Shown here: one piece after another, positions 1-64,000 of the stretch
Numbering within the stretch: position 1 is the stretch's first letter
Layout: each line of letters starts with the position of its first letter
Assembly (NCBI RefSeq): GCF_019059575.1
Contig: NW_024881540.1
Coordinates: 682,001-746,000, forward strand
Length of the DNA: 64,000 nucleotides
Source of the DNA: Amphibalanus amphitrite
Taxonomy: Eukaryota; Arthropoda; Thecostraca; Balanomorpha; Balanidae
Reading direction: 5' to 3'
Program-made: the position numbers and the translations under genes
The notes under the pieces: model-generated
The model's input: only the letters and a program-made list of their open reading frames with translations
What the model was told of the DNA's origin: nothing
Databases searched by the model: none

Positions 1-613
1 CGAGAGGGTGAGCCTTGCACGTGCGAAATTTCGAGGGGGTACCTCCAACTGACTTGTGCACGGCACCCTACTAACCGGTCTCTAGCGATGTGCCAAATTT
101 GAGCACAATCGGCCCAGCCGTTCTCGAGATCTGGAAGCGGCACCCTGCACGTGCGCACGTGCAGAATGGGTCCCAACTGACTTGTGCACGGCACCCTACT
201 AACTGGTCCCTAACCGTGTACCAAATTTGAGCGCCATCGGTCCAGCCGTTCTCGAGATCTGGAAACGACCCCTGCACGTGCGCACGTGCAGCAGCACCCC
301 AACTCTGGCACATGGATATGCAGTGCCTAGTGGGTGCCTACCTACATGCCAACTTTCAGCGCAATCGCCCGAGTAGTTACCGAGATATTGCAACAATTAT
401 AAAACTGACACCTCTTCGTTTTGCGCGTGGCCGTGCATATGGGGTCACCCGCATGCATCGGGAATAGTCCAATACTTGGTAGAAGGAATGAAGCTACCCT
501 ACAAAAATTACCCCGTGTAAATCGGTCAAGTGGTTGCTGAGATATAAGCCTCGCAAAAGCGTCCGCACGGCCGGCCGGCCGGCCGGCCGGCCGCTCATAC
601 TCAGAAATTTCCG
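1..613 (-). repeat. Family X repeat, copy 1 (left part)
   Basis: This is an interspersed repeat made of degenerate units of about 110-130 bp, each carrying the palindrome GCACGTGCGCACGTGC and a stretch like CGGCTGGGCCGATTGCGCTC. It matches the copies at 14072-14932 and 49803-50663. It runs off the left edge of the window. It ends in a GGCC-rich run (570-592) and is interrupted at 614 by TTAA elements, then resumes at about 3323. The open frames in it are repeat artefacts, not genes. Confidence 0.8.
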
Positions 614-636
614 TTAAAGGGACCCTCCCACCTTAA

Positions 637-1315
637 AGGAAGACTGCCACCTTCAAAAAGTTTTCTCAGATCGGCCTATGATTTATTCCCTGGACAAAAC
701 AAAATTTTTGAATTCACCTGACAAAGTATCATCACGTGAATCGCGAAAAAAATTGTCGATTATCATGCAATTATCAATCGGTTAATGTCTAGCGACAATG
801 TTTACACATCACTAGACTTCAAGGTCATAAGATTATTACATTTTATTTGAAAAAGTAAGGTATTTTATGATTTACTAATATATGATTTCATAAGAAATTG
901 GCCATGTTTAATTTATTTTGCATTTAAGTTCGTAAAACATTTAAAAATCATGGCTCATTTGGAATATGGGTCTGGCCCATGTTAAACCCCATTTCCCACA
1001 CTTTTTTGGAAAAAATGAACTACTGAATATATAAGTTTAACTTTTATTTTGACTCTCCAAAATTCTTCTCTGATCTCGAAACAATCAAAGTTTTGACATA
1101 TATTTACCAAAAGATAAGAAAATTCATGTTTCAAAGTTATCGATAAACAGTAGAGATGTCGGTTTTCTTGGACTAAAAAAATGGCATCAAACTGAACTTT
1201 GGTCTCCGATTTCTCGCAAACGGGTTCGAATTTCGGAAAACCGACTTCAGTCTGGGACATAGGTGGCTCAGCTCTAGTGAAAACCGTTTTGTGGAAAAAA
1301 GGTGGCAGTCTACCT
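637..1315. mobile_element. MITE-B nested in MITE-A, TTAA flanked
   Basis: The terminal inverted repeats are AGGAAGACTGCCACCTT and, at the other end, AAGGTGGCAGTCTACCT. TTAA flanks both sides (633-636 and 1316-1319). The uninterrupted MITE-A copies at 30 kb read CACCTTAACATTAG across the same point, which is the empty site. The body is AT-rich with no ORF of note. Confidence 0.85.
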
Positions 1316-1761
1316 TTAACATTAGTTTTGAGTTGAGATAGCCAAGTTTGCGGCCAGGCTCAGAAACCACCATTTATCCTGGTCGCAACCCCCGCAGCTT
1401 TATGGTGTTCAAGAAATTTCTTCCCTTTACTTGCAGGGTGGGACCAGCGTGGTCCCTATCTCTTAACCATTACGGGAATATGATGACGTCATCAGGCTTT
1501 CGAACGTCCGTTAAATGTTTGACTAAAACGTTTTGTAGCACGCGGCGGTATATGCTGCTTTGCGCGCAACAAATGCCGCACTTTCAAATAAAGTCGCTAG
1601 GAACAGCGGAGATCCCAAAAAGTAAACAAAAGTAAAAGTCTAATATCTTGAAAACCGGTGAATATTTTTCGATGAAATTTGGTAGATATTCGTTTTTGCT
1701 CTTTCTGAACCGAGCGACATCACTTTCATGCCAATTCATTAACTTTTTTGAAGGTGGGAGG

Positions 1762-2290
1762 CAGGGTTGTGCTCGACTCAAAAAAACTTGCCGACTCGAC
1801 TCAGCATTCAACCTCAGAAAGCCCTGACTCAACTCTGACTCAAACAAGGAGCTGATTTTTTCCCTTGACTCGACTCATGACTCAAGCGGCTCAATGAAAA
1901 TATGAGTCGACTCAAACTTGACTCAAATTTTTTGTTGAGTCAAGTGATTTGACTCAAAATTGACTCAGATAAAAAAAGCTGTTGAGCGGGGGGAGGGGGG
2001 TGAAAAAGTCTGGCAACAGGGCCAGGGAAGCGGGGGTGGGGAATGAAAAGCTTGTTTCTGGAAAGTTGAGTCAGCTGACTCATGTTCCTAAATGTTTGAC
2101 TCAACTCAATGTCAAAAGTTATTTTACTGACTCAACTCTGACTCAACTCAACGCCTTAATATTTTTATCCGACTCAACTCTGACTCAACTCAACAGCTCA
2201 AAAATTTATCCGACTCGACTCAAATCTGACTCATTTGAGTCAGAGTTGAGTCAAACTTTTGACTCGACTCATGAGTCAAGCACAACCCTG
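1762..2290. mobile_element. hAT-type MITE nested in MITE-A
   Basis: This 529-bp element begins CAGGGTTGTGCTCGACTC and ends in the inverted complement. It is flanked by an exact 8-bp duplication, GTGGGAGG (1754-1761 and 2291-2298). The 8-bp duplication and CAGGG terminus fit the hAT superfamily. Its interior is mostly repeats of GACTCAACTCTGACTCAACT and its complement, so the single strand could fold extensively. Confidence 0.9.
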
Positions 2291-2308
2291 GTGGGAGGGT
2301 CCCTTTAA

Positions 2309-3322
2309 CCCTATTCCTGGCGGGCTCCGCCGGGACAAGAAACTGGCGGGGGGGCCGATTCGGCCCCCCCCCCCCTTCAGATCTCAAAAACTACACATCG
2401 CAGCGACAAACGGCGAACGGTGTTTGATAGGTCGTTTAAAGATCTACAACTTTTACATAAAACATTTTCAGGTCAGGTCAATATTGAGGTCACCAGTGGT
2501 CATCAACGATAAAATGTTTTGGAATTAGTTACCTATATAACTTTTAAACTAAGAAACATAGAGACATAAAACCAATACATTTTTTGTTGCTCTCGCCGAG
2601 GCGATGCGAAATAAGTATGTGATGACCTTCACAGGTCAATTTAAAATTTGACCTGAGGTCAAGGTCAGGTCATTCATCAATGAGGTTGTGGGGTATGGTC
2701 ATGCTGCATACCAAACGACGCGCCTTGACCAGGCGAGCAGTTTGGTACCACTTACAAGTCTTTAGCACCATCATGTCGTGATTTATTGACAGAAAAACGA
2801 TTTATGACGTCACATGACCTCAGATGACCTTTGCCGGTGCCCCTGTCAATTAGCGGCACCAGGATCATCACCGATGAGATAATCTTCCATAATACTGAAA
2901 GAACTGGGTGGTTTTGACTCGTTTACACGAAGCAGGAGGCGTTTCAATATTTTCCCATAGGCTTGCAATGTAAAGGTCACGAGTCTGGCCTGACCTCAGG
3001 TCACAGATATGAAAATTCTGAGATATACAAATTGCACATACTGGTACCCTCACTAAAGCCTGAAGAGAAGAAATTGATCGGTCAAAAACTCTAGCTCTGG
3101 CGTGATTGCAAACTTTTCTGAGGTAGGGTCACCAAACCGCCTCTGCCCTCTGGTGACCTGACCTGAGGTCAGATCAACTCAAAATTTTCAGAAATGTTGC
3201 GTAAAAGCCTTTTAGAAAAAGTCAGAAAATTTGAGCTTCCTAGCTCAAAGCGTTTGGGAGATATAACCAAAAAACCTCAGGGGGGGGGGCTCCTGAGGCC
3301 CCCCCCCCCGCCAGGAATAGGG
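2309..3322. mobile_element. MITE-C, TTAA flanked, with G/C-run subterminal hairpins
   Basis: The termini are CCCTATTCCTGGCGGG and its inverted complement, flanked by TTAA (2305-2308 and 3323-3326). The left TTAA is shared with the end of MITE-A. Just inside each end lies a hairpin built on a G run and a C run (about 2346-2373 and 3281-3310). The body has many AGGTCA/TGACCT hexamers and no ORF of note. Confidence 0.85.
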
Positions 3323-3368
3323 TTAATCTAAGGAAAGACTACGCTCGCTTCGCTCGCTCCGTAAAAAG
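3323..3368 (-). repeat. Family X repeat, copy 1 (right end)
   Basis: After the TTAA element block the sequence continues as the CGCTCGCTTCGCTCGCTCCGTAA end of family X. The pieces 1-613 and 3323-3368 are therefore one older repeat split by the nested elements. Confidence 0.65.
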
Positions 3369-4144
3369 CAGTCTTATTATGATTTCAGCGTGAATAGCGG
3401 ACGTTCCGAAAATTTGAATGGTATGCCCAGCTTTGCGCTATTTCGATCGAAAAAGTTGTTAACTCCTTCAAAGTCTGACCCAAAAGCCGTTGCAATTCTA
3501 ATCGCCACGCAGTTTTGACTACGAATTTATGTAGGATAGGAAGGTTGACCAGATGATACTATGATTATGACTCTAACGAAGTCATCTAAATTTATCGTAA
3601 ATAGGTACCCAACAACATAGATAAGATGAAGTACCTACTGTATGGTAGGTATAAACGAGTTACTCCAGCGTAACATGGCAGTTCATGTAATTGATACCAA
3701 TACGTCTGCTGTATACCGCTATATGACCCTCGCCCATACACTATGATCTACACTGCAGCTGTGATGGACACTGGCCAGGCACTGAGGAGGTGCTTCGCAG
3801 ATCGATACCGCCCTTCGGCTTCGTGGGCCCCGAGCCGAAATCGGATTAGAAGCCGGTCGGACGGGTGGTCTGCCGCTCTGACGGAGCGACACCGAATCCC
3901 ACAGAACGGGGACTGTCTTATATACCTACATATTATGCTTTTTATATGTAGTTACGTTCTCCGACTTCCATTTCTTTGCGCAACTAGTATTCATTATCTT
4001 AAATCCATCGCATGCCTGCTACTTGATTCATACCTATTTTATCTCTGTACTGATAGGCACAAGGATGCCTAATCCCAAGTGTGTGACATTTCATATGTGC
4101 GAGATCCTATCTGTACTGCCGATAATATTACGAGTCACCGCGTA
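3369..4144. other. 5' flank of the rdgB gene, nothing recognised
   Basis: This is AT-rich sequence with no convincing coding or RNA gene. A GC-rich patch at about 3771-3910 has no similarity I recognise. Confidence 0.4.
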
Positions 4145-4418
4145 CCGGCTCAGACGATAGTGTGTCCCCGTGGTCTGTCAGGGCGCGCCCGGTCGACCTG
4201 TCGCGTCTGACACCGCCCGGGGCGGTCAGGTGTCAGGTGTCGGGCGACAGGGCTGCGTGCGCAGCGTTACGGCCGCCGCCGCGGTGCTTCTGCCGGCTCC
4301 GCCCGTCGCGTGACTGGTGTCTGTGCCCTGCCGCGCTGGTGACCGCTCCGTCCGTCTGTCTGCCGCCAGCAGCGGCCGGAGGTGTGCGCTCCCCCGGTGG
4401 CTCCGCTAACCGGCCACC
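4145..4418 (+). promoter_or_regulatory. GC-rich leader, probable 5'UTR or promoter of the rdgB gene
   Basis: This stretch is strongly GC- and CpG-rich compared with its surroundings and lies directly before the start codon. The context before the ATG is GGCCACC. I see no clear TATA box or Initiator, and the transcription start cannot be placed from the sequence. Confidence 0.45.
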
Positions 4419-4496
4419 ATGCTAGTCAAGGAGTACAGAATACCACTGCCGCTGACGGTCGAGGAGTACAGGATTGCACAGCTTTACATGATAGCG
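4419..4496 (+). CDS. rdgB: rdgB exon 1 (PITP domain start)
   Basis: This exon gives 26 residues beginning [20 protein letters not shown], the almost invariant N-terminus of the family, so the ATG is secure. It ends in phase 0 at donor GTGAGT. Confidence 0.95.
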
Positions 4497-7400
4497 GTGA
4501 GTACCGAATCTGTCCCATCCTTGGGCGCCGATGACCACTGTAGTCCGGGCGCCCAAAAACCCCAATTCATCATCATCATCATCTGTCCCATCCTTCATCG
4601 TATCAGTGTTGCATCTTTATTTCTATGATTTTATCTATCATAACCTCTGGTTACGGGGTGACCGAGTGATGACTAGTAAATTGGCATCTATGCACGCTCC
4701 GTAATCGTTGGCAAAAATTTACTGAAGTGCGATAATTCTGCCCACTTATAATATGACTTAGCGCCCATGCAGTTTGGTCCCCAAACGCATACGCGCAAAC
4801 GCGGTTTGTCCAGGCTAGGCTCAAGGGTTCATTTTTGTTTGGTATTTTAATTTCTTGAACATCGGCGATTCTCACCTTCTCGATTGCACCTTTACATTAC
4901 ACACTCATCACTTGAGACACAATACACGCTCACTCTTATCTTTGAGAAAGACGCTATGCTTTTTCCGTGGGTGGGAAGAACAGTCAGCGGATACGTTTGG
5001 CTGAAAAGTGAGGATTTCCATTGCACAATGACTCATGGTTCCATTCATTGACCTATAATAAGTACTTATTATAGGTCAATGGTTCCCTGGGTATATTGAG
5101 TGAAGGGTAGGACGAACTTTGGTAGGAATTTCTAGTATAACTACTAGAAAACCTACTATATGTGGTCGGGACTAGCAAAAACTTAGTTCAAACTAGAATA
5201 TGGTAGCGCTTATGGTTGACAGTCGTGACGCGCACGTGACATTCATTTATTAAATTTCTTAAATAACAGGTTTTAGGGGCCGATTAGTGGGCAGATACAT
5301 TCAATTAGCTATTAATAATTGATTATGCAAACATTCAAGAATCTACATCATTCAATTCTAGTCGAAATCACGCGGCGCTCCCAGGAATCGAACTCACGAC
5401 CCTCAGATCCGTAGCCCGATACGCTGCCGACTGCGCTACCGGGGACCGCGCGCCGACGATCGGAGAGCCGGATCGCGGGTGCTGGCGTGCAGAGAAATCT
5501 TTACCCTGTACGCCGTAGAAGATCGGCTGGGTTTCGTGAAAAATGGTAGAGGAATTGTCGAAAGAAAATTCATCGATCTATCATTTGAGACTAAGAACCA
5601 TTGATTCCTTCAAAGGTTGACCGAGATATCGCTCGCCGAAAACAGGCCATTTAACATGTAAACCCTATGGGCTGGTAGGAAATGTACGCCGTGGAGCAGC
5701 AGTGCTACCAACTAACTTCGGCGGGGGCCGAATGGTTCCATTACTGAAGGCAGGCTTTTATTAGTCAAGCTATCTTGGTCACCAGCTCGCGACGTTTTAT
5801 GATACGTATTCCTGTGGGCGAGCCGTGATTGGGCCAGTGCTTCACGATAAAGAAAATAGTATCTGCTTGGCTGCATTTTTTTTTTCGTCATTGATAAGAC
5901 ATGTCTGATACTGATACCTTACCACCATAATGGTAACCTTTGAATAATCTCAGAACCAGTCTTCACATACCGTTACGTGCGTCATAATCTCCCGATCCGA
6001 CAATCTACGGCGTATTTTGTTACAGAAAAAGAGTCGGGATGAGACTCACGGCGAGGGCAGCGGCGTGGAGATCCTCGTCAACGAGCCGTACCAGGACGGG
6101 CCCGGCGGCAACGGACAGTACACCCACAAAATCTACCACGTCGGCAGCCATCTGCCCGGTGAGCTGCCGGTGCATACTCGCTCGTTTGGATGAGCCGAGA
6201 GGTTCTTTGGCGATTCTAGTTATTACTGATATTGTATGCGCTTACATTTCTATGCCAAATTGATTCTTAAATGTTATTTGTTAAAATTAATGATACAAAT
6301 TTCAGCGCGGTAGTGTAACACGCATGGAACAACGGCATGTTTCACTGGGCGCCCGTCATGGGTCGTCTTCGATTTATCAGTAATTTAAATACAGCAAGTA
6401 TCTTGGAATGACCCTCTAAAACAAAGGTCAGTCCTGTCATCTGCACACCAAACTAATTTAACTCCTCGTAGTTTGTTAGTGGGTGAGATTAAATCTCATC
6501 TCATACATCATTGATTGCTTGGTGCTAGGAGACTTTGTGCAGGAAATGTTAATAAGCGCGCCATCTGGCTAACAAAAAGCTAGTTTAAGCTCGTTACGTC
6601 AATAAGGGCACTCAGCTGGAGACGCCAGGCTCACGCTGGGCTCGAATTACATCCGTCGGAGCGCAGTTTTTCTCACGTCATAATGAGTTAATCAAATATG
6701 ACGTGCAGATCAAGGTTGCCAACGTTTCTGGGCGTAAATGTAAATGCTTTCAAAATTGCCGTGGGTTTACAGGTAACACCATGCTGAATGCATTGCATAT
6801 TGTCATGGCTTTTGCGACTGTCCGTTAATATTGCTTTTCAATGTGTTTTGTTCACGGATGTTTCCTATTGTGACAACCTCGTTGTACGGTGCCCTGCAGG
6901 ATGGTTCAAAAACCTGCTCCCCAAGTCGGCCCTCACGGTCGAGGAGGAGGCGTGGAACGCCTACCCCTACACCAAGACGCGCTACACCTGTCCGTTTGTG
7001 GAGAAGTTCAGTCTGGAGATCGAGACCTACTACTTCAACGACGGCGGTCACCAGGAGAATGTGTTCCAGCTGAACAAGGCCGAGCTGAGCGGCAGGACAG
7101 TCGGTGAGCGATCAGACCTGTTCTCTGGTTCCGTCCAGGCTTCGATACGTTTGTTTCACGGTCTACGCTTTTATGCTTGGTCTCTTAGAGGAGTTTGCTA
7201 CCGATTAAATATATTATTTTAAGGTAAATGGAATATTAGGCGGAGAAGTGGCCAGTGTTGATGGACTGTTTTGCGACGTGTTTGTCTGCAGACCTAATTG
7301 ATGTGGTGAGAGACCAGCTGGGCATTGGCGACTATCTGCGCGAGGAGGACCCCCGGATCTACGTGTCACAGAGGACCGGCCGCGGACCGCTGAACGATGA

Positions 7401-10400
7401 CTGGATCCAGGACTACTGGGGCGAGTGCAAGGTCAGTAATATTTGCGAATGACTGGATCCAGGACTACTGGGGCGAGTGCAAGGTCAGTAATTCTTGCGA
7501 CTTTTTTAGCGAATGTCAGGACGTCAGTGACACCACTTATTGAGGGAGTTTCAGGTCGGTGAAGGATATCATTGCGTACACGTATCTACCCCCACAAGTC
7601 ATATACTTCAATAGCTTATTTTGGTGTTTTGTCGCAATTAATTCAAAATCCAAGCGTTTTTCGGTGAAACCTCTAACTTTATTATCTGTTTATCGAAAGG
7701 GAACCCTTATTTATCACGGCCTTTGTGTTGATGCAGGGTAAGAAGACTCCTCTCGCCAACGGGAAGGCCATCATGTGCGCCTACAAGCTCTGCAAGGTCG
7801 AATTCCGCTACTGGGGAATGCAAAGCAAGATCGAAAAGTTCATTCACGATATTGGTAAGAAGAGATGTATGGTTTGCGGAAACCATTCTGAAAGAAGCAT
7901 AAACTCGTTCTCCTGTGTCAGTTACATATACCGATGTAAAGTAGAATAGTAGAGGGAATATGACAAAACATTTTTGGAACAGGTGAGAAGACGAAAAGGA
8001 AAGAGACGCCGTTCTTGTTTTATATAGTAATTGGCGACTTCCGGGTCTGTAGCATAAAGCCATCAGAGAAAGTCTGCTTTACAGACCTACCAACGCCCTG
8101 GCGAGTTCTGTCACCAAATCTCACGTATTCACCCAACGCTTATACCAGCCCTCTGCGTTTTCGCCGGCAGCGCTGAGGAAGACTATGCTGCGCGCCCACC
8201 GGCAGGCGTGGGCGTGGCAGGACGAGTGGCACGGCCTGGCCATCGACGACATCCGCCGCATCGAGGCCGACACGCAGCGCCTGCTGGCCAGCAAGTTCGG
8301 CGCCACTGAGGAGGCGGCGCTGCCGGCGCCCGGCGGCGCGGCCGACCTGCCCGACCGGCCCGCCGCAGAGGGCGCGGACGCCGACGCGCGCCGCAGGGGC
8401 TGGTCCCGCAGTAGCTCACGACTCACGCTGCATTCGCCCGGTGAGTCGCGCTGGGGTTCGGTGTGGTGCGTGATATGGAGTTTTGTAACCGTGGTCTTCA
8501 ACCCTGGAGGAGACTGGAGCGCTGACTACGGGCACCTCGCAAGAACTTGCAGTGTTTTTTTTTTTTTTTACGAAACAGCAAACATTTATGTATCATCGAC
8601 AACACGTTCTGTAGCCTTCATAGTTCTTTTATGAAGCAACTCTAGCTAGAAAAATAACACTTCATGACACGGTTTGGGACGTCACCAGGCTCCCTACAGA
8701 TAATGCAGTCGCTGCTCCTGTAAAGGTCTGTCGATTCCATTTGAGTCCGGCTCGATATGTATTTTCCCCAACGGCCACCATATCTCATTGACTTGCCCCA
8801 TTCGTCAGGCTCTGTGTCCGGCAAAGCCGAGCTGGAGGCGCAGCTGGGCAACTGGCGTATGGAGAGCATTCGCCGGGACTCCGTCAATGGCTCATCGGAC
8901 GACGAGTTCTTTGACTGCGAAGGTAAGCTATGTGACTGGTATCTATCAGTTGTGTAGGTTAGAATACATAGAAGACGTATTCAAATGTCACGCATATCAG
9001 TGTGAATAACTAGTCATTTGATCCATGTCTATTCGCATACCTGTTTGTGTGTGCATCTTATATTTGCATCTATAGTTCGTTTTTTTTCAAAAGGACGCTG
9101 GCTCAAAGTGCATTACCGAAGCTCTCACGTGAGTTTTGGCAGCTTCAGCGTCTGGCCAAGAATTTCTTACCGAAAAAATATCCGATTTCAAATTGTGCAC
9201 GGTAAGTACCCGGAAATTGTGTCCTAAAAAATTAGCATACTATGATGACGTCACTGGTTGCAGCAGGCACCCAATGTCCGTACGATTGGACAAAGTTTTG
9301 ACGAATTTGGGGGAAACTTCGTTTTTCACTGTTGCCGAGGTTATAATCGAGTAAGCGGTTTCGTCCATAATAGTTATACCTTACATTGCAATACAAGTTC
9401 GACAGCATGACGTCACCACTGTTCTCATATCTGGCTCCAAAACGCACGTATGGAAATCATCGGGAATATTTCACATGTTAAAATAATGCGACGTTCGAGT
9501 TTCTCAGGTTCAGTTTTTGCTCGTTTTGCTCGCTAAAACGCGTGCTTTTTCGAAAAACATACTTGGAGCCAGAGTCCTTTTGAAAAAAACGAACTATAGT
9601 TTAGCTAATGGGTGTCCATTTTATTGCTATTGAATTTTTAATGTTGAGAGCAGTTATGAAGTTTCAGTGTTTCACTTTTAAATCCATTGTGTCCCTCTAA
9701 TTGTATCGCCATGCATCGGCTGTGGCACAGAGCGCCATTAGTTTGACAAAAGTAGTTTAAAGTAGTTAGGCTGCTAACTACTTTGACGATAGTTTGTAAT
9801 TATCTTTGTAATGTTTTCAGGTTCAGTTTTGTGGCGTTAAATCAACTCGTAGGTTGATTTTGAGTTACTTCCCACTTATTGCCGCCTCCATAGCTTAGCT
9901 GAATTTCGTTGGAATAATGGAGAACCAAGGGTGATTAGTAGTGAGCTAACGAAAAACTAGCAGACTTTTCCAAGGTGTCTGTAATACTCACCCGCTCTAC
10001 AAATAACGAACTTCTACGAATTTGTCGCCTCTTATTTCGTGGAACGCACTCGGACCCAAAGCTCTTTCCAGATTTTGTTCTCGTGTATCATAGCTCTATC
10101 ATTGTTATCTAATGGTGTCTATTCTTGTCCATTCTATTGTTTAGCGTGTAAATATGCTCTGGCGCTCATTTCTTTAATTCGTCGCATGTGCGACGAAAAC
10201 GAACTACTGAAATTGGTGCGACCCGCTCGGGAAAAGGTTTTGCGACGGGATAGCTGATGCCTCATGCATACTATCAAATGCGGTAAATGTTGACTTATTT
10301 GGGAGCAATCCATTGTGGAAAGTATCCCCATTCCACATCATACAAGTCATTGCGTCTTTTCCAATTTTGAGGTGAAGAATGACGTTTCCCGCCAATGAAG

Positions 10401-13400
10401 CTGAATTCGATAGAGCAGGCACGCCAAGCCATGTAAGAAAGTGAAATCGAACGTAAATGCTTAGTAGGACTGTCAAAGCAACCCCAAACAAATTTTAATA
10501 GACGCACTTTCTGCAGAGTTGCTATTAGTTTGTTCGGTGATGAAAAGATAAGTGTTATGATTTGTCCATTTTGAAATATGCATTTCATTAATCGGAAAAA
10601 GCATTCAAGTTTCAACTGGACAAATCCACCGTGTAGCATGTAGACTGTAGTTTGTAGCCGCGTTGTCTATAGTCCTTTGTCAACTGTTCTATCAGAGTAA
10701 GCGTACACCAATTAGACAGGAGGTACTCAGTAGATAGATTTCGATTTATCGACCTATTGACTTCCCCTGACAGAATTTGTTTACCGTTTTTAGGTTTTAT
10801 GATCCCCACAATCAAGGGTAGGTACAATCTGAATTATTGCCAACACACACGGCATGGCCTAGTTAGTGAACAGAAAAGTGCCGCGACACGCATGCGCCTT
10901 GCTGCTCTCGTGATGGTTGTCACGAAACTGACCGCTTGGCTAACTAGTTGCTAACACTGTCTGGCGGGGGCATGCGGCGGGGTGGGTGCGCTTATTTAGA
11001 ACGATGCGCAGCTCAGAACATATGTAAATAACTCGCAACAGACGTCGTGCTGGTGAAATTGTTATCGGCTGCTCTCACATCGCGCTGGAGCGTGGCGCCA
11101 TAGTCCAGGCTGGTCGGCCGCTGCTCTGGCTGGCATGGTACTCGTCTCACGCCTGTTAGGCACTAGTCTCGCTGCTGACATTGGGCTGGGTGAAATGATA
11201 CCAACATTGCCGCATCAGGATGTAGTCGACAGCTATTTGCAGGACATGGGGCGTGCTGCAGTACTGGGTTCGGGAGTGCATGGCTGAAAAGTGAAATGTA
11301 GTCCTTCTGGACTCATCGTTTGGGAATTCGCTACGGTATTCAAACTCGAAAGTTCAGCCGCATTTGGGTGTATATTTTTACCATTGAAGGTGATTAGCTT
11401 CAAATGAGTCACTTTTTTGTCCGAATATACGGAGGCTTGATAGCTGCGGCGTAATCCTTAAGACTGACTATCTGGAGTCGTGATGAAAATATGAGACTGG
11501 CTCGTGATTGAAACAGGGAGATTTCCAGTACAACAAGGTACGTTGAGTTACTGTATCAGTATAGACCTCTGAAATACACGGAGGTTGAGTTCGTAAGCTG
11601 TTTTTTTTTTCTAAATGCGAAACAAGTGTAGGCAATAATACCGAGAATTAATCCGCACGGTAACAGTATCATCAACTTGAGTGTGCGTTGAGCTATGTAG
11701 CTCATTAGCAGAATATCAGTTACCCCTGCCGCTGAGGCGCTGCGACTGTATCGGGCCGGGCGGGCGCCGGCTGAGTCGCGGGGTCGGTGGTCTGCCGGCC
11801 GCTCTGTGCCGTCTGCGTCAGCCCGGTCCCGTCCCACTGTCCACAGAGGAGGTGGTGGAGCGCACCACGCTGGCCCGCTGGAGCAGCCTGGAGCTCCTCT
11901 CCGACCCGCCCGGAGCCACCAAGGACGGTGAGCGGGGACCGGAGGAAACAGACAGGCCACTGCGCGCCCGCGGTAGTCATGTCATTGTCATTTGAAACAT
12001 TAAGATGAGTGTGGATAATGCAACAGTAAGTGAAGGAACCAAGACCAAGGGGCGGACTCAACTGACCAGAATATTTCGCAGCTAATCCCTAAAATATAGC
12101 GTCTAATAGGAATTATATTTCGACTATAAGCATTCGATGTTCTAGCTAGCTCAATAAATGAATCCTTCGTTTAAATTTAAGGACGACTGGCACGCATCTA
12201 ATTCGCTCGATCAAGAGGACTGGTGGAAGCCACATAGACTTCTCGCTGCAGTCATGGGCGTGAGGTAGGTGTGCTGTCCGTATCATACCTGTATGGGCCG
12301 ACAGAGCTGTCGGCGTCGCCGGGCCTGCTCACCAGCCAGCCGCCGGAGCCCGTCAGCTCGGGCAGTCCACAGCCCGGCTCGGCGGTCGGCTCCTGCAGCT
12401 TTGAGATCCTGCTGCTGGTGCTCCACTCGGGCAGTGTGCTCGGTGAGGACGGGACGAGGGGCGAGGGATGGTGGCGTCTGGTAGGGTCACTTAGGTGCCG
12501 AGAGCGAGCCATGAGTATGACGGAAGTAAGGACCAATAATGGGCTCTTGAGCGGTATTTTTTCGGTGGATGCATTCACAAGCATAAACGGTGTAACCGAA
12601 TTTCCTCTATCTTTGTGGTTACATTGATGTTAAAACAGTTGCACGTCTACGAGTCTTCCTAGAGTCTAGACTAGAGGCGTACTCCCAGTTCGCCTCCAGT
12701 GCTCACGCTCTCTCCGTGTCCCGGTCAGACGCGCACACGGACCGCGGCACGAAACGCTCAGACATCACCACGTTCCGGGCGTCTGTGGAGGCCATCGTGA
12801 CGCAGCACTACCCGGCGCTGCAGGGCCGTCTCTGCATCCGACTGGTACCCTGTCCGTCAATGTGCGCAGAGGCCATCTCCGTCCTCACCAGGTCAGAGCG
12901 GAACGAACGACGCATTTACAGAGACTCATGACTGTTGACATTAAAAAAACGGTTTGGAATCCAAATCCGCGCTTCTGGTCGTCTGCGACTCCAAAACTCC
13001 AAACTCCAAATTGTGTATGATCTCGGAGTTGGTCTTTAATTTGGTGGTAATTATAGTGTTGTATGGGGATAATTCTCGACAGTCATATCGGACGCGTCGC
13101 TAACATTCCGCCCTACATATGCTCCGGCAGCCTGTCGCCGTACAGTTTCACGACCCCGTGCTCTGGCGGCGGCGGCGGCGGCGGCTCGGACCAGTCTCCG
13201 CCGTCTGCCACCGACTCGCTGCCGATCGGCGCCATCCCGCTGCTGGCCGCCGCCGCCCCCGACCACCGGGAGGCGGTGGCCCAGGTGGCCTCCGAGATGA
13301 ACCGCGTCTACCTGGAGTTCGTCCGCTCACCGGCCGGCGCCGGCTTCCAGGGACAGGTCTCCATCATCGGTGAGGCGCTGCAGTTTAGCGGTCTGTTCTG

Positions 13401-16400
13401 TGTAATCTGATTATAGGCGAGATCGTACAACGGCCGGATCATTGTCCAATTCTGAGTTGCTCCACGAATTGTTAGTCTGGCCGCAATTAAGTCGTGTGGC
13501 CAGTTTCTTAAGCAGCTTAGAAATTCCATGTTTATTCTCATTGTGGTTCTTCATTTGCATTCACTCGTTGGTTACAAATATCCAGCAGTCAGGGTTTCCT
13601 TTCTTTGATGTTTTTATTCCTTATGGTCACTAGTTCTTTATTCAAAAGTTCACTTGCGCCTTTGTTTGATTCGCTGGGCGTACGAGGGGCACGACAGAAT
13701 TTTTTACATTTCCTTTTTTGTCCTTGTCTTGTCATGCGAAGATACCCGCGCTTTCAACTCGCGTCCCGTGCCCGACAGCCGACTCTATGGGCTCTCTGCT
13801 GGCGTACGACGTGCTGTCTGCCGGCGGGGACGAGGACGACCACCTGGCGCCGCCCCCCTCGCCGGGCGTGTCCACGTTCGCGGCGTGTCCGAGCGGCGAG
13901 CTGCGCCCCGAGCCGGGCCTGGGCGGCGCGGCCACCACCGACACTGAGTATGGTGAGAAGCAGCGACAAACTCACAAGCATACGCACATACACCATAGGC
14001 TGCGGACACCACCGACACCGAGTATGGTGAGTAGCAGCGACTGACAAACACACACACACATATATATTTACACCGGTAAAACGCCTTTTGGGCGAAGAAC
14101 GAGCGAGCGAGATTGTGAGCCCTGCACGTGCGGAAGGGCGAGATGGTGCTTCCAACGGGCTTCCGCAAAGCACCCTTCTAACTGGTCGCTAGCGGTGTGC
14201 CAAATTTGAACGCAATCGGCCCAGCCGTTCCTGAGATCTGGAAGCGGCATTCTGCACGTGCGCACGTGCAAACGGGTCCAAAATGACTTTTGCACGGCAC
14301 CCTACTAACTGGTCCCCAACCGTGTACCAAATTTGAGCGCAATCGGCCCAGCCGTTCTCGAGATCTGGAACCCTGCACGTGCGCACGTGCAGTAGCACCC
14401 TAACCGCAACATATGGGAATGCATTGCGTGGTGGGTGCCTACTTGTATGCCAAGTTTCAGCGAAATCGCCCCAGTAATTACCAAGTTACTGAAATGGGAA
14501 CAAATTTGGCACCTCTTATTGTTGTATTTTGCACGTGCACTGGGGGTGACCCACATGCATCGAGAGTATCCTATTTTGGGTAGAAGGGATGCTGCTACCC
14601 TATAAAAATTACCGCAAGTCAATCGCCCAAGCGGCTGCTGAGATATGAGCCTTTCAAAATCACTACTTTTGCAAAACAGCTTGAACACCCTTGGCTTTTC
14701 ACGTGGCACGTACGCCACGACGGTCACTGAGATGTATCAAAAGTAGTCAATTACGGGGTAGAAGGGATGGGGCTACCCAACAAAAAAGACCGCAGGGCAA
14801 TCGGTCCAGCGGTTGCTGAGATCTAAGCCTCTCAAAAGCGTTACAGGCCGGGCCGGGCCGGGCCGCTCATACTGAGATTTTTCCGTTATATTGAAAAGAC
14901 TCACTTCGCTCGCTGCGCTCGCTCGCTCGTAACCAGTCCGTCGCGGCGGATCCCGTATAACGATTTATTCTTTCTCTGCACCTTCCCCACTCAATTACAC
15001 CGAATTTTACGTCCTTATTATATGGGCTTGTTATCAATGCCATGCGAACAAAAAAAAAAAAAAAACGACTTCGCGTATTTAATAGTGAAGGCTCAACCGG
15101 CTTATGGGCATTTGACGTGATCTCAACTTGTTGCTTATCTGAGAAGCTATTCTGTCCCGTTTGTTTTGTGAATTCCATTTAACTATAATCTCGTAGCCGG
15201 ATTTCGCGTCGACTTACTAAGTTCTATTAATAGACGATATGAATGCCGTCAAAGGTCAAGGCAGACAAGAATTAACGTTAGTGAGCGCATTGTTCTGGAG
15301 TCGCTAGACAAACGACGGGACAGTGAGGGGAAACTCCTCGGGCATAGAGCATTGAAGACGAGGAAAGTCATTTGTAATGTAAAGAGCGAGAGTGAAAAAT
15401 TTGTACGTTGGTTTCTAGAATGGTAAGTTTTACCAGTTTTACTGACTTTCATTCTCAGCCCAAGGTACAGGTCTCGCGAGATTAAGCGGTAGGTTTTGCA
15501 CTTTTACATTTCCGGTTATATCTCAGAAACTAATCGATCTACGACGAAGCTATTTTACACGATCATGGCCGGCTTGTTACCCAACAAGTCGATCGCATCC
15601 TCAACGCTTAAAAGCTTAAGACGACGAAGATATAGCCTGAAGTACGCTAAATTTTCTAGGTGCAAAACCTACTGCTAAAACCCGCGAGACCTGTACATTT
15701 CTTTATAAATGATGCGCAGACCATCTCTGCATTTATCTAGCTCGGTCTCAGGTGATAAGTATTGGATTCGCAACGTGCTTTGTGGGAAGTCGCTAGTCTA
15801 ATTTGCATTTCGTGTCCGAATCTAAAATATAATCTAACAGTTTTGAACCGACTGTGTGCTACCACTCCACGATGTCTGAGTGCGACTGCGTCTTCATGCG
15901 ACAGCGACTGGGCTGCAGATGTGAAATGGTCCAGATTCATCGCAATGATTAACATCTCATCGCTTAGCCCTAAATCAAAAGCGGATCAATCATACGGAGC
16001 TTGTGTTCGCAGTAACACAATAACATTGCATTTTCGGAATCCTCCATTAGCGTTTACCGGCGAAACTGCGCGCAAGCCACGTCTCGACCACAAGCGATCT
16101 CGGATTCACCGAATTACCTATCCGCATCAAACAGACTACCCGGCATCCATAGGCGATAATTCTTGTTGCGACAGATTCTGACTGTCCGTAGTAGATCTTT
16201 TGCCGTCATAATGTGACTGCTTGTAGATGATCTTTACCACACACTCTAACTGCCAATAGCTGCTTTTATGCCGTCAGACTGTCGTTGGCATTGTCGTCAC
16301 TGTCGTGGGCGATCTTGTGCTTCATATTCTGACTCAGTAGCTGACCTTTTGCCATCAGACTCTGACTGTCCGTCGAGGGAGCCTCGGGAGCTGCGCCGCT

Positions 16401-19400
16401 GCAAGTCTGACGTCCCAGCTCGGCCGGCCGCTGCCGGCGAGGCCGGAGCCGCGCGAACCCTCTCCGATAGCGAGCCGATCACACGCCACCTGTCTCCGCG
16501 CCGGCCCTCGGGATGCAGGTGGGTGGGCGGGTGCAACTGCCGGCCGTCGGGCTGCAGGTGGGTAGTCTGGTACAGTCGCCGGCCCTCGGGCTGCAGGTGG
16601 GTGCCTGGGTAGTCTGGTACAGTTGCCGGCCCTCGGGCTTCTTCTTCTTCTTCTGTTGTCCGGCGATTCCGGCGGGCCGATCATCGAGCCTCCGGCAGGA
16701 GGCCAGTCCTCCTGAAGAACCTCAGCACCGCGTCCGGGTCCTCTTGTAGCACCGTCAGTGTCGGGGTGTGGCCGAGGAGCGCAGACCGCGCCGCCTGGTA
16801 TTTCGGGCATTCACAGACCACGTGTTCCGTGTCCTCCGGCACGCCACACTCGGGACACAGGCCGTCGGTGTCCGGCCTGTTCCATCTGGCTAGTGTGGCT
16901 TGGAGCAGTGGACAGCGGTTCGCTCGCAGCTGATGGAGCAGAACCTGGTCCCGTCTGGCCCATTCACTCTCATACTTCAGGCAGCGCCCGTCCGTCGCTC
17001 TCCGGTGTGCGTGCTCCGGGGGCACGGTGGTGTGGTACGTGCCAGACCATTTCTTCCAGCACACACCACGGATGGCCACTTTCGCCGACGGGAGGTCGAT
17101 CTTGGCCGTTTCTTGGGGGAGGGTCCTTCCGGTGTTTGCAGCCTGGTCTGCCTGCTCATTTCCCGCGATGTTTGCGTGGCCAGGGATCCAGACGATTTGC
17201 ACGTTCACTTTTCTGCGACTGAAATGGTTCAGGCCTGTCCATATCTCGGTAAGGGTTTCTGGGGCGGGCCCTCTGGTACCCTGTTTGAGGAAGGTTACCA
17301 GTGAGAGTGAGTCGGTGCACAGGCGGGTCGTCTTGACTTCCTTTGGGGCTCCCGCTGCGTCCCTCACAGCTGCCAGGAAAGCCACTTGCTCGGCCCGGTA
17401 CGAGCTTGACCACTTGCCGGCCGGTACGCTCCAGGTCGCGTTGCCTCGGCCTTGCTCGATGCGGACAACTCCCCCTCCGCCAACTCCAAACCCCTTCTCC
17501 GTGGAACCGTCAGTGTAGTAGGTTGAGTCCGTGGGCGGCAGGGATTCCAGGACGCGCTCCGCTGCCGCTCGCCTTCTTTCCGGTGGATCATGTCTGGAGG
17601 TGGTGTCACCAGATTCCGTGTGGAAGCTGATCCTTCCTTTCCCCATCGACAGCCACGGGGGGCGCGGTTGCAGGGACATTGCCTCCCTCTCCGTCTCCTC
17701 GAGCAGCGCTTCCTTCGCGATCTTGGTCGCTTCTTCGCGCCAGGTCTGCCGGTTCACGAGCCGCTTCCTCATCTTCCTGGTGACCGTCTGTCGGGCCGGG
17801 ACGCTGTCAGGGAGACGGATGACCCTCTCTCGCAGGATCGCGCCTTGTTCTTCAGCCAGAGAAGAGATGCTCCGGATGTTGGCCTCCGCCATCACCACCC
17901 TCGTCCTCGTGCCGGCGGGGCAGCCCGTGATGATTCGGGCTCCGGCGGCCGCGACCTGGTCCATCTTCTCCCTGTTCGTCTTCCGGCTCAGCGACATGTA
18001 CGCCGCGCTTCCATACAGCGCTACGGGTTGGATGAACTGGCAGTACATCCTTCGCAGGGTTACTGAGCTGCAACCCCACGTGGTTCCCGCCAGAGCCTTG
18101 GTGACTTGCAGTCGCTTTGCCAGCTTGCCCTTCAGCTGCTGTACATGCTGGGTGAAAGACAGTTGGGTATCGAAGACGACTCCCAGCACCGTGACTTCGC
18201 TGGTTTGCTGTATGATCGTGTCCCCCAGACAGATGTCCACCTTTTTCTTTGAGTTTACTTCGTGTACGTTGGAGGTGAATAAGATTGTCTTGGTTTTGGT
18301 GGCGCTGATTGTCATGTTCCAGGCGTAGGCCCATTCCTCTACTTCGTCCATTGCCGCCTGCACCTTGGCCTGGGCTGTGGGGACGCTGCTGTCACTGGCG
18401 TAGATGATCAGGTCGTCTGCGTACATGCCGATCTGCACGTCGTGCCGCCGCAGCACTGGTGCCAGGTCGTTGATGTAGCAGAGCCACAGGAGCGGTGAGA
18501 TCACTCCTCCCTGCGGCAGGCCCTCCCGCATCTTCACCTCTGCGGATGCCGTCTCGTCCCATGCCACCCTGGCTCTTCGATCTGCCAGGAAGTTCCTGAT
18601 CCACCTCATCATACATGGTGGAACATCCATGTCCGTCATCTTGTAGAGCAGACTGGTTTTGTTGACACGGTCGTACGCGGCAGTCATGTCTACAGCCACC
18701 AGGACTGTTCTCTTGGTGGGCTTCGCTTCCATGGCATCCATGATATCTTGGCCGAGTCGGGCGATCTGCTCCTCTGTGCACCGGCCGGATCTGAAGCCCG
18801 CCTGTTCTGGAACGAGGGTACCATTCGCTTCGAGCAGGTACGCCAGTCGGCCCTGGAGGAGGCGTTCGGCCAGTTTGCAGATGCAGCTGGTGAGGCTGAT
18901 GGGGCGGTACGACGACGGCTGTTCCGGGGGTTTCCCGTTCTTGTGAATCGGTATGATCTTGGCTCTGCGCCAGGCGGTGGGCACCTCTCCCGATGCTAGA
19001 CTCTTGTTCAGCACTCTGAGGAGCGTCTTCCTGCCCGCCGTGCTGAGTTCCTTCAGCATCTGTGGCATCACTCCGTCCGGGCCGGGGGCACCTGTTTTCA
19101 TGTGAGACAGGGCCACTTCCAGCTCCGTCAGGCTGTAGGGACGGCAGACTTTGCCCCGGCAGTTTGGGTGTTGCTTGCATGGTTGGGCTACCGCCTTGTT
19201 CACCGCCTGTCGTCTGGCCTTCTGGTGGTCTCTGAGTTCCTGGTTTGAGGCTGAGTATTGTGATTGGCTGACTTGGGCATAGTGTTTAGCCATGACATCT
19301 GCTTTTTCCTTCGCTGTTTTTGCAGATCTTCTGTGCACTTTCAGGATAGCTGTCGATCCCTGCTTCTTCCCGCGTCCATCCATCGCCTTGATTGTGGAGT

Positions 19401-22400
19401 AGAGGCGCGAGTTGTCTGTCGCCGCGTCCATCTTCTCGCATTCGCGGGCCCATGCGTTCAGCTTTGCACGTTTTACAACTTGTTTCGCTTGTGCGGTTTT
19501 CTCTGTGCATTGTGCCATCAGATCTTCGTTTCCAGGGTCTCTCCTCAGGGCGTCTCGGGCTTCCCTTCTTTGCTGCACGGCTTCTTCGGCTTCTTCACAC
19601 CACCATGCTTTCGCGTCCACCAGGCCCTCGGGCTGCAGGTGGGTGGGTGGGTGCAGTCGCCGGCCCTCGGGATGCAGGTGGGTAGTCTGGGTGGGCGGGT
19701 GCAGTCGCCGGCCCTCGGGCTGCAGGTGGGTAGTCTGATATAACTGTTGTTTTATCACTGGCTGCTGGTAGGTCTGATCAAGGCAGTGGCTGTAGGGTCA
19801 TCAGAGCTGGCACAGCCGCCGACTCTAGCCAGACTATCACATCGTCACATTTACAAGAATATTATACTGTTTTCATCAGAGTGCGTTGGTGAATACTGTT
19901 GGGTTTTGGGTTCCACCGTTAAAAAGTATCAGGATATAATCTCAGTTTTGATTCTTAAGACTAAGTGGCTCGAGTTCCAAAGTGGCGCCGGGCACCTAAC
20001 GATGTGTTTCGGTTACAGCGATCACCACTGGCGACTCGAGTTCGACGTCACCGACCTGTTCATGTTCGGTGCACCGCTCGGACTGGTGCTGGCCAGTCGG
20101 CGAATGTATCTGCCCGAGGAGAACAGAGGTACGGCCAACCAGCCAGACGGGGACATCGCTGTTTGTGTGGTTGTGAGGAGTCATCGGGAGCAAATATGCA
20201 ACAGGGGACGAGGAACACTTTTGATTTGGGCTGAGAATGGGACATCGCCGAAGTCGCCCGCTAAGATTTTATGACTGAATTCACGATTTAACTCAACATT
20301 CATTTCCTATAACACACGCCTGACTGTTTTTATGATTCTTTGGGTTACTTTAAGTGGGTTTGGTTGAATGACTTGGCACATTTATTTGAATTAGCTCATC
20401 TTTCTCCGGCAGTGCCGCCTCGTCCGGCGTGTCACAATGTGTACAACCTGTTCCACCCGACTAACCCGGTGGCGTGCCGGCTGGAGCCGCTGCTGTGCTC
20501 CCGGTTCGCTGCAGTGCCGCCGGCGACTGTGTGTCGGTACCACAAGTACCCGCTGGGCGACGGACAGCCCACCCACCTCCGTGAGTCGCTGCGGGCAGAG
20601 GCGGACTTTGGAGGCTCTGTTAACAGTCCTATTGTGACAAGCGAATGGAATAATCCTGCAGCACTAGTTGTGTCAAATAAACAAATTGTTTCCGGAAGTA
20701 GTTCGAGTTTTCTTTTTTGTTAAATGGTTGTCCTAATGTTCAATCAACCCTCTCAATACTATGTCTTAAAATTTAACCCGGCCCTTTTCCCCCCACCACA
20801 GTGGAGTTTGTTCAGAGCAATATGCAGCTGCTGGGTGAGCCGTCTGGCGGCGAGGAGCGGCGCGCCGGCGGCGTGTTCCGGCGCGAGTCGGCCGCCTCCG
20901 TCCTCTCCACCATGTCCGGTCTGGACACACTACACCTGCACACCGTCAACCACATGGTGCAGCGGTGGTGGGGCAGCAAGCGCATCGACTACGCGCTCTA
21001 CTGCCCCGAGGGTCTCGCCAGCTTCCCGGCCCAGGTGCTGCCGCATCTGTTTCACGCCAGCTACTGGGAGAGCCAGGACGCCATCGCCTTCATTCTGAGA
21101 AATGTGAGAGACAATATGTGGTATGGTCGTGATGTAGGAGAGCACTTAAGTCAAATGTGTATAGAAGTGTCGAAAGTTGGCCTTCTGTCTTCCGTCCGAC
21201 GAATTGCGAAGAAAGGGTGCAGCGAAGTAGATTTTGCTTATCTTTTAAATAAGGGCATGTGTCTCTTTTCAAAATTTATATCCACTCCCTCCCTCTCCCC
21301 TCTCCTGCTCCCCTCCTGCTCTCCCACCAGCTGCTCTCCCATTTCCTCCCCTCTCCCAGTCCTTCATCTTCCTCTCGCTCTCTTCCACTGGACTAGGCAT
21401 CAGCATGTCGATCAGGCGTTGGCACTGCGCTGACTCGGTGAGCGATACCGCGCGTCATGTATCTGCCCGTGTGCCGGCAGCTGTTGGGTGGCGATCAGCA
21501 CAGCGCCGGCGGCGACAGCCGCGACGGCGCTGCCGGTGCCCTGTTCTCCCCGGCTCAGCCGCGCGAAAAGTGGATTCGGAAACGCACCTCGGTCAAAATC
21601 AAGAACGTGACACCCAACCACCGCGGCAACGACGTGGTCGTTTGCGAGGGTGTGCCGCAAGTGCTGACTGCGCGCTTCACCTACGGACCCATCGACATGG
21701 TCTCCCTGACCGGCGAGAAGGTGGGTCGACAGGAACGCTGAGTTACTTCGCTCTTTATCTTGGACATACAGGTCATGTAGCAGTGTCATAAAACATTTTC
21801 CTTGCAGGATCTTGAAGATCGTGATTTCCCTAGCTTATGGTCACCGATGACCTCTGAATTCCGGGCGCAATAAAATCACAACTCGTCATTTCCGACAGTG
21901 TTAGACATTACTTTCTACGTGTTATCACTAATTCTCTATCACAGGTGGACATTTATTACATGGCCGAGCCGCCGGGTGGCGACTGGCTGCTACTTGGCAC
22001 CGAGGTGTCCGACAAGAGTGGACGGGTGACCTTCACCATACCGGCGGCCAAGGCGCTCGGATACGGACTGTACCCCATCAAAATGGTCGTCAGGTGAATA
22101 GGAACAAAATACCAAGGGAACTTGCCATGACTTTCCACGACGGGCAGATCATGTCCAAATAAACCGTGATTAAAACCGTTCAGTTTATTGGTGATTAACC
22201 CGCGCCCGGCTGGGGGTCCTGGATTTCCACGCCCTGCTGGGGGTGGGGGGGGGTGTGTTTGAACACCCCCCCTTCTAACTCGGCTCCTGGGCCACGTAGC
22301 GATACGCGGAAGGCGGCGTTCGAAAGAGCGCCAAAAATAATGACGAAATCACTTCGGTCACTTTTTTGGTCAGGTCAAAGGTCAGATCACCAGAGGTCAT

Positions 22401-25400
22401 TGAAGGCAAAATTTCGCCGATTTTCAGGTCGAATGTCGACAATTTCCAGGAAGCCAACGCATAACTCGGGAACCAATAAAGCTACAGCGCCGCGGAAAAG
22501 CGCATTCGATAGCCCTATTAACGCCCTTTCTGAGTAATTCTCTCAGATTTGACCTAACGTCAACGGTTTTGCCTGCAGGGGGCAAAAACTGCAAAAATAG
22601 CCGATTTTTTTCGGACAGTTTTTCTACAATAACTTTTGACCCAAGCCTTGTACGAGCTTACTTTTACCGGCATCGTGTTCCTCTCGGCAAGACGCATCGA
22701 ATGAACTATAACTTGACCTTGAAAGGTCAACTTGAAAATTTGACCTCAGGTCAAGGTCATGACCTGACCGGAAAGGGTCATGTTGCATAGCAGTCGATCC
22801 GTATCGTCGAGCTGAGCACATCTAAGGCGTTTTCACCGCTCTAGCATGCCTCTATCAAAAGTTATTTGCGAAAATCTGTTAGACACCATTCGTGACCTGA
22901 GATGACCTCAGGGGCATAAATCAGTCGGGGAAACTATGGTAAAATCTGCTATTTTTAGCAGTCTGCTATTTTTAGCAGAAATCTGCTAAAAATGGGTACG
23001 CATGTGACGTCATCGTACCCAAATATAGCAGATTTGGGTACGGCCCCATACAAAAGCAGATCTGCACCCTAATTGAAGCAAATGCGCATCAAATGCCTGC
23101 CAGATTCATGATTAGAATAGTGCTGAGAATGTCCTCTGATATTTTTGTTCAGATCCGACTATTTTCAAATAATGAATTTGAAAATAGTCGAATCTGAACA
23201 AAAATAGCAGAGATCACTCTCAGCACTATTCTCATCATGAATCTGCCAGGCATTTGATGCGCATTTGCTTCAATTAGGGTGCAGATCTGCTTTTGTATGG
23301 GGCCGTACCCAAATCTGCTATATTTGGGTACGATGACGTCACATGCGTACCCATTTTTAGCAGATTTCTGCTAAAAATAGCAGACTGCTAAAAATAGCAG
23401 ATTTTACCATAGTTTCCCCGACTGAAATAGGGGTCACGGACACCATTTTCATGTTCAGTGTGTCTAAACCACTTGTAATTCAGTTTTTGGTAGTGTTTAT
23501 AATGTCTTTCGCCCAAAAGAGGCGCGTTTCAATTTTCTCCCATTGACTTATAATGGGGAGGTCGCAAAGTTGACCTGACCTTAGGTCACCGATATCAAAA
23601 TTCCGAGATATAAATTTGATAGATACTGTTACCCTTATCAATCGCTGAAAGTTTCAAAGTGATCGGTCACTCGGTGTAGCTATGGCAGACATTGAAACTT
23701 TTTATGAGGTGAGGTCACTTCAAGTGACCTGGTGACCTGACCTTGAATGACCTTGGTCTGAAATTCTCACAACATGTGTAGAATTTTTTAGATATTCGCA
23801 AAAAAAACAAGGGGGGGGGTGTTCAAACACCCCCTCCCCCAGCAGGGCGCGGGTTAAATGCTTCAGCTGAAGGACCTACGTTCAGTTGTAAACTCGGCTG
23901 TCTAGCAGGCTGTACGGCACGCGTTATTTGACACTGCACGTGCCTGTCTGCCAGGGGCGACCACACGTGGTGCGACTTCCAGCTGTGCGTGGTGCCGCCG
24001 CAGACCGAGTGCGTCGTGTTCAGTATCGACGGCTCGTTCACGGCCAGTATGTCTGTGACGGGACGCGACCCCAAGGTGCGCGCCTCATCCGTCGACGTCG
24101 TCAGGTCAGTGGAGAGAGGCGGCTGCACCTGTGTGGGATGTTAGCTGATAGTGAGTGTGGGTGTGAGAGGGGGCGAATGGATGGTTTCAACTGGTTTTGC
24201 TCAATGGATTCGCTTGCTGGCATTCAAAGCGGTGACACTAAAAATGGTATGCTCTCTTGCGTGCCAAATGCTCCCGGTCTGTTGCTTTTCCAGTCGGCAT
24301 TTCCAGCACTCTTGACTGAACGCAAACCGTTATATTTTTTAATACGAAAGCACAAACTTACATTTCTTCAGCTACAAGTTTTATTAATAAACCTGCTGCG
24401 TTATACCTTGCCAGTGATCAGACATAGGCCGCAGCGTCAACACGATCTTGGAAAACGCGTTACAAGTTTCTACTGACATATAGTACATATGCTGGTTTTG
24501 AGGTGGGTAGATTTGTCAACGGTAACGGTGTAACCATATATCCAACCAATATATCTGTGTGTAACCACTGCAGGTGATAATTCAATTGTTTATCCTCCTG
24601 TAATGGCAGGCACTGGCAGGAGCTGGGCTACCTGATCATCTACGTGACGGGCCGTCCGGACATGCAGCGGCGCAAGGTGCTCTCCTGGCTGTCGCAGCAC
24701 AACTTTCCGCACGGTCTGGTGTCGTTCGCCGACGGCCTGACCACCGAGCCGCTCAAACACAAGGCCGACTACCTGCGCCAGCTCGTCGAGGTGGGCACGT
24801 GACCTCGTGACCTCCGGGCTCCGCTGCGCTCGTTTCACCTCTGGTTCAGGATGAACACATCTCTAAGGTGCTTTCGGGTTTCTGTGCATGCATCTGTAGG
24901 AAGGTGTCGCCGATTAAAACTGAGTTAACGCTTTCATTTGTATCTGGTAATGAACACCTTTCGCAGTCTTTGTAATTGCTCAAAGCGGCTGCCAGGGTGT
25001 TTGAATTCTCCAGTTTGTTCCTTATTGGGTCATATTCGTGGCCTGACAAAATAATATCGCTACCATTGGTATCAAAACTACGACGTGTTCATAAACTGGC
25101 ATCATGCACATAATTCACGCATGCCCAATTATCCTAATGCACTTTAAATCCAACAGGCCAGCCTAACGTCACAATATGTTGACTTGACCTTATATGACCT
25201 AAAATGATCAAGGTAAATGCAGGGAAGGTTTTTCAAGCGGACCCTGAACTAAGCATAAATACGTTTTTTGTCCCTTTCTTCACAGTACCAGTTAAAATAG
25301 GTACACGTTTTGCAAGACCTTGCGGGACAAGCACAGCCTTGACAGACAGATACCAGGAACTGCCGCATGTCCATTGTCCAATGTCCATATTATCTGACCT

Positions 25401-28400
25401 CACATTCGAAGGATAAGAATAACCTATCTGTGAATTAACACCCGAGCGCACAATGTAACGGATACGGCTGAATCTGACGCATGGTTTCCAGGTCATTGGG
25501 CGTGACGCTCCAGCGGCAATATGTATGTGTTATTGGAGTGGATTGGTTTGCTGGTTTTGTCGAGATGGTCCCCAGCGATCCATAAGTTACTGGAGATCAA
25601 CCACCAGTTACCCCAATGGCGTTACGCCCCTGTGTGCGAGCCACCGCCGCTGGAAGCTTTTTGCCCCCATACCGCTGCATACCTTTGGGATGTAGTTACA
25701 ACCCCGAGATTTGGGTAACTAATGTAGCATTATAGAACATCGCTATCTTAACAATTATACAGATAAATACAGATACAATGTTTCGGAGTACCCGACTTCT
25801 AACTGTCCTGCCTGAAAGTAAATAAGTCCCCGTCCTGCTTATTTTGCAGTGATGTGACGAAAACGGCATTTTAGTCGAAATAAGTATATGATTGAAGTGT
25901 GGAAGCATTGTTATCATATGGTGTTCCTGTGTGTTGCTTAACTTCTCATTCCTTGGATTTTCCTAAATCGCTCAATTATTGAATTCAAACATTTATATGA
26001 TGGGATTCGTAACATAACGCAATTTTATGGCCAGAAATGTCGATTTACTACATGCCTATCTCTAAATGTGTGGTTGTCAAACTTCAGTGCGTTATGTATT
26101 ACATCCTTTGTTGAAGGTTTGCAGCTAAATGACGTTTACTGCTCCCGACTAACTTGCACCTCATATTGAGGCCGGTCAGTGACGACTGGTTGGCCATTCT
26201 GTGTGATCTCAGGAGTCCAGGATGATCATACACGCCGGCTACGGCAGCAGCAAGGACATCGCCATGTACGCCAGCGTGGGACTCCGACCCGAGCAGATCC
26301 ACATAGTCGGCAAAATGTCCAAAAAGCAGCAGGCCGACTTTTTAGTGGACGGTAAGCGAAAAACGATGCGTGACGAGTGTCATCCTAACTTGTCCTACAG
26401 CGTATGGGCGCCGAGTATCTCACTGAAGTCCGGGCGCCCTAAAATCACAAATTATCATTTCTGCAATGTTTGTTATGGGGATCGAATACAGAATGCAGTA
26501 TGCACGTCTGCTTCCAAGGCATAACATGATTTTGGGATTTGGGCTAATAAGTTGTCATGAAGGTTATTCGCTCAGTTTTTTTTCCATGTCATTGGGATGC
26601 CAAACGTGCCTGTAGGTTCAGAATAGTCAAAGCTTTTAGTTTTCCATTTTTCCAGTCATGGCTCACACCCAAGCAATTGCAGAAATATGTCGGGCTAGAC
26701 TTACCCCTACACACTCATCCTACCCTCGGCTTGGTGTGGGTCAGATACAGATCTGTTAGTCGGGCTAGACTAGTGTGTGCTGCGGGCTGGTGACAGCGCT
26801 CCAATGGTTCGTCCCGGCGGCGGTGGCCCGGGGCCTGCGGTGACTGGGCGACTGGTGTGCCGGGACGCTCACAGGTTATGTGGCTCACCTGGCCGAGCTG
26901 ACCAGTGTCGGAGGCAGCCGGGCCGCTAAGGGTAACGCTCGCATGGTGCTGCCGCGCGGCTGCTTCGGGCTCAACCCCGCCCTCACGCGACGAAGGTGAG
27001 TCGGTCCGCATAGGACGTCCGCCTCCTTCGGCACGATCACTTAGGGATTTTTATGTGTACCATCGTCACGTCCATTGCGCTACGCAAGCTGATGATATCT
27101 CAATCACCCTTCATTTGGAAAGGAAGTTTTGTTTTCGAAACCGTTCAGCTTTCTAATTTTTCCATAACGGGTATTTCTACAAAATTTGCGCTCTGTGTTA
27201 ACTCGACCAAATATATAGATTTTTTGGCGGGAGTGCTGAAAATAAACGTCACAAAAACGAGCAACTTTTAAAATTACAAGCGGCTCATGTGTTTTCATTT
27301 TTTAAAGAGATGTGTTACATGTAATCATGCTCCAAACTTAATAAATTTACTCCAAATTGAACACATCAATAAGTGCTTATGAAGAAGCAAAAAAGTGTTC
27401 ATTTTATTTTATCTTTATCTTATGCATGGTGTGTGATTTTAAGTAGCTCGTTACATGCATCCAAAGTATAGTTTATCAAGACCCGACTATGCAGGTGGGT
27501 ATAACACATTTTGCACGGCTGCTGTTTCAAATGGGTACATTTTGCATGGCGCATGCCCTAATAGTTTGCGATGATGCCCGCTTTAGGCAATATTAGTTTA
27601 TTCAAAAATACAGGAAGAACACAACTCTTAAATACAAAAGCAAACAGCCGAAAAACGCCTAAATTTGGATTAAGCTCATATTTGTTAGTGTTGTGTTGGT
27701 CAATCGTTTCTTCCCAAAAGTAAAACATATAGCTTCCCCTCGGCATTATATGTCCGATAAGAGTTGTATTGTTTCCTAGCCCGTGTGCCGTACGAGTTTG
27801 GTTTTACATACACAGCAGCAGGCAGCCGAGGAGGCGGCTGAAGTCGCCGACCTGTGTGGCCGTAGCGCTCGTTTTGGTTTGCATGTGGCCCTGTCGGCGA
27901 GCCCGGCTGCCGGGTGCCAGCGGTGACGGCCGTGTCGCCCGCAGGACCACGCTCGTGCACCGGCCCACGTGGCCGGCTGCCGGCCAGTCGCTGCCGGCGC
28001 CGCCCGCCTCGCCCGGCCAGCAGACGCACTCGCCACTGCCCGTGCCGCATAGACGCTTCTTTTGGTTGGTGTTTTATACCCTGGGTGGGCTGGGGACACG
28101 CACATTGGACCTTGCAGTTGGTGTTATTGCAGTTTATTACTCAATTGCCTCCTATGTTACATTATTTGCAACCGATAGTTATTTTCACTTATTATAGAAA
28201 TATCAGCTCACTTCGGCTGCTGCACCACAGACGACGAACGTGCTCGCATCTCGTGGTCCCATAGTATAGCTCGACCGTCACGGTATTCACGGTACCGCGG
28301 AGAGGGATTTCTGTGGGTCGATACTTAGCTGCCGTCACTCAAAGGGGAACACTAATGGGGGACGAAAAAACTCCCTAACATTTTGATAGATTTCAATGTC

Positions 28401-28594
28401 ATTCTCTATTCTTTGAACTGAGATTTATCCGTCATCCGACCGTCTGTCGCAGGTCTGCCAAGCGAGCTACGTCGTTCCCGGCGACGTCGGCGTCGTCGGC
28501 CGGTCCGACGTCGCCGTCGCTGCAGCAGCCCTCCGCCAGCGAGGGTCTCTTCAGCCGACGCAGGCTGGCGCCTCGCGGCAAGACGGCCAGATAG
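4419..28594 (+). CDS. rdgB: Membrane-associated phosphatidylinositol transfer protein (rdgB/PITPNM family), 24 exons
   Basis: The family moves phosphatidylinositol and phosphatidic acid between ER and plasma membrane at contact sites during phospholipase C signalling; in flies it is needed in photoreceptors. Coding exons: 4419-4496, 6026-6158, 6900-7103, 7292-7431, 7737-7854, 8171-8440, 8809-8922, 11847-11927, 12305-12442, 12675-12891, 13131-13369, 13779-13952, 16359-16518, 20019-20128, 20413-20580, 20802-21103, 21481-21720, 21945-22093, 23955-24104, 24610-24790, 26213-26351, 26875-26995, 27945-28064, 28453-28594. All have GT/AG sites and consistent phases, total 3,888 nt, 1,295 residues, close to the family's usual 1,240-1,260. 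Domains: PITP about 1-260, FFAT motif EFFDCEE about 347-353, central region plus DDHD about 400-880, LNS2 about 1030-1165 ([19 protein letters not shown]). The last two exons are the least certain because the tail is poorly conserved. Confidence 0.93.
5046..5081. repeat. Perfect 36-bp palindrome
   Basis: The half-site CATTGACCTATAATAAGT is followed at once by its exact reverse complement, with no spacer. Its function is unknown. Confidence 0.85.
5375..5447 (-). pseudogene. tRNA-like sequence (Arg ACG-like), pseudo-tRNA or SINE head
   Basis: On the minus strand box A (TAGCGCAGTCGG) and box B (AGTTCGATTCC) fit the polymerase III consensus. An anticodon stem-loop with loop CTACGGA reads ACG. 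The acceptor stem and T stem pair poorly, so this looks like a decayed tRNA or a tRNA-derived SINE head rather than a working gene. Confidence 0.55.
6026..6158 (+). CDS. rdgB: rdgB exon 2 (PITP domain)
   Basis: The translation [20 protein letters not shown] continues the PITP domain and includes the GEGSGVE and GPGGNGQYT motifs of the lipid-binding fold. The exon ends in phase 1; the Gly codon is split and completed by exon 3. Confidence 0.95.
6900..7103 (+). CDS. rdgB: rdgB exon 3 (PITP domain)
   Basis: The exon encodes [20 protein letters not shown] and [14 protein letters not shown], hallmark PITP blocks. It runs from phase 1 to phase 1, with acceptor CCCTGCAG and donor GTGAGC. Confidence 0.95.
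7292..7431 (+). CDS. rdgB: rdgB exon 4 (PITP domain)
   Basis: The exon encodes [20 protein letters not shown] and [15 protein letters not shown]. It ends in phase 0 at donor GTCAGT. The exon end and its donor are duplicated immediately downstream. Confidence 0.95.
7399..7502 (+). repeat. 52-bp tandem duplication of exon 4 end and its splice donor
   Basis: GACTGGATCCAGGACTACTG starts at 7399 and again at 7451. Each copy covers the last 33 coding bases of exon 4, the GTCAGT donor and early intron sequence. Use of the second donor would add 52 nt and shift the frame. Confidence 0.9.
7737..7854 (+). CDS. rdgB: rdgB exon 5 (PITP domain)
   Basis: The exon encodes [20 protein letters not shown] and [18 protein letters not shown]. 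This includes the WGMQ motif near the PITP C-terminus. It ends in phase 1. Confidence 0.95.
8171..8440 (+). CDS. rdgB: rdgB exon 6 (end of PITP domain and linker)
   Basis: The exon encodes [20 protein letters not shown], the conserved end of the PITP domain. A GC-rich, Ala/Asp/Arg-rich linker follows that is not conserved in the family. It ends in phase 1. Confidence 0.93.
8809..8922 (+). CDS. rdgB: rdgB exon 7 (FFAT region)
   Basis: The exon ends in acidic [10 protein letters not shown]. With the first residues of exon 8 it forms EFFDCEE, an FFAT motif that binds the ER protein VAP and anchors the protein at membrane contact sites. It ends in phase 1. Confidence 0.92.
8923..11846. other. 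rdgB intron 7, no feature recognised
   Basis: This 2.9-kb intron has no TIR pair, coding match or RNA gene that I can support. No further exon is needed, because exons 7 and 8 join in phase. Confidence 0.6.
11847..11927 (+). CDS. rdgB: rdgB exon 8
   Basis: The exon completes the FFAT motif and continues with [10 protein letters not shown], matching the conserved KWSS(L/M)EL block of the family. It runs from phase 1 to phase 1. Confidence 0.88.
12305..12442 (+). CDS. rdgB: rdgB exon 9
   Basis: A Ser/Pro/Gly-rich stretch is followed by [14 protein letters not shown], the start of the lipase-like central region. It runs from phase 1 to phase 1. Confidence 0.9.
12675..12891 (+). CDS. rdgB: rdgB exon 10
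   Basis: The exon encodes [20 protein letters not shown] and [17 protein letters not shown], which are family blocks. The acceptor at 12674 is the one that avoids a stop and keeps frame with exon 9. It ends in phase 2. Confidence 0.88.
13131..13369 (+). CDS. rdgB: rdgB exon 11
   Basis: The exon encodes SLSPYSF, a poly-Gly run from a GGC repeat, then [20 protein letters not shown] and GFQGQVSII. It leads into the serine motif in exon 12 and ends in phase 1. Confidence 0.92.
13779..13952 (+). CDS. rdgB: rdgB exon 12 (lipase-like serine motif)
   Basis: The exon begins [13 protein letters not shown], resembling the GxSxG-type nucleophile elbow found before the DDHD domain. A low-complexity acidic and proline-rich stretch follows. 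It ends in phase 1 at donor GTGAGA, and its end is duplicated downstream. Confidence 0.9.
13931..14036 (+). repeat. 74-bp tandem duplication of exon 12 end and its splice donor
   Basis: CACCACCGACACTGAGTATG followed by donor GTGAGA recurs 74 bp downstream as CACCACCGACACCGAGTATG followed by GTGAGT. The second donor has the better consensus. The segment between has no stop in the exon frame, but 74 is not a multiple of three. Confidence 0.85.
14072..14932 (-). repeat. Family X repeat, copy 2 (full length, 861 bp)
   Basis: One end is ACCGGTAAAACGCC and the other GCGCTCGCTCGCTCGTAA. The interior has units with GCACGTGCGCACGTGC and GGCTGAGATATC-like stretches, as in the 49.8-kb copy in opposite orientation. 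It has no coding capacity. The class is unknown; short GARCGAGCGAGCGAG inverted repeats lie near both ends. Confidence 0.85.
15468..15693. mobile_element. 226-bp MITE with TA target site
   Basis: The ends CAGGTCTCGCG and CGCGAGACCTG lie inside longer imperfect inverted repeats of about 35 bp that include GTAGGTTTTGCAC. TA flanks each side (15466-15467 and 15694-15695). This fits a Tc1/mariner-type MITE. Confidence 0.75.
15694..16358. other. rest of rdgB intron 12, no feature recognised
   Basis: No repeat pair or coding match is visible. The stretch 14933-15467 of the same intron is likewise unremarkable. Confidence 0.5.
16359..16518 (+). CDS. rdgB: rdgB exon 13 (variable linker)
   Basis: The exon encodes a Ser/Arg-rich linker starting [18 protein letters not shown] and ending SPRRPSGC. 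The phase joins both neighbours correctly (in 1, out 2). The donor GCAG|GTGGGT is the first unit of a tandem repeat. Confidence 0.82.
16501..16639 (+). repeat. Minisatellite of exon 13 junction, left part
   Basis: Units of 39, 39 and 47 bp begin CCGGCCCTCGGGMTGCAG followed by GTGGGT. The first unit overlaps the last 18 coding bases of exon 13. Donor copies end at 16518, 16557 and 16596, each 39 nt apart, so alternative use would keep frame. Confidence 0.88.
16640..19622 (-). mobile_element. 5'-truncated LINE inserted in the minisatellite
   Basis: On the minus strand the element ends in a (GAA)n tail (16640-16653) only about 30 bp after the stop codon. It is flanked by a 12-bp repeat, GGCCCTCGGGCT (16628-16639 and 19623-19634). 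That repeat may be a target duplication, but it is also part of the minisatellite unit. ORF1 and the endonuclease domain are missing. Confidence 0.85.
16681..19622 (-). CDS. LINE reverse transcriptase and RNase H (partial ORF2)
   Basis: The frame is open for about 980 LINE-derived residues. Reverse transcriptase blocks are [73 protein letters not shown] and the catalytic MYADDLIIY. RNase H follows with YYTDGS, a mid-domain [18 protein letters not shown] and [17 protein letters not shown]-terminal [18 protein letters not shown] forms a zinc-binding-like motif. The order RT, RNase H, Cys motif fits the I/R1-like LINEs. No stop or frameshift is present, so the insertion is probably recent. The frame continues upstream into minisatellite sequence, but that part is not LINE. 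Confidence 0.92.
19623..19738 (+). repeat. Minisatellite of exon 13 junction, right part
   Basis: Three further units with GCAG|GTGGGT follow the LINE (for example CCGGCCCTCGGGATGCAG). This shows the LINE entered an already expanded array inside intron 13. Confidence 0.88.
20019..20128 (+). CDS. rdgB: rdgB exon 14 (DDHD domain start)
   Basis: The exon encodes [20 protein letters not shown] and LVLASRR, the D-LF-FG-PLG block that opens the DDHD domain. This domain binds metal or phosphoinositide. The phase runs 2 to 1. Confidence 0.95.
20413..20580 (+). CDS. rdgB: rdgB exon 15 (DDHD domain)
   Basis: The exon encodes [19 protein letters not shown] and [15 protein letters not shown], strongly conserved in the family. 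It runs from phase 1 to phase 1. Confidence 0.95.
20802..21103 (+). CDS. rdgB: rdgB exon 16 (DDHD domain end)
   Basis: A variable loop is followed by [20 protein letters not shown] and [18 protein letters not shown]. This holds the conserved Asp (DYALY) and His (LFHASYW) of the DDHD signature. It ends in phase 0. Confidence 0.95.
21481..21720 (+). CDS. rdgB: rdgB exon 17
   Basis: A Gly/Asp-rich start is followed by [19 protein letters not shown] and [20 protein letters not shown], the conserved region between DDHD and LNS2. The exon is exactly 80 codons, phase 0 to 0. Confidence 0.94.
21945..22093 (+). CDS. rdgB: rdgB exon 18
   Basis: The exon encodes [20 protein letters not shown] and [12 protein letters not shown], which match the family. 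It ends in phase 2; intron 18 then carries the MITE-D copy. Confidence 0.94.
22199..23853. mobile_element. MITE-D copy 1, TTAA flanked
   Basis: The 1,655-bp element has TIRs CCCGCGCCC(G/T)GCTGGGGG and TTAA on each side (22195-22198 and 23854-23857). Subterminal hairpins based on GGGGGTGTT and AACACCCCC occur at both ends. The interior has clustered AGGTCA hexamers. It carries a nested palindrome at 22922-23424. No ORF is recognisable. Confidence 0.88.
22922..23424. mobile_element. 503-bp near-perfect palindromic MITE nested in MITE-D
   Basis: Arms of about 245 bp start CAGTCGGGGAAACTATGGTA and are mirrored to the end, with a short centre near 23173. AAAT flanks both sides (22918-22921 and 23425-23428), a possible 4-bp duplication. 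The arms repeat GCTATTTTTAGCAG and include TGACGTCA-like sites. Confidence 0.88.
23955..24104 (+). CDS. rdgB: rdgB exon 19 (LNS2 start)
   Basis: The exon encodes RGDHTW and [25 protein letters not shown] replaces the DxDGT of active HAD phosphatases, as is usual for this family's LNS2 domain, which senses phosphatidic acid. It ends in phase 2. Confidence 0.95.
24610..24790 (+). CDS. rdgB: rdgB exon 20 (LNS2)
   Basis: The exon encodes [20 protein letters not shown] and [14 protein letters not shown], core LNS2 blocks. It ends in phase 0 at donor GTGGGC. Confidence 0.95.
24791..26212. other. rdgB intron 20, no feature recognised
   Basis: This 1.4-kb intron shows no TIR pair, tandem array or coding match. 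Confidence 0.6.
26213..26351 (+). CDS. rdgB: rdgB exon 21 (LNS2 end)
   Basis: The exon encodes [20 protein letters not shown] and [11 protein letters not shown], the last LNS2 block. It ends in phase 1. Confidence 0.95.
26875..26995 (+). CDS. rdgB: rdgB exon 22
   Basis: The exon encodes GYVAHLAEL, matching the GYAAHL block that follows LNS2, then [13 protein letters not shown]. It ends in phase 2. Confidence 0.9.
26996..27944. other. rdgB intron 22, no feature recognised
   Basis: AT-rich intron; no repeat pair or coding match was identified. Confidence 0.55.
27945..28064 (+). CDS. rdgB: rdgB exon 23 (C-terminal tail)
   Basis: The tail is Pro/Ser-rich ([20 protein letters not shown]). The acceptor GCCCGCAG is good. 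The donor TTTTG|GTTGGT is weak and was chosen because its phase (2) fits exon 24. Confidence 0.7.
28453..28594 (+). CDS. rdgB: rdgB exon 24 (C-terminus and stop)
   Basis: The exon encodes [20 protein letters not shown] and ends [16 protein letters not shown] with stop TAG. The Ser/Arg-rich tail resembles other family members only in composition. Confidence 0.75.
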
Positions 28595-29881
28595 CACGGC
28601 GCCCGCCGGGCCATCCGACGGCGTCCGTCGTCCGACTGGCGGCTGGCGCGCGCCGCGCTCCTCCGCGGCCGCGCGCCGACCGCCCGTCACTGTATACGCT
28701 TTCTCGTTGGTGTGTTGACCAACGACCTGTGGTAATGTTCAAACGCTGAGAAGACTTAAGGTATTATTTAATGCAGTTACCAGCCGGAACGTGTGCGAAT
28801 TGTTGTTGACTAGATCTTGATGAGTGTTGTAGTGCAGGCGCGCTAAGTTCAGTGTTGCTTCTGCCGTTAGTCCCGCCCCTGGCGTCGCCGTGAAAGGGAC
28901 GCGCCCGCCCGCCTCCGAAGGCCAGTTTTATCGTAGCTGACATGTAGAACGTGATGACGGTCGGTGGCCCTACGACGGTCCGTGACTCATTCGACCGCAG
29001 CGATATTCTCAAATGATACAATGTGACGTTCAATGTGTGCAAGTGACAAGTTGCAACCAATGACCTCGTACTAGAAATGTACACCCAGTGGCCTCGGCCT
29101 TTTTAATTTTTAATTTCTGTCTGTGTCAATGATGGGACATCAAAATTTTAATTGTTTCAACACAGTTCCTCATGTCACAAAGAATGAGAAACAATACAGC
29201 AATTTACTGTTACGATCCGATTTCGTTTCAAATTCACCGGCTGACCGACTAGGTTTCGAATCGCATAGAGTGATGGGGCTACGGGAGGGGGCAGTGGGCA
29301 CACGACCCGTCCGAAACTCTATGATTTGGTCTGCAATTTAGGTAGCGTTAAGTCGTCAGTACGATTGTAGTTTGTAGTTTTTGTACCATTTACCAATGAC
29401 TAATGCTAAATGTTCAGTGCCCGTGTGAAGTTCAACTTTGTCTGGCCAGTTGGTAGCGTGACGTAGCATTCTCTATTGGTTTCCCCTCCCCCCGTCTAAG
29501 CGTGTGCGGCCAAGATTCTCGGCATCCGCAAAATGATTGATAATGTCCCGGGATCACCAGTAATTATTCGGTAATGTAAGAATCCTCGCTGCGATTACAG
29601 TCGAGAATCAAGAATCATGGTTATTTGGGCTTTGGAAGACGACGTCGATGTCTAGTTGTAGCCCACTTCTTTTTTCAAATCAGGCACTGTCCTTTGCATC
29701 TCTTGGGTCGGTCGAGGGGTCGGTCGTTGTTTGTCTGCTCTTGGTCTGGGCCAGTCTGGGCCTCGTTTCATAAAGCGAGTCCGTAACTTACGCCGGTTTT
29801 TGGTCTTGTATTGTAAGTGCATGTGAAGCGATAAATTTATTTCCCCTTCTCCCTTCTGTTTTTACTTGCAAGATAAATAAA
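28595..29881 (+). other. Probable 3'UTR and flank of the rdgB gene
   Basis: The first 100 bases are GC-rich, then the sequence becomes mixed with no coding match. A possible polyadenylation signal AATAAA lies at 29876-29881. The true transcript end is not fixed by the sequence. Confidence 0.4.
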
Positions 29882-30347
29882 TTCAACGATTTCACATGCC
29901 TTGCACCTTCAAAATGTTTAGAAAAAATGAAGTAGTGTGTAGGATATACGAAAGAGTGCGAAGTTTGAGGTCAATTTTGATCGTGACATTGACTCTTACC
30001 TCGAGTACATCATACATCAGACATCAGACATCCTATGAGTACATCATACGCGGAAGCGATACGCGAAACATCCCCCCCCCCCCGGCCCCCCTTCTAACTC
30101 GGCTCCTGGGCCACGTAGCGATACGCGGAAGGTGGCGTTCGAAAGAACGTCAAAAATAATGAGGAAATCACTTCGGTCAATTTTTTGGTCAGGTCAAAGG
30201 TCAGGTCACCACTCACCAGAGGTCATTGAGGGCAAAATTTCGCCGATTTCCAGGTCGAATGTCGACAATTTCCAAGAAGCCAACGCATAACTCGGGAACC
30301 AATAGAGCTACAGCGCCGCGGAAAAGCGCATTCGATAGCCCTATTAA

Positions 30348-30826
30348 AGGGACCCTCCCACCTTAACATTAGATTTGAGTTGAGATAGCCAAAATGGGGT
30401 CCCTGGCTCACAATTACCGGTTTCGGCACTCACAACATCGAGAAATGCCTTAAATCGGAAATATTGAATTTCAAAATTGCAGCATTTTGATTCAGAGGGG
30501 CTAATGCTGAGGAATACCCCTCTGAATGTGTGACGTCAGCGCAGATATCTAACGATTTTTAAATGTTTGACTAAAACGTTTTGTAGCACGCGGTGGTATA
30601 TGCTATTTGCGCGCAACATCTGCCGCAAACGCCGCACTTCTAAAATAAAGTCGCTAGGAACAGCGGAGATCCCCAAAAAAGTAAACAAAAGTAAAAGTCT
30701 AATATCTTGAAAACCGGTGAATATTTTTCGGTGAAATTTGGTAGATATTCGTTTTCGCTCTTTCTGAACCGAGCGACATCACTTTCATGCCAATTCATAA
30801 ACTTTTTTGAAGGTGGGAGGGTCCCT
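30348..30826 (+). mobile_element. MITE-A copy, forward
   Basis: This 479-bp unit begins AGGGACCCTCCCACCTT and ends with the inverted complement. It is flanked by TTAA at 30344-30347 and 30827-30830. It is the undisturbed version of the element at 618-2304. Confidence 0.92.
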
Positions 30827-30830
30827 TTAA

Positions 30831-31308
30831 AGGGACCCTCCCACCTTCAAAAAAGTTTATGAATTGGCATGAAAGTGATGTCGCTCGGTTCAGAAAGAGC
30901 GAAAACGAATATCTACCAAATTTCACCGAAAAATATTCACCGGTTTTCAAGATATTAGACTTTTACTTTTGTTTACTTTTTTGGGATCTCCGCTGTTTCT
31001 AGCGACTTTATTTTAGAAGTGCGGCGTTTGCGGCATATGTTGCGCGCAAATAGCATATACCACCGCGTGCTACAAAACGTTTTAGTCAAACATTAAAAAA
31101 TCGTTAGATATCAGCGCTGACGTCACACATTCAGAGGGGTATTCCTAAGCATTAGCCCCTCTGAATCAAAATGCTGCAATTTTGAAATTCAATATTTCCG
31201 ATTTAAGGCATTTCTCGATGTTGTGAGTGCCGAAACCGGTAATTGTGAGCCAGGGACCCCATTTTGGCTATCTCAACTCAAATCTAATGTTAAGGTGGGA
31301 GGGTCCCT
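30831..31308 (-). mobile_element. MITE-A copy, reverse, head-to-head with the first
   Basis: This 478-bp unit is almost the exact reverse complement of 30348-30826. The two share the central TTAA (30827-30830), and the outer TTAA is 31309-31312. Together they form a palindrome of about 960 bp. Confidence 0.92.
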
Positions 31309-32101
31309 TTAACGCCCTTTCTGAATAATTCTCTCAGATTTGACCTAACGTCAACGGTTTTGCCTGCAGGGGGCAAAAACTGCAAAAATACCCGATTTTT
31401 TTTCGGAAAGGTTTTCTGCGATAACTTTTGACCCAAGCCTTGTACGAGCTTACTTTTACCGGCATCGTGTTCCTCTCGTCAAGACGCATCGAATGAACTA
31501 TAACTTGACCTTGAAAGGTCAACTTGAAAATTTGACCTCAGGTCAAGGTCATGACCTGACCGGAAAGGGTCATGTTGCATATCAAAGACTTCATAAATTG
31601 CATTTTTCTTACTAACGAACATATTCCACCGGTCTTAGCTAGGACGGTCGGTTTCTTTTGCGCGGCGTAGTTAGGTCGCCGCCCTCCTCGCGAGGCCGGA
31701 ACTTGGCCACTAAAAAAAGTGCTGTTAGTCTGGCGCCGCAGGATAAAAGTGAAAATAGGTCCAGTTCGACGGACGCCAATTGAGCTGCGCTGTTCGTCAA
31801 CCTCGAGCACCTCGAGAACAAGAAAGGCCAAGATACCTATAAGAAACAGAAAGGCATTCGGTTTTCTGGAGGCCACGTGTGAGGACGTTTCCGGAGAGGA
31901 GAGACATAAGCGTCAAGATCTAGAAGTTGCTATTTGGTTATTGCTTTTCTTTAATTTAATTGTCTTTGAGAGAGGACGATTAACTGGAGGGTGGTGAATA
32001 TTCCACCGACTGGTTTTCGCTGTTGAGTTCATTCAAGGCCATTTCATTTGTACTTGTAGTTGCATTCGGAGGTCGGTAAGTAGGCGTATGGATTGGACGT
32101 G

Positions 32102-33514
32102 ATGGAGGGGCCAAGGGCCTTAAAACGGACAAGAGTGGATGAAATGAGTTTCTGGGGAGATGCAGATGAAGGAACCCAGGGGGTTTATCTGCAACTCAAA
32201 CTTACATCTGGGAAAAGTGTGAAGGAAAGAGGGTGGCCATGGGTTCAAACCTGTGTCCGAGGCATTCTTGGCGGACAGGAAAAAGTGGCCAAAGCTAACT
32301 TCATGGCAGACGGGTCTTTGCTAGTCAAGACCAAAAACGAGGTTCAGACAGACAAACTCTTAAAGGCCCAACTTTTTGGTGGTGAGAAGTGTGTCGTACA
32401 GAGGGACGCGAGACTGAATCAGAGCAAGGGTATCATACATGCGCCTGACCTGATTGACTTGTCAGAGTTGGAGATCTGTGGTTGGTTTGAGGAGTTTGGT
32501 GTGGTTGGCGTAAAAAGATTCACGAGGAAGGTAGGGGAGGAAGTTCAGCGCACGCCCACTCTTCTTCTTACCTTCAACACCCCAACATGTCCCTCACAGC
32601 TCCAATTTGACTATGTCAGGTACCCAGTCAAGAAGTACATACCAAACCCACTTCTTTGCCACAACTGTGGGAAATACGGACATGCACAGGAAAGGTGTAA
32701 GGCTGAGTGTATATGTCTGAACTGTGCCTCCAAAAAACATGAAGGGACTTGCTCTCCAAAGTGCATCAACTGTGGTGAGGCTGGACACGGCTGCCTTTCC
32801 AAAACCTGCAGTGTTTGGAAAACTGAGAGGGACATATGTGAAATTAAAGTGGACAGAGACGTCTCCTATGCCCATGCTCGTCGTATCCATCGCACAGAGA
32901 GGGGGAACTTGCCTCCTGAACCACGCTCCTTTGCAGCAGTGGTACGGAACTCAAGTGAAAGTGTGCGCTGTGACGATTCCCTGAGAGTCAGAGTGGAGAA
33001 TGTCGAGCATAAGCTTGACAAAATGCTCACGCTACTGGAAAGACTATTACAGCTCCACAGTGCCACACTCACCAAAGAAATGGGCAACACCACAGAGACA
33101 TCTCTGAACCCAACACCAACTCAGGCAGAGCCTTCAGTGGCACAGGCACTTGCCAACACGCCCTCAACGAACCTCTCCCAGCGACAAACCGTATCAGACA
33201 GTGAGAACGAAGGCAGCAGTGACACCTCAATGTCTGACACTGAGGAAACAGAGACTACGCCTCAAAACAGATCACAACGGGAAACTGTTAGCCCACTCTC
33301 CCCTCGGGAAACTCACCAGCTGGACAAGCGGAGTACAGGTAGGTCACAAAAGAGGGTACAGCATGGGTGCCCACAGGAAAAAAGGGAAGACTCTTCCCCA
33401 CATATAGGGAAAAGATCTGGGAAAGTCACAGATAAGAAAAACACATCCAGAATGCCAAGCCTCACCAGGATGGCATTCACTCCAGGTCCTCCTGCAGGAC
33501 CACCCCAATCGTAG
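32102..33514 (+). CDS. LINE ORF1 (Gag-like nucleic acid-binding protein)
   Basis: The ORF is intact and encodes 470 residues. It has CCHC zinc knuckles in the middle (CHNCGKYGHAQERC, CINCGEAGHGCLSKTC, and a variant CICLNCASKKHEGTC between them), after an RRM-like N-terminal region. The C-terminal third is Ser/Thr/Glu-rich. Such proteins coat LINE RNA and act as chaperones. The first ATG at 32102 is taken as the start. It sits 262 bp before ORF2. Confidence 0.88.
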   Translation: MEGPRALKRTRVDEMSFWGDADEGTQGVYLQLKLTSGKSVKERGWPWVQTCVRGILGGQEKVAKANFMADGSLLVKTKNEVQTDKLLKAQLFGGEKCVVQRDARLNQSKGIIHAPDLIDLSELEICGWFEEFGVVGVKRFTRKVGEEVQRTPTLLLTFNTPTCPSQLQFDYVRYPVKKYIPNPLLCHNCGKYGHAQERCKAECICLNCASKKHEGTCSPKCINCGEAGHGCLSKTCSVWKTERDICEIKVDRDVSYAHARRIHRTERGNLPPEPRSFAAVVRNSSESVRCDDSLRVRVENVEHKLDKMLTLLERLLQLHSATLTKEMGNTTETSLNPTPTQAEPSVAQALANTPSTNLSQRQTVSDSENEGSSDTSMSDTEETETTPQNRSQRETVSPLSPRETHQLDKRSTGRSQKRVQHGCPQEKREDSSPHIGKRSGKVTDKKNTSRMPSLTRMAFTPGPPAGPPQS

Positions 33515-33776
33515 TCAGGAAACCACCAGACCTACTCATAGGTATAATCAGGGTGTTATACCTTTTGTTCATATTGAACATATTGTACTATTGTTATTTT
33601 TGTGTCATGTGTATGACAAGGTATACTATGTATACCAAACTTGACACAATGCATCATATCAGAGCTGAAGTCAGCAACTATTTATTTTTGTTTTGTTTTT
33701 GTTTCATGCCTAGGCGATTTCAAAAGCCAGGCACCGGACTCTCCCTAGAGAGGGCCACATATGTGTTTGCGACTCA

Positions 33777-34823
33777 ATGTTTATTTACGGCTTTAGACAC
33801 TCTATTAATGTGACTCCTCAAATCCTTCAATGGAATGCACGTGGACTTATCGGAAAATGGGCCGAAGCAAAGCCACTATTCACGCAAGGGCAATTTAAGG
33901 TTCTGTGTCTGCAGGAGACCCATTTCCTGGCAGACGATATATATGATTTCAATTTACCACGATTTACGAAATATAGCAGCTTTTCTCCCAATGGAGATCG
34001 ACGAGGTGGAGTGACAATTTATGTTACCAATGATGTACCACATTTTCAGCTGAATTTACAGAGCTCCCTTCAGGCAGTGGCCTGTGCAGCAAGATTGAAC
34101 AATAGAAGAATCACTTTTTGTTCCTTGTACCTTCCCCCAACATACAACTTCACATTGCAAGAGCTCACAGATCTCATTGATGAACTACCTAGACCGTTCA
34201 TCTTATGCACTGATGCTAACAGCAAGCACCTGATGTGGGGTGCCCCTCATTGTGACAGAAGAGGGATTTTATGGTTAGATGTTATCAATCACTTTGGTCT
34301 TCGTATTCTCAATGATGGACAGCCAACACGATTAGACGAAGCCTCGGGGGAGGTTTCCCACATTGATCTTACACTTGCATCAAGCGATATAGCGCACATT
34401 ATAGATTGGAACACTGACAAAGACCTCCGTGGCAGTGATCATTTTCCAATTTACCTGAGCCTTATTGATGCTATGCAAGGTTTCATTGATCTCCCAACCT
34501 TGTTTTCAGGCTGGAACATGAAAAAAGCAAACTGGACTGAATTCCAGACCCAATGTGCCTTTCATTTTGACGATGACATGGGTATCGACAATTATGACGC
34601 TATCACCAACGCTATTATTGAAAATGCCCAAAAGTTTATACCGTCTAGAAACGGAAATGGAAAATACCATTGTCCATGGTGGAATGATGGATGCAAAGAG
34701 GCGATTCGGGATCGACGAAGAGCTCAAAACAGGATGAGGAGGGATCCTCACTCTGTTTTCCTTCGAATCGAGTATAGGAAACAAAAGGCGAAAACGAGAC
34801 GTGTGCTTAAGGACGCACAGAAG
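33777..34823 (+). CDS. LINE ORF2 part 1: AP-type endonuclease
   Basis: The N-terminal part of ORF2 begins ILQWNARGLIGKWAEAKPLF and has VLCLQETHF, the DANSKHLMWG block and GSDHFPIYLSL, the ordered motifs of an apurinic-like endonuclease that nicks target DNA. The frame runs to the AAG codon at 34821-34823 and is then broken by an inserted element. Confidence 0.88.
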
Positions 34824-35512
34824 AGCGCTGTTCGGCAGCCGGCTATTTTGTGTGCAGGGTATGACGTATTTCACGAGCCGACGTCACAGGCGGTGACGTC
34901 GGCTCGCGCGCGAGCCGAGCGCCAACGACAAACTAACGGGAACCCTCGGACACCCTCGGGGCATAAACCGCGGAGTAGCATATTGAGCGAGTCTTATAAG
35001 GAAAATTCACATATTTTCGTTTCTCAAATGATAATCAGGGTGTCTCTTACCTTTTTACATATCATTTAGGCTTACCTAACACTTCAGTTGCCAAATATCT
35101 GCAATTTATTCTAGCGAAGGTATTATCAGTTAATATCAATGCTATAGACCGAAATCTTTTGAATAAAAACTCCAATCAACAGAAATAAAAATAACTTAAT
35201 TTATTCCAACCATTTCCTCCACATAAACAACGTAAAAACTCACTTTTACACACATCATTCATAATAAAGCATACTAACACGCCACTTTAGACAATTGCGG
35301 CGTCGAGTGGCGCGCTGCTAGCGCTCTTTTTCGATCGCAGAGACCCTGCACGCACGCGAGCACACTACGTCACGTCCGGGGGGCACAGGTATATGAAAAA
35401 TCGCAGTGACGTAACACTTTTCTCGCTTCTCATTGGTCAATAGCCCGTTGCCGGGGTAACGTGCACGTATGTGAGCGCGGGCAAGAGTACTAGCCGGCCG
35501 CCGATCAGGGCT
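34824..35512. mobile_element. 689-bp TIR element inserted in LINE ORF2
   Basis: The left end AGCGCTGTTCGGCAGCCGGC and the complement of the right end AGCCCTGATCGGCGGCCGGC match at 17 of 20 positions. AAG flanks each side (34821-34823 and 35513-35515), a likely 3-bp duplication. Removing the element and one AAG leaves the LINE codons in frame. A 14-bp hairpin, CGAGCCGACGTCAC and its complement, lies at about 34873-34905. No ORF; superfamily not assigned. Confidence 0.85.
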
Positions 35513-36984
35513 AAGGCCTCATGGCACGAACTTTTATCGATTTTTAACCACCGCACCCCAATGAACAGGTTATGGGAAATATTGCGCCGGTTTACACATA
35601 AAACCAGAACAATGCGACCTTTCCCTGTACTTAGTGTTCAAGGGGGAGGTCTTGTCGATGAACCTCTTGCTGTTGCCAACATGTTCGGAGAGTTCTTTTC
35701 GAATATGAGTGCTAGAACGAACTATTCTGACAGCTTTTTAGCTCACGAGTACGAGCTCCGTGAAAACTTACCAGATTTTGACGACGATAACCACGAAGAG
35801 TACAACCAACCCTTCTCGATGCGAGAACTCATGAGTGCCATTAAACACTCTGGGTCGACGGCTGTTGGGCCGGACCAGATCCACTATGACTTTTTCAGAC
35901 ATATGCACGAATCCCAGATTGGAGAACTACTGACATTGTTTAACTTTATATGGACGAATGATGTTTTCCCGAACTCATGGAAACATTCGTTCATAGTCCC
36001 GATACTTAAACCGGGGAAAGATTGCAACAAAGTGGAATCCTACAGGCCAATACAGTTGACTTCTTGCATGTGCAAGCTGCTTGAGCGAATGATTGCCAAA
36101 CGACTGAGCTGGTGTTTGGAACGACATGATTTGTTGTCGACCTACCAATGTGCCTTTCGTCCAGGGAAATCAACGGTTGATCACCTGGTACGAATCGACT
36201 CGCATGTTCGTGACGGTTTTTTGCATCACTGCAGCACCCTAGGAGTTTTCCTGGATATAAAGTCGGCCTACAATATGGTTTCACCGACCGTGGTACTTCA
36301 CAGAATGTACCAAATTGGTTTCCGAGGTCACCTGATGCATTTTGTGAATAATTACCTTACGAACAGAACCTTCCAGGTACGGTGTGGAGTTTTATCAGAT
36401 GTGTATCAACAGGACTATGGTGTGGTTCAAGGAGGAGTCATTTCACCTCTACTGTTTAATATTGCGATTGACTCTCTGTCTGACCGAATTCCACGACACG
36501 TCTCGCTAGCTATATACGCTGACGACTGTACTATCTGGTCTCAGGGACGCTCAATTGAGAACATCTCCATACTGATACAGCAGGCCTTGAACTGTATAGG
36601 GGAATGGGCCAACGAGAATGGGTTTACGTTTTCAGCACATAAGTCCAAGGCTATACTATTCCGCCGAGGGCTTCGACGAGTGGATGCCAATTTACCACCG
36701 CTGATGCTGAACAATGACTGTATTCCCCTGGTACAGCAAGTGAAATATTTAGGGATGATACTCGATTCTCGTCTGAATCTATCCACACACATGGAATATA
36801 CGAAAGGCAAAGCGATTAAGAGAATTGCTATCATGAAAAGCATCGCTGGAAAAAGATTTGGCGCAGACCGAGCGACTCTACTCAGACTGTACTCGACGCT
36901 TGTCCGACCTATCCTCGAATATGGATCACACATCCTTGATGGGGCTGGCCACAGTAAAAGCAAGGCGTTAGAAACTACAAAACA
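35513..36984 (+). CDS. LINE ORF2 part 2: reverse transcriptase
   Basis: The reading frame resumes with ASWHELLSIFNHRTPMNRLW. It contains [74 protein letters not shown] and the catalytic YADDCTIW. The frame shifts by one base near 36975-36985, so the downstream part lies in another frame. Confidence 0.88.
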
Positions 36985-38249
36985 TGTGTCTCCGCATAGC
37001 AACAGGAGCGTTACGCACTTCTCCGGTAAAAGCCATGCAGGTTGATACCCATGTGTTTCCACTCGAACTGAGACGACAAGGCCTACTCCTCAGGTATTAT
37101 TTAAAGATGGTGAGCGACAACCGACATCAGAACTACTCACTGATGTCCACAGTCTCCACTGATCAAACATACGAGGATGTTTCCGAGACATACATGCAAA
37201 GAATCGCTGGGATGCCCCTTAAATTCCGGCTGAAGCGGTTATTCTCCTCCATGCAGTTTCTCCCACCTGGTAATATCACCAAACCTGAAGGGAATATTCC
37301 ACCATGGTTGCTTACTGAGATTGATGCTGTCATGTTGACGGAGAATAAACGAGCAATGACAGACGCTGATGTCCAGACGGCTTTCCATGAACTTATCGCC
37401 ACTTACCCTGGTTACAGGATATTCTTTACCGATGGCTCTAAAACGGACACGTCAGTCGGTTGTGCCTTCACATTGAACAATGCCTTTTTTTCTTTTAAGC
37501 TTCCTGGTGAAGCCTCCATATATACTGCCGAACTGTTCGCAATCCTCGCAGCAATGGAATATATCCGAGACAACCGAGTGCAACGAGCCGTCGTTTGCAC
37601 CGACTCTCAGTCTGCGGTCATAGCGCTGACCTCACAAAGTCGGGAGCATCGTCTACTGGTAGATATATTAGAGCTGTACCACATAAACTGGCGAGACGGA
37701 CTTCTTTGCACGGTGGTCTGGATCCCAGGACATAGAGGGATTTCTGGCAATGTTCGTGCTGATTACTGGGCAAAGAAGGCACACCAAAAAGACCGAACCA
37801 CTCCGGTCAAAATGAGTTACAGAGAACACATTCCTCGTGTGACGGAATGCATCTCAAAGAGATTCGCCAAAGAGTGGGAAGAGTATAGATCAACCCAACT
37901 CAAACAAATTAAGCCACTCACCGGACATTGGAAGTCCTGTCACCGCAAAAATCGTACAGAGGAGGTGATACTGTGCCGACTGAGGTTGGGACACACCGTT
38001 CTTACTCACTCTTATATTATGGATCACACTCTTCCACCGATATGCGACACATGTGATGATGACTTGGATGTTTCACATCTTCTTCTTGATTGTCGACGTT
38101 TTTCCACTAAGAGACAGAGTCTGAGAACGATCTGTCGAATGGCTCGTGTTCCTATGAGTCTAAACACATTGCTAGGTGATAAGGACATCACCATCATAGA
38201 CGCGCTGTTTCTTTTTCTCCAACAGTGCAATCTCATCAACAAATTGTAG
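36984..38249 (+). CDS. LINE ORF2 part 3: RNase H and C-terminal Cys/His motif
   Basis: The frame shows IFFTDGSKTDTSVGCAF, ASIYTAELFAILAAMEYI, VVCTDSQSAVIAL and VVWIPGHRGISGNVRADYWA, the RNase H catalytic blocks. A C-terminal CDTCDDDLDVSHLLLDC zinc-like motif follows. This frame starts just before the point where the reverse transcriptase frame degenerates. Confidence 0.88.
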   Translation: MCLRIATGALRTSPVKAMQVDTHVFPLELRRQGLLLRYYLKMVSDNRHQNYSLMSTVSTDQTYEDVSETYMQRIAGMPLKFRLKRLFSSMQFLPPGNITKPEGNIPPWLLTEIDAVMLTENKRAMTDADVQTAFHELIATYPGYRIFFTDGSKTDTSVGCAFTLNNAFFSFKLPGEASIYTAELFAILAAMEYIRDNRVQRAVVCTDSQSAVIALTSQSREHRLLVDILELYHINWRDGLLCTVVWIPGHRGISGNVRADYWAKKAHQKDRTTPVKMSYREHIPRVTECISKRFAKEWEEYRSTQLKQIKPLTGHWKSCHRKNRTEEVILCRLRLGHTVLTHSYIMDHTLPPICDTCDDDLDVSHLLLDCRRFSTKRQSLRTICRMARVPMSLNTLLGDKDITIIDALFLFLQQCNLINKL

Positions 38250-40162
38250 AGCGTTCTCCAATCTCCAGTCCAATCTTACTTTCCTCTATGCATCGACTTC
38301 TGCACGGATTGTTTATTTGTGATTGCTCAACTCGTTTTTTCACATTCATTTGTCTGTGTTGATCATTTGTACATGCAGCCTTTGGCATGTACATCCTCTG
38401 TCACACCTGCTCTTGGATAAACGGATTAAGCGGCGCATTGTTTTGTTTCTCTCTGCGCGATGATTCTCTCTTTTATTTGCTTACCTCACTGTGCTCAAAA
38501 TATGCTGTTCGTATGCTCCCCATCCATACGTTGATCGACATTCGACACCCACGACTGGATGCCCTGTACATGACTTCCTTCAGGGTACCTACCAACTATG
38601 TGTGCACGGTGGCGTGGACAAGATGTGATTGATTGTGACTTGCGAGTGCTCTATCTGACACCGATGTGATTGCTCGTTACCCGCACGCTGCACCACAGCT
38701 GTGTCTGTGACGATTGTTACGAGATGTTACTTGACTTCCTCCGATCGTTGTGTAACTGACCCATGTATGACCTAAGTAGTGTCGTTTAGTTAGTGCCTAT
38801 CTGACCGAACTTTGCTCTCTCCCGCTTTTAGCAATCTTAACTAGTAGATTACATCAGATCAAAGTTGTGTGAACTAACAAGATTAATATAAAGTAGAAGA
38901 GGAAATAACTTAACATTAACTTTACCTTGCCCTTCTCCACGAAAAGTCCTTGCATACCCTTTCCCAGCTATACCGCATCCTTCAGAGCCTTGCTTAGTGA
39001 CCCTGCTTAGTTTCCCAAAAGCAAAATCGCCTATCAGCGATACAAGACGAGACACCGAGTGAGAGAAGAAAGAAGATGGACGCTTGAGCCCTGGCAGCTA
39101 CGCGCCCTAATCCAACAAGAACAAGAACAAGAGAACAAGAAAGGCGCTTGAGTGCTTGAGAGACGGCTGGGGCCAAGATTACTTTACAAGATTGCTTTAC
39201 TGAGCGGGTTGGGGTAAAAACGCTGAACTCTAAGCACCTGTGAGTAAAAAAATAAAAATTGTCGCTATAGCTGCAAGGTATTTAAAACACTTATCGTTGC
39301 GGTACTATAGTCGCCTTGCTATAAGTCTTATATCGAAGCTTTATTGATATAGACCAATGTATGAATTCCTATATTGATATCAATATACTCTGCAAAAATG
39401 CCAGTACCTGATTCACTGCCTTGGATTCACCTGTAACTTGTAAAATTGAAGCAAAAACCAATTGTATCGTAAATATGGGCATGGGTTTTTAAAGGGACTG
39501 GGACCCTCCAATCCAATCTGCAAAAAGGTCAATGAATTGGCCTAAAAGCAATGTCCTCGGTAGGATGTTGGATTAGGTAAGATTTGGTTCGATTTTATTA
39601 GTTCAGATTACATAGAATAAAACTCATCAGAATGTAATCAACCACAATGATATTCGTGCTGTGATGGTGATTATCTTCGGTGCACGATTGCCTGCGCTAT
39701 TCTTATATGGAACTGCATGTGCTGCTGTCTTGTCTCCTGGACTTACAAGCGTCTTCTGTGTCGGCGAAAGCCTTGCCTAATGCCCGCCCCTCCCTCCGTA
39801 TCGGCAGCGGGTGGAGCCGGCCTGAGTCTGGAGTTGAGAGACGTCCAGACGTCCGACTGCCTATCAGACGAGAGCAGGCGTTCCTGTCAGCCCCCGCCGT
39901 GAGAGGGTGAGAGGGGAGACGAGAGAGCGAAAGGGAGAGAGACAGAGACAGAGAATGGGAGAGAAAGATAGAGAGAGGGGGCACAGAGTGCCGCGCTGAC
40001 TGGGCAGCTTCCTTGTGAAACTAGAATAAGGGTGACTATCTTTTGTGCTCAGCGCTATGACCTGAAAACTAAAATTATATAAATGTGATTTGTGCTTTAT
40101 TGCGATGCTACTTCATCATTTTATATGATTTATTAACTTGACACATAATCTCAATTTGCTTG
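38250..40162. other. Spacer after the LINE, no gene recognised
   Basis: Its first part is presumably LINE 3'UTR. A GC-richer patch at 39780-39905 has an acceptor-like CGGCAG and an open frame ending TGA, followed by a GAGA-rich run (39905-39985). I cannot connect it to either gene. Confidence 0.4.
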
Positions 40163-40166
40163 TTAA

Positions 40167-41096
40167 CCCGCGAGTTGCTGGGGGGGGGGGGGGCGTTAAA
40201 CGCCCCCACTTTTTTCGCCGGGCCATAGCATAAAAATGGCGCGCCGCAGGCGCGCCAAATTTTGGGTACCTGTAGGGAATTGATTGAAGTTTATTGTGAC
40301 AAAGTTTCAAAAAAATCGGTCGGAAAATTTTTGAGATATCGAGGTTTTAGTGACGTCATGATTTCTGAGTTTTCGACCAAAAACGGCATATGTTCAAAAA
40401 ATCATATAAAATCACAGAATAGAGATACAGACATGCCGTAAACGCCATTAGAATGCCAATACCATGAACAATCAAATGGCTATCTTCGATTATTGATTAT
40501 CGTTCCGCATTTTCCAAAATCTTGAACTGAATCTTGACAATTTCTCGTGACTACTTCACGACCATGATACATGAATTTCTTAAATTGAGCTTTTTGAGCC
40601 AAACACGTACACATATGATAAAATGAATGTCACCATCGTGTTCTACGGCCCAAATTACCCACAAAACATGTGTCATAGGCTGCAAATAACAGTTTTGATT
40701 TTCGGGGATATGTGCCTACCCGGTTGACCTGACCTTGACCCTGACCTGACCTATGCTTGACTGACCCCTACATGAAACTGACACTCTTGTAGGCCTTATA
40801 TGATGGATTGTGCACCGTTTTGACAGAGTTTCTGACGAGAGGCGCCCATTGCGAAGTCCTGAAGTCCATGCTACTGAAAGCCTGATTTCAGGTGTTTGAC
40901 CTGACCTTGACCCGACCTGTGACCTCAAAATTCAACTTTAAAGTACTCATCTGAAGCGTCTCGTCGCGTTCTTTCGTTTGCCGCCTCGTGCGTTTCGCTG
41001 CGCCTATTGGTTCTCGAGTTATCGGCTGGGGGCGTTTAACGCCCCCCCCCCCCCCCAGCAAACGGTGGGTGGCGAAACACCCCAGCAACTGCCGGG
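40167..41096. mobile_element. MITE-E, TTAA flanked
   Basis: The TIRs are CCCGCGAGTTGCTGGGG and CCCCAGCAACTGCCGGG, with TTAA at 40163-40166 and 41097-41100. Subterminal hairpins at both ends pair a G run with a C run around CGTTAAACG and CGTTTAACG. The interior has clustered TGACCT/AGGTCA hexamers and no ORF of note. Confidence 0.88.
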
Positions 41097-41269
41097 TTAA
41101 TGCTCTGGCACACTGTCCGATGTGATGTGGGGCTGGAGGTCAGTGGAGGTCGACCGCCCTGACCCCGGCTGGAGGTCAGCTTGTCACGGCAGCGTTGTAT
41201 ACTGTCCCAGTGAGAATTATCCCACCCCAATCCAACTCAGCCCAGCCCAGCCCATTGGAGAATGATGAC

Positions 41270-41863
41270 AAGAGTATCGGATCCACCGGCCGTGTCGCGC
41301 CGCCCGCCCTCGGATAGGCAGGCTTGTTTGGTTGACGCGGCCGGTCTCTTGGTCGGAGCCGGTCGCTAACGTAAAGCTCTAGTTAACTCACTGTATGTCT
41401 GTGCGTGTGACTGACTCAGAGGGGATCGGACGCCCGTAGCGGCGGAGGACGAAAGCGAAGTGCAGCCGAGGCGCCGCTCTGGCGGCCGCTGACGACACGC
41501 CTGCCCCGGTGTGAGTGAGTGTGTGACTGCGCTGCAGTAGGGTAGGGGCGGCGGCGGCGCGGCGCGGCGCGGTGGGCCGGCGGCTCGCGGGCGGCCGGCG
41601 GCTGAGGCCGTCAGTGGCGGTGTCTCGCCACCGTCCGTCCGTGTCTCTGACTCAATTGTCTGGGCCCGGCGCCGACCGGAGCTCAGCAGCGCCCGTCTCT
41701 GACGGCCCGCTCCCGGCAGGGGCGGAGAGCTGACTGACGGTGACGTCCAGAGGTGGTCGCAGTACCGCGCCACCGGCAGCCCGGGGCGGCCTCAGGCGGC
41801 CTGCTGCGGCCGCCAGCACCGACAGTCGACAGAGACCAACCTGCACCCGGCACGTAGTCATCC
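41270..41863 (+). promoter_or_regulatory. CpG-rich region, probable promoter and first non-coding exon of the synergin-like gene
   Basis: The sequence is very GC-rich with GGCGGCGGCGGCGCGGCGCG near 41545. A good donor, TCATCC|GTGAGTT, ends at 41863. The next acceptor (TTTTTCAG, 42493) opens the exon that contains the start codon. The start of transcription is not defined. Confidence 0.5.
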
Positions 41864-42589
41864 GTGAGTTGCCCAGCAGGCTCGTTAAGACTGTGCGCGG
41901 CACACTACACCTTTTTGCATTTGAATTCAACTATTCGCCATAACTGTTTAAGGAGCCATTTTGACAATCGGCATTGAACGCAACTATTCCAGCGTTGTGT
42001 GTTTCATTTCAGCCATTCAGCAAAGCAGATTGAACACTGAAATGAGCGATCTACAAAATAGTTTGACACGTCGCTAGACTTCGGCATTGAGCGAGCCAGC
42101 TCGGTATGACGAATAGTTTCGACCATCGACGATTTGTTTTGCACAATGCTGAACCATTCGCTCAATGTCGAGTTGTGGAGGAAGACCGCCGAATAGTTTT
42201 GCACAATGATTCTTTGTGACCAACCGCCCATTTGTAGCGCCACCTATATGGCGAATGTGTACAAATGTTTTGCCCAATGGTCAGATTCTAACGCAAAAAA
42301 AGGTGTAGGTTCTAAGTAAGCAGTCCAAGATTTCCGAGTTTTGGGGGTCCCCACCTAACTTGCAGTTTGCTGCAGCACTGCTCCTACCCGTTTGCAACAC
42401 GCCTGATAACAATTATTGATGCTCTCCCCCCCCATATTTATCAAATCAATGAATTTTTTAGAATGGTCAGTTATTTTTGTTTTGTTTTTCAGATAAGGGT
42501 TCTTCTGTCTTCAATGCAGCGCTGGATACTAGGTGCTGAATAAGTGTTTTGACAGCTTTGTGCAGTCCTAAGCACCGCCCTGAAGAACC

Positions 42590-42694
42590 ATGTCAGGAAG
42601 CGATCTGGATAGGTTTATGCTGGCCTGCTCCGACCTCAATCAGCCAGCCAAATCACGGCTCTTTCAGAATCGTCCTGGACTCAAGGATATCAAG
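42590..42694 (+). CDS. Synergin-like exon with start codon
   Basis: The exon gives 35 residues beginning MSGSDLDRFMLACSDL. The ATG context is AGAACCATGT, with upstream in-frame stops. The donor AAG|GTAAGT is strong. Confidence 0.8.
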
Positions 42695-45600
42695 GTAAGT
42701 TGACCTGAGTTGCTCCCATGCATCAGTTGTCGCCTTGGGCTGATTGAATGATGCTTGAATGGGCTGATGGAGCACCTATATAATTTGTGCATAATTAAAT
42801 GCCTATTTTAAAGGTATCTGAGTGCACTTGCAGTGTGAGATCTGTTAACTCAGCCGAGTTTACCCACAGGTATCATGTAGCAACCCGTATCCATGGTCTT
42901 TCTGCTGTGTGGACATTAAGCATTATTGCAGTTCCTGGTTTACATAAGGCTGTTTGACGATAGTCCGTGTTTCAGGTGCAGTCGCGACCGACCACGCAAC
43001 CAGCGAGTTTCCAGACGAGTGTCAAGGCCCGCGACTGGTCGCAGCTGGATTTGGGGGACGCCTTTAGCCAGGCGGCACCGCCACAGCCGGCGCCGTCTCT
43101 GTCACCAGCGGCAGCCCCACAATCGGTACGTCCGGATGAAATCCTTCGGTTTGTGCCTTTTTATGCAACAATGCATTGTAGTAGTCAATTTTATAGTTGC
43201 GTTGTCCAGTTTTGCGTGATAACATCCTGTGCATCCATTTGTGATTTTCCTTTTTCCGTTTACAGGTCGATGTGAAAGCCGACTCTGACTGGGACGAGTT
43301 CGATGAGTTCCAGAGCTGCCCGCCACCTCCGGCGCCGGCGCTCTCCGCGCCGCTGTTAGCCCCGACCTCGCTGACTGGCTCGTCCGCCCTGGCGACCGCC
43401 TTTCTGCCCCCGGCAGCCGGCCTCAGTCAGAATGTACTCCAGAGCGGCCCGGTACCCAGCGACTTTGTCGCGCCGCCCAGCGCCGGGACTGGCTGGCCGC
43501 CGCAGGCGGAGCCCGTGGCAGCCGCCGCGTACACCCCTGTACCGGCCGTGCAACCTGCTGCCAAGCCCACACGATTTAGACAGGGCCTTGTTCCGTTTAA
43601 CGCCTACCCCAAGCACGATGGATCGCTGCTGGACCAGTCGCCCGTGGCTGAAGAAAGCGCCCCTTCACCGTACGACGGGCGACGAGGGATCTACACTCAG
43701 GAAAAGGAGATTCGGCGTCTGCCGACGTCAGAGAGTTTACCGCCTTCCGGCGCTGCTGTCGATCAGCTGTTCGCCCAGAGTTGGTCACCTTTGACTTCAA
43801 ATACTTCGAACAACACTGGACAGGGCTGGAACGAACCTGTCGCAATTGGAACACCGAACCTACTGGAGCTGGAGACACCCTCAAATCTGCCGCCTAGCGT
43901 CAGTTCTAATCAGAGCAACCCAGTCGCTGCCCCAGCCCCCAGTTTGGATGTTTTTGCTGGTTCCCAGGCTCCGGCGCCGGACAGCTTTTCGGCGCCGCTG
44001 GTGCCACTGCAGCTGGATCTGGGCGGTGTGTCGGTGTCGACCAAGCCCGAGGAGGCCGCTGACGAGGACTTTGGCGAGTTTGTGTCTGTGGAGCGTCCGT
44101 CGGCGAGCGGCGCGTCAAGTCGACACGGCTCGCTGCCCAGCCTGGACCTGCAGGTGGCGCCGGCGGCCGAGGCCGGTGAGGTGTCGCCACTGGAGCCGGA
44201 CAGACGCGATACCGACGGAGAGCCGGCGGCCGCCAAGCCGGACAAATACGACAGCATCCGACAGGAGGTGGTGAGTAATGGCTGAGAGGCCGCTTTAACC
44301 AAACATAAAACATTGCCGACTGGTTTACTGATTGGTATGTTGTATTTGTCAACCGACGATGACACGCCAGCAGGAATATTGAATTTCGATACGCCTAGCT
44401 CATACAGTAATGGTTACAGCTCATGTAACCGAGGGAATTTCTTTTAGAGGAATTGGGTGAAACAGAGGACTCAGTAGCCGCTGATCTCGGCTTTTTCGGT
44501 GTATGTGCTCAGTTTCGTTCAAGTCATGTCAGATTCAAGTTTGGATTCGATTATGCTGTGAACACAAAATCGATATTGTCCCTCCTAGACTTATGACAAA
44601 ATGGCTCTGAAAGAGTCGTCAGCACTGCGTGACATTGTTATTACGAGCGAGCGAGCGCAGCGAGCGAAGTGAGTCTTTTCAATATAACGGAAAAATCTCA
44701 GTATGAGCGGCCCGGCCCGGCCCGGCCCGGCCCGGCCTGTAACGCTTTTGAGAGGCTTATATCTCAGCAACCGCTGGACCGATTGGCCTGCGGTCTTTTT
44801 TGCTGGGTAGCCCCATCCCTTCTACCCCGTAATTGACTACTTTTGATACATCTCAGTGACCGTTTTGGCACGTGTCACGTGAAAAGTCAAGGGTGTTCAA
44901 GCTGTTTTGCAAAAGTAGGGGAGGGTGGGGCACATTCGTGCAAAAAATGGATGAATTCATATATCTGTTCTTTGGTTAGTGCAAAGGCAAAATTGTTGAT
45001 TGTAGTATGGAAAGGAACTATTGCACATATTTTTCCTCTTTAAAACTTATCCTCTAAAGTTACCGCTTCTATTAGAAAAAATGACTTTTAATAACTCTTA
45101 ACGTTTGCACGAAACTGCCCCAGGTATGGGGCACATTCGTGCATGGGGTGGGGCACTTCCGTGCACCCTGCAAAATTAAATGAATTACCGGGCATTGCCA
45201 GAAATTTACCAAAAGAAATGGGCAGGGGGTCATTTTACTTGATTCCTTTCCACAAGAATGCATTGCACAACGTATGTAGAAAGAATTGGCTGACCAACAA
45301 GAATGTGCCAACCGCCGGCCATCGACCCGCCTCCGTGACCTCTCCAAGGGTCACGTGAATTACTTGTAACGACGTCGCAAGCAGCCGAGACTGAGTCAGG
45401 CGAGCGTCGCTACTACAGATAAAGTCATAAATCGCAAAAACGAAAAAAATATGCAGGAATGTGCCCCTAGGCAGTGCGTGCACGAACCTGCCCCACAACA
45501 CTATTTGTAATATAATTCAAAATTTCTTATTGAAAAAATGACAGTTTTCAACAAACAAGTTTGCAGCAGTTCCGTGAATAGAGTGAGCTTCTTCGGACCC

Positions 45601-48600
45601 AATTTTGAATTATTTTGTTTTTCAATTTCAATTTATTTTGCTCCACTAAATACCACATGGTGGGCTGTCACACCGGGAACCTTCCACTTTCCCTCCGAAA
45701 CGAGCTAAGAGGTTGACGTGAAGACGTCATAGACGGGGTTTTGAGACGTGATAGACGTGACACGACGACATAAAAATGACGCATCAAAGTGACTATACGT
45801 TCATGCAACTTATACCTAGCGAATATGTGAAACAAATTTCAGGAGTGTCGCCATTGCGTTTTTTTCCATTGGAATAATTTACACGTCATTTTTTGAAGGA
45901 GGCGCCTAGCCCCTTCATGGGTAGCACTGCACCCCGTTTTTTAGGACATTTACCCATGAGCACCTCTTTGAAGTATCTCCACATGTTTTACGTACCCACA
46001 GTCGCATTTGGGCGAGGTGAATGACTCAGCTCGTTAATTCTGTGAGTCCCCCTCCCCCACTCCACAAATGGCTTCTCACCAGGCACCCGTTACAGACACG
46101 AACGCCCCTTCAGAGGGGCGATTTGTGTTTCAATGTTTACACTCATGAAAACCATGCCGACCTCCGAGCATGGTAGGCCCACTCGAATGTGAATGCTCCC
46201 GGCTTGTTGGTACAATGACCAAATTCAAGCTGGCGTGTTCTATGTTACATTGCACTTTGCACGTCAGTGTTGATTAACCCTCGCTTGGCGGGGGAGGTTG
46301 ATGCAACCTCCATAAGGTTTTTCGTACGTAGCGGAAATGGCGGCGCGTAGGGCCGCCAAATTTGGCATATCCTATGGGGCATCCTTTAAGCACATTTTCT
46401 GAAAATTTCCTGCTTCAGTCCTGTCAGGCCATGTCACCAGGCCCCGAAATTGGTACGTTGCCAGGTTAAAATTTAAATAATAACAATATCAGAATAACAC
46501 ACACAGCCTTTTTGCAAATTGCGTAAACACGGTGGACGTAGCACCACTAAATTTCTGACACTTTTTAGGGCATCTATCTGACACATGTCTCGAGTATTTT
46601 TTTGTCCAGGTGACCTCAGGTCAGGTCACCAGGTCACGAAAACCCGTAAATCGTCAAATTAAGACCGAAATCACACTTATTTCACGTGTTTTAGCGATTT
46701 TTTTAAATTTATTCCTCCAAAATTCCAAATATTGACCTGAACTCACCAAACTTGTACGGACGTGAGAACTTTAGCGGGTCCCCTGTAATGCGTGGTTCAC
46801 ACCGGATCCGTAATGACGCCGTAACCGTTACGGACGTAATGAGCTAGAGATTTCTCAAGATTCCCCAAGCATTGTGACTTTTGTAGACGAAGTTGAAATG
46901 TGGCAACCAGTCGCCGTAAACTGGCAGCGTCCACCGTACTCGTTACGGAACGTAACAGAAGTTGGGAAAATTGAACTTTTCGGCTCGACCGGCCGCCGTA
47001 ATGACTTTTATCGACATGTATCTCCAAAACGGTTTGACTGTTTGATGAGCGGTCTTCTTTGGGGAGGGGCTGCATCCTTTCTACCCTGAACTGTGCTATT
47101 GATATCACTCATGTGTGCCTGTTACAGCACGTGTCACGTGTACAGCACGTGTCACGTGCGACGAGAGAGGTTCCAAAAGAGCTCGTCATACCATAACTCG
47201 GGAACGGCTGAATGGAAACGGTTCAATATTTGTTTGTTGTTTTGGCTGGGTGCACACTACACATCCCGTGACCTTAGGACGATTTCGAATTGCCTCAGCG
47301 CGTGCGCACGTGCGCACCCCTTTTTCACATCTCGGGATTGGCTGTGCCAATCGCACCCATATTTGGTATGGTGAGTGACATCATGTTCATATGCAAATTG
47401 CACAGGTTGACAAAAGCATTGATCTGCACGTGCGCACGTGCGTGCCCCTTTTTCATATCTGGGGATCGGCTGGGCCGATCGCGTTCATATTTGGTGTGCT
47501 GAATGACACCATGTACATATGAAGATTGAACAGATCGGCAAAGGCATTGGTCTGCACGTGCGCGCGTGCGTACCCCTTTTTGGCATCTTGGGATCGGCTG
47601 GGCCGATAGCGCTCATAATAAGTATGCTGAATGACACCAAGTTTATTTGTAGATTGCACAGGTCAGCAAAAGCATTGATCTGCACGTGCGCACGTGCGCA
47701 CCCCTTTTTCATATCTGGGGATCGGATGGGCCGAAAGTGCTTATATCAAGCATGCTGAATGATAACATGCTTATATGTAGAATTCACAAGTCGGCAAAGG
47801 TATTGATCGGCACGTGCGCACGTGCGCACCCCTTTTTCATATCTCGGGATCGGCTGGGCCGATAGCGCTCACATTTGGACTTTGGTATGCTGAATGACAC
47901 TACGCATATAAAGTATGCAGATTGCAAAGGTCAGCGAGAGTATTGGTCGGCACATGCGCACGTGCCCACCCCTTCTCACATGTTGCGATTGATTGGGCTG
48001 GTCTGGGTAGCGGGTAGCGGTCTGCTCGTGTGCAAGTGCGGACCTTTCTACTTGAAAAATCGTATCAACTCGCCGACTGATTTTTAGGCATTATTTCATG
48101 TAGGTATGCCTTCAGTATGTCACAACCTACTATGTATCTCTTGAGTGACGTACATAAAATTCATGTTCCGTAATTACATTTCACTCGTTTATTTAAAGAT
48201 GACATTTCCTTCGTAGGCCTAGCCTAGCCCTAATCATGTAGGTATGCTACAAGTCAAGTTCAAAGTCCACAAAATAAATTCCAATGCATAGATTCTCGTG
48301 CCACGTCTTTTATGCAGTTCTGAGTCAACTTCGCTGCCCATATTGCCCCTGCTAGACTTGATGCTTGGACGGACACTGCACCGCCTCTTCGCAAGCCAAT
48401 TGAGCAAACTGTACGATGCGTACGTTGATCTTGCCCATGGATAGCAGCCATTCACGAGTGCAGAAAATGAACTTCAGCGTTGACCAGCATGGGCATGTTT
48501 TCTTGTTTATGCCAAAAAAGGATAACAGATTCTCTGTATAGTATCATGCCCACAATTGTAGTTAATTAACAATGATATGCCTCCATAAAATTATAAACCA

Positions 48601-51014
48601 CTATGCAAAAGTGATAGGAATAAATTTAAGAAAAAGTTAGCAAAACCAATTAAAATTCTGACGCACCGATATTAAGAACAGCTCTTAGCTTTAGCCCATT
48701 TTTCGATTGTTTATAAGCAAAACAGTTTTGGCGCACTTGATTCGAAGGACGGCGCTCAACGCAATTCCCGGTGCACACCGAATCCGTAACGAATACGGCG
48801 TTACGTCGCCAAAAAATTGAACTACGCATGCGCGTTTTGTGCCCTCCACTTTCAAGATATTATTTAATCGCCGACGCATTCATTACGGCACGTAACGGTC
48901 ATTACGGATCCGGTGTGAACCACGCATTAAACCACATTTCCGAGTCAGGATCACGAAAATGGATGATATGAGAAAAGTTTGGAAAGCCCACGAATATGAC
49001 AAATTTGCGTTTTTATCAAGCATGACATCAGGTACAGTGTTGTCTCCTACAGTGAACGAAGGGCGGCAATGATAGACATATTTTCATAATTTACCTTTAG
49101 CTCGTGCAGTCACTCGTGTTCCCATAAATTGCTGAAAACGAATGTGCCCCATGCACGAATGTGCCCCACTCTCCCCTAGTGATTTTGAGAGGCTCATATC
49201 TCAGCAGCCGCTTGGGCGATTGACTTGCGGTAGTTTTTGTAGGGTAGCAGCATCCCTTCTACCAAAAATAGGATACTCTCGATGCATGTGGGTCACCCCC
49301 AGTGCACGTGCAAAATACAACAATAAGAGGTGTCAAATTTGTTCCCATTTTAATAACTTGGTAATTACTGGGGCGATTTCGATGAAACTTGGCACAAAGG
49401 TAGGCACCCACCAGGCAATGCATTCCCATGTGTGGCGGTTAAGGTGCTACTGCACGTGCGCACGTGCAGGGGGCGCTTCCAGATATCGAGAACGGCTGAG
49501 CCGATTGCGCTCAAATTTGGTACACGGTTGGGGACCAGTTAGTAAGGTGCCGTGCAAAAGTCAGTTTGGACCCCGTTCGCACGTGCGCACGTGCAGAATG
49601 CCGCTTCCAGATCTCAGGAACGGCCAGGCCGATTGCGTTCAAATTTGGTACACCGCTAGCGACCGGTTAGAAGGGTGCTTTGCGCGAGCCCTTTGGAAGC
49701 ACCCTCTCGCCCTTCCGCACGTGCAGGGCTCACTATCTCGCTCGCTCGTTCTTCGCACAAAAGGCGTTTTACTGGTTTGTTAGCATTATGTGTGCAATTT
49801 TGTTACGAGCGAGCGAGCGCAGCGAGCGAAGCGAAGTCTTTTCAATATAACGGAAAAATCTCAGTATGAGCGGCCCGGCCCGGCCTGTAACGCTTTTGAG
49901 AGGCTTATATCTCAGCAACCGCTGGACCGAATGGCCTGCGGTCTTTTTTGCTGGGTAGCCCCATCCCTTCTACCCCGTAATTGACTACTTTTGATACATC
50001 TCAGTGACCGCCGTGGCACGTGCCACGTGAAAAGTCAAGGGTGTTCAAGCAGTTTTGCAAAAGTAGTGATTTTGAGAGGCCCATATCTCAGCAGCGGCTT
50101 GAGCGATTGTCTTGCGGTTATTTTTATAGGGTAGCTGCATCCCTTCTACCAAAGGTCGGATACTCTTCATCTATGTGAGTGACCCCCACTGCACGTGCAA
50201 AATACAACAATAAGAGGTGCCAAATTTGTTCCCATTTCAGTAACTCGGTAATTACTGGGGCGATTTCGCTGAAACTTGGCATACAGGTAGGCACCCACCA
50301 GGCAATGCATTCCCATGTGTTGCGGTTAGGGTGCTACTGCACGTGCGCACGTGCAGGGGGCGTTTCCAGATCTCGAGAACGGCTGGGCCGATTACGCTCA
50401 AATTTGGTACACGGTTGGGGACCGGTTAGTAGGGTGCCGTGCAAAAATCATTTTGGACCCCGTTTGCACGTGCGCACGTGCAGGATGCCGCTTCCAGATC
50501 TCAGGAACGGCTGGGCCGATTGCGTTCAAATTTGGTACACCGCTAGCGACCGGTTAGAAGGGTGCTTTGCGCAAGCCCGTTGGAAGTACCCTCTCGCCCT
50601 TCCGCACGTGCAGGGCTCACTATCTCGCTCGCTCGTTCTTCGCCCAAAAGGCGTTTTACTGGTAAGTATATTTATATTTCACAGTGGTTCCTGATGATCA
50701 TGAGAATAACGTACCTACAGAAAGTATTTCCGATCGGGTGCAAAATGTGCGTCGCAGCGGCTTGTGTAAATGTGTAGCCTGCTGGGTCAAGACCGGTTGC
50801 GAATGTCCCCTGCGTTACCACGTCTGTTTGTGGTGCCGCCCCCAGATGAGCCCGCCGACGATGGCCCGGTCGGCGCTAGTGGCCGAGTGGCGCCGCTGTC
50901 TGCAGGCCTGCTACGAGCTCATTCAGGAGGGCGTGGCCCTGTTCGGCTCTGTGGACAGCCAGCGCACGTGCTCCGAGGTGGCTGGGTCACGCCAGGGGGC
51001 GCGCTATATGGACA
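42590..51014 (+). CDS. Synergin gamma/aftiphilin-like clathrin accessory protein, partial gene
   Basis: The family binds AP-1 and clathrin at the trans-Golgi and endosomes. Exons found: 42590-42694, 42976-43125, 43266-44270 and 50846-51014, all joining in phase 0, with exon 4 ending in phase 1. Acidic phenylalanine motifs DSDWDEFDEFQ and DEDFGEFVSV resemble the DFxDF-type ligands of the AP-1 gamma ear. A Pro/Ala/Ser-rich low-complexity region lies between them. Exon 4 encodes EWRRCLQACYELIQEG and TCSEVAGSRQGARYMD, like the Trp-Cys-Leu-rich C-terminal domain of synergin gamma and aftiphilin. I cannot decide between the two. Remaining exons were not found and may lie beyond the window. Confidence 0.72.
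42976..43125 (+). CDS. Synergin-like exon 2
   Basis: The exon is exactly 50 codons, including KARDWSQLDLGDAF and a Pro/Ala-rich end. Acceptor TTTCAG, donor TCG|GTACGT. Confidence 0.8.
43266..44270 (+). CDS. Synergin-like exon 3 (large, low complexity)
   Basis: The exon is exactly 335 codons, from DSDWDEFDEFQ through a Pro/Ala/Ser-rich region to DEDFGEFVSV and DKYDSIRQEV. The donor GTG|GTGAGT keeps phase 0. Confidence 0.85.
44641..44915 (+). repeat. Family X repeat, copy 3 (left part)
   Basis: It begins TTACGAGCGAGCGAGCGCAG, as copy 4 does, and breaks at AAAGTA where a 4.26-kb element is inserted. It continues at 49179. Confidence 0.85.
46278..46785. mobile_element. MITE-F fragment, one end only
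   Basis: After TTAA (46274-46277) the sequence CCCTCGCTTGGCGGGGG opens an element of the same design as MITE-C, -D and -E, with a hairpin of GGAGGTTG and CAACCTCC. Its interior resembles MITE-E and has TGACCTCAGGTCAGGTCACC. The other end was not found before or after the nested element at 46788. Confidence 0.65.
46788..48927. mobile_element. 2.14-kb TIR element with internal tandem array
   Basis: The left end ATGCGTGGTTCACACCGGAT and its complement at the right end form TIRs of about 30 bp, flanked by TA (46786-46787 and 48928-48929). It lies inside the 4.26-kb element and adjoins the MITE-F fragment. It carries six tandem units (47290-47990) and no transposase that I can recognise. Confidence 0.82.
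47290..47990 (+). repeat. Tandem array, about 6 units of 125-135 bp
   Basis: Units begin near 47302, 47426, 47551, 47680, 47810 and 47950 with a GCACGTGCGCACGTGC-type palindrome. CCCCTTTTTCATATCTGGGG and a GGCTGGGCCGAT stretch follow. They are clearly related to the units of family X, though they sit in a different element. Confidence 0.85.
49179..49776 (+). repeat. Family X repeat, copy 3 (right part)
   Basis: The repeat resumes with GTGATTTTGAGAGGCTCATA directly after the TA and runs to GGCGTTTTACTGGT. Together with 44641-44915 it is one full copy. Confidence 0.85.
49803..50663 (+). repeat. Family X repeat, copy 4 (full length, 861 bp)
   Basis: It runs from TTACGAGCGAGCGAGCGCAG to GGCGTTTTACTGGT and is uninterrupted. 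It lies 26 bp after copy 3 in the same orientation and supplies the empty site for the 4.26-kb insertion. Confidence 0.88.
50846..51014 (+). CDS. Synergin-like exon 4
   Basis: The exon encodes ARSALVAEWRRCLQACYELI and SEVAGSRQGARYMD. The acceptor CGCCCCCAG gives phase 0, matching exon 3. An upstream acceptor at 50684 would need a different phase and meets a stop in phase 0. The donor is GACA|GTGAGT. Confidence 0.72.
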
Positions 51015-51444
51015 GTGAGTACCGTACCGCTGAGCTCCGGGCTACCCAAGTGGACGGGGGATGGAAAGTTGCCGGACGGACATCTTGCCAAAAGAGCGTT
51101 CATGCGTTTTGGATTTCTGCAAAACGTCCCAGTTCCTATCGTGCTGACTCGTGCTCGTGTTACTTTGAACAGGGTGAGGGTGCGGGTCGATCGGGTGGCT
51201 AATGTAGATTGATTTAGTCAAGTACGACCTGCGCATAGTTTTTTCCCGCACAATGAGAAAAAATGCCATGCTGAACTGCATGTTGTGCTCGCTCTATGGT
51301 TGAGTTTTGACTTGCCGACACCGACCTGGAATGAACGGATAAGAAGACCGAGCGCACGGTTTGCTCTGCTGACAATGTCGGACATGTGCGGTTCAAATGT
51401 CAGCTTCGTGTCCAGCGTAACACCTACCAGTATGTTCAATAAGT

Positions 51445-51765
51445 AAGTTCCGTTTTGATATACTCGTTTGTTTTTTGGGCACATCTCAACCAAACATGGC
51501 CCACGGCTCGACGAACTACGCATCGTTCCCATCGCTTGGCCAAGTCCCGGATGACCGCACGGAAGCTTTGAGTGAGGGTCTTTTCGCCATACTGGTAAAA
51601 AGCAGACCCGAGTGCAGACCGGGAGCCGAACCTCCGGCCCCGGAAATTTTTCTTCATGTCTGCGAACATCCAATAGTCACTGCGTGCAACGTCTGGAGAG
51701 TAGGGATGGTGTTAGAGCACATCGATGCCCTCTGCCTGCAGGGCATCCCTCGCCACGAGGGCACG
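51445..51765 (-). pseudogene. Mariner transposase C-terminal fragment
   Basis: The minus-strand frame reads ALQAEGIDVL, a stop, HHPYSPDVARSDYWMFADMK and KNFRGRRFGS. This is the mariner PPYSPDLAPSDY-LF block with the third catalytic Asp and the conserved C-terminal region. A stop codon and frame changes show decay. Confidence 0.85.
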
Positions 51766-52965
51766 CACAGTGATGCAAATGGGGTTCACGAGTGGCCATA
51801 AATACGAAAAAGGCCCCAAATTCAAGTTCACTTAATCGAATTAATCGTAATATGGTCAGTCAGGCAAATGTTTGGGGTGTCTGAAAAAGCATGATTTTAA
51901 TGTTTTTGTCAAAACTGGCCTCGTGTATGATTGTCAGAAGTCGAGACATTTTTGATGTCGTAAAATGACTGTCAGGTACTTGAAATTCAAGTGCCGCTAG
52001 CATGCGTTCATGTCATACAAACTGCAAAAATTATACATGAAAATGATCCCCGAAACCTGCTGCTTCTAATGCCACGTCATAAAAAGCCGTATCTATTTTG
52101 GTTTGGCGGTGAGCTAACTATTTGTAATCATGTTGCAACCGCAGTTTTTTACCAAAAATATTTGCTTTCAATTCACCTACAGCACTTCGCACAGTGTGTG
52201 CCCGTTAGTGCACCATATCATAGCATTCCCTAATCATTTCTGAGTCGCATAGTGAAAAAATTAAGGCGCTAGCACAGGGCTGACCGGCGCTACAGAAGTT
52301 TTCATCCGGCACGGTCTGGTGCCGCGGCGCAGCGGACGGCCCGGGCGGCCGCGCCGCCGCGCCGCCCGGACGCCGCGCGGCGGCACCCATCCGCCCACTG
52401 CGCGCCCACTGCGGCACCCGACCGCCCGGACAAAAACCTCTGTAGCGCCGGTCAGCCCTGTGCTAGCACCTTAATTCTTTCACGATGCGACTCAGAAATA
52501 ATTGGGAAAGGCTATGGTATGGTGGACTAACGGGCACACACTGTGTTCAGTGCTGTAGGTGAAACGAAAGCATTTTTTTCTTAGTAAAAAACTGCGATTG
52601 CAACATGATGATAAATAGTCACATTACCGCCAAAGCGAATGAGATACGGCTATTTGTGACCCGTCATTAGAAGCAGAAGGCTTTGGAGATCATTCCCATG
52701 CATAATTTTTTTTTCAATTTGTACGAAATGAACGCAAACCAGCGGCGTTTGAACTTGCGAGTGTCTGACTGTCATTTTACGACCTAGAAAATGTCACGAC
52801 TTCTGACGATTATACACGAGGCCGGTTTTGACAAAAACATGAAAACTGTGTGATTTCAGATGCCCCAAACATTTGTCTACTCGGCCATATCGCAATTAAC
52901 TCGATTTGGTAAACTTGACTTTTGGGTATTTATGGCCACTCGTGAACCCCATTTGCATCACTGTG
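51766..52965. mobile_element. 1.2-kb foldback element inserted in the mariner
   Basis: The ends are CACAGTGATGCAAATGGGGT and its complement, with GCACG on both sides (51761-51765 and 52966-52970). The arms of about 535 bp are inverted copies with scattered differences. They enclose a GC-rich centre (about 52303-52432) with GCGGCCGCGCCGCCGCGCC. No ORF. The superfamily is uncertain; the CAGTG core recalls hAT, but the apparent duplication is 5 bp. Confidence 0.87.
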
Positions 52966-53289
52966 GCACGGTGAGGAGGCGCGCAATCCTGGTGGAGGAT
53001 GAACCGACCACGGGCCTTCTCGGGGCGGCAACTGGCGATTACTAGCAGGAGATGGTCTCTAATGATCCTGGCGTAGGCTTATGTTTAGGCTTTCTGTTAT
53101 CGCCTGGACAGTAATTTTTCTGTTGGCCATCACCATCTCCTCCACTTTGGCGACGTCAGTGGCTGTGACCATCGTCCTCAGCCTGCCTGCACGTGCCAGG
53201 TCGCGCACGCTCTCCCTCCCCTCCCCAAACTTTTTCTTCCGCTTCCGAACTGCGGAATCACTAAGAGCATGGCTCCCGTACACATTCAC
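52966..53289 (-). pseudogene. Mariner transposase N-terminal and D2 fragments
   Basis: The minus strand encodes a helix-turn-helix region (VYGSHALSDSAVRKRKKKFG, EGRESVRDLARAGRLRT, KITVQAITESLNIS). After a deletion, a frame with RGRFILHQDCARLLTV matches the second catalytic Asp block. About 100 residues between them, including the first Asp, are missing. Confidence 0.85.
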
Positions 53290-53775
53290 GAAGTTGGCTT
53301 TGAGTTGGCGTGGATGTCAGCCGCCGGCTAGCCCTGGATAGCTAGGAATCTTATCACTGAACGTTGGTCCTCCCCGGTGGCCGATGCCATTTCTAAAGCA
53401 GTCTAAAAAATGGTGTATTTTGATCTGCTCCATATCGTCACAGAAATGGAATAAGAAGCTGAAAATGCGGTCACTTCGACATAAAGGTCTGAATTCTAAT
53501 CCCTGAAAAAATTACGTGCGTAGACCGCGTGAATTTTATGTAATTGCTCTCCGGAACTTACTTATTGAACGCACCTAGTATTTTTTTTTTGAGATATTGC
53601 GATTTTTATATTTCATCGTGACGTCACTTAGATCGGATCTGTGACGTAATGAAGGATTTACTTCATGCCAATGAGGGGGAAATTTGGCAGCAAATATATT
53701 TGCTTTCAAATATGACGCGGCTCATACAATAACAAAAGTGTCTCTGATAAGGCATTTTGTAGTTCTTCCAACTTA

Positions 53776-55108
53776 ACGGGTGTCTACTAATTTTTGGCAC
53801 AAAACTAAATGTCTTATAAATCACATATATTTTGCTCAAACGTCACCAAACTTCACACTTGGTTGGAAGCACTCATACTTAACGCTATCTGATCAGTGCA
53901 GGCTGCTGTTGACTCCTCGTCGCTCGGCACGGCGCACGCGCTCCGGGACCCTCTCCATCGTGGTGCGCGGCACCTCCTCTCGGATCGAACGAAGAACCCT
54001 CTGAATACGGTTCTTCAGCTGGACTTCTGATGCCGTTCTCCATCCGCCCTTGTAAACTTCCTGCTTGACGATGCCCCAGAAGTCCTCGATGGGGCGCAGC
54101 TGAGGCACGCAGGGCGGGTTTTCATCACGCGCAACAAACGGCACCCCAGCCTCCTCCAGAAGGGTGACCGTTTTCTTGGCATAGTGGGCCGCTGCCAGGT
54201 CTGGCCAAAAGATAAACCCACCATGAGGGTACTGTTCTCTCAAAAATGGGAAAAGTTTCTTCTGGAGACACTCTTGGCGGTAGAAGTCGCCCCCTACGTT
54301 GGTGCGGCTCGGGCAGATGACAGGGCTTGACACCCCCCTGGGAGAGATCGCCACCCAGACGAGAAGCTTTCTCGGGAACTTTCCCACAGGCCGGAATCTG
54401 ACGTCATTCGGTACGTCTCCTCTAGGGCCAGCGTAGAAGCCGGAGTTTGCGGGCATATCACATCCTGAGAACGTAAAATAGCTCTCATCATCCATGACCA
54501 CCTCCAGTTCGGCGTTCCTCGAGAACGACCCACGGGACAGCCGTCTTATCCGGGTCTTCTGCCGCTTTTCTTGCTCAGGAGTGACCTCGGGCACCTTGAT
54601 CCCTTTCGTATACTTTATGTTGTTATCATGAAGGATTTTCGCCACATACTGATGAGATACGCCAAAACGCCGGGCCAGCACGCGCAGGGATGTTCCAACG
54701 CGTCCCTTGGCGGCATTCAAAAGAAGGCGCTTCTTCTGGGGCCCAAGTTTGGAGGGTTTTGCGCCAGCTTTCCCTTTACCGGCGTGCTTTCTGCTACCCC
54801 TTGTCTCAATGTTCTTTAATATACGGTAGGCAGTTTTTCTCGACACTCCTGCTACCTCCAGCCGTGACACAAGCTCGCTTTTTGGTAGGAAATGGTGTTC
54901 TTTGGCAAAATTGGCCACAAATTCACGAACCTGCGTTTTAGTCAAAGTCTCCATGATAAGTGAATATTGCACGAAAATAAAATAAAAATGTTGTGGCAAG
55001 TGCACAATTGTTAGGTCTTCATATGCAAATAATTTCAGTGACATTGGGTGACGTTAGTGTAAATAAAAATAAATCAAACTTTTGTGCCAAAAATTAGTAG
55101 ACACCCGT
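53776..55108 (-). mobile_element. DD37E Tc1/mariner transposon, apparently complete
   Basis: TIRs ACGGGTGTCTACTAATTTTT and its complement extend through GGCACAAAA. TA flanks both ends (53774-53775 and 55109-55110). The element is 1,333 bp with a single uninterrupted transposase gene, so it may be young or active. Confidence 0.93.
53893..54954 (-). CDS. Tc1/mariner transposase, DD37E type
   Basis: This cut-and-paste enzyme binds the TIRs and inserts at TA. The N-terminal half has two helix-turn-helix regions (TKTQVREFVANFAKEH, GTSLRVLARRFGVSHQYVAK). The catalytic residues are Asp in VVMDDESYFTF, Asp in FIFWPDLAAAHY and Glu in LRPIEDFWGIVKQEVY. The last two are separated by 37 residues, as in the DD37E (ITmD37E-like) lineage. 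I take METLTKTQVREF at 54954 as the start, giving 353 residues, the usual length. An ATG 30 codons upstream (55044) would add a hydrophobic stretch unlike the family. Confidence 0.93.
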   Translation of the reverse strand: METLTKTQVREFVANFAKEHHFLPKSELVSRLEVAGVSRKTAYRILKNIETRGSRKHAGKGKAGAKPSKLGPQKKRLLLNAAKGRVGTSLRVLARRFGVSHQYVAKILHDNNIKYTKGIKVPEVTPEQEKRQKTRIRRLSRGSFSRNAELEVVMDDESYFTFSGCDMPANSGFYAGPRGDVPNDVRFRPVGKFPRKLLVWVAISPRGVSSPVICPSRTNVGGDFYRQECLQKKLFPFLREQYPHGGFIFWPDLAAAHYAKKTVTLLEEAGVPFVARDENPPCVPQLRPIEDFWGIVKQEVYKGGWRTASEVQLKNRIQRVLRSIREEVPRTTMERVPERVRRAERRGVNSSLH

Positions 55109-55110
55109 TA

Positions 55111-57080
55111 TTCGTAAAACAGGTTCTGGCGTTCAAACGGCTGATGACGTCATCAGAGCGCCGTTAATGGTGAAGAGATAGGGCCTTAGCTAAGGCCCAC
55201 TTTTCAAATAAAGGGAACGAATTTCTTTAACACCACGAAGCTGAGGATATTGCGACCAGGATATAGGGGAAGCCGGGGGAAGCCCGGCATAGTAAGCTCT
55301 TTTTCATTTTTATTACATACCATACGTGCTGTATAAAATGTTGATATCCTGTTAGCTAGCTAAGTTCATTGGCCGTGTCTTCCCAAAAATTCGGTTTCGT
55401 GGAATAAGTATAAGGTTGAGAAAATCGAGTTTTAAAAAAGTGTTGATTTTTCTGGGGTAAGCCCGGCATAGGGGTAACGCCGGCCACCTCCCCAGCGCTT
55501 TACAACGAGTTGATGAAACCATTATGTGTCTTCCAAATATTAACGGAAAGTGAAATATTAAGGTACTGATTAGCTCTGGACATCTTAGAGTTTATGTCAC
55601 TACTGGTATTTTAGCTAGCGTCTACCACATATACAGTACAGGTCGATGAAAATCGTGATGCAAAATTGACAAAAAATGTGTATTTCAAAACTCCTTAAAA
55701 TTTATTTTTCTTTTTACCCTAATGCATCATATTGCATATCATTCGACTCGGCTGATGAAGAAGAACACAACGACACCATTTTTGAAGCTCTAGCTTCATT
55801 GTCTGTCGCGTTATCGGCCAAAACGTAGTTTGACCCTAGTTGACCTTAAGTGACATGACTGGCTTTGTCTATGATAACATGCTTATTTTCGAAATTTATC
55901 TTTGATCTAGGTGTAAACCAATTCTGCTCAGTAACTATTATCTCATGGAAAATAGTGGTTTAGTGGCATTGCTCTCGGTTGGGGGTAAGCTTGGCCACTC
56001 GCCCGGGGTTACCCCAATGTGCTAATTTTTATTTTAGAACAGCGATATTCGAAAAAATGTCATACTTAAGCCAGCCTGCCTCGTCACCCCTCACTACAAA
56101 CACTTAAACGGTCCTTACATAACATTCGTATAAATATTAGTACTGTATGGTATAACATTAACAGTGCAACATATCTCACTTTTTAGCTAAAAACCCTTAA
56201 AATATCATTTTTGCGCTATAACTTTAACAATATGCAATTTTTGTTAGCCTTAACTTTTTTGCTGGCGTGGTCCAATATCAAAATTTATCGATAACCCCAC
56301 CCAATTTACAGTGAAACTAATAAATTTCCACAATTATCACTGAATCCACGCCGCGGCAAAAACCCGACATTTGAAAACCAGCGTGGGTTCAAGGTTAGGG
56401 AATTGCGAGAGCAAGATATGCCAACCAAGCGCGATTTGGTAGCCGAGATCTGCGGTGTCGGCCGGGCGTAAAGTTTTTCCTTCACCACACAGTTGTTGCG
56501 CAAACTGCCAAAGTTCCTGCCAGGATATCATAATCCGGGAGTGAAAGAGGGATAAAGTTTCAGCCCCCGTAGGTTCAATGATTCGTTTACATAAGCCCAT
56601 CTGCTTATCAGGCCATAAGGTAGGTAAAGAATCTGAGTCGAAAAGGGACTGGCCAAAACACAGACCCCGAAATATCACGTTCTTTTGTTTATTTGTTAAG
56701 TTAAGTTATACAAAATTTTGAAATGCGGTTACACGATTACGGTTCAAAGGGTATAACACATTTTTTTTTGTTTTGTTAAAGTCACAACATTGCAAACAAA
56801 AGGATTTACCAAGGCGATCACGTGACCGAAGATATAGTGGGGGTTGGAACAAACGCTTGAAGGGTTTAAATCTTTGTCTATATGGGTTCCTTGATTAAAT
56901 TGAGGAATCGCGAATCGTTCCCTGATGTACAAATTTTTGTGTGTAGAATTTTTTCCCCCTCCAGCAAAAATTATATGGTTTAGCCTGGGCCCTATTTCGC
57001 TGCCGTCGCAGTACTCCGTCTTGGAACTCCGTCCAGGGCTCCCCCAAATTAATCCGACCTATCTGTGGTAATTATCTTGA
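55111..57080. other. Intergenic stretch with fragments of a GGGG-ended element
   Basis: At 55267-55300 and 55457-55490, GGGGAAGCCGGGGGAAGCCC and GGGGTAAGCCCGGCATAGGG recall the termini of TA-target elements. A related GGGGGTAAGCTTGGCCACTC appears at 55980. I could not pair two ends. No gene was recognised. Confidence 0.4.
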
Positions 57081-60000
57081 TGCCGTTCTCCAAGGGCCAC
57101 GATTTAAAAGACGTCACGAGTCAACTCCCTTGCCAAGGTCAACACTGAGCAATCATAAGAAATAAATGACGTCACTGGTGGAAGTCCATGATGCTTACCA
57201 AATTATGGGCGTACTGACGGGCGTAACAATTGTCGCGGAAATAAAAGTTACGTGACTGTTCCTCGTTATTCGATACGTACAAGTCACAACTGCAATTTGG
57301 ACGAATCTCGATGAGATGACTGATAGACACCGACATACACCTTCATGAACTAGACAGGTAAGGAGATACCTAACTGATTTCCGTGGAATACTTAGGTATC
57401 CCTAACCATGGAGACCAAGGATATGCAAGGAAGTATAAGATTGATGCTAGCCGGAGAGGAGGTATGTTGCAGCACTTCTATGTGCTTCTAACTCTCTGAT
57501 ACGTCGGAACCTGCTTGGACTGGGATAGTTCCTCGTTGAAAGGAAATAATTTAAGGTAGTTGAGCAAATAGAACGCCATAAGACGCCCAACAGAGAGGTG
57601 AGTTCGTTCAGAAGACAGAGAGTCAGACAGGGGCGAGGGAGCACCCCGCTGAAGGTGAGTGGTAAATACGAAGATGATAGAGGATAAGGCGAAGGAAGCA
57701 ATACCGCCGGGATGAGGTGAGTCCACCGTCGGAAGGATGGCAGCATGTATCATTCATGACGCTAACGCGCTTGAACACACATCTGCAGGATAGAATTCCA
57801 CGGCGTCGGATAAAATTGCAGGATAGATTCAGTCATGGAGTCTTCGAGTCACACCGGTCAATGATTCAAAGGCGCCACTTGCGGGTGCCATGACTGCATG
57901 AGAGTACTGAGTAGGTACCTGTCTATGAGCCCAGTGAGACTGCGGTCGTCGGGGCGGCAGGGGTTGTGTCCACCGGTTCGTTAGGTGAAAACGTGTAAGA
58001 CGGTCTCTCACAGAAGGGCTGCAAGGGTCAGTAACTAACGTCCGGCCGCGGGATTTTAGTAGGGAAACTGAGACGTGCCGTGAGCGGCAGGAGAGAGAGA
58101 GAACCAATCACACCTGTCGACGAACGCTAATAACCAGTCGCTACACCGCGTCGTACCTTTAGACAAGTAATCCGGGTCGAGTGATGTAAGGTTCTAGGCT
58201 AAATGGGCCGAGAGGGGCCAAAGGAGGGTGCTAGGACGGGCACCAAGGGATCCAAGGTTACAGTGGGGCGCAATAAGTCGTTGTGAGGTATGATTGAGAC
58301 AAGAATTATATTTTTTTAATCCCCCTTACATTTAACACGGAATCCAAAAAAAAAACACTTACGTTTATGGCACTTCTATGCACCGCTGGAGGGAGTAGAT
58401 TTATCGTTGGGAGGGACCGAGAGGTCAACTCGGAAGGAAATTCATCGTAGCGGGATGGGTGTTGTATGAAAGGAAGTGTGCGTCGGTGAAAGATTGATGT
58501 ACGCGTCGGTAGAATAAGGACCAGCGGGAGATTTGACCCTCAGCATAAAGGTGACCTTAAACTGGGGCATAATCTATTGTTCTTTCGAGACAAAGGAGGA
58601 AAACCAGAAGGATTGATTCGTATTTTATCCTAATCAGACGGTGGCTAAGGGCTGACCCTTAAACGGGAGGCATCAAAATTATTGATAGGGGGAGACTTCC
58701 ACATCCCAAAATTCCTTACGATGCAGACACCATCCCAGGCAGGAAGACTATATGTTGACAAGCGACGAGCCAGCCTCATTATAAATATTGTTTGTGACGA
58801 AGCCCAGGCACAAGGAACGGTGGCGGAAGGGAATCGATCAGCTTGAAACCAACGGACCGATCATCACTTGGAAATGGGTGTGTAATTACGTTTGAACAAG
58901 AGAAAAATCAAACAGCAAGAGAGTCAACGAGTTAATCAACAATTTGTGGATCTACCAGCCTAAAACACTCACCTGAGGTTGTTCCAGAGCACGGCGCAGG
59001 TCGGCAACCATCTCGGCAAGAAAAACACCCCCGATGAAAAAATTTTATTATTAAACAAATTTTTTTTTGAAAACATACTCCCCACCGCTTCCGGACCCCC
59101 AGGGGGCATCATCACATTCGATGTGAGGATGCCCCCCAGGGGGTCCGGAAGCGGTGGGGAGTATGTTTTCAAAAGAATTATTGTTTAATAAAATTTCGTT
59201 CATCGGGGGTGTTTTTCTTTCCGAGATGGTTGCCGACCCGCGCCGTGCTCTGGAACAACCTCAGGTGAGTGTTTTCGGCTGGTAGATCCACAAATTGTTG
59301 ATTAACTAGTTGACTCTCTTGCTGTTTGATTTTTTTTTCTTGTTCAAAGGTAATTACACACCCATTTCCAATTGCTGATCGGTCCGTTGGTTTCAAGCTG
59401 ACCGATTCCTTTCCGCCACCGTTCCTTGAGCCTGGGGCTCGTCACAAACAATATTTATAATGAGGCTGGCTTGTCGCTTGTCAACATATAGTCTTCACTG
59501 CCTAGGATGGTATCTGTCTCATAAGGAATTTAGGACACGGAAGTCTCCCCAAAGCATATAATTTTGATGTCTCCCTTGAGGACATAACCTGAAGCCACCA
59601 TCTAATACCTGATAGCTACCCACCATTCTCTCTCCCTTTCTTATGCCTATCATCCCAAAGATAATCGAGTACATCCCCATTTAATGTCGCCCTCAATGCT
59701 GAGATTAGATCTCCCGCTGGTCCTTACACTATATGACGCATACCTCAATCTCCCTCAGACTCACTCTCTTTGTCATACCTCTCTCATCCCACTACAATAA
59801 ATTTGATCCCGCGTCGACCTCTCAGTCCCTCCCAGCAATTGTTCTAACTCCCTCCAGCGGTACATATTAGGGACAATAAACGCAATTTGTTCAATAGACT
59901 CCGTGATTAGTGTAAATTTCATCTAAGCTTACTCTTACCTCCCAACGACTTATCGCGCCCCATTCCAACATTGGAATTGTGTGTGCTCTTCCTAGCACCT

Positions 60001-61290
60001 CTTGGGCTCCCTGGCCCAATATCCTCGAACACCTACATCACTTGACCCTGATTACTTGTCTAAAGGTGCAACGCAGGTAGCGATTACATTATTAGCGTTC
60101 GTCGATGGGTGTGATTGGTTCAATCAATCTCTGCCGGCCCACTCTCTTCGAACACCTACATCATTTGACCCCGATTACTTGTCTAAAGATCGACGCGGGT
60201 AGCGTCAGTTATTAGCGTTCCTCGGTGGCTTATGATTGGTCCGTCAACCTCTGCCGCTCACGGCACATCTCTGTTTCCCTACTAAAACCCCGCGGCCGGA
60301 CGTTGGTTACTGACCCTTGCAGCCCTTCTGTGAGAGACCGTCTTACGCGTTTTCACCTAACGAACCGGTGGACACAAGCCTGCTACCCCGACGACCGCAG
60401 TCTCACCGGGCTCATAGACAGGTACCTACTCCGTACTCTCATGCAGTCATGGCACCCGCAAGTGGCGCCTTTGAATCATTGACCGGTGTGACTCGAAGAC
60501 TCCATGACTGAATCTATCCTACAATTTTATCCGACGCCGTGGAATCCTGTCCTGCAGATGTGTGTTCAAGCGCGTTAGCGTCATGAGTGATACATGCTGC
60601 GATCCTTTCCGACGGTGGACTTACCTCACCTCATCCTGGCGGAATTACCCCTTCGCCTCAATCTATCACCTTCGTATTTTGTCACTCACCTTCGGCGGAG
60701 TGCTCCCTCGTCCTGTCTCTCTGACTCACCTCTCAGCTTGGGCGTCTTATGGCGTTCTTTGTTCTGATATCTGCCTAACATATTTACTTACTTACTCCGT
60801 GACGTGAGACAGTCCAATCCTAGAAGACTTAGACGTATCAGCAGAGTCAAAAACACATGAAAGTGTTGCAACATACCTCCTCTTCGGCTAGCATCCATCC
60901 TTAGATCTTTCCTCCTTTTGTAATTCCGGTTTCAATAGCTATCGACCACTTCAGGGTCACTCCTTCTGTATCTCCTTACCTGTCTGACCCGTAGAATCCC
61001 TTCAGTCCATGTGCGCACCGCTGCGCGGTACGAATCAATTGTTACCCGCGACCCGAACAAAAAAAAAAAAAAAAATCATTGGATAGAGAAATCTGCGCCG
61101 CCAAATACTCAGACCATCTACTACTCCTTTCATCTACACGATATTTACGCCTATCAGCCGAAACGTCTCTACCGTAGCTTACTATATTCACTCAGTGACG
61201 TCATATTTCTAGGAGATTGCCAGTTTCATACTTGTTGATCGATAATGACGTCATAAGATCCTGTCGCCTGTGGGTTAGTACATCCTGACC
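57080..61290. repeat. Giant inverted repeat, about 4.2 kb, arms of about 2.1 kb
   Basis: The centre is TCACATTCGATGTGA at 59112-59126. Matching pairs run outward: 59081-59110 with 59127-59160, about 57836-57900 with 60440-60506, 57442 with 60898, GACAGGTAAGGAGATAC (57353) with its complement at 60970-60986, and GACGTCA-containing stretches near 57168/61197 and 57115/61240. Identity is high in the inner 1.7 kb and falls outside. The right arm has an extra internal duplication at about 60014-60230. No ORF or TIR class was recognised. Confidence 0.85.
60014..60240 (+). repeat. Tandem duplication in the right arm of the giant inverted repeat
   Basis: TCGAACACCTACATCACTTG at about 60024 recurs at about 60148 with few changes, each followed by GATTACTTGTCTAAAG and ATTAGCGTTC. 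The left arm has one copy. Confidence 0.8.
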
Positions 61291-63430
61291 TCTCATCGTT
61301 CAACCTTGGAGACGCTAACTTTGATCGGAATTTCAACTCGACTATTCTGAGTGTTGTCTGTGATTTAATGAAGTAATTCTCAGTAGTGCCCAATCATTTG
61401 TGATCATGAATATTTTTATGTGGATTGTTGTCTGGCGTCCCTCGCCACGTTGTCGCAAATTTCTCTGGGGACATAAGTATTTGCATCAAGGGAATTCTAA
61501 GGTAGTGCGCCGGATTAGTCTCAATTTGGCATTTGGGTTTAAAGACAATCCAAATCATGTGATTTCATGTTATGCCACTGAACCGATTTTTAGAATCAAT
61601 TTCATAATGCAGATTTTTATTGACATACTGGTCCAGATGATTTATTTAATTTGCAACGGACAATCAACTTGTGATGTTCTAATTTAAGGTAGCTCGGTTT
61701 ACCGATTGCTATGGTGTTGAAGGTATACAGATTTGGCAAATTTGGTATCCAATTATTCAAATGGGGGACATCAGCAATGGGAAATGGCTATATCAAATCA
61801 GAGACAGGAGCAGTAAATTTCAATAAGCTAATGGGGAACTGACCATTGGAGAATGATGCTAATTTTTAATCTAAATTGATGGCTCGGCAAAGACTGGTGT
61901 AATCAATAGTACGCTCATTGCCATTTCTCCAGTGTTAATGGTAATTTGATTTATTTACCTAGTGGGTACTTTTGCTGGCAAACCTGCTATTATAATTTCA
62001 GTCAAGGTAGCTGTCCAGGATAGAGGACAATCCGATAGACAGCCCTTCGTTGTATCTGTTCCGCCATCTGACAAAGTTTGTCATGTTCAATGATGCCTTA
62101 TAAATTTCAATTCCAGGATATCCCTTTTAAGTGAAACCGCACTTTACTGAAACAGTTTTGCTGGCATCCAAGGCCAGATATGAGATTAGTGTGACCTGAG
62201 GGGTCAGTGGTCATTGACATTGAAATTCCATGTTCAATAGATCATGTCAATAGAAAGAGATCAACTAACGGATGTTACTGGGAATAATATGACTTGAATT
62301 GTTGCATGTTACTGATTTATCATCTGAATTCATTAATTTCAGCGGGTCCCTCCAAAACTTTGTAAGTACAGTTGTCAGTAGCTTTTCACACCACGTTTGA
62401 CATGAGATGACTGTTCTCCTAGGCTTGGGGTGGCAATGTCAAAGTTTTAGTGATGCGCGCTCAATCATAACACAATTAATTCTCCATTCCTGCCTTTAGC
62501 CTATAATTGTCTGCTAATCTGAGTCGGTAGCATGCCTCGCGAGGTAGAGTTTGGTTTCGACTGACAAAGGGACACCAGTTTCTCCCAGAATTAGACCGTA
62601 GAGTTGTTCACCAAGATTTGCTAAAATTTGATCATATGCGACTGCTGTCTATTTCTCCCCTTTTTGACCACCCGCAATTTTGTCCGTCTTTTCTACTGAG
62701 GTCATCGTGGGTCAATCGTTAAAAGAAGGGTTCGTCCAGCTGTCTTAACAGATAATTTGTTTCTCTCAGCAGGTCCATATTGGTGCATTGTTCGCGGTGC
62801 AGCTGAGGGCCGGTGACCAGCGCTCTTTCCGATCCAGCGGCGAGGGACCGGGCCGTACTCACTACTCGTGAGATTCAACTGCCCTTGCCGTTGGCCTTAT
62901 CTGGGTTAAATTAACATGACGGTCACTTTGCCTGCTAGTTAAATGAGTTATCACGCCTTACTTGAAAGGTTTCGACAAATTGAACGTATTCCAATGCAAT
63001 GATCACTAAATATTATTTAGATCATTTGAGAATGTGCCCTGTGATCAAAAGCTATCTTGTTTGATTCCTTCATTTGTTAGATGTTGAAACGAAGATGAAA
63101 CTCAGACCTTTGGTTCGTTGTTGGTCTGAATCCTTTAAAACAAAAGATATTTCATCGAATCTACATACACAAGATTGGTAAATTAAGCCAACGTGGAGGG
63201 TTTGGTGATAAGCATCCTTAAATGCTTGTAATTATGGGCTTGGCGGTGACATGACCTTGTTCCAACCTGACCGGCGACTATTCTAACTCATCGACGCTTT
63301 TGGCGCCGCCTAGTGGATGTAGTTGTAGGTTATACGGGCTAGGTGGCAGTAGAGTGCCACGCATCTAATTCGTACCAAAAGCTTTCATTTATGGGGTCGA
63401 TCTTTGTAAAGACTGAATTAAAACGTTTTG
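61291..63430. other. Stretch without recognised genes
   Basis: Mostly AT-rich sequence. A short GC-richer frame preceded by CTCAGCAG at 62765-62771 and ending at a TGA at about 62872 could be an exon, but I recognise no similarity. Confidence 0.4.
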
Positions 63431-63451
63431 CTTCGACATCCTCCTCCCTCT

Positions 63452-63465
63452 TTATCTCTCTCTCT

Positions 63466-63541
<76 letters not shown>

Positions 63542-63588
63542 TTCGCTCACTCACTCTCTCGCTTACTCACTCTCTCGCTCACTCACCT

Positions 63589-63675
<87 letters not shown>
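63452..63675. repeat. (CT)n microsatellite with CACTCACTCTCTCGCT interruption
   Basis: Two long pure CT runs flank an interrupted core at about 63540-63595. Open frames across it are low-complexity artefacts. Confidence 0.95.
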
Positions 63676-63677
<2 letters not shown>

Positions 63678-64000
63678 ATGATCATTCACATTCGCTCTCT
63701 CACTCACCCACTCATTTCAGTCAGTCACACGCAATTGCGTGTCGACACGAGGGACCTCTTGCGGCAGTTTAGGGAACCAGCTTGGTCTATTTCACGCTAG
63801 GCGGCACTGCTAGTACTGTCAGCTGCATCTGAGCGCTGTCGGAGTTTGCACCGAAGGCATTAGACCTTGTAGGTGGCGCTAGTGGTGCTACCGTTGGTGC
63901 GTCAATTGACCTGTTAATTGTTTAAGGTCATGTTAAGGTCAAGGGTCATACATTTTTCATTTCGCGCGGACTACAATCGCTCAGTTTTTAGTAAAACTCA
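63676..64000. other. Right edge of window, nothing recognised
   Basis: No coding match or repeat pair is visible before the window ends. Confidence 0.4.

Follow-up and report, generated by a model that had tools for sequence, protein, structure and literature searches.

The 64,000-nucleotide stretch of the Amphibalanus amphitrite genome analysed here (the window) contains four elements, designated C, D, E, and F, which begin with CCC next to a TTAA and carry a self-complementary sequence near their ends, and the question that this locus raises is what such an end is for: whether it is recognized as a folded structure, as a site in duplex DNA, or not at all. An earlier sequence-only reading had favoured the first of these possibilities, while suspecting piggyBac-like transposition. 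All sequence counts given below refer to this window, which also holds a reverse-transcriptase element with RVT_1 and RNase_H in one frame (16681-19797), as well as endonuclease, RVT_1, and RNase_H in successive frames (33714-38249).

Boundaries, tips, and kinship of the elements

The four elements, a partial copy of one of them, and the sequences nested within them are located as follows:

2305..3326, forward strand: element C with its TTAA flanks; long end left, short end right; TIR 16/16; interior homologous to D
22195..23857, forward strand: element D with its TTAA flanks; long end left, short end right; TIR 15/16
22921-23425: nested 505-bp inverted repeat inside D
40163..41100, reverse strand: element E with its TTAA flanks; short end left, long end right; TIR 14/16
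46274..46785, reverse strand: element F; left end of the short type; broken at 46786 by another element
30086-31584, forward strand: D', a partial copy (93-96%) of the long-end half of D
30344-31312: unrelated TTAA element interrupting D'

An exact TTAA lies on both flanks of C (2309-3322), D (22199-23853), and E (40167-41096), and F, which extends from 46278, begins with TTAACCC at 46274 and has TTAA at its sole readable end; the target-site duplication by which piggyBac elements are recognized is accordingly present on both sides of C, D, and E and at one end of F. In 20 windows resampled from a first-order Markov model, TTAA/TIR pairs arose at 0.05 per window at 13/16 identity, and none arose at higher identities. 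The 21-base left end of F matches only itself in the window with up to 3 mismatches allowed, and its right end was not found; the element that interrupts F at 46786 has 32-nt inverted ends of its own. The tips read CCCTATT in C, CCCGCGC in D, CCCGCGA and CCCGGCA in E, and CCCTCGC in F, so that all four share the CCC that is conserved as the first three TIR bases in a large number of piggyBacs, and the TTAA-CCC start noted earlier for all four stands, in F for the left end only. The terminal motif CC[C/T]T has been called general for piggyBac, and C and F (CCCT) conform to it, whereas D and E (CCCG) fall outside it; the same source, as excerpted, cites a piggyBac-like element starting CCCA, and the motif is therefore not universal.

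These elements are 0.9-1.7 kb long and non-coding. No transposase family, and so no DDD transposase with a cysteine-rich domain as borne by piggyBac or an autonomous partner, was found in Pfam among the 10 of the 33 listed open stretches that were searched, and the window gave no match in Rfam at gathering scores. We regard C, D, E, and F as most likely being non-autonomous (MITE-like) elements with piggyBac-type ends, that is, new families of a known kind. Exact-pattern scans of viral contigs returned one locus per pattern and no TTAA pair with a TIR of at least 12/16, and these hits are taken as chance.

The four had been described as differing in sequence, which goes too far, given the homology between the interiors of C and D (72% across 196 bp and 77% across 84 bp; local score 288 vs 29.5 +/- 3.8 for shuffles), with long end aligning to long end and short to short. 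The similarity of E and F to these two is weak, with z values of 4.1 (C-E), 8.5 (C-F), 3.8 (D-E), and 8.8 (D-F), the F sequence in these scores including 48930-49130, and much of this similarity arises through the motif AGGTCA. The D-E score of 48 is exceeded by the best of 100 shuffles (52), and E and F score 46 in the orientation expected by the model vs 54 in the opposite one. Weaker matches pair the right end of E with the left end of D and the left end of F with the right end of D, although the E-D matches lean on G/C-tract ends and the left end of E also matches the left end of D. The case for a common origin of all four elements, beyond the pair C and D, is weak. The copy D', like the distinction between short and long ends, had no place in the earlier reading; it begins within the C arm of the palindrome and lacks the TIR and the G arm, so that of the window's two D-type copies one is without the left hairpin, and since the TIR is missing too, this loss is uninformative on selection.

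Subterminal palindromes, end asymmetry, and core symmetry

A palindrome is present at all seven readable ends of the four elements, at the following positions (no strand assigned; centres counted in nucleotides from the tip):

2348..2370: palindrome of the C long end, centred at nt 51
3280..3308: palindrome of the C short end, centred at nt 29, with a 7-nt loop or, alternatively, a 2-nt spacer and a mismatch
22247..22272: palindrome of the D long end, core TGTTTGAACA centred at nt 62.5, best-scoring register centred at 61.5
23811..23838: palindrome of the D short end, core TGTTTGAACA as at the long end, centred at nt 29.5
40189..40207: palindrome of the E short end, core CGTTAAACG, centred at nt 32
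41028..41046: palindrome of the E long end, core CGTTAAACG as at the short end, centred at nt 60
46293..46311: palindrome of the F short end, GGAGGTTG ATG CAACCTCC, centred at nt 25

The best palindrome scores are 11 at both ends of C, 10 at both ends of D, 9 at both ends of E, and 8 at the left end of F. The other 451 TTAA flanks of the window average 4.6, and 20 of them reach at least 8, the score of the weakest of the seven. Both flanks of each of the seven end TTAAs are omitted from this control, hence also the right end of an element at 614-2308, and it still contains flanks inside C, D, E, and F. Among 400 dinucleotide shuffles of each end, the observed score was reached by none for either end of C, by 1 for the left and none for the right end of D, by 13 and 11 for the two ends of E, and by 6 for F. 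A chance origin of the palindromes was rejected on the TTAA-flank and shuffle controls together with the arm-swap control described below: they are real, and the earlier observation of a hairpin at every readable end is borne out, but those of E are helped by G/C-tract composition. Perfect hairpins are in any case frequent in this repeat-rich window, 32 having arms of at least 9, of which six lie at these ends; the arm of F is 8.

Another TTAA superfamily such as Kolobok, which likewise duplicates TTAA and has 5'-RR ends, could in principle account for the elements, and the window does contain TTAA elements with purine-start AGGGACCC ends. The tips here are 5'-CCC, however, and three of the four ends of two RR-type elements (two of the three being identical in sequence) lack a palindrome scoring at least 7 at nt 8-75; membership of Kolobok was rejected on the CCC tips, the TTAA duplication itself being present, and we consider an origin in such a superfamily highly improbable. 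The fourth RR-type end, the right end of the 614-2308 element, holds three palindromes with scores of 7-11 in a GACTCAA-rich tract.

The palindromes of the CCC-start elements extend into long G and C tracts. The earlier description of a stem pairing a G run with a C run fails for F, the stem of which is GGAGGTTG/CAACCTCC. Tracts of this kind favour palindromes, which invites the view that the palindromes are functionless by-products of G/C-tract slippage or fold-back duplication; about 3% of shuffles reach the scores of E, and only a C tract remains at the end of D'. Against this, the cores that lie beyond the tracts are self-complementary in every family counted, the stem of F is not a simple G:C tract, and the palindrome keeps its position with respect to the tip and the G motif across diverged elements, all of which makes a by-product very unlikely.

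That position follows a common plan with two versions. In short ends the palindrome is centred at nt 25-32 (C right 29, D right 29.5, E left 32, F left 25) and in long ends at nt 51 (C left), 62.5 (D left), and 60 (E right), so that the asymmetric subterminal palindromic repeats known from T. ni piggyBac, though not from every piggyBac element, appear in each of C, D, and E as one short and one long end. Near the tip stands a G motif (GGCGGG or GCTGGG), at nt 11-16 in C, D, and E and one nucleotide closer, at nt 10-15, in F; in the long ends it occurs twice:

2317..2325, forward strand: C long end, first G motif (nt 9-17)
2343..2351, forward strand: C long end, second copy, +26 bp, 8/9 identical
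22207..22215, forward strand: D long end, first G motif
22234..22242, forward strand: D long end, second copy, +27 bp, 8/9 identical
41080..41088, reverse strand: E long end, first G motif
41053..41061, reverse strand: E long end, second copy, +27 bp, 9/9 identical

In the four short ends the best repeat of the nt 9-17 9-mer is 4, 4, 6, and 7 of 9, and 4 of the 451 other TTAA flanks reach an 8/9 repeat. When nt 18-90 are shuffled, the long ends regain their observed repeat in 18, 55, and 1 of 2000 cases, and the repeat is therefore, taken singly, not rare; it is the near-identical spacing across three elements that is the telling part. Once corrected for the long-end shift, the palindrome centres of all seven ends fall 25-35.5 nt from the tip. 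A second palindrome, noticed post hoc, occurs in three of the four short ends at nt 71-83.5, with 24 of the 451 control flanks scoring at least 7, and is absent from the D short end and all three long ends (no strand assigned):

3230..3249: C second palindrome, short end, centre nt 83.5
40237..40257: E second palindrome, short end, centre nt 81
46338..46358: F second palindrome, short end, centre nt 71

What persists at these ends is symmetry rather than sequence. Four core pairs each in the C long end, D, E, and F are complementary in 16 of 16 cases, compared with 2-6 of 16 in nine control arm swaps, and all four core pairs show changes on both sides, in agreement with the earlier remark that the cores differ yet remain self-complementary. 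The pairs were counted on hand-set cores because a MAFFT alignment of the seven ends split the long-end insertion one way in C and another in D and E, and the C short-end core was excluded, its 2-nt offset leaving an ambiguous register. Because the kinship of C and D is genuine, sequence change on homologous ends is documented for this pair at least, and the conclusion that the end signal is kept though its sequence changes is supported within the limits of four families rather than many copies. A single core occurs at both ends of D, and likewise at both ends of E, which recognition by sequence would require; in C the cores differ from end to end (CCGATTCGG vs CCTCAGG with a 2-nt offset), which is unexpected under strict sequence reading, though elements of the 'IIR' type with differing repeats are described.

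These cores bear directly on a rival proposal, akin to the view of the sequence-only reading, in which hairpins or cruciforms are extruded and their shape is recognized by the transposase or a host factor. All seven ends are able to fold, with z values as single-stranded DNA of -1.0 to -3.7 that reach -3.60 and -3.66 at the long ends of C and D, and the main support for recognition of shape is that C is symmetric though its two cores differ; for PGBD5, an excerpted 2025 preprint moreover entertains the possibility that piggyBac-like inner repeats form hairpins or cruciforms. Four of the seven ends, however, are weaker than -2, lying between -1.00 and -1.91, and the folding is partly a matter of G/C-tract composition. 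Shape alone would not need the same core at both ends of D and E, and the core spacers of 1-3 nt (C long end, D, E, and F) suit a dimer site, the C short end needing a 7-nt loop or a mismatch. Together with the piggyBac structures considered in the final section, these points leave shape recognition, in our judgement, decidedly unlikely.

Phased AGGTCA clusters in the interiors

The interiors are rich in AGGTCA, which we take to be the nuclear-receptor hexamer (half-site): this motif or its complement TGACCT occurs 60 times in the 4657 bp of C, D, D', E, and F and 47 times in the other 59343 bp. Its occurrences are grouped (no strand assigned):

2470..3171: C, five clusters, with gaps of 171, 171.7, 167.7, and 172 bp
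22372..23753: D, six clusters (one a single hexamer), with gaps of 154.5-190 bp when the nested 505 bp is omitted
40725..40925: E, two clusters separated by 170 bp, at 187 and 357 bp from the long end
46611..46738: F, one cluster, then a single hexamer 112 bp on

The first two clusters lie 186 and 354.5 bp from the long end in D and 172 and 343 bp from it in C, as compared with 187 and 357 bp in E. Random placement matched the evenness of the clusters in 0 of 5000 trials for C and 2 of 5000 for D, and with the cluster shape kept in 0 of 2000 and 2-8 of 2000, respectively; the two clusters of E alone (524/5000) are uninformative, and the shorter motif GGTCA weakens the phasing (C 19-38/2000, D 197-339/2000). 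The phasing was noticed post hoc, and C and D are related.

That the clusters arose recently by tandem repetition was disfavoured, given that the segments between the clusters of C are not mutually similar (six pairs scoring 14-20 forward and 14-21 in reverse, within 1.6 sd of shuffle means of 16.8-18.2) and that no tandem array is listed at the clusters; against this rejection, weak lags appear once the motif is masked, at 163 in C (z 2.3, fifth) and 169 in D (z 2.1, fourth). Base composition has no 170-bp period in C, D, or E, the top lags being 101-104, 257-260, and 116-119, respectively, and the cluster spacing is partly retained though the sequence between the clusters has diverged. A second conserved layout may be imagined, in which half-sites set roughly one nucleosome repeat (about 170 bp) apart would let the element position its own chromatin, or recruit a host nuclear receptor at each linker, and so stay accessible to a transposase acting in trans; we hold this to be an unlikely suggestion. 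A literature search on nucleosome spacing returned no paper matching five of its six terms, and among the matches listed for AGGTCA with piggyBac only PMC12192644, a liver nuclear-receptor review and off-topic by title, has both. The phased clusters are the unexplained part of these elements, and they would matter if they reflected chromatin positioning by a transposon.

Candidate mechanism and comparison with known systems

By analogy with piggyBac, the elements are probably non-autonomous passengers mobilized by piggyBac-superfamily transposases, supplied in trans, which would read the palindrome as duplex DNA. Each end combines a CCC tip, adjoining the TTAA at which it would be cut, with a G motif at about nt 11-16, which would dock the transposase core, and a palindrome, to which a dimer of the C-terminal cysteine-rich domains (CRD) of the transposase would bind; the long end, with its second G motif 26-27 bp inward, would provide the asymmetric partner for pairing the ends in the synapsis. 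Under this proposal, recognition by a dimer would maintain the two-fold symmetry of the palindrome, and the cores would diverge as each family tracks the transposase particular to it. The elements show the piggyBac end plan of tip, G motif, palindrome, and one extended end persisting while the palindrome sequence varies between families, and if genome-wide copies agree, the possible co-evolution of CRD and DNA site could be tested from sequence alone and would aid the prediction of piggyBac ends and specificities. Within the limits of four families, the suspicion of piggyBac-like transposition is supported by these sequences.

The closest counterpart is Trichoplusia ni piggyBac, which, in the excerpts of Chen et al. 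2020 (PMC7351741), has asymmetric ends (LE35 and RE63) with a palindromic-like 19-bp repeat at both, the right end containing a 17-bp insertion and a sequence duplication, and in the structures a CRD dimer sits on bp 17-33 of one left end, where the duplex is kinked. Since the equivalent palindrome is there read as double-stranded DNA, a function for the folded end, as formerly suggested, becomes unneeded and less likely. The excerpts of PMC12324416 place the piggyBac repeats 3 and 31 nt from the TIRs, distinguish piggyBac-like elements in which the repeats at the two ends are identical (STIR) or differ (IIR), and describe palindromic or inverted subterminal repeats in human and invertebrate piggyBac-like elements; such repeats are also described, in excerpt, for CsuPLE1. 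In piggyBat (PMC11707139, excerpted), GCGGGA occurs at bp 11-16, 55-60, and 99-104 of the left end, with an imperfect palindrome after each. The doubt once voiced as to whether such hairpins are a general piggyBac feature finds its answer in these partial accounts, in which repeats of this kind recur.

As far as these excerpts go, the elements share with T. ni piggyBac the TTAA target, the short and long ends, a palindromic internal repeat in both, and a long end that arises through insertion and sequence duplication; they differ in palindrome sequence, in their long G/C-tract stems, and in being non-coding, with no transposase gene seen. With piggyBat of Myotis lucifugus they share a G motif at about bp 11-16 (GCGGGA vs GGCGGG/GCTGGG here) followed by a palindrome, as well as additional palindromes deeper in, on the left end in the case of piggyBat; there the palindromes are confined to that end, whereas C, D, and E have one at each end. 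The CMITE families of the coral Acropora are, in the partial source, likewise piggyBac-linked, non-autonomous, and flanked by TTAA with CCC tips, and their TIRs differ between families while the interior is common, but they measure about 100 bp with a 75-base conserved interior, as against 0.9-1.7 kb with AGGTCA clusters here. Human MER75, MER85, and Looper, together with CsuPLE1, in which the repeats are asymmetrically placed, also have subterminal or inner inverted repeats at their ends; D and E resemble the STIR type and C the IIR type, a likeness in the description of the repeats, and G/C-tract stems are not mentioned for these elements in the excerpts, just as long G/C tracts at the palindromes are not described for piggyBac in the excerpted literature. 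The end layout closely matches that of piggyBac as these sources describe it, and the palindrome sequences and G/C-tract stems appear to be this lineage's own.

Kolobok-like TTAA elements

Within D', a partial copy of the long-end half of D (one of the TTAA-flanked non-autonomous elements C, D and E with piggyBac-type ends), a further TTAA element is inserted at a TTAA, and its empty site is seen in D when D and D' are compared.

30344-31312: TTAA element with AGGGACCC ends (5'-RR, Kolobok-like), inserted in D'
614-2308: second TTAA pair with AGGGACCC ends

The first is an inverted dimer, whose two near-identical halves of ~485 bp meet at one TTAA. The second pair ends on the right in a TTAA that also serves as a flank of C, and C may therefore have inserted at that boundary.

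Other repeats and interior clusters

F, the fourth such element and represented by its left end only, is interrupted by a nested element containing a 128-bp tandem repeat (4.5 copies), and D also holds a nested repeat.

22921-23425: inverted repeat in D (505 bp; arms 97% complementary; 5-nt spacer)
46786-48929: element in F with perfect 32-nt inverted ends
53774-55110: perfect 31-nt inverted ends, enclosing a 386-codon open frame

The last, whose frame gives weak helix-turn-helix matches below Pfam cut-offs, is possibly a recent Tc1/mariner-like element. The interiors of C, D, E and F carry AGGTCA/TGACCT clusters.

2470-3171: C, spacing ~170 bp
22372-23753: D, spacing less regular than in C
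40725-40925: E, two
46611-46738: F, spacing irregular

Additional palindromes

The perfect palindrome CTGCACGTGCGCACGTGCAG recurs in full at five places and as its 18-nt core alone at two (145, 272, 14253, 14373, 49450, 50337 and 50465), all outside C, D, E and F. Three of the four short ends, the end type with the palindrome nearer the tip, have a second palindrome at nt 71-83.5, counted inward from the tip.

3230-3249: C
40237-40257: E
46338-46358: F

These second palindromes recall the repeated left-end palindromes of piggyBat.
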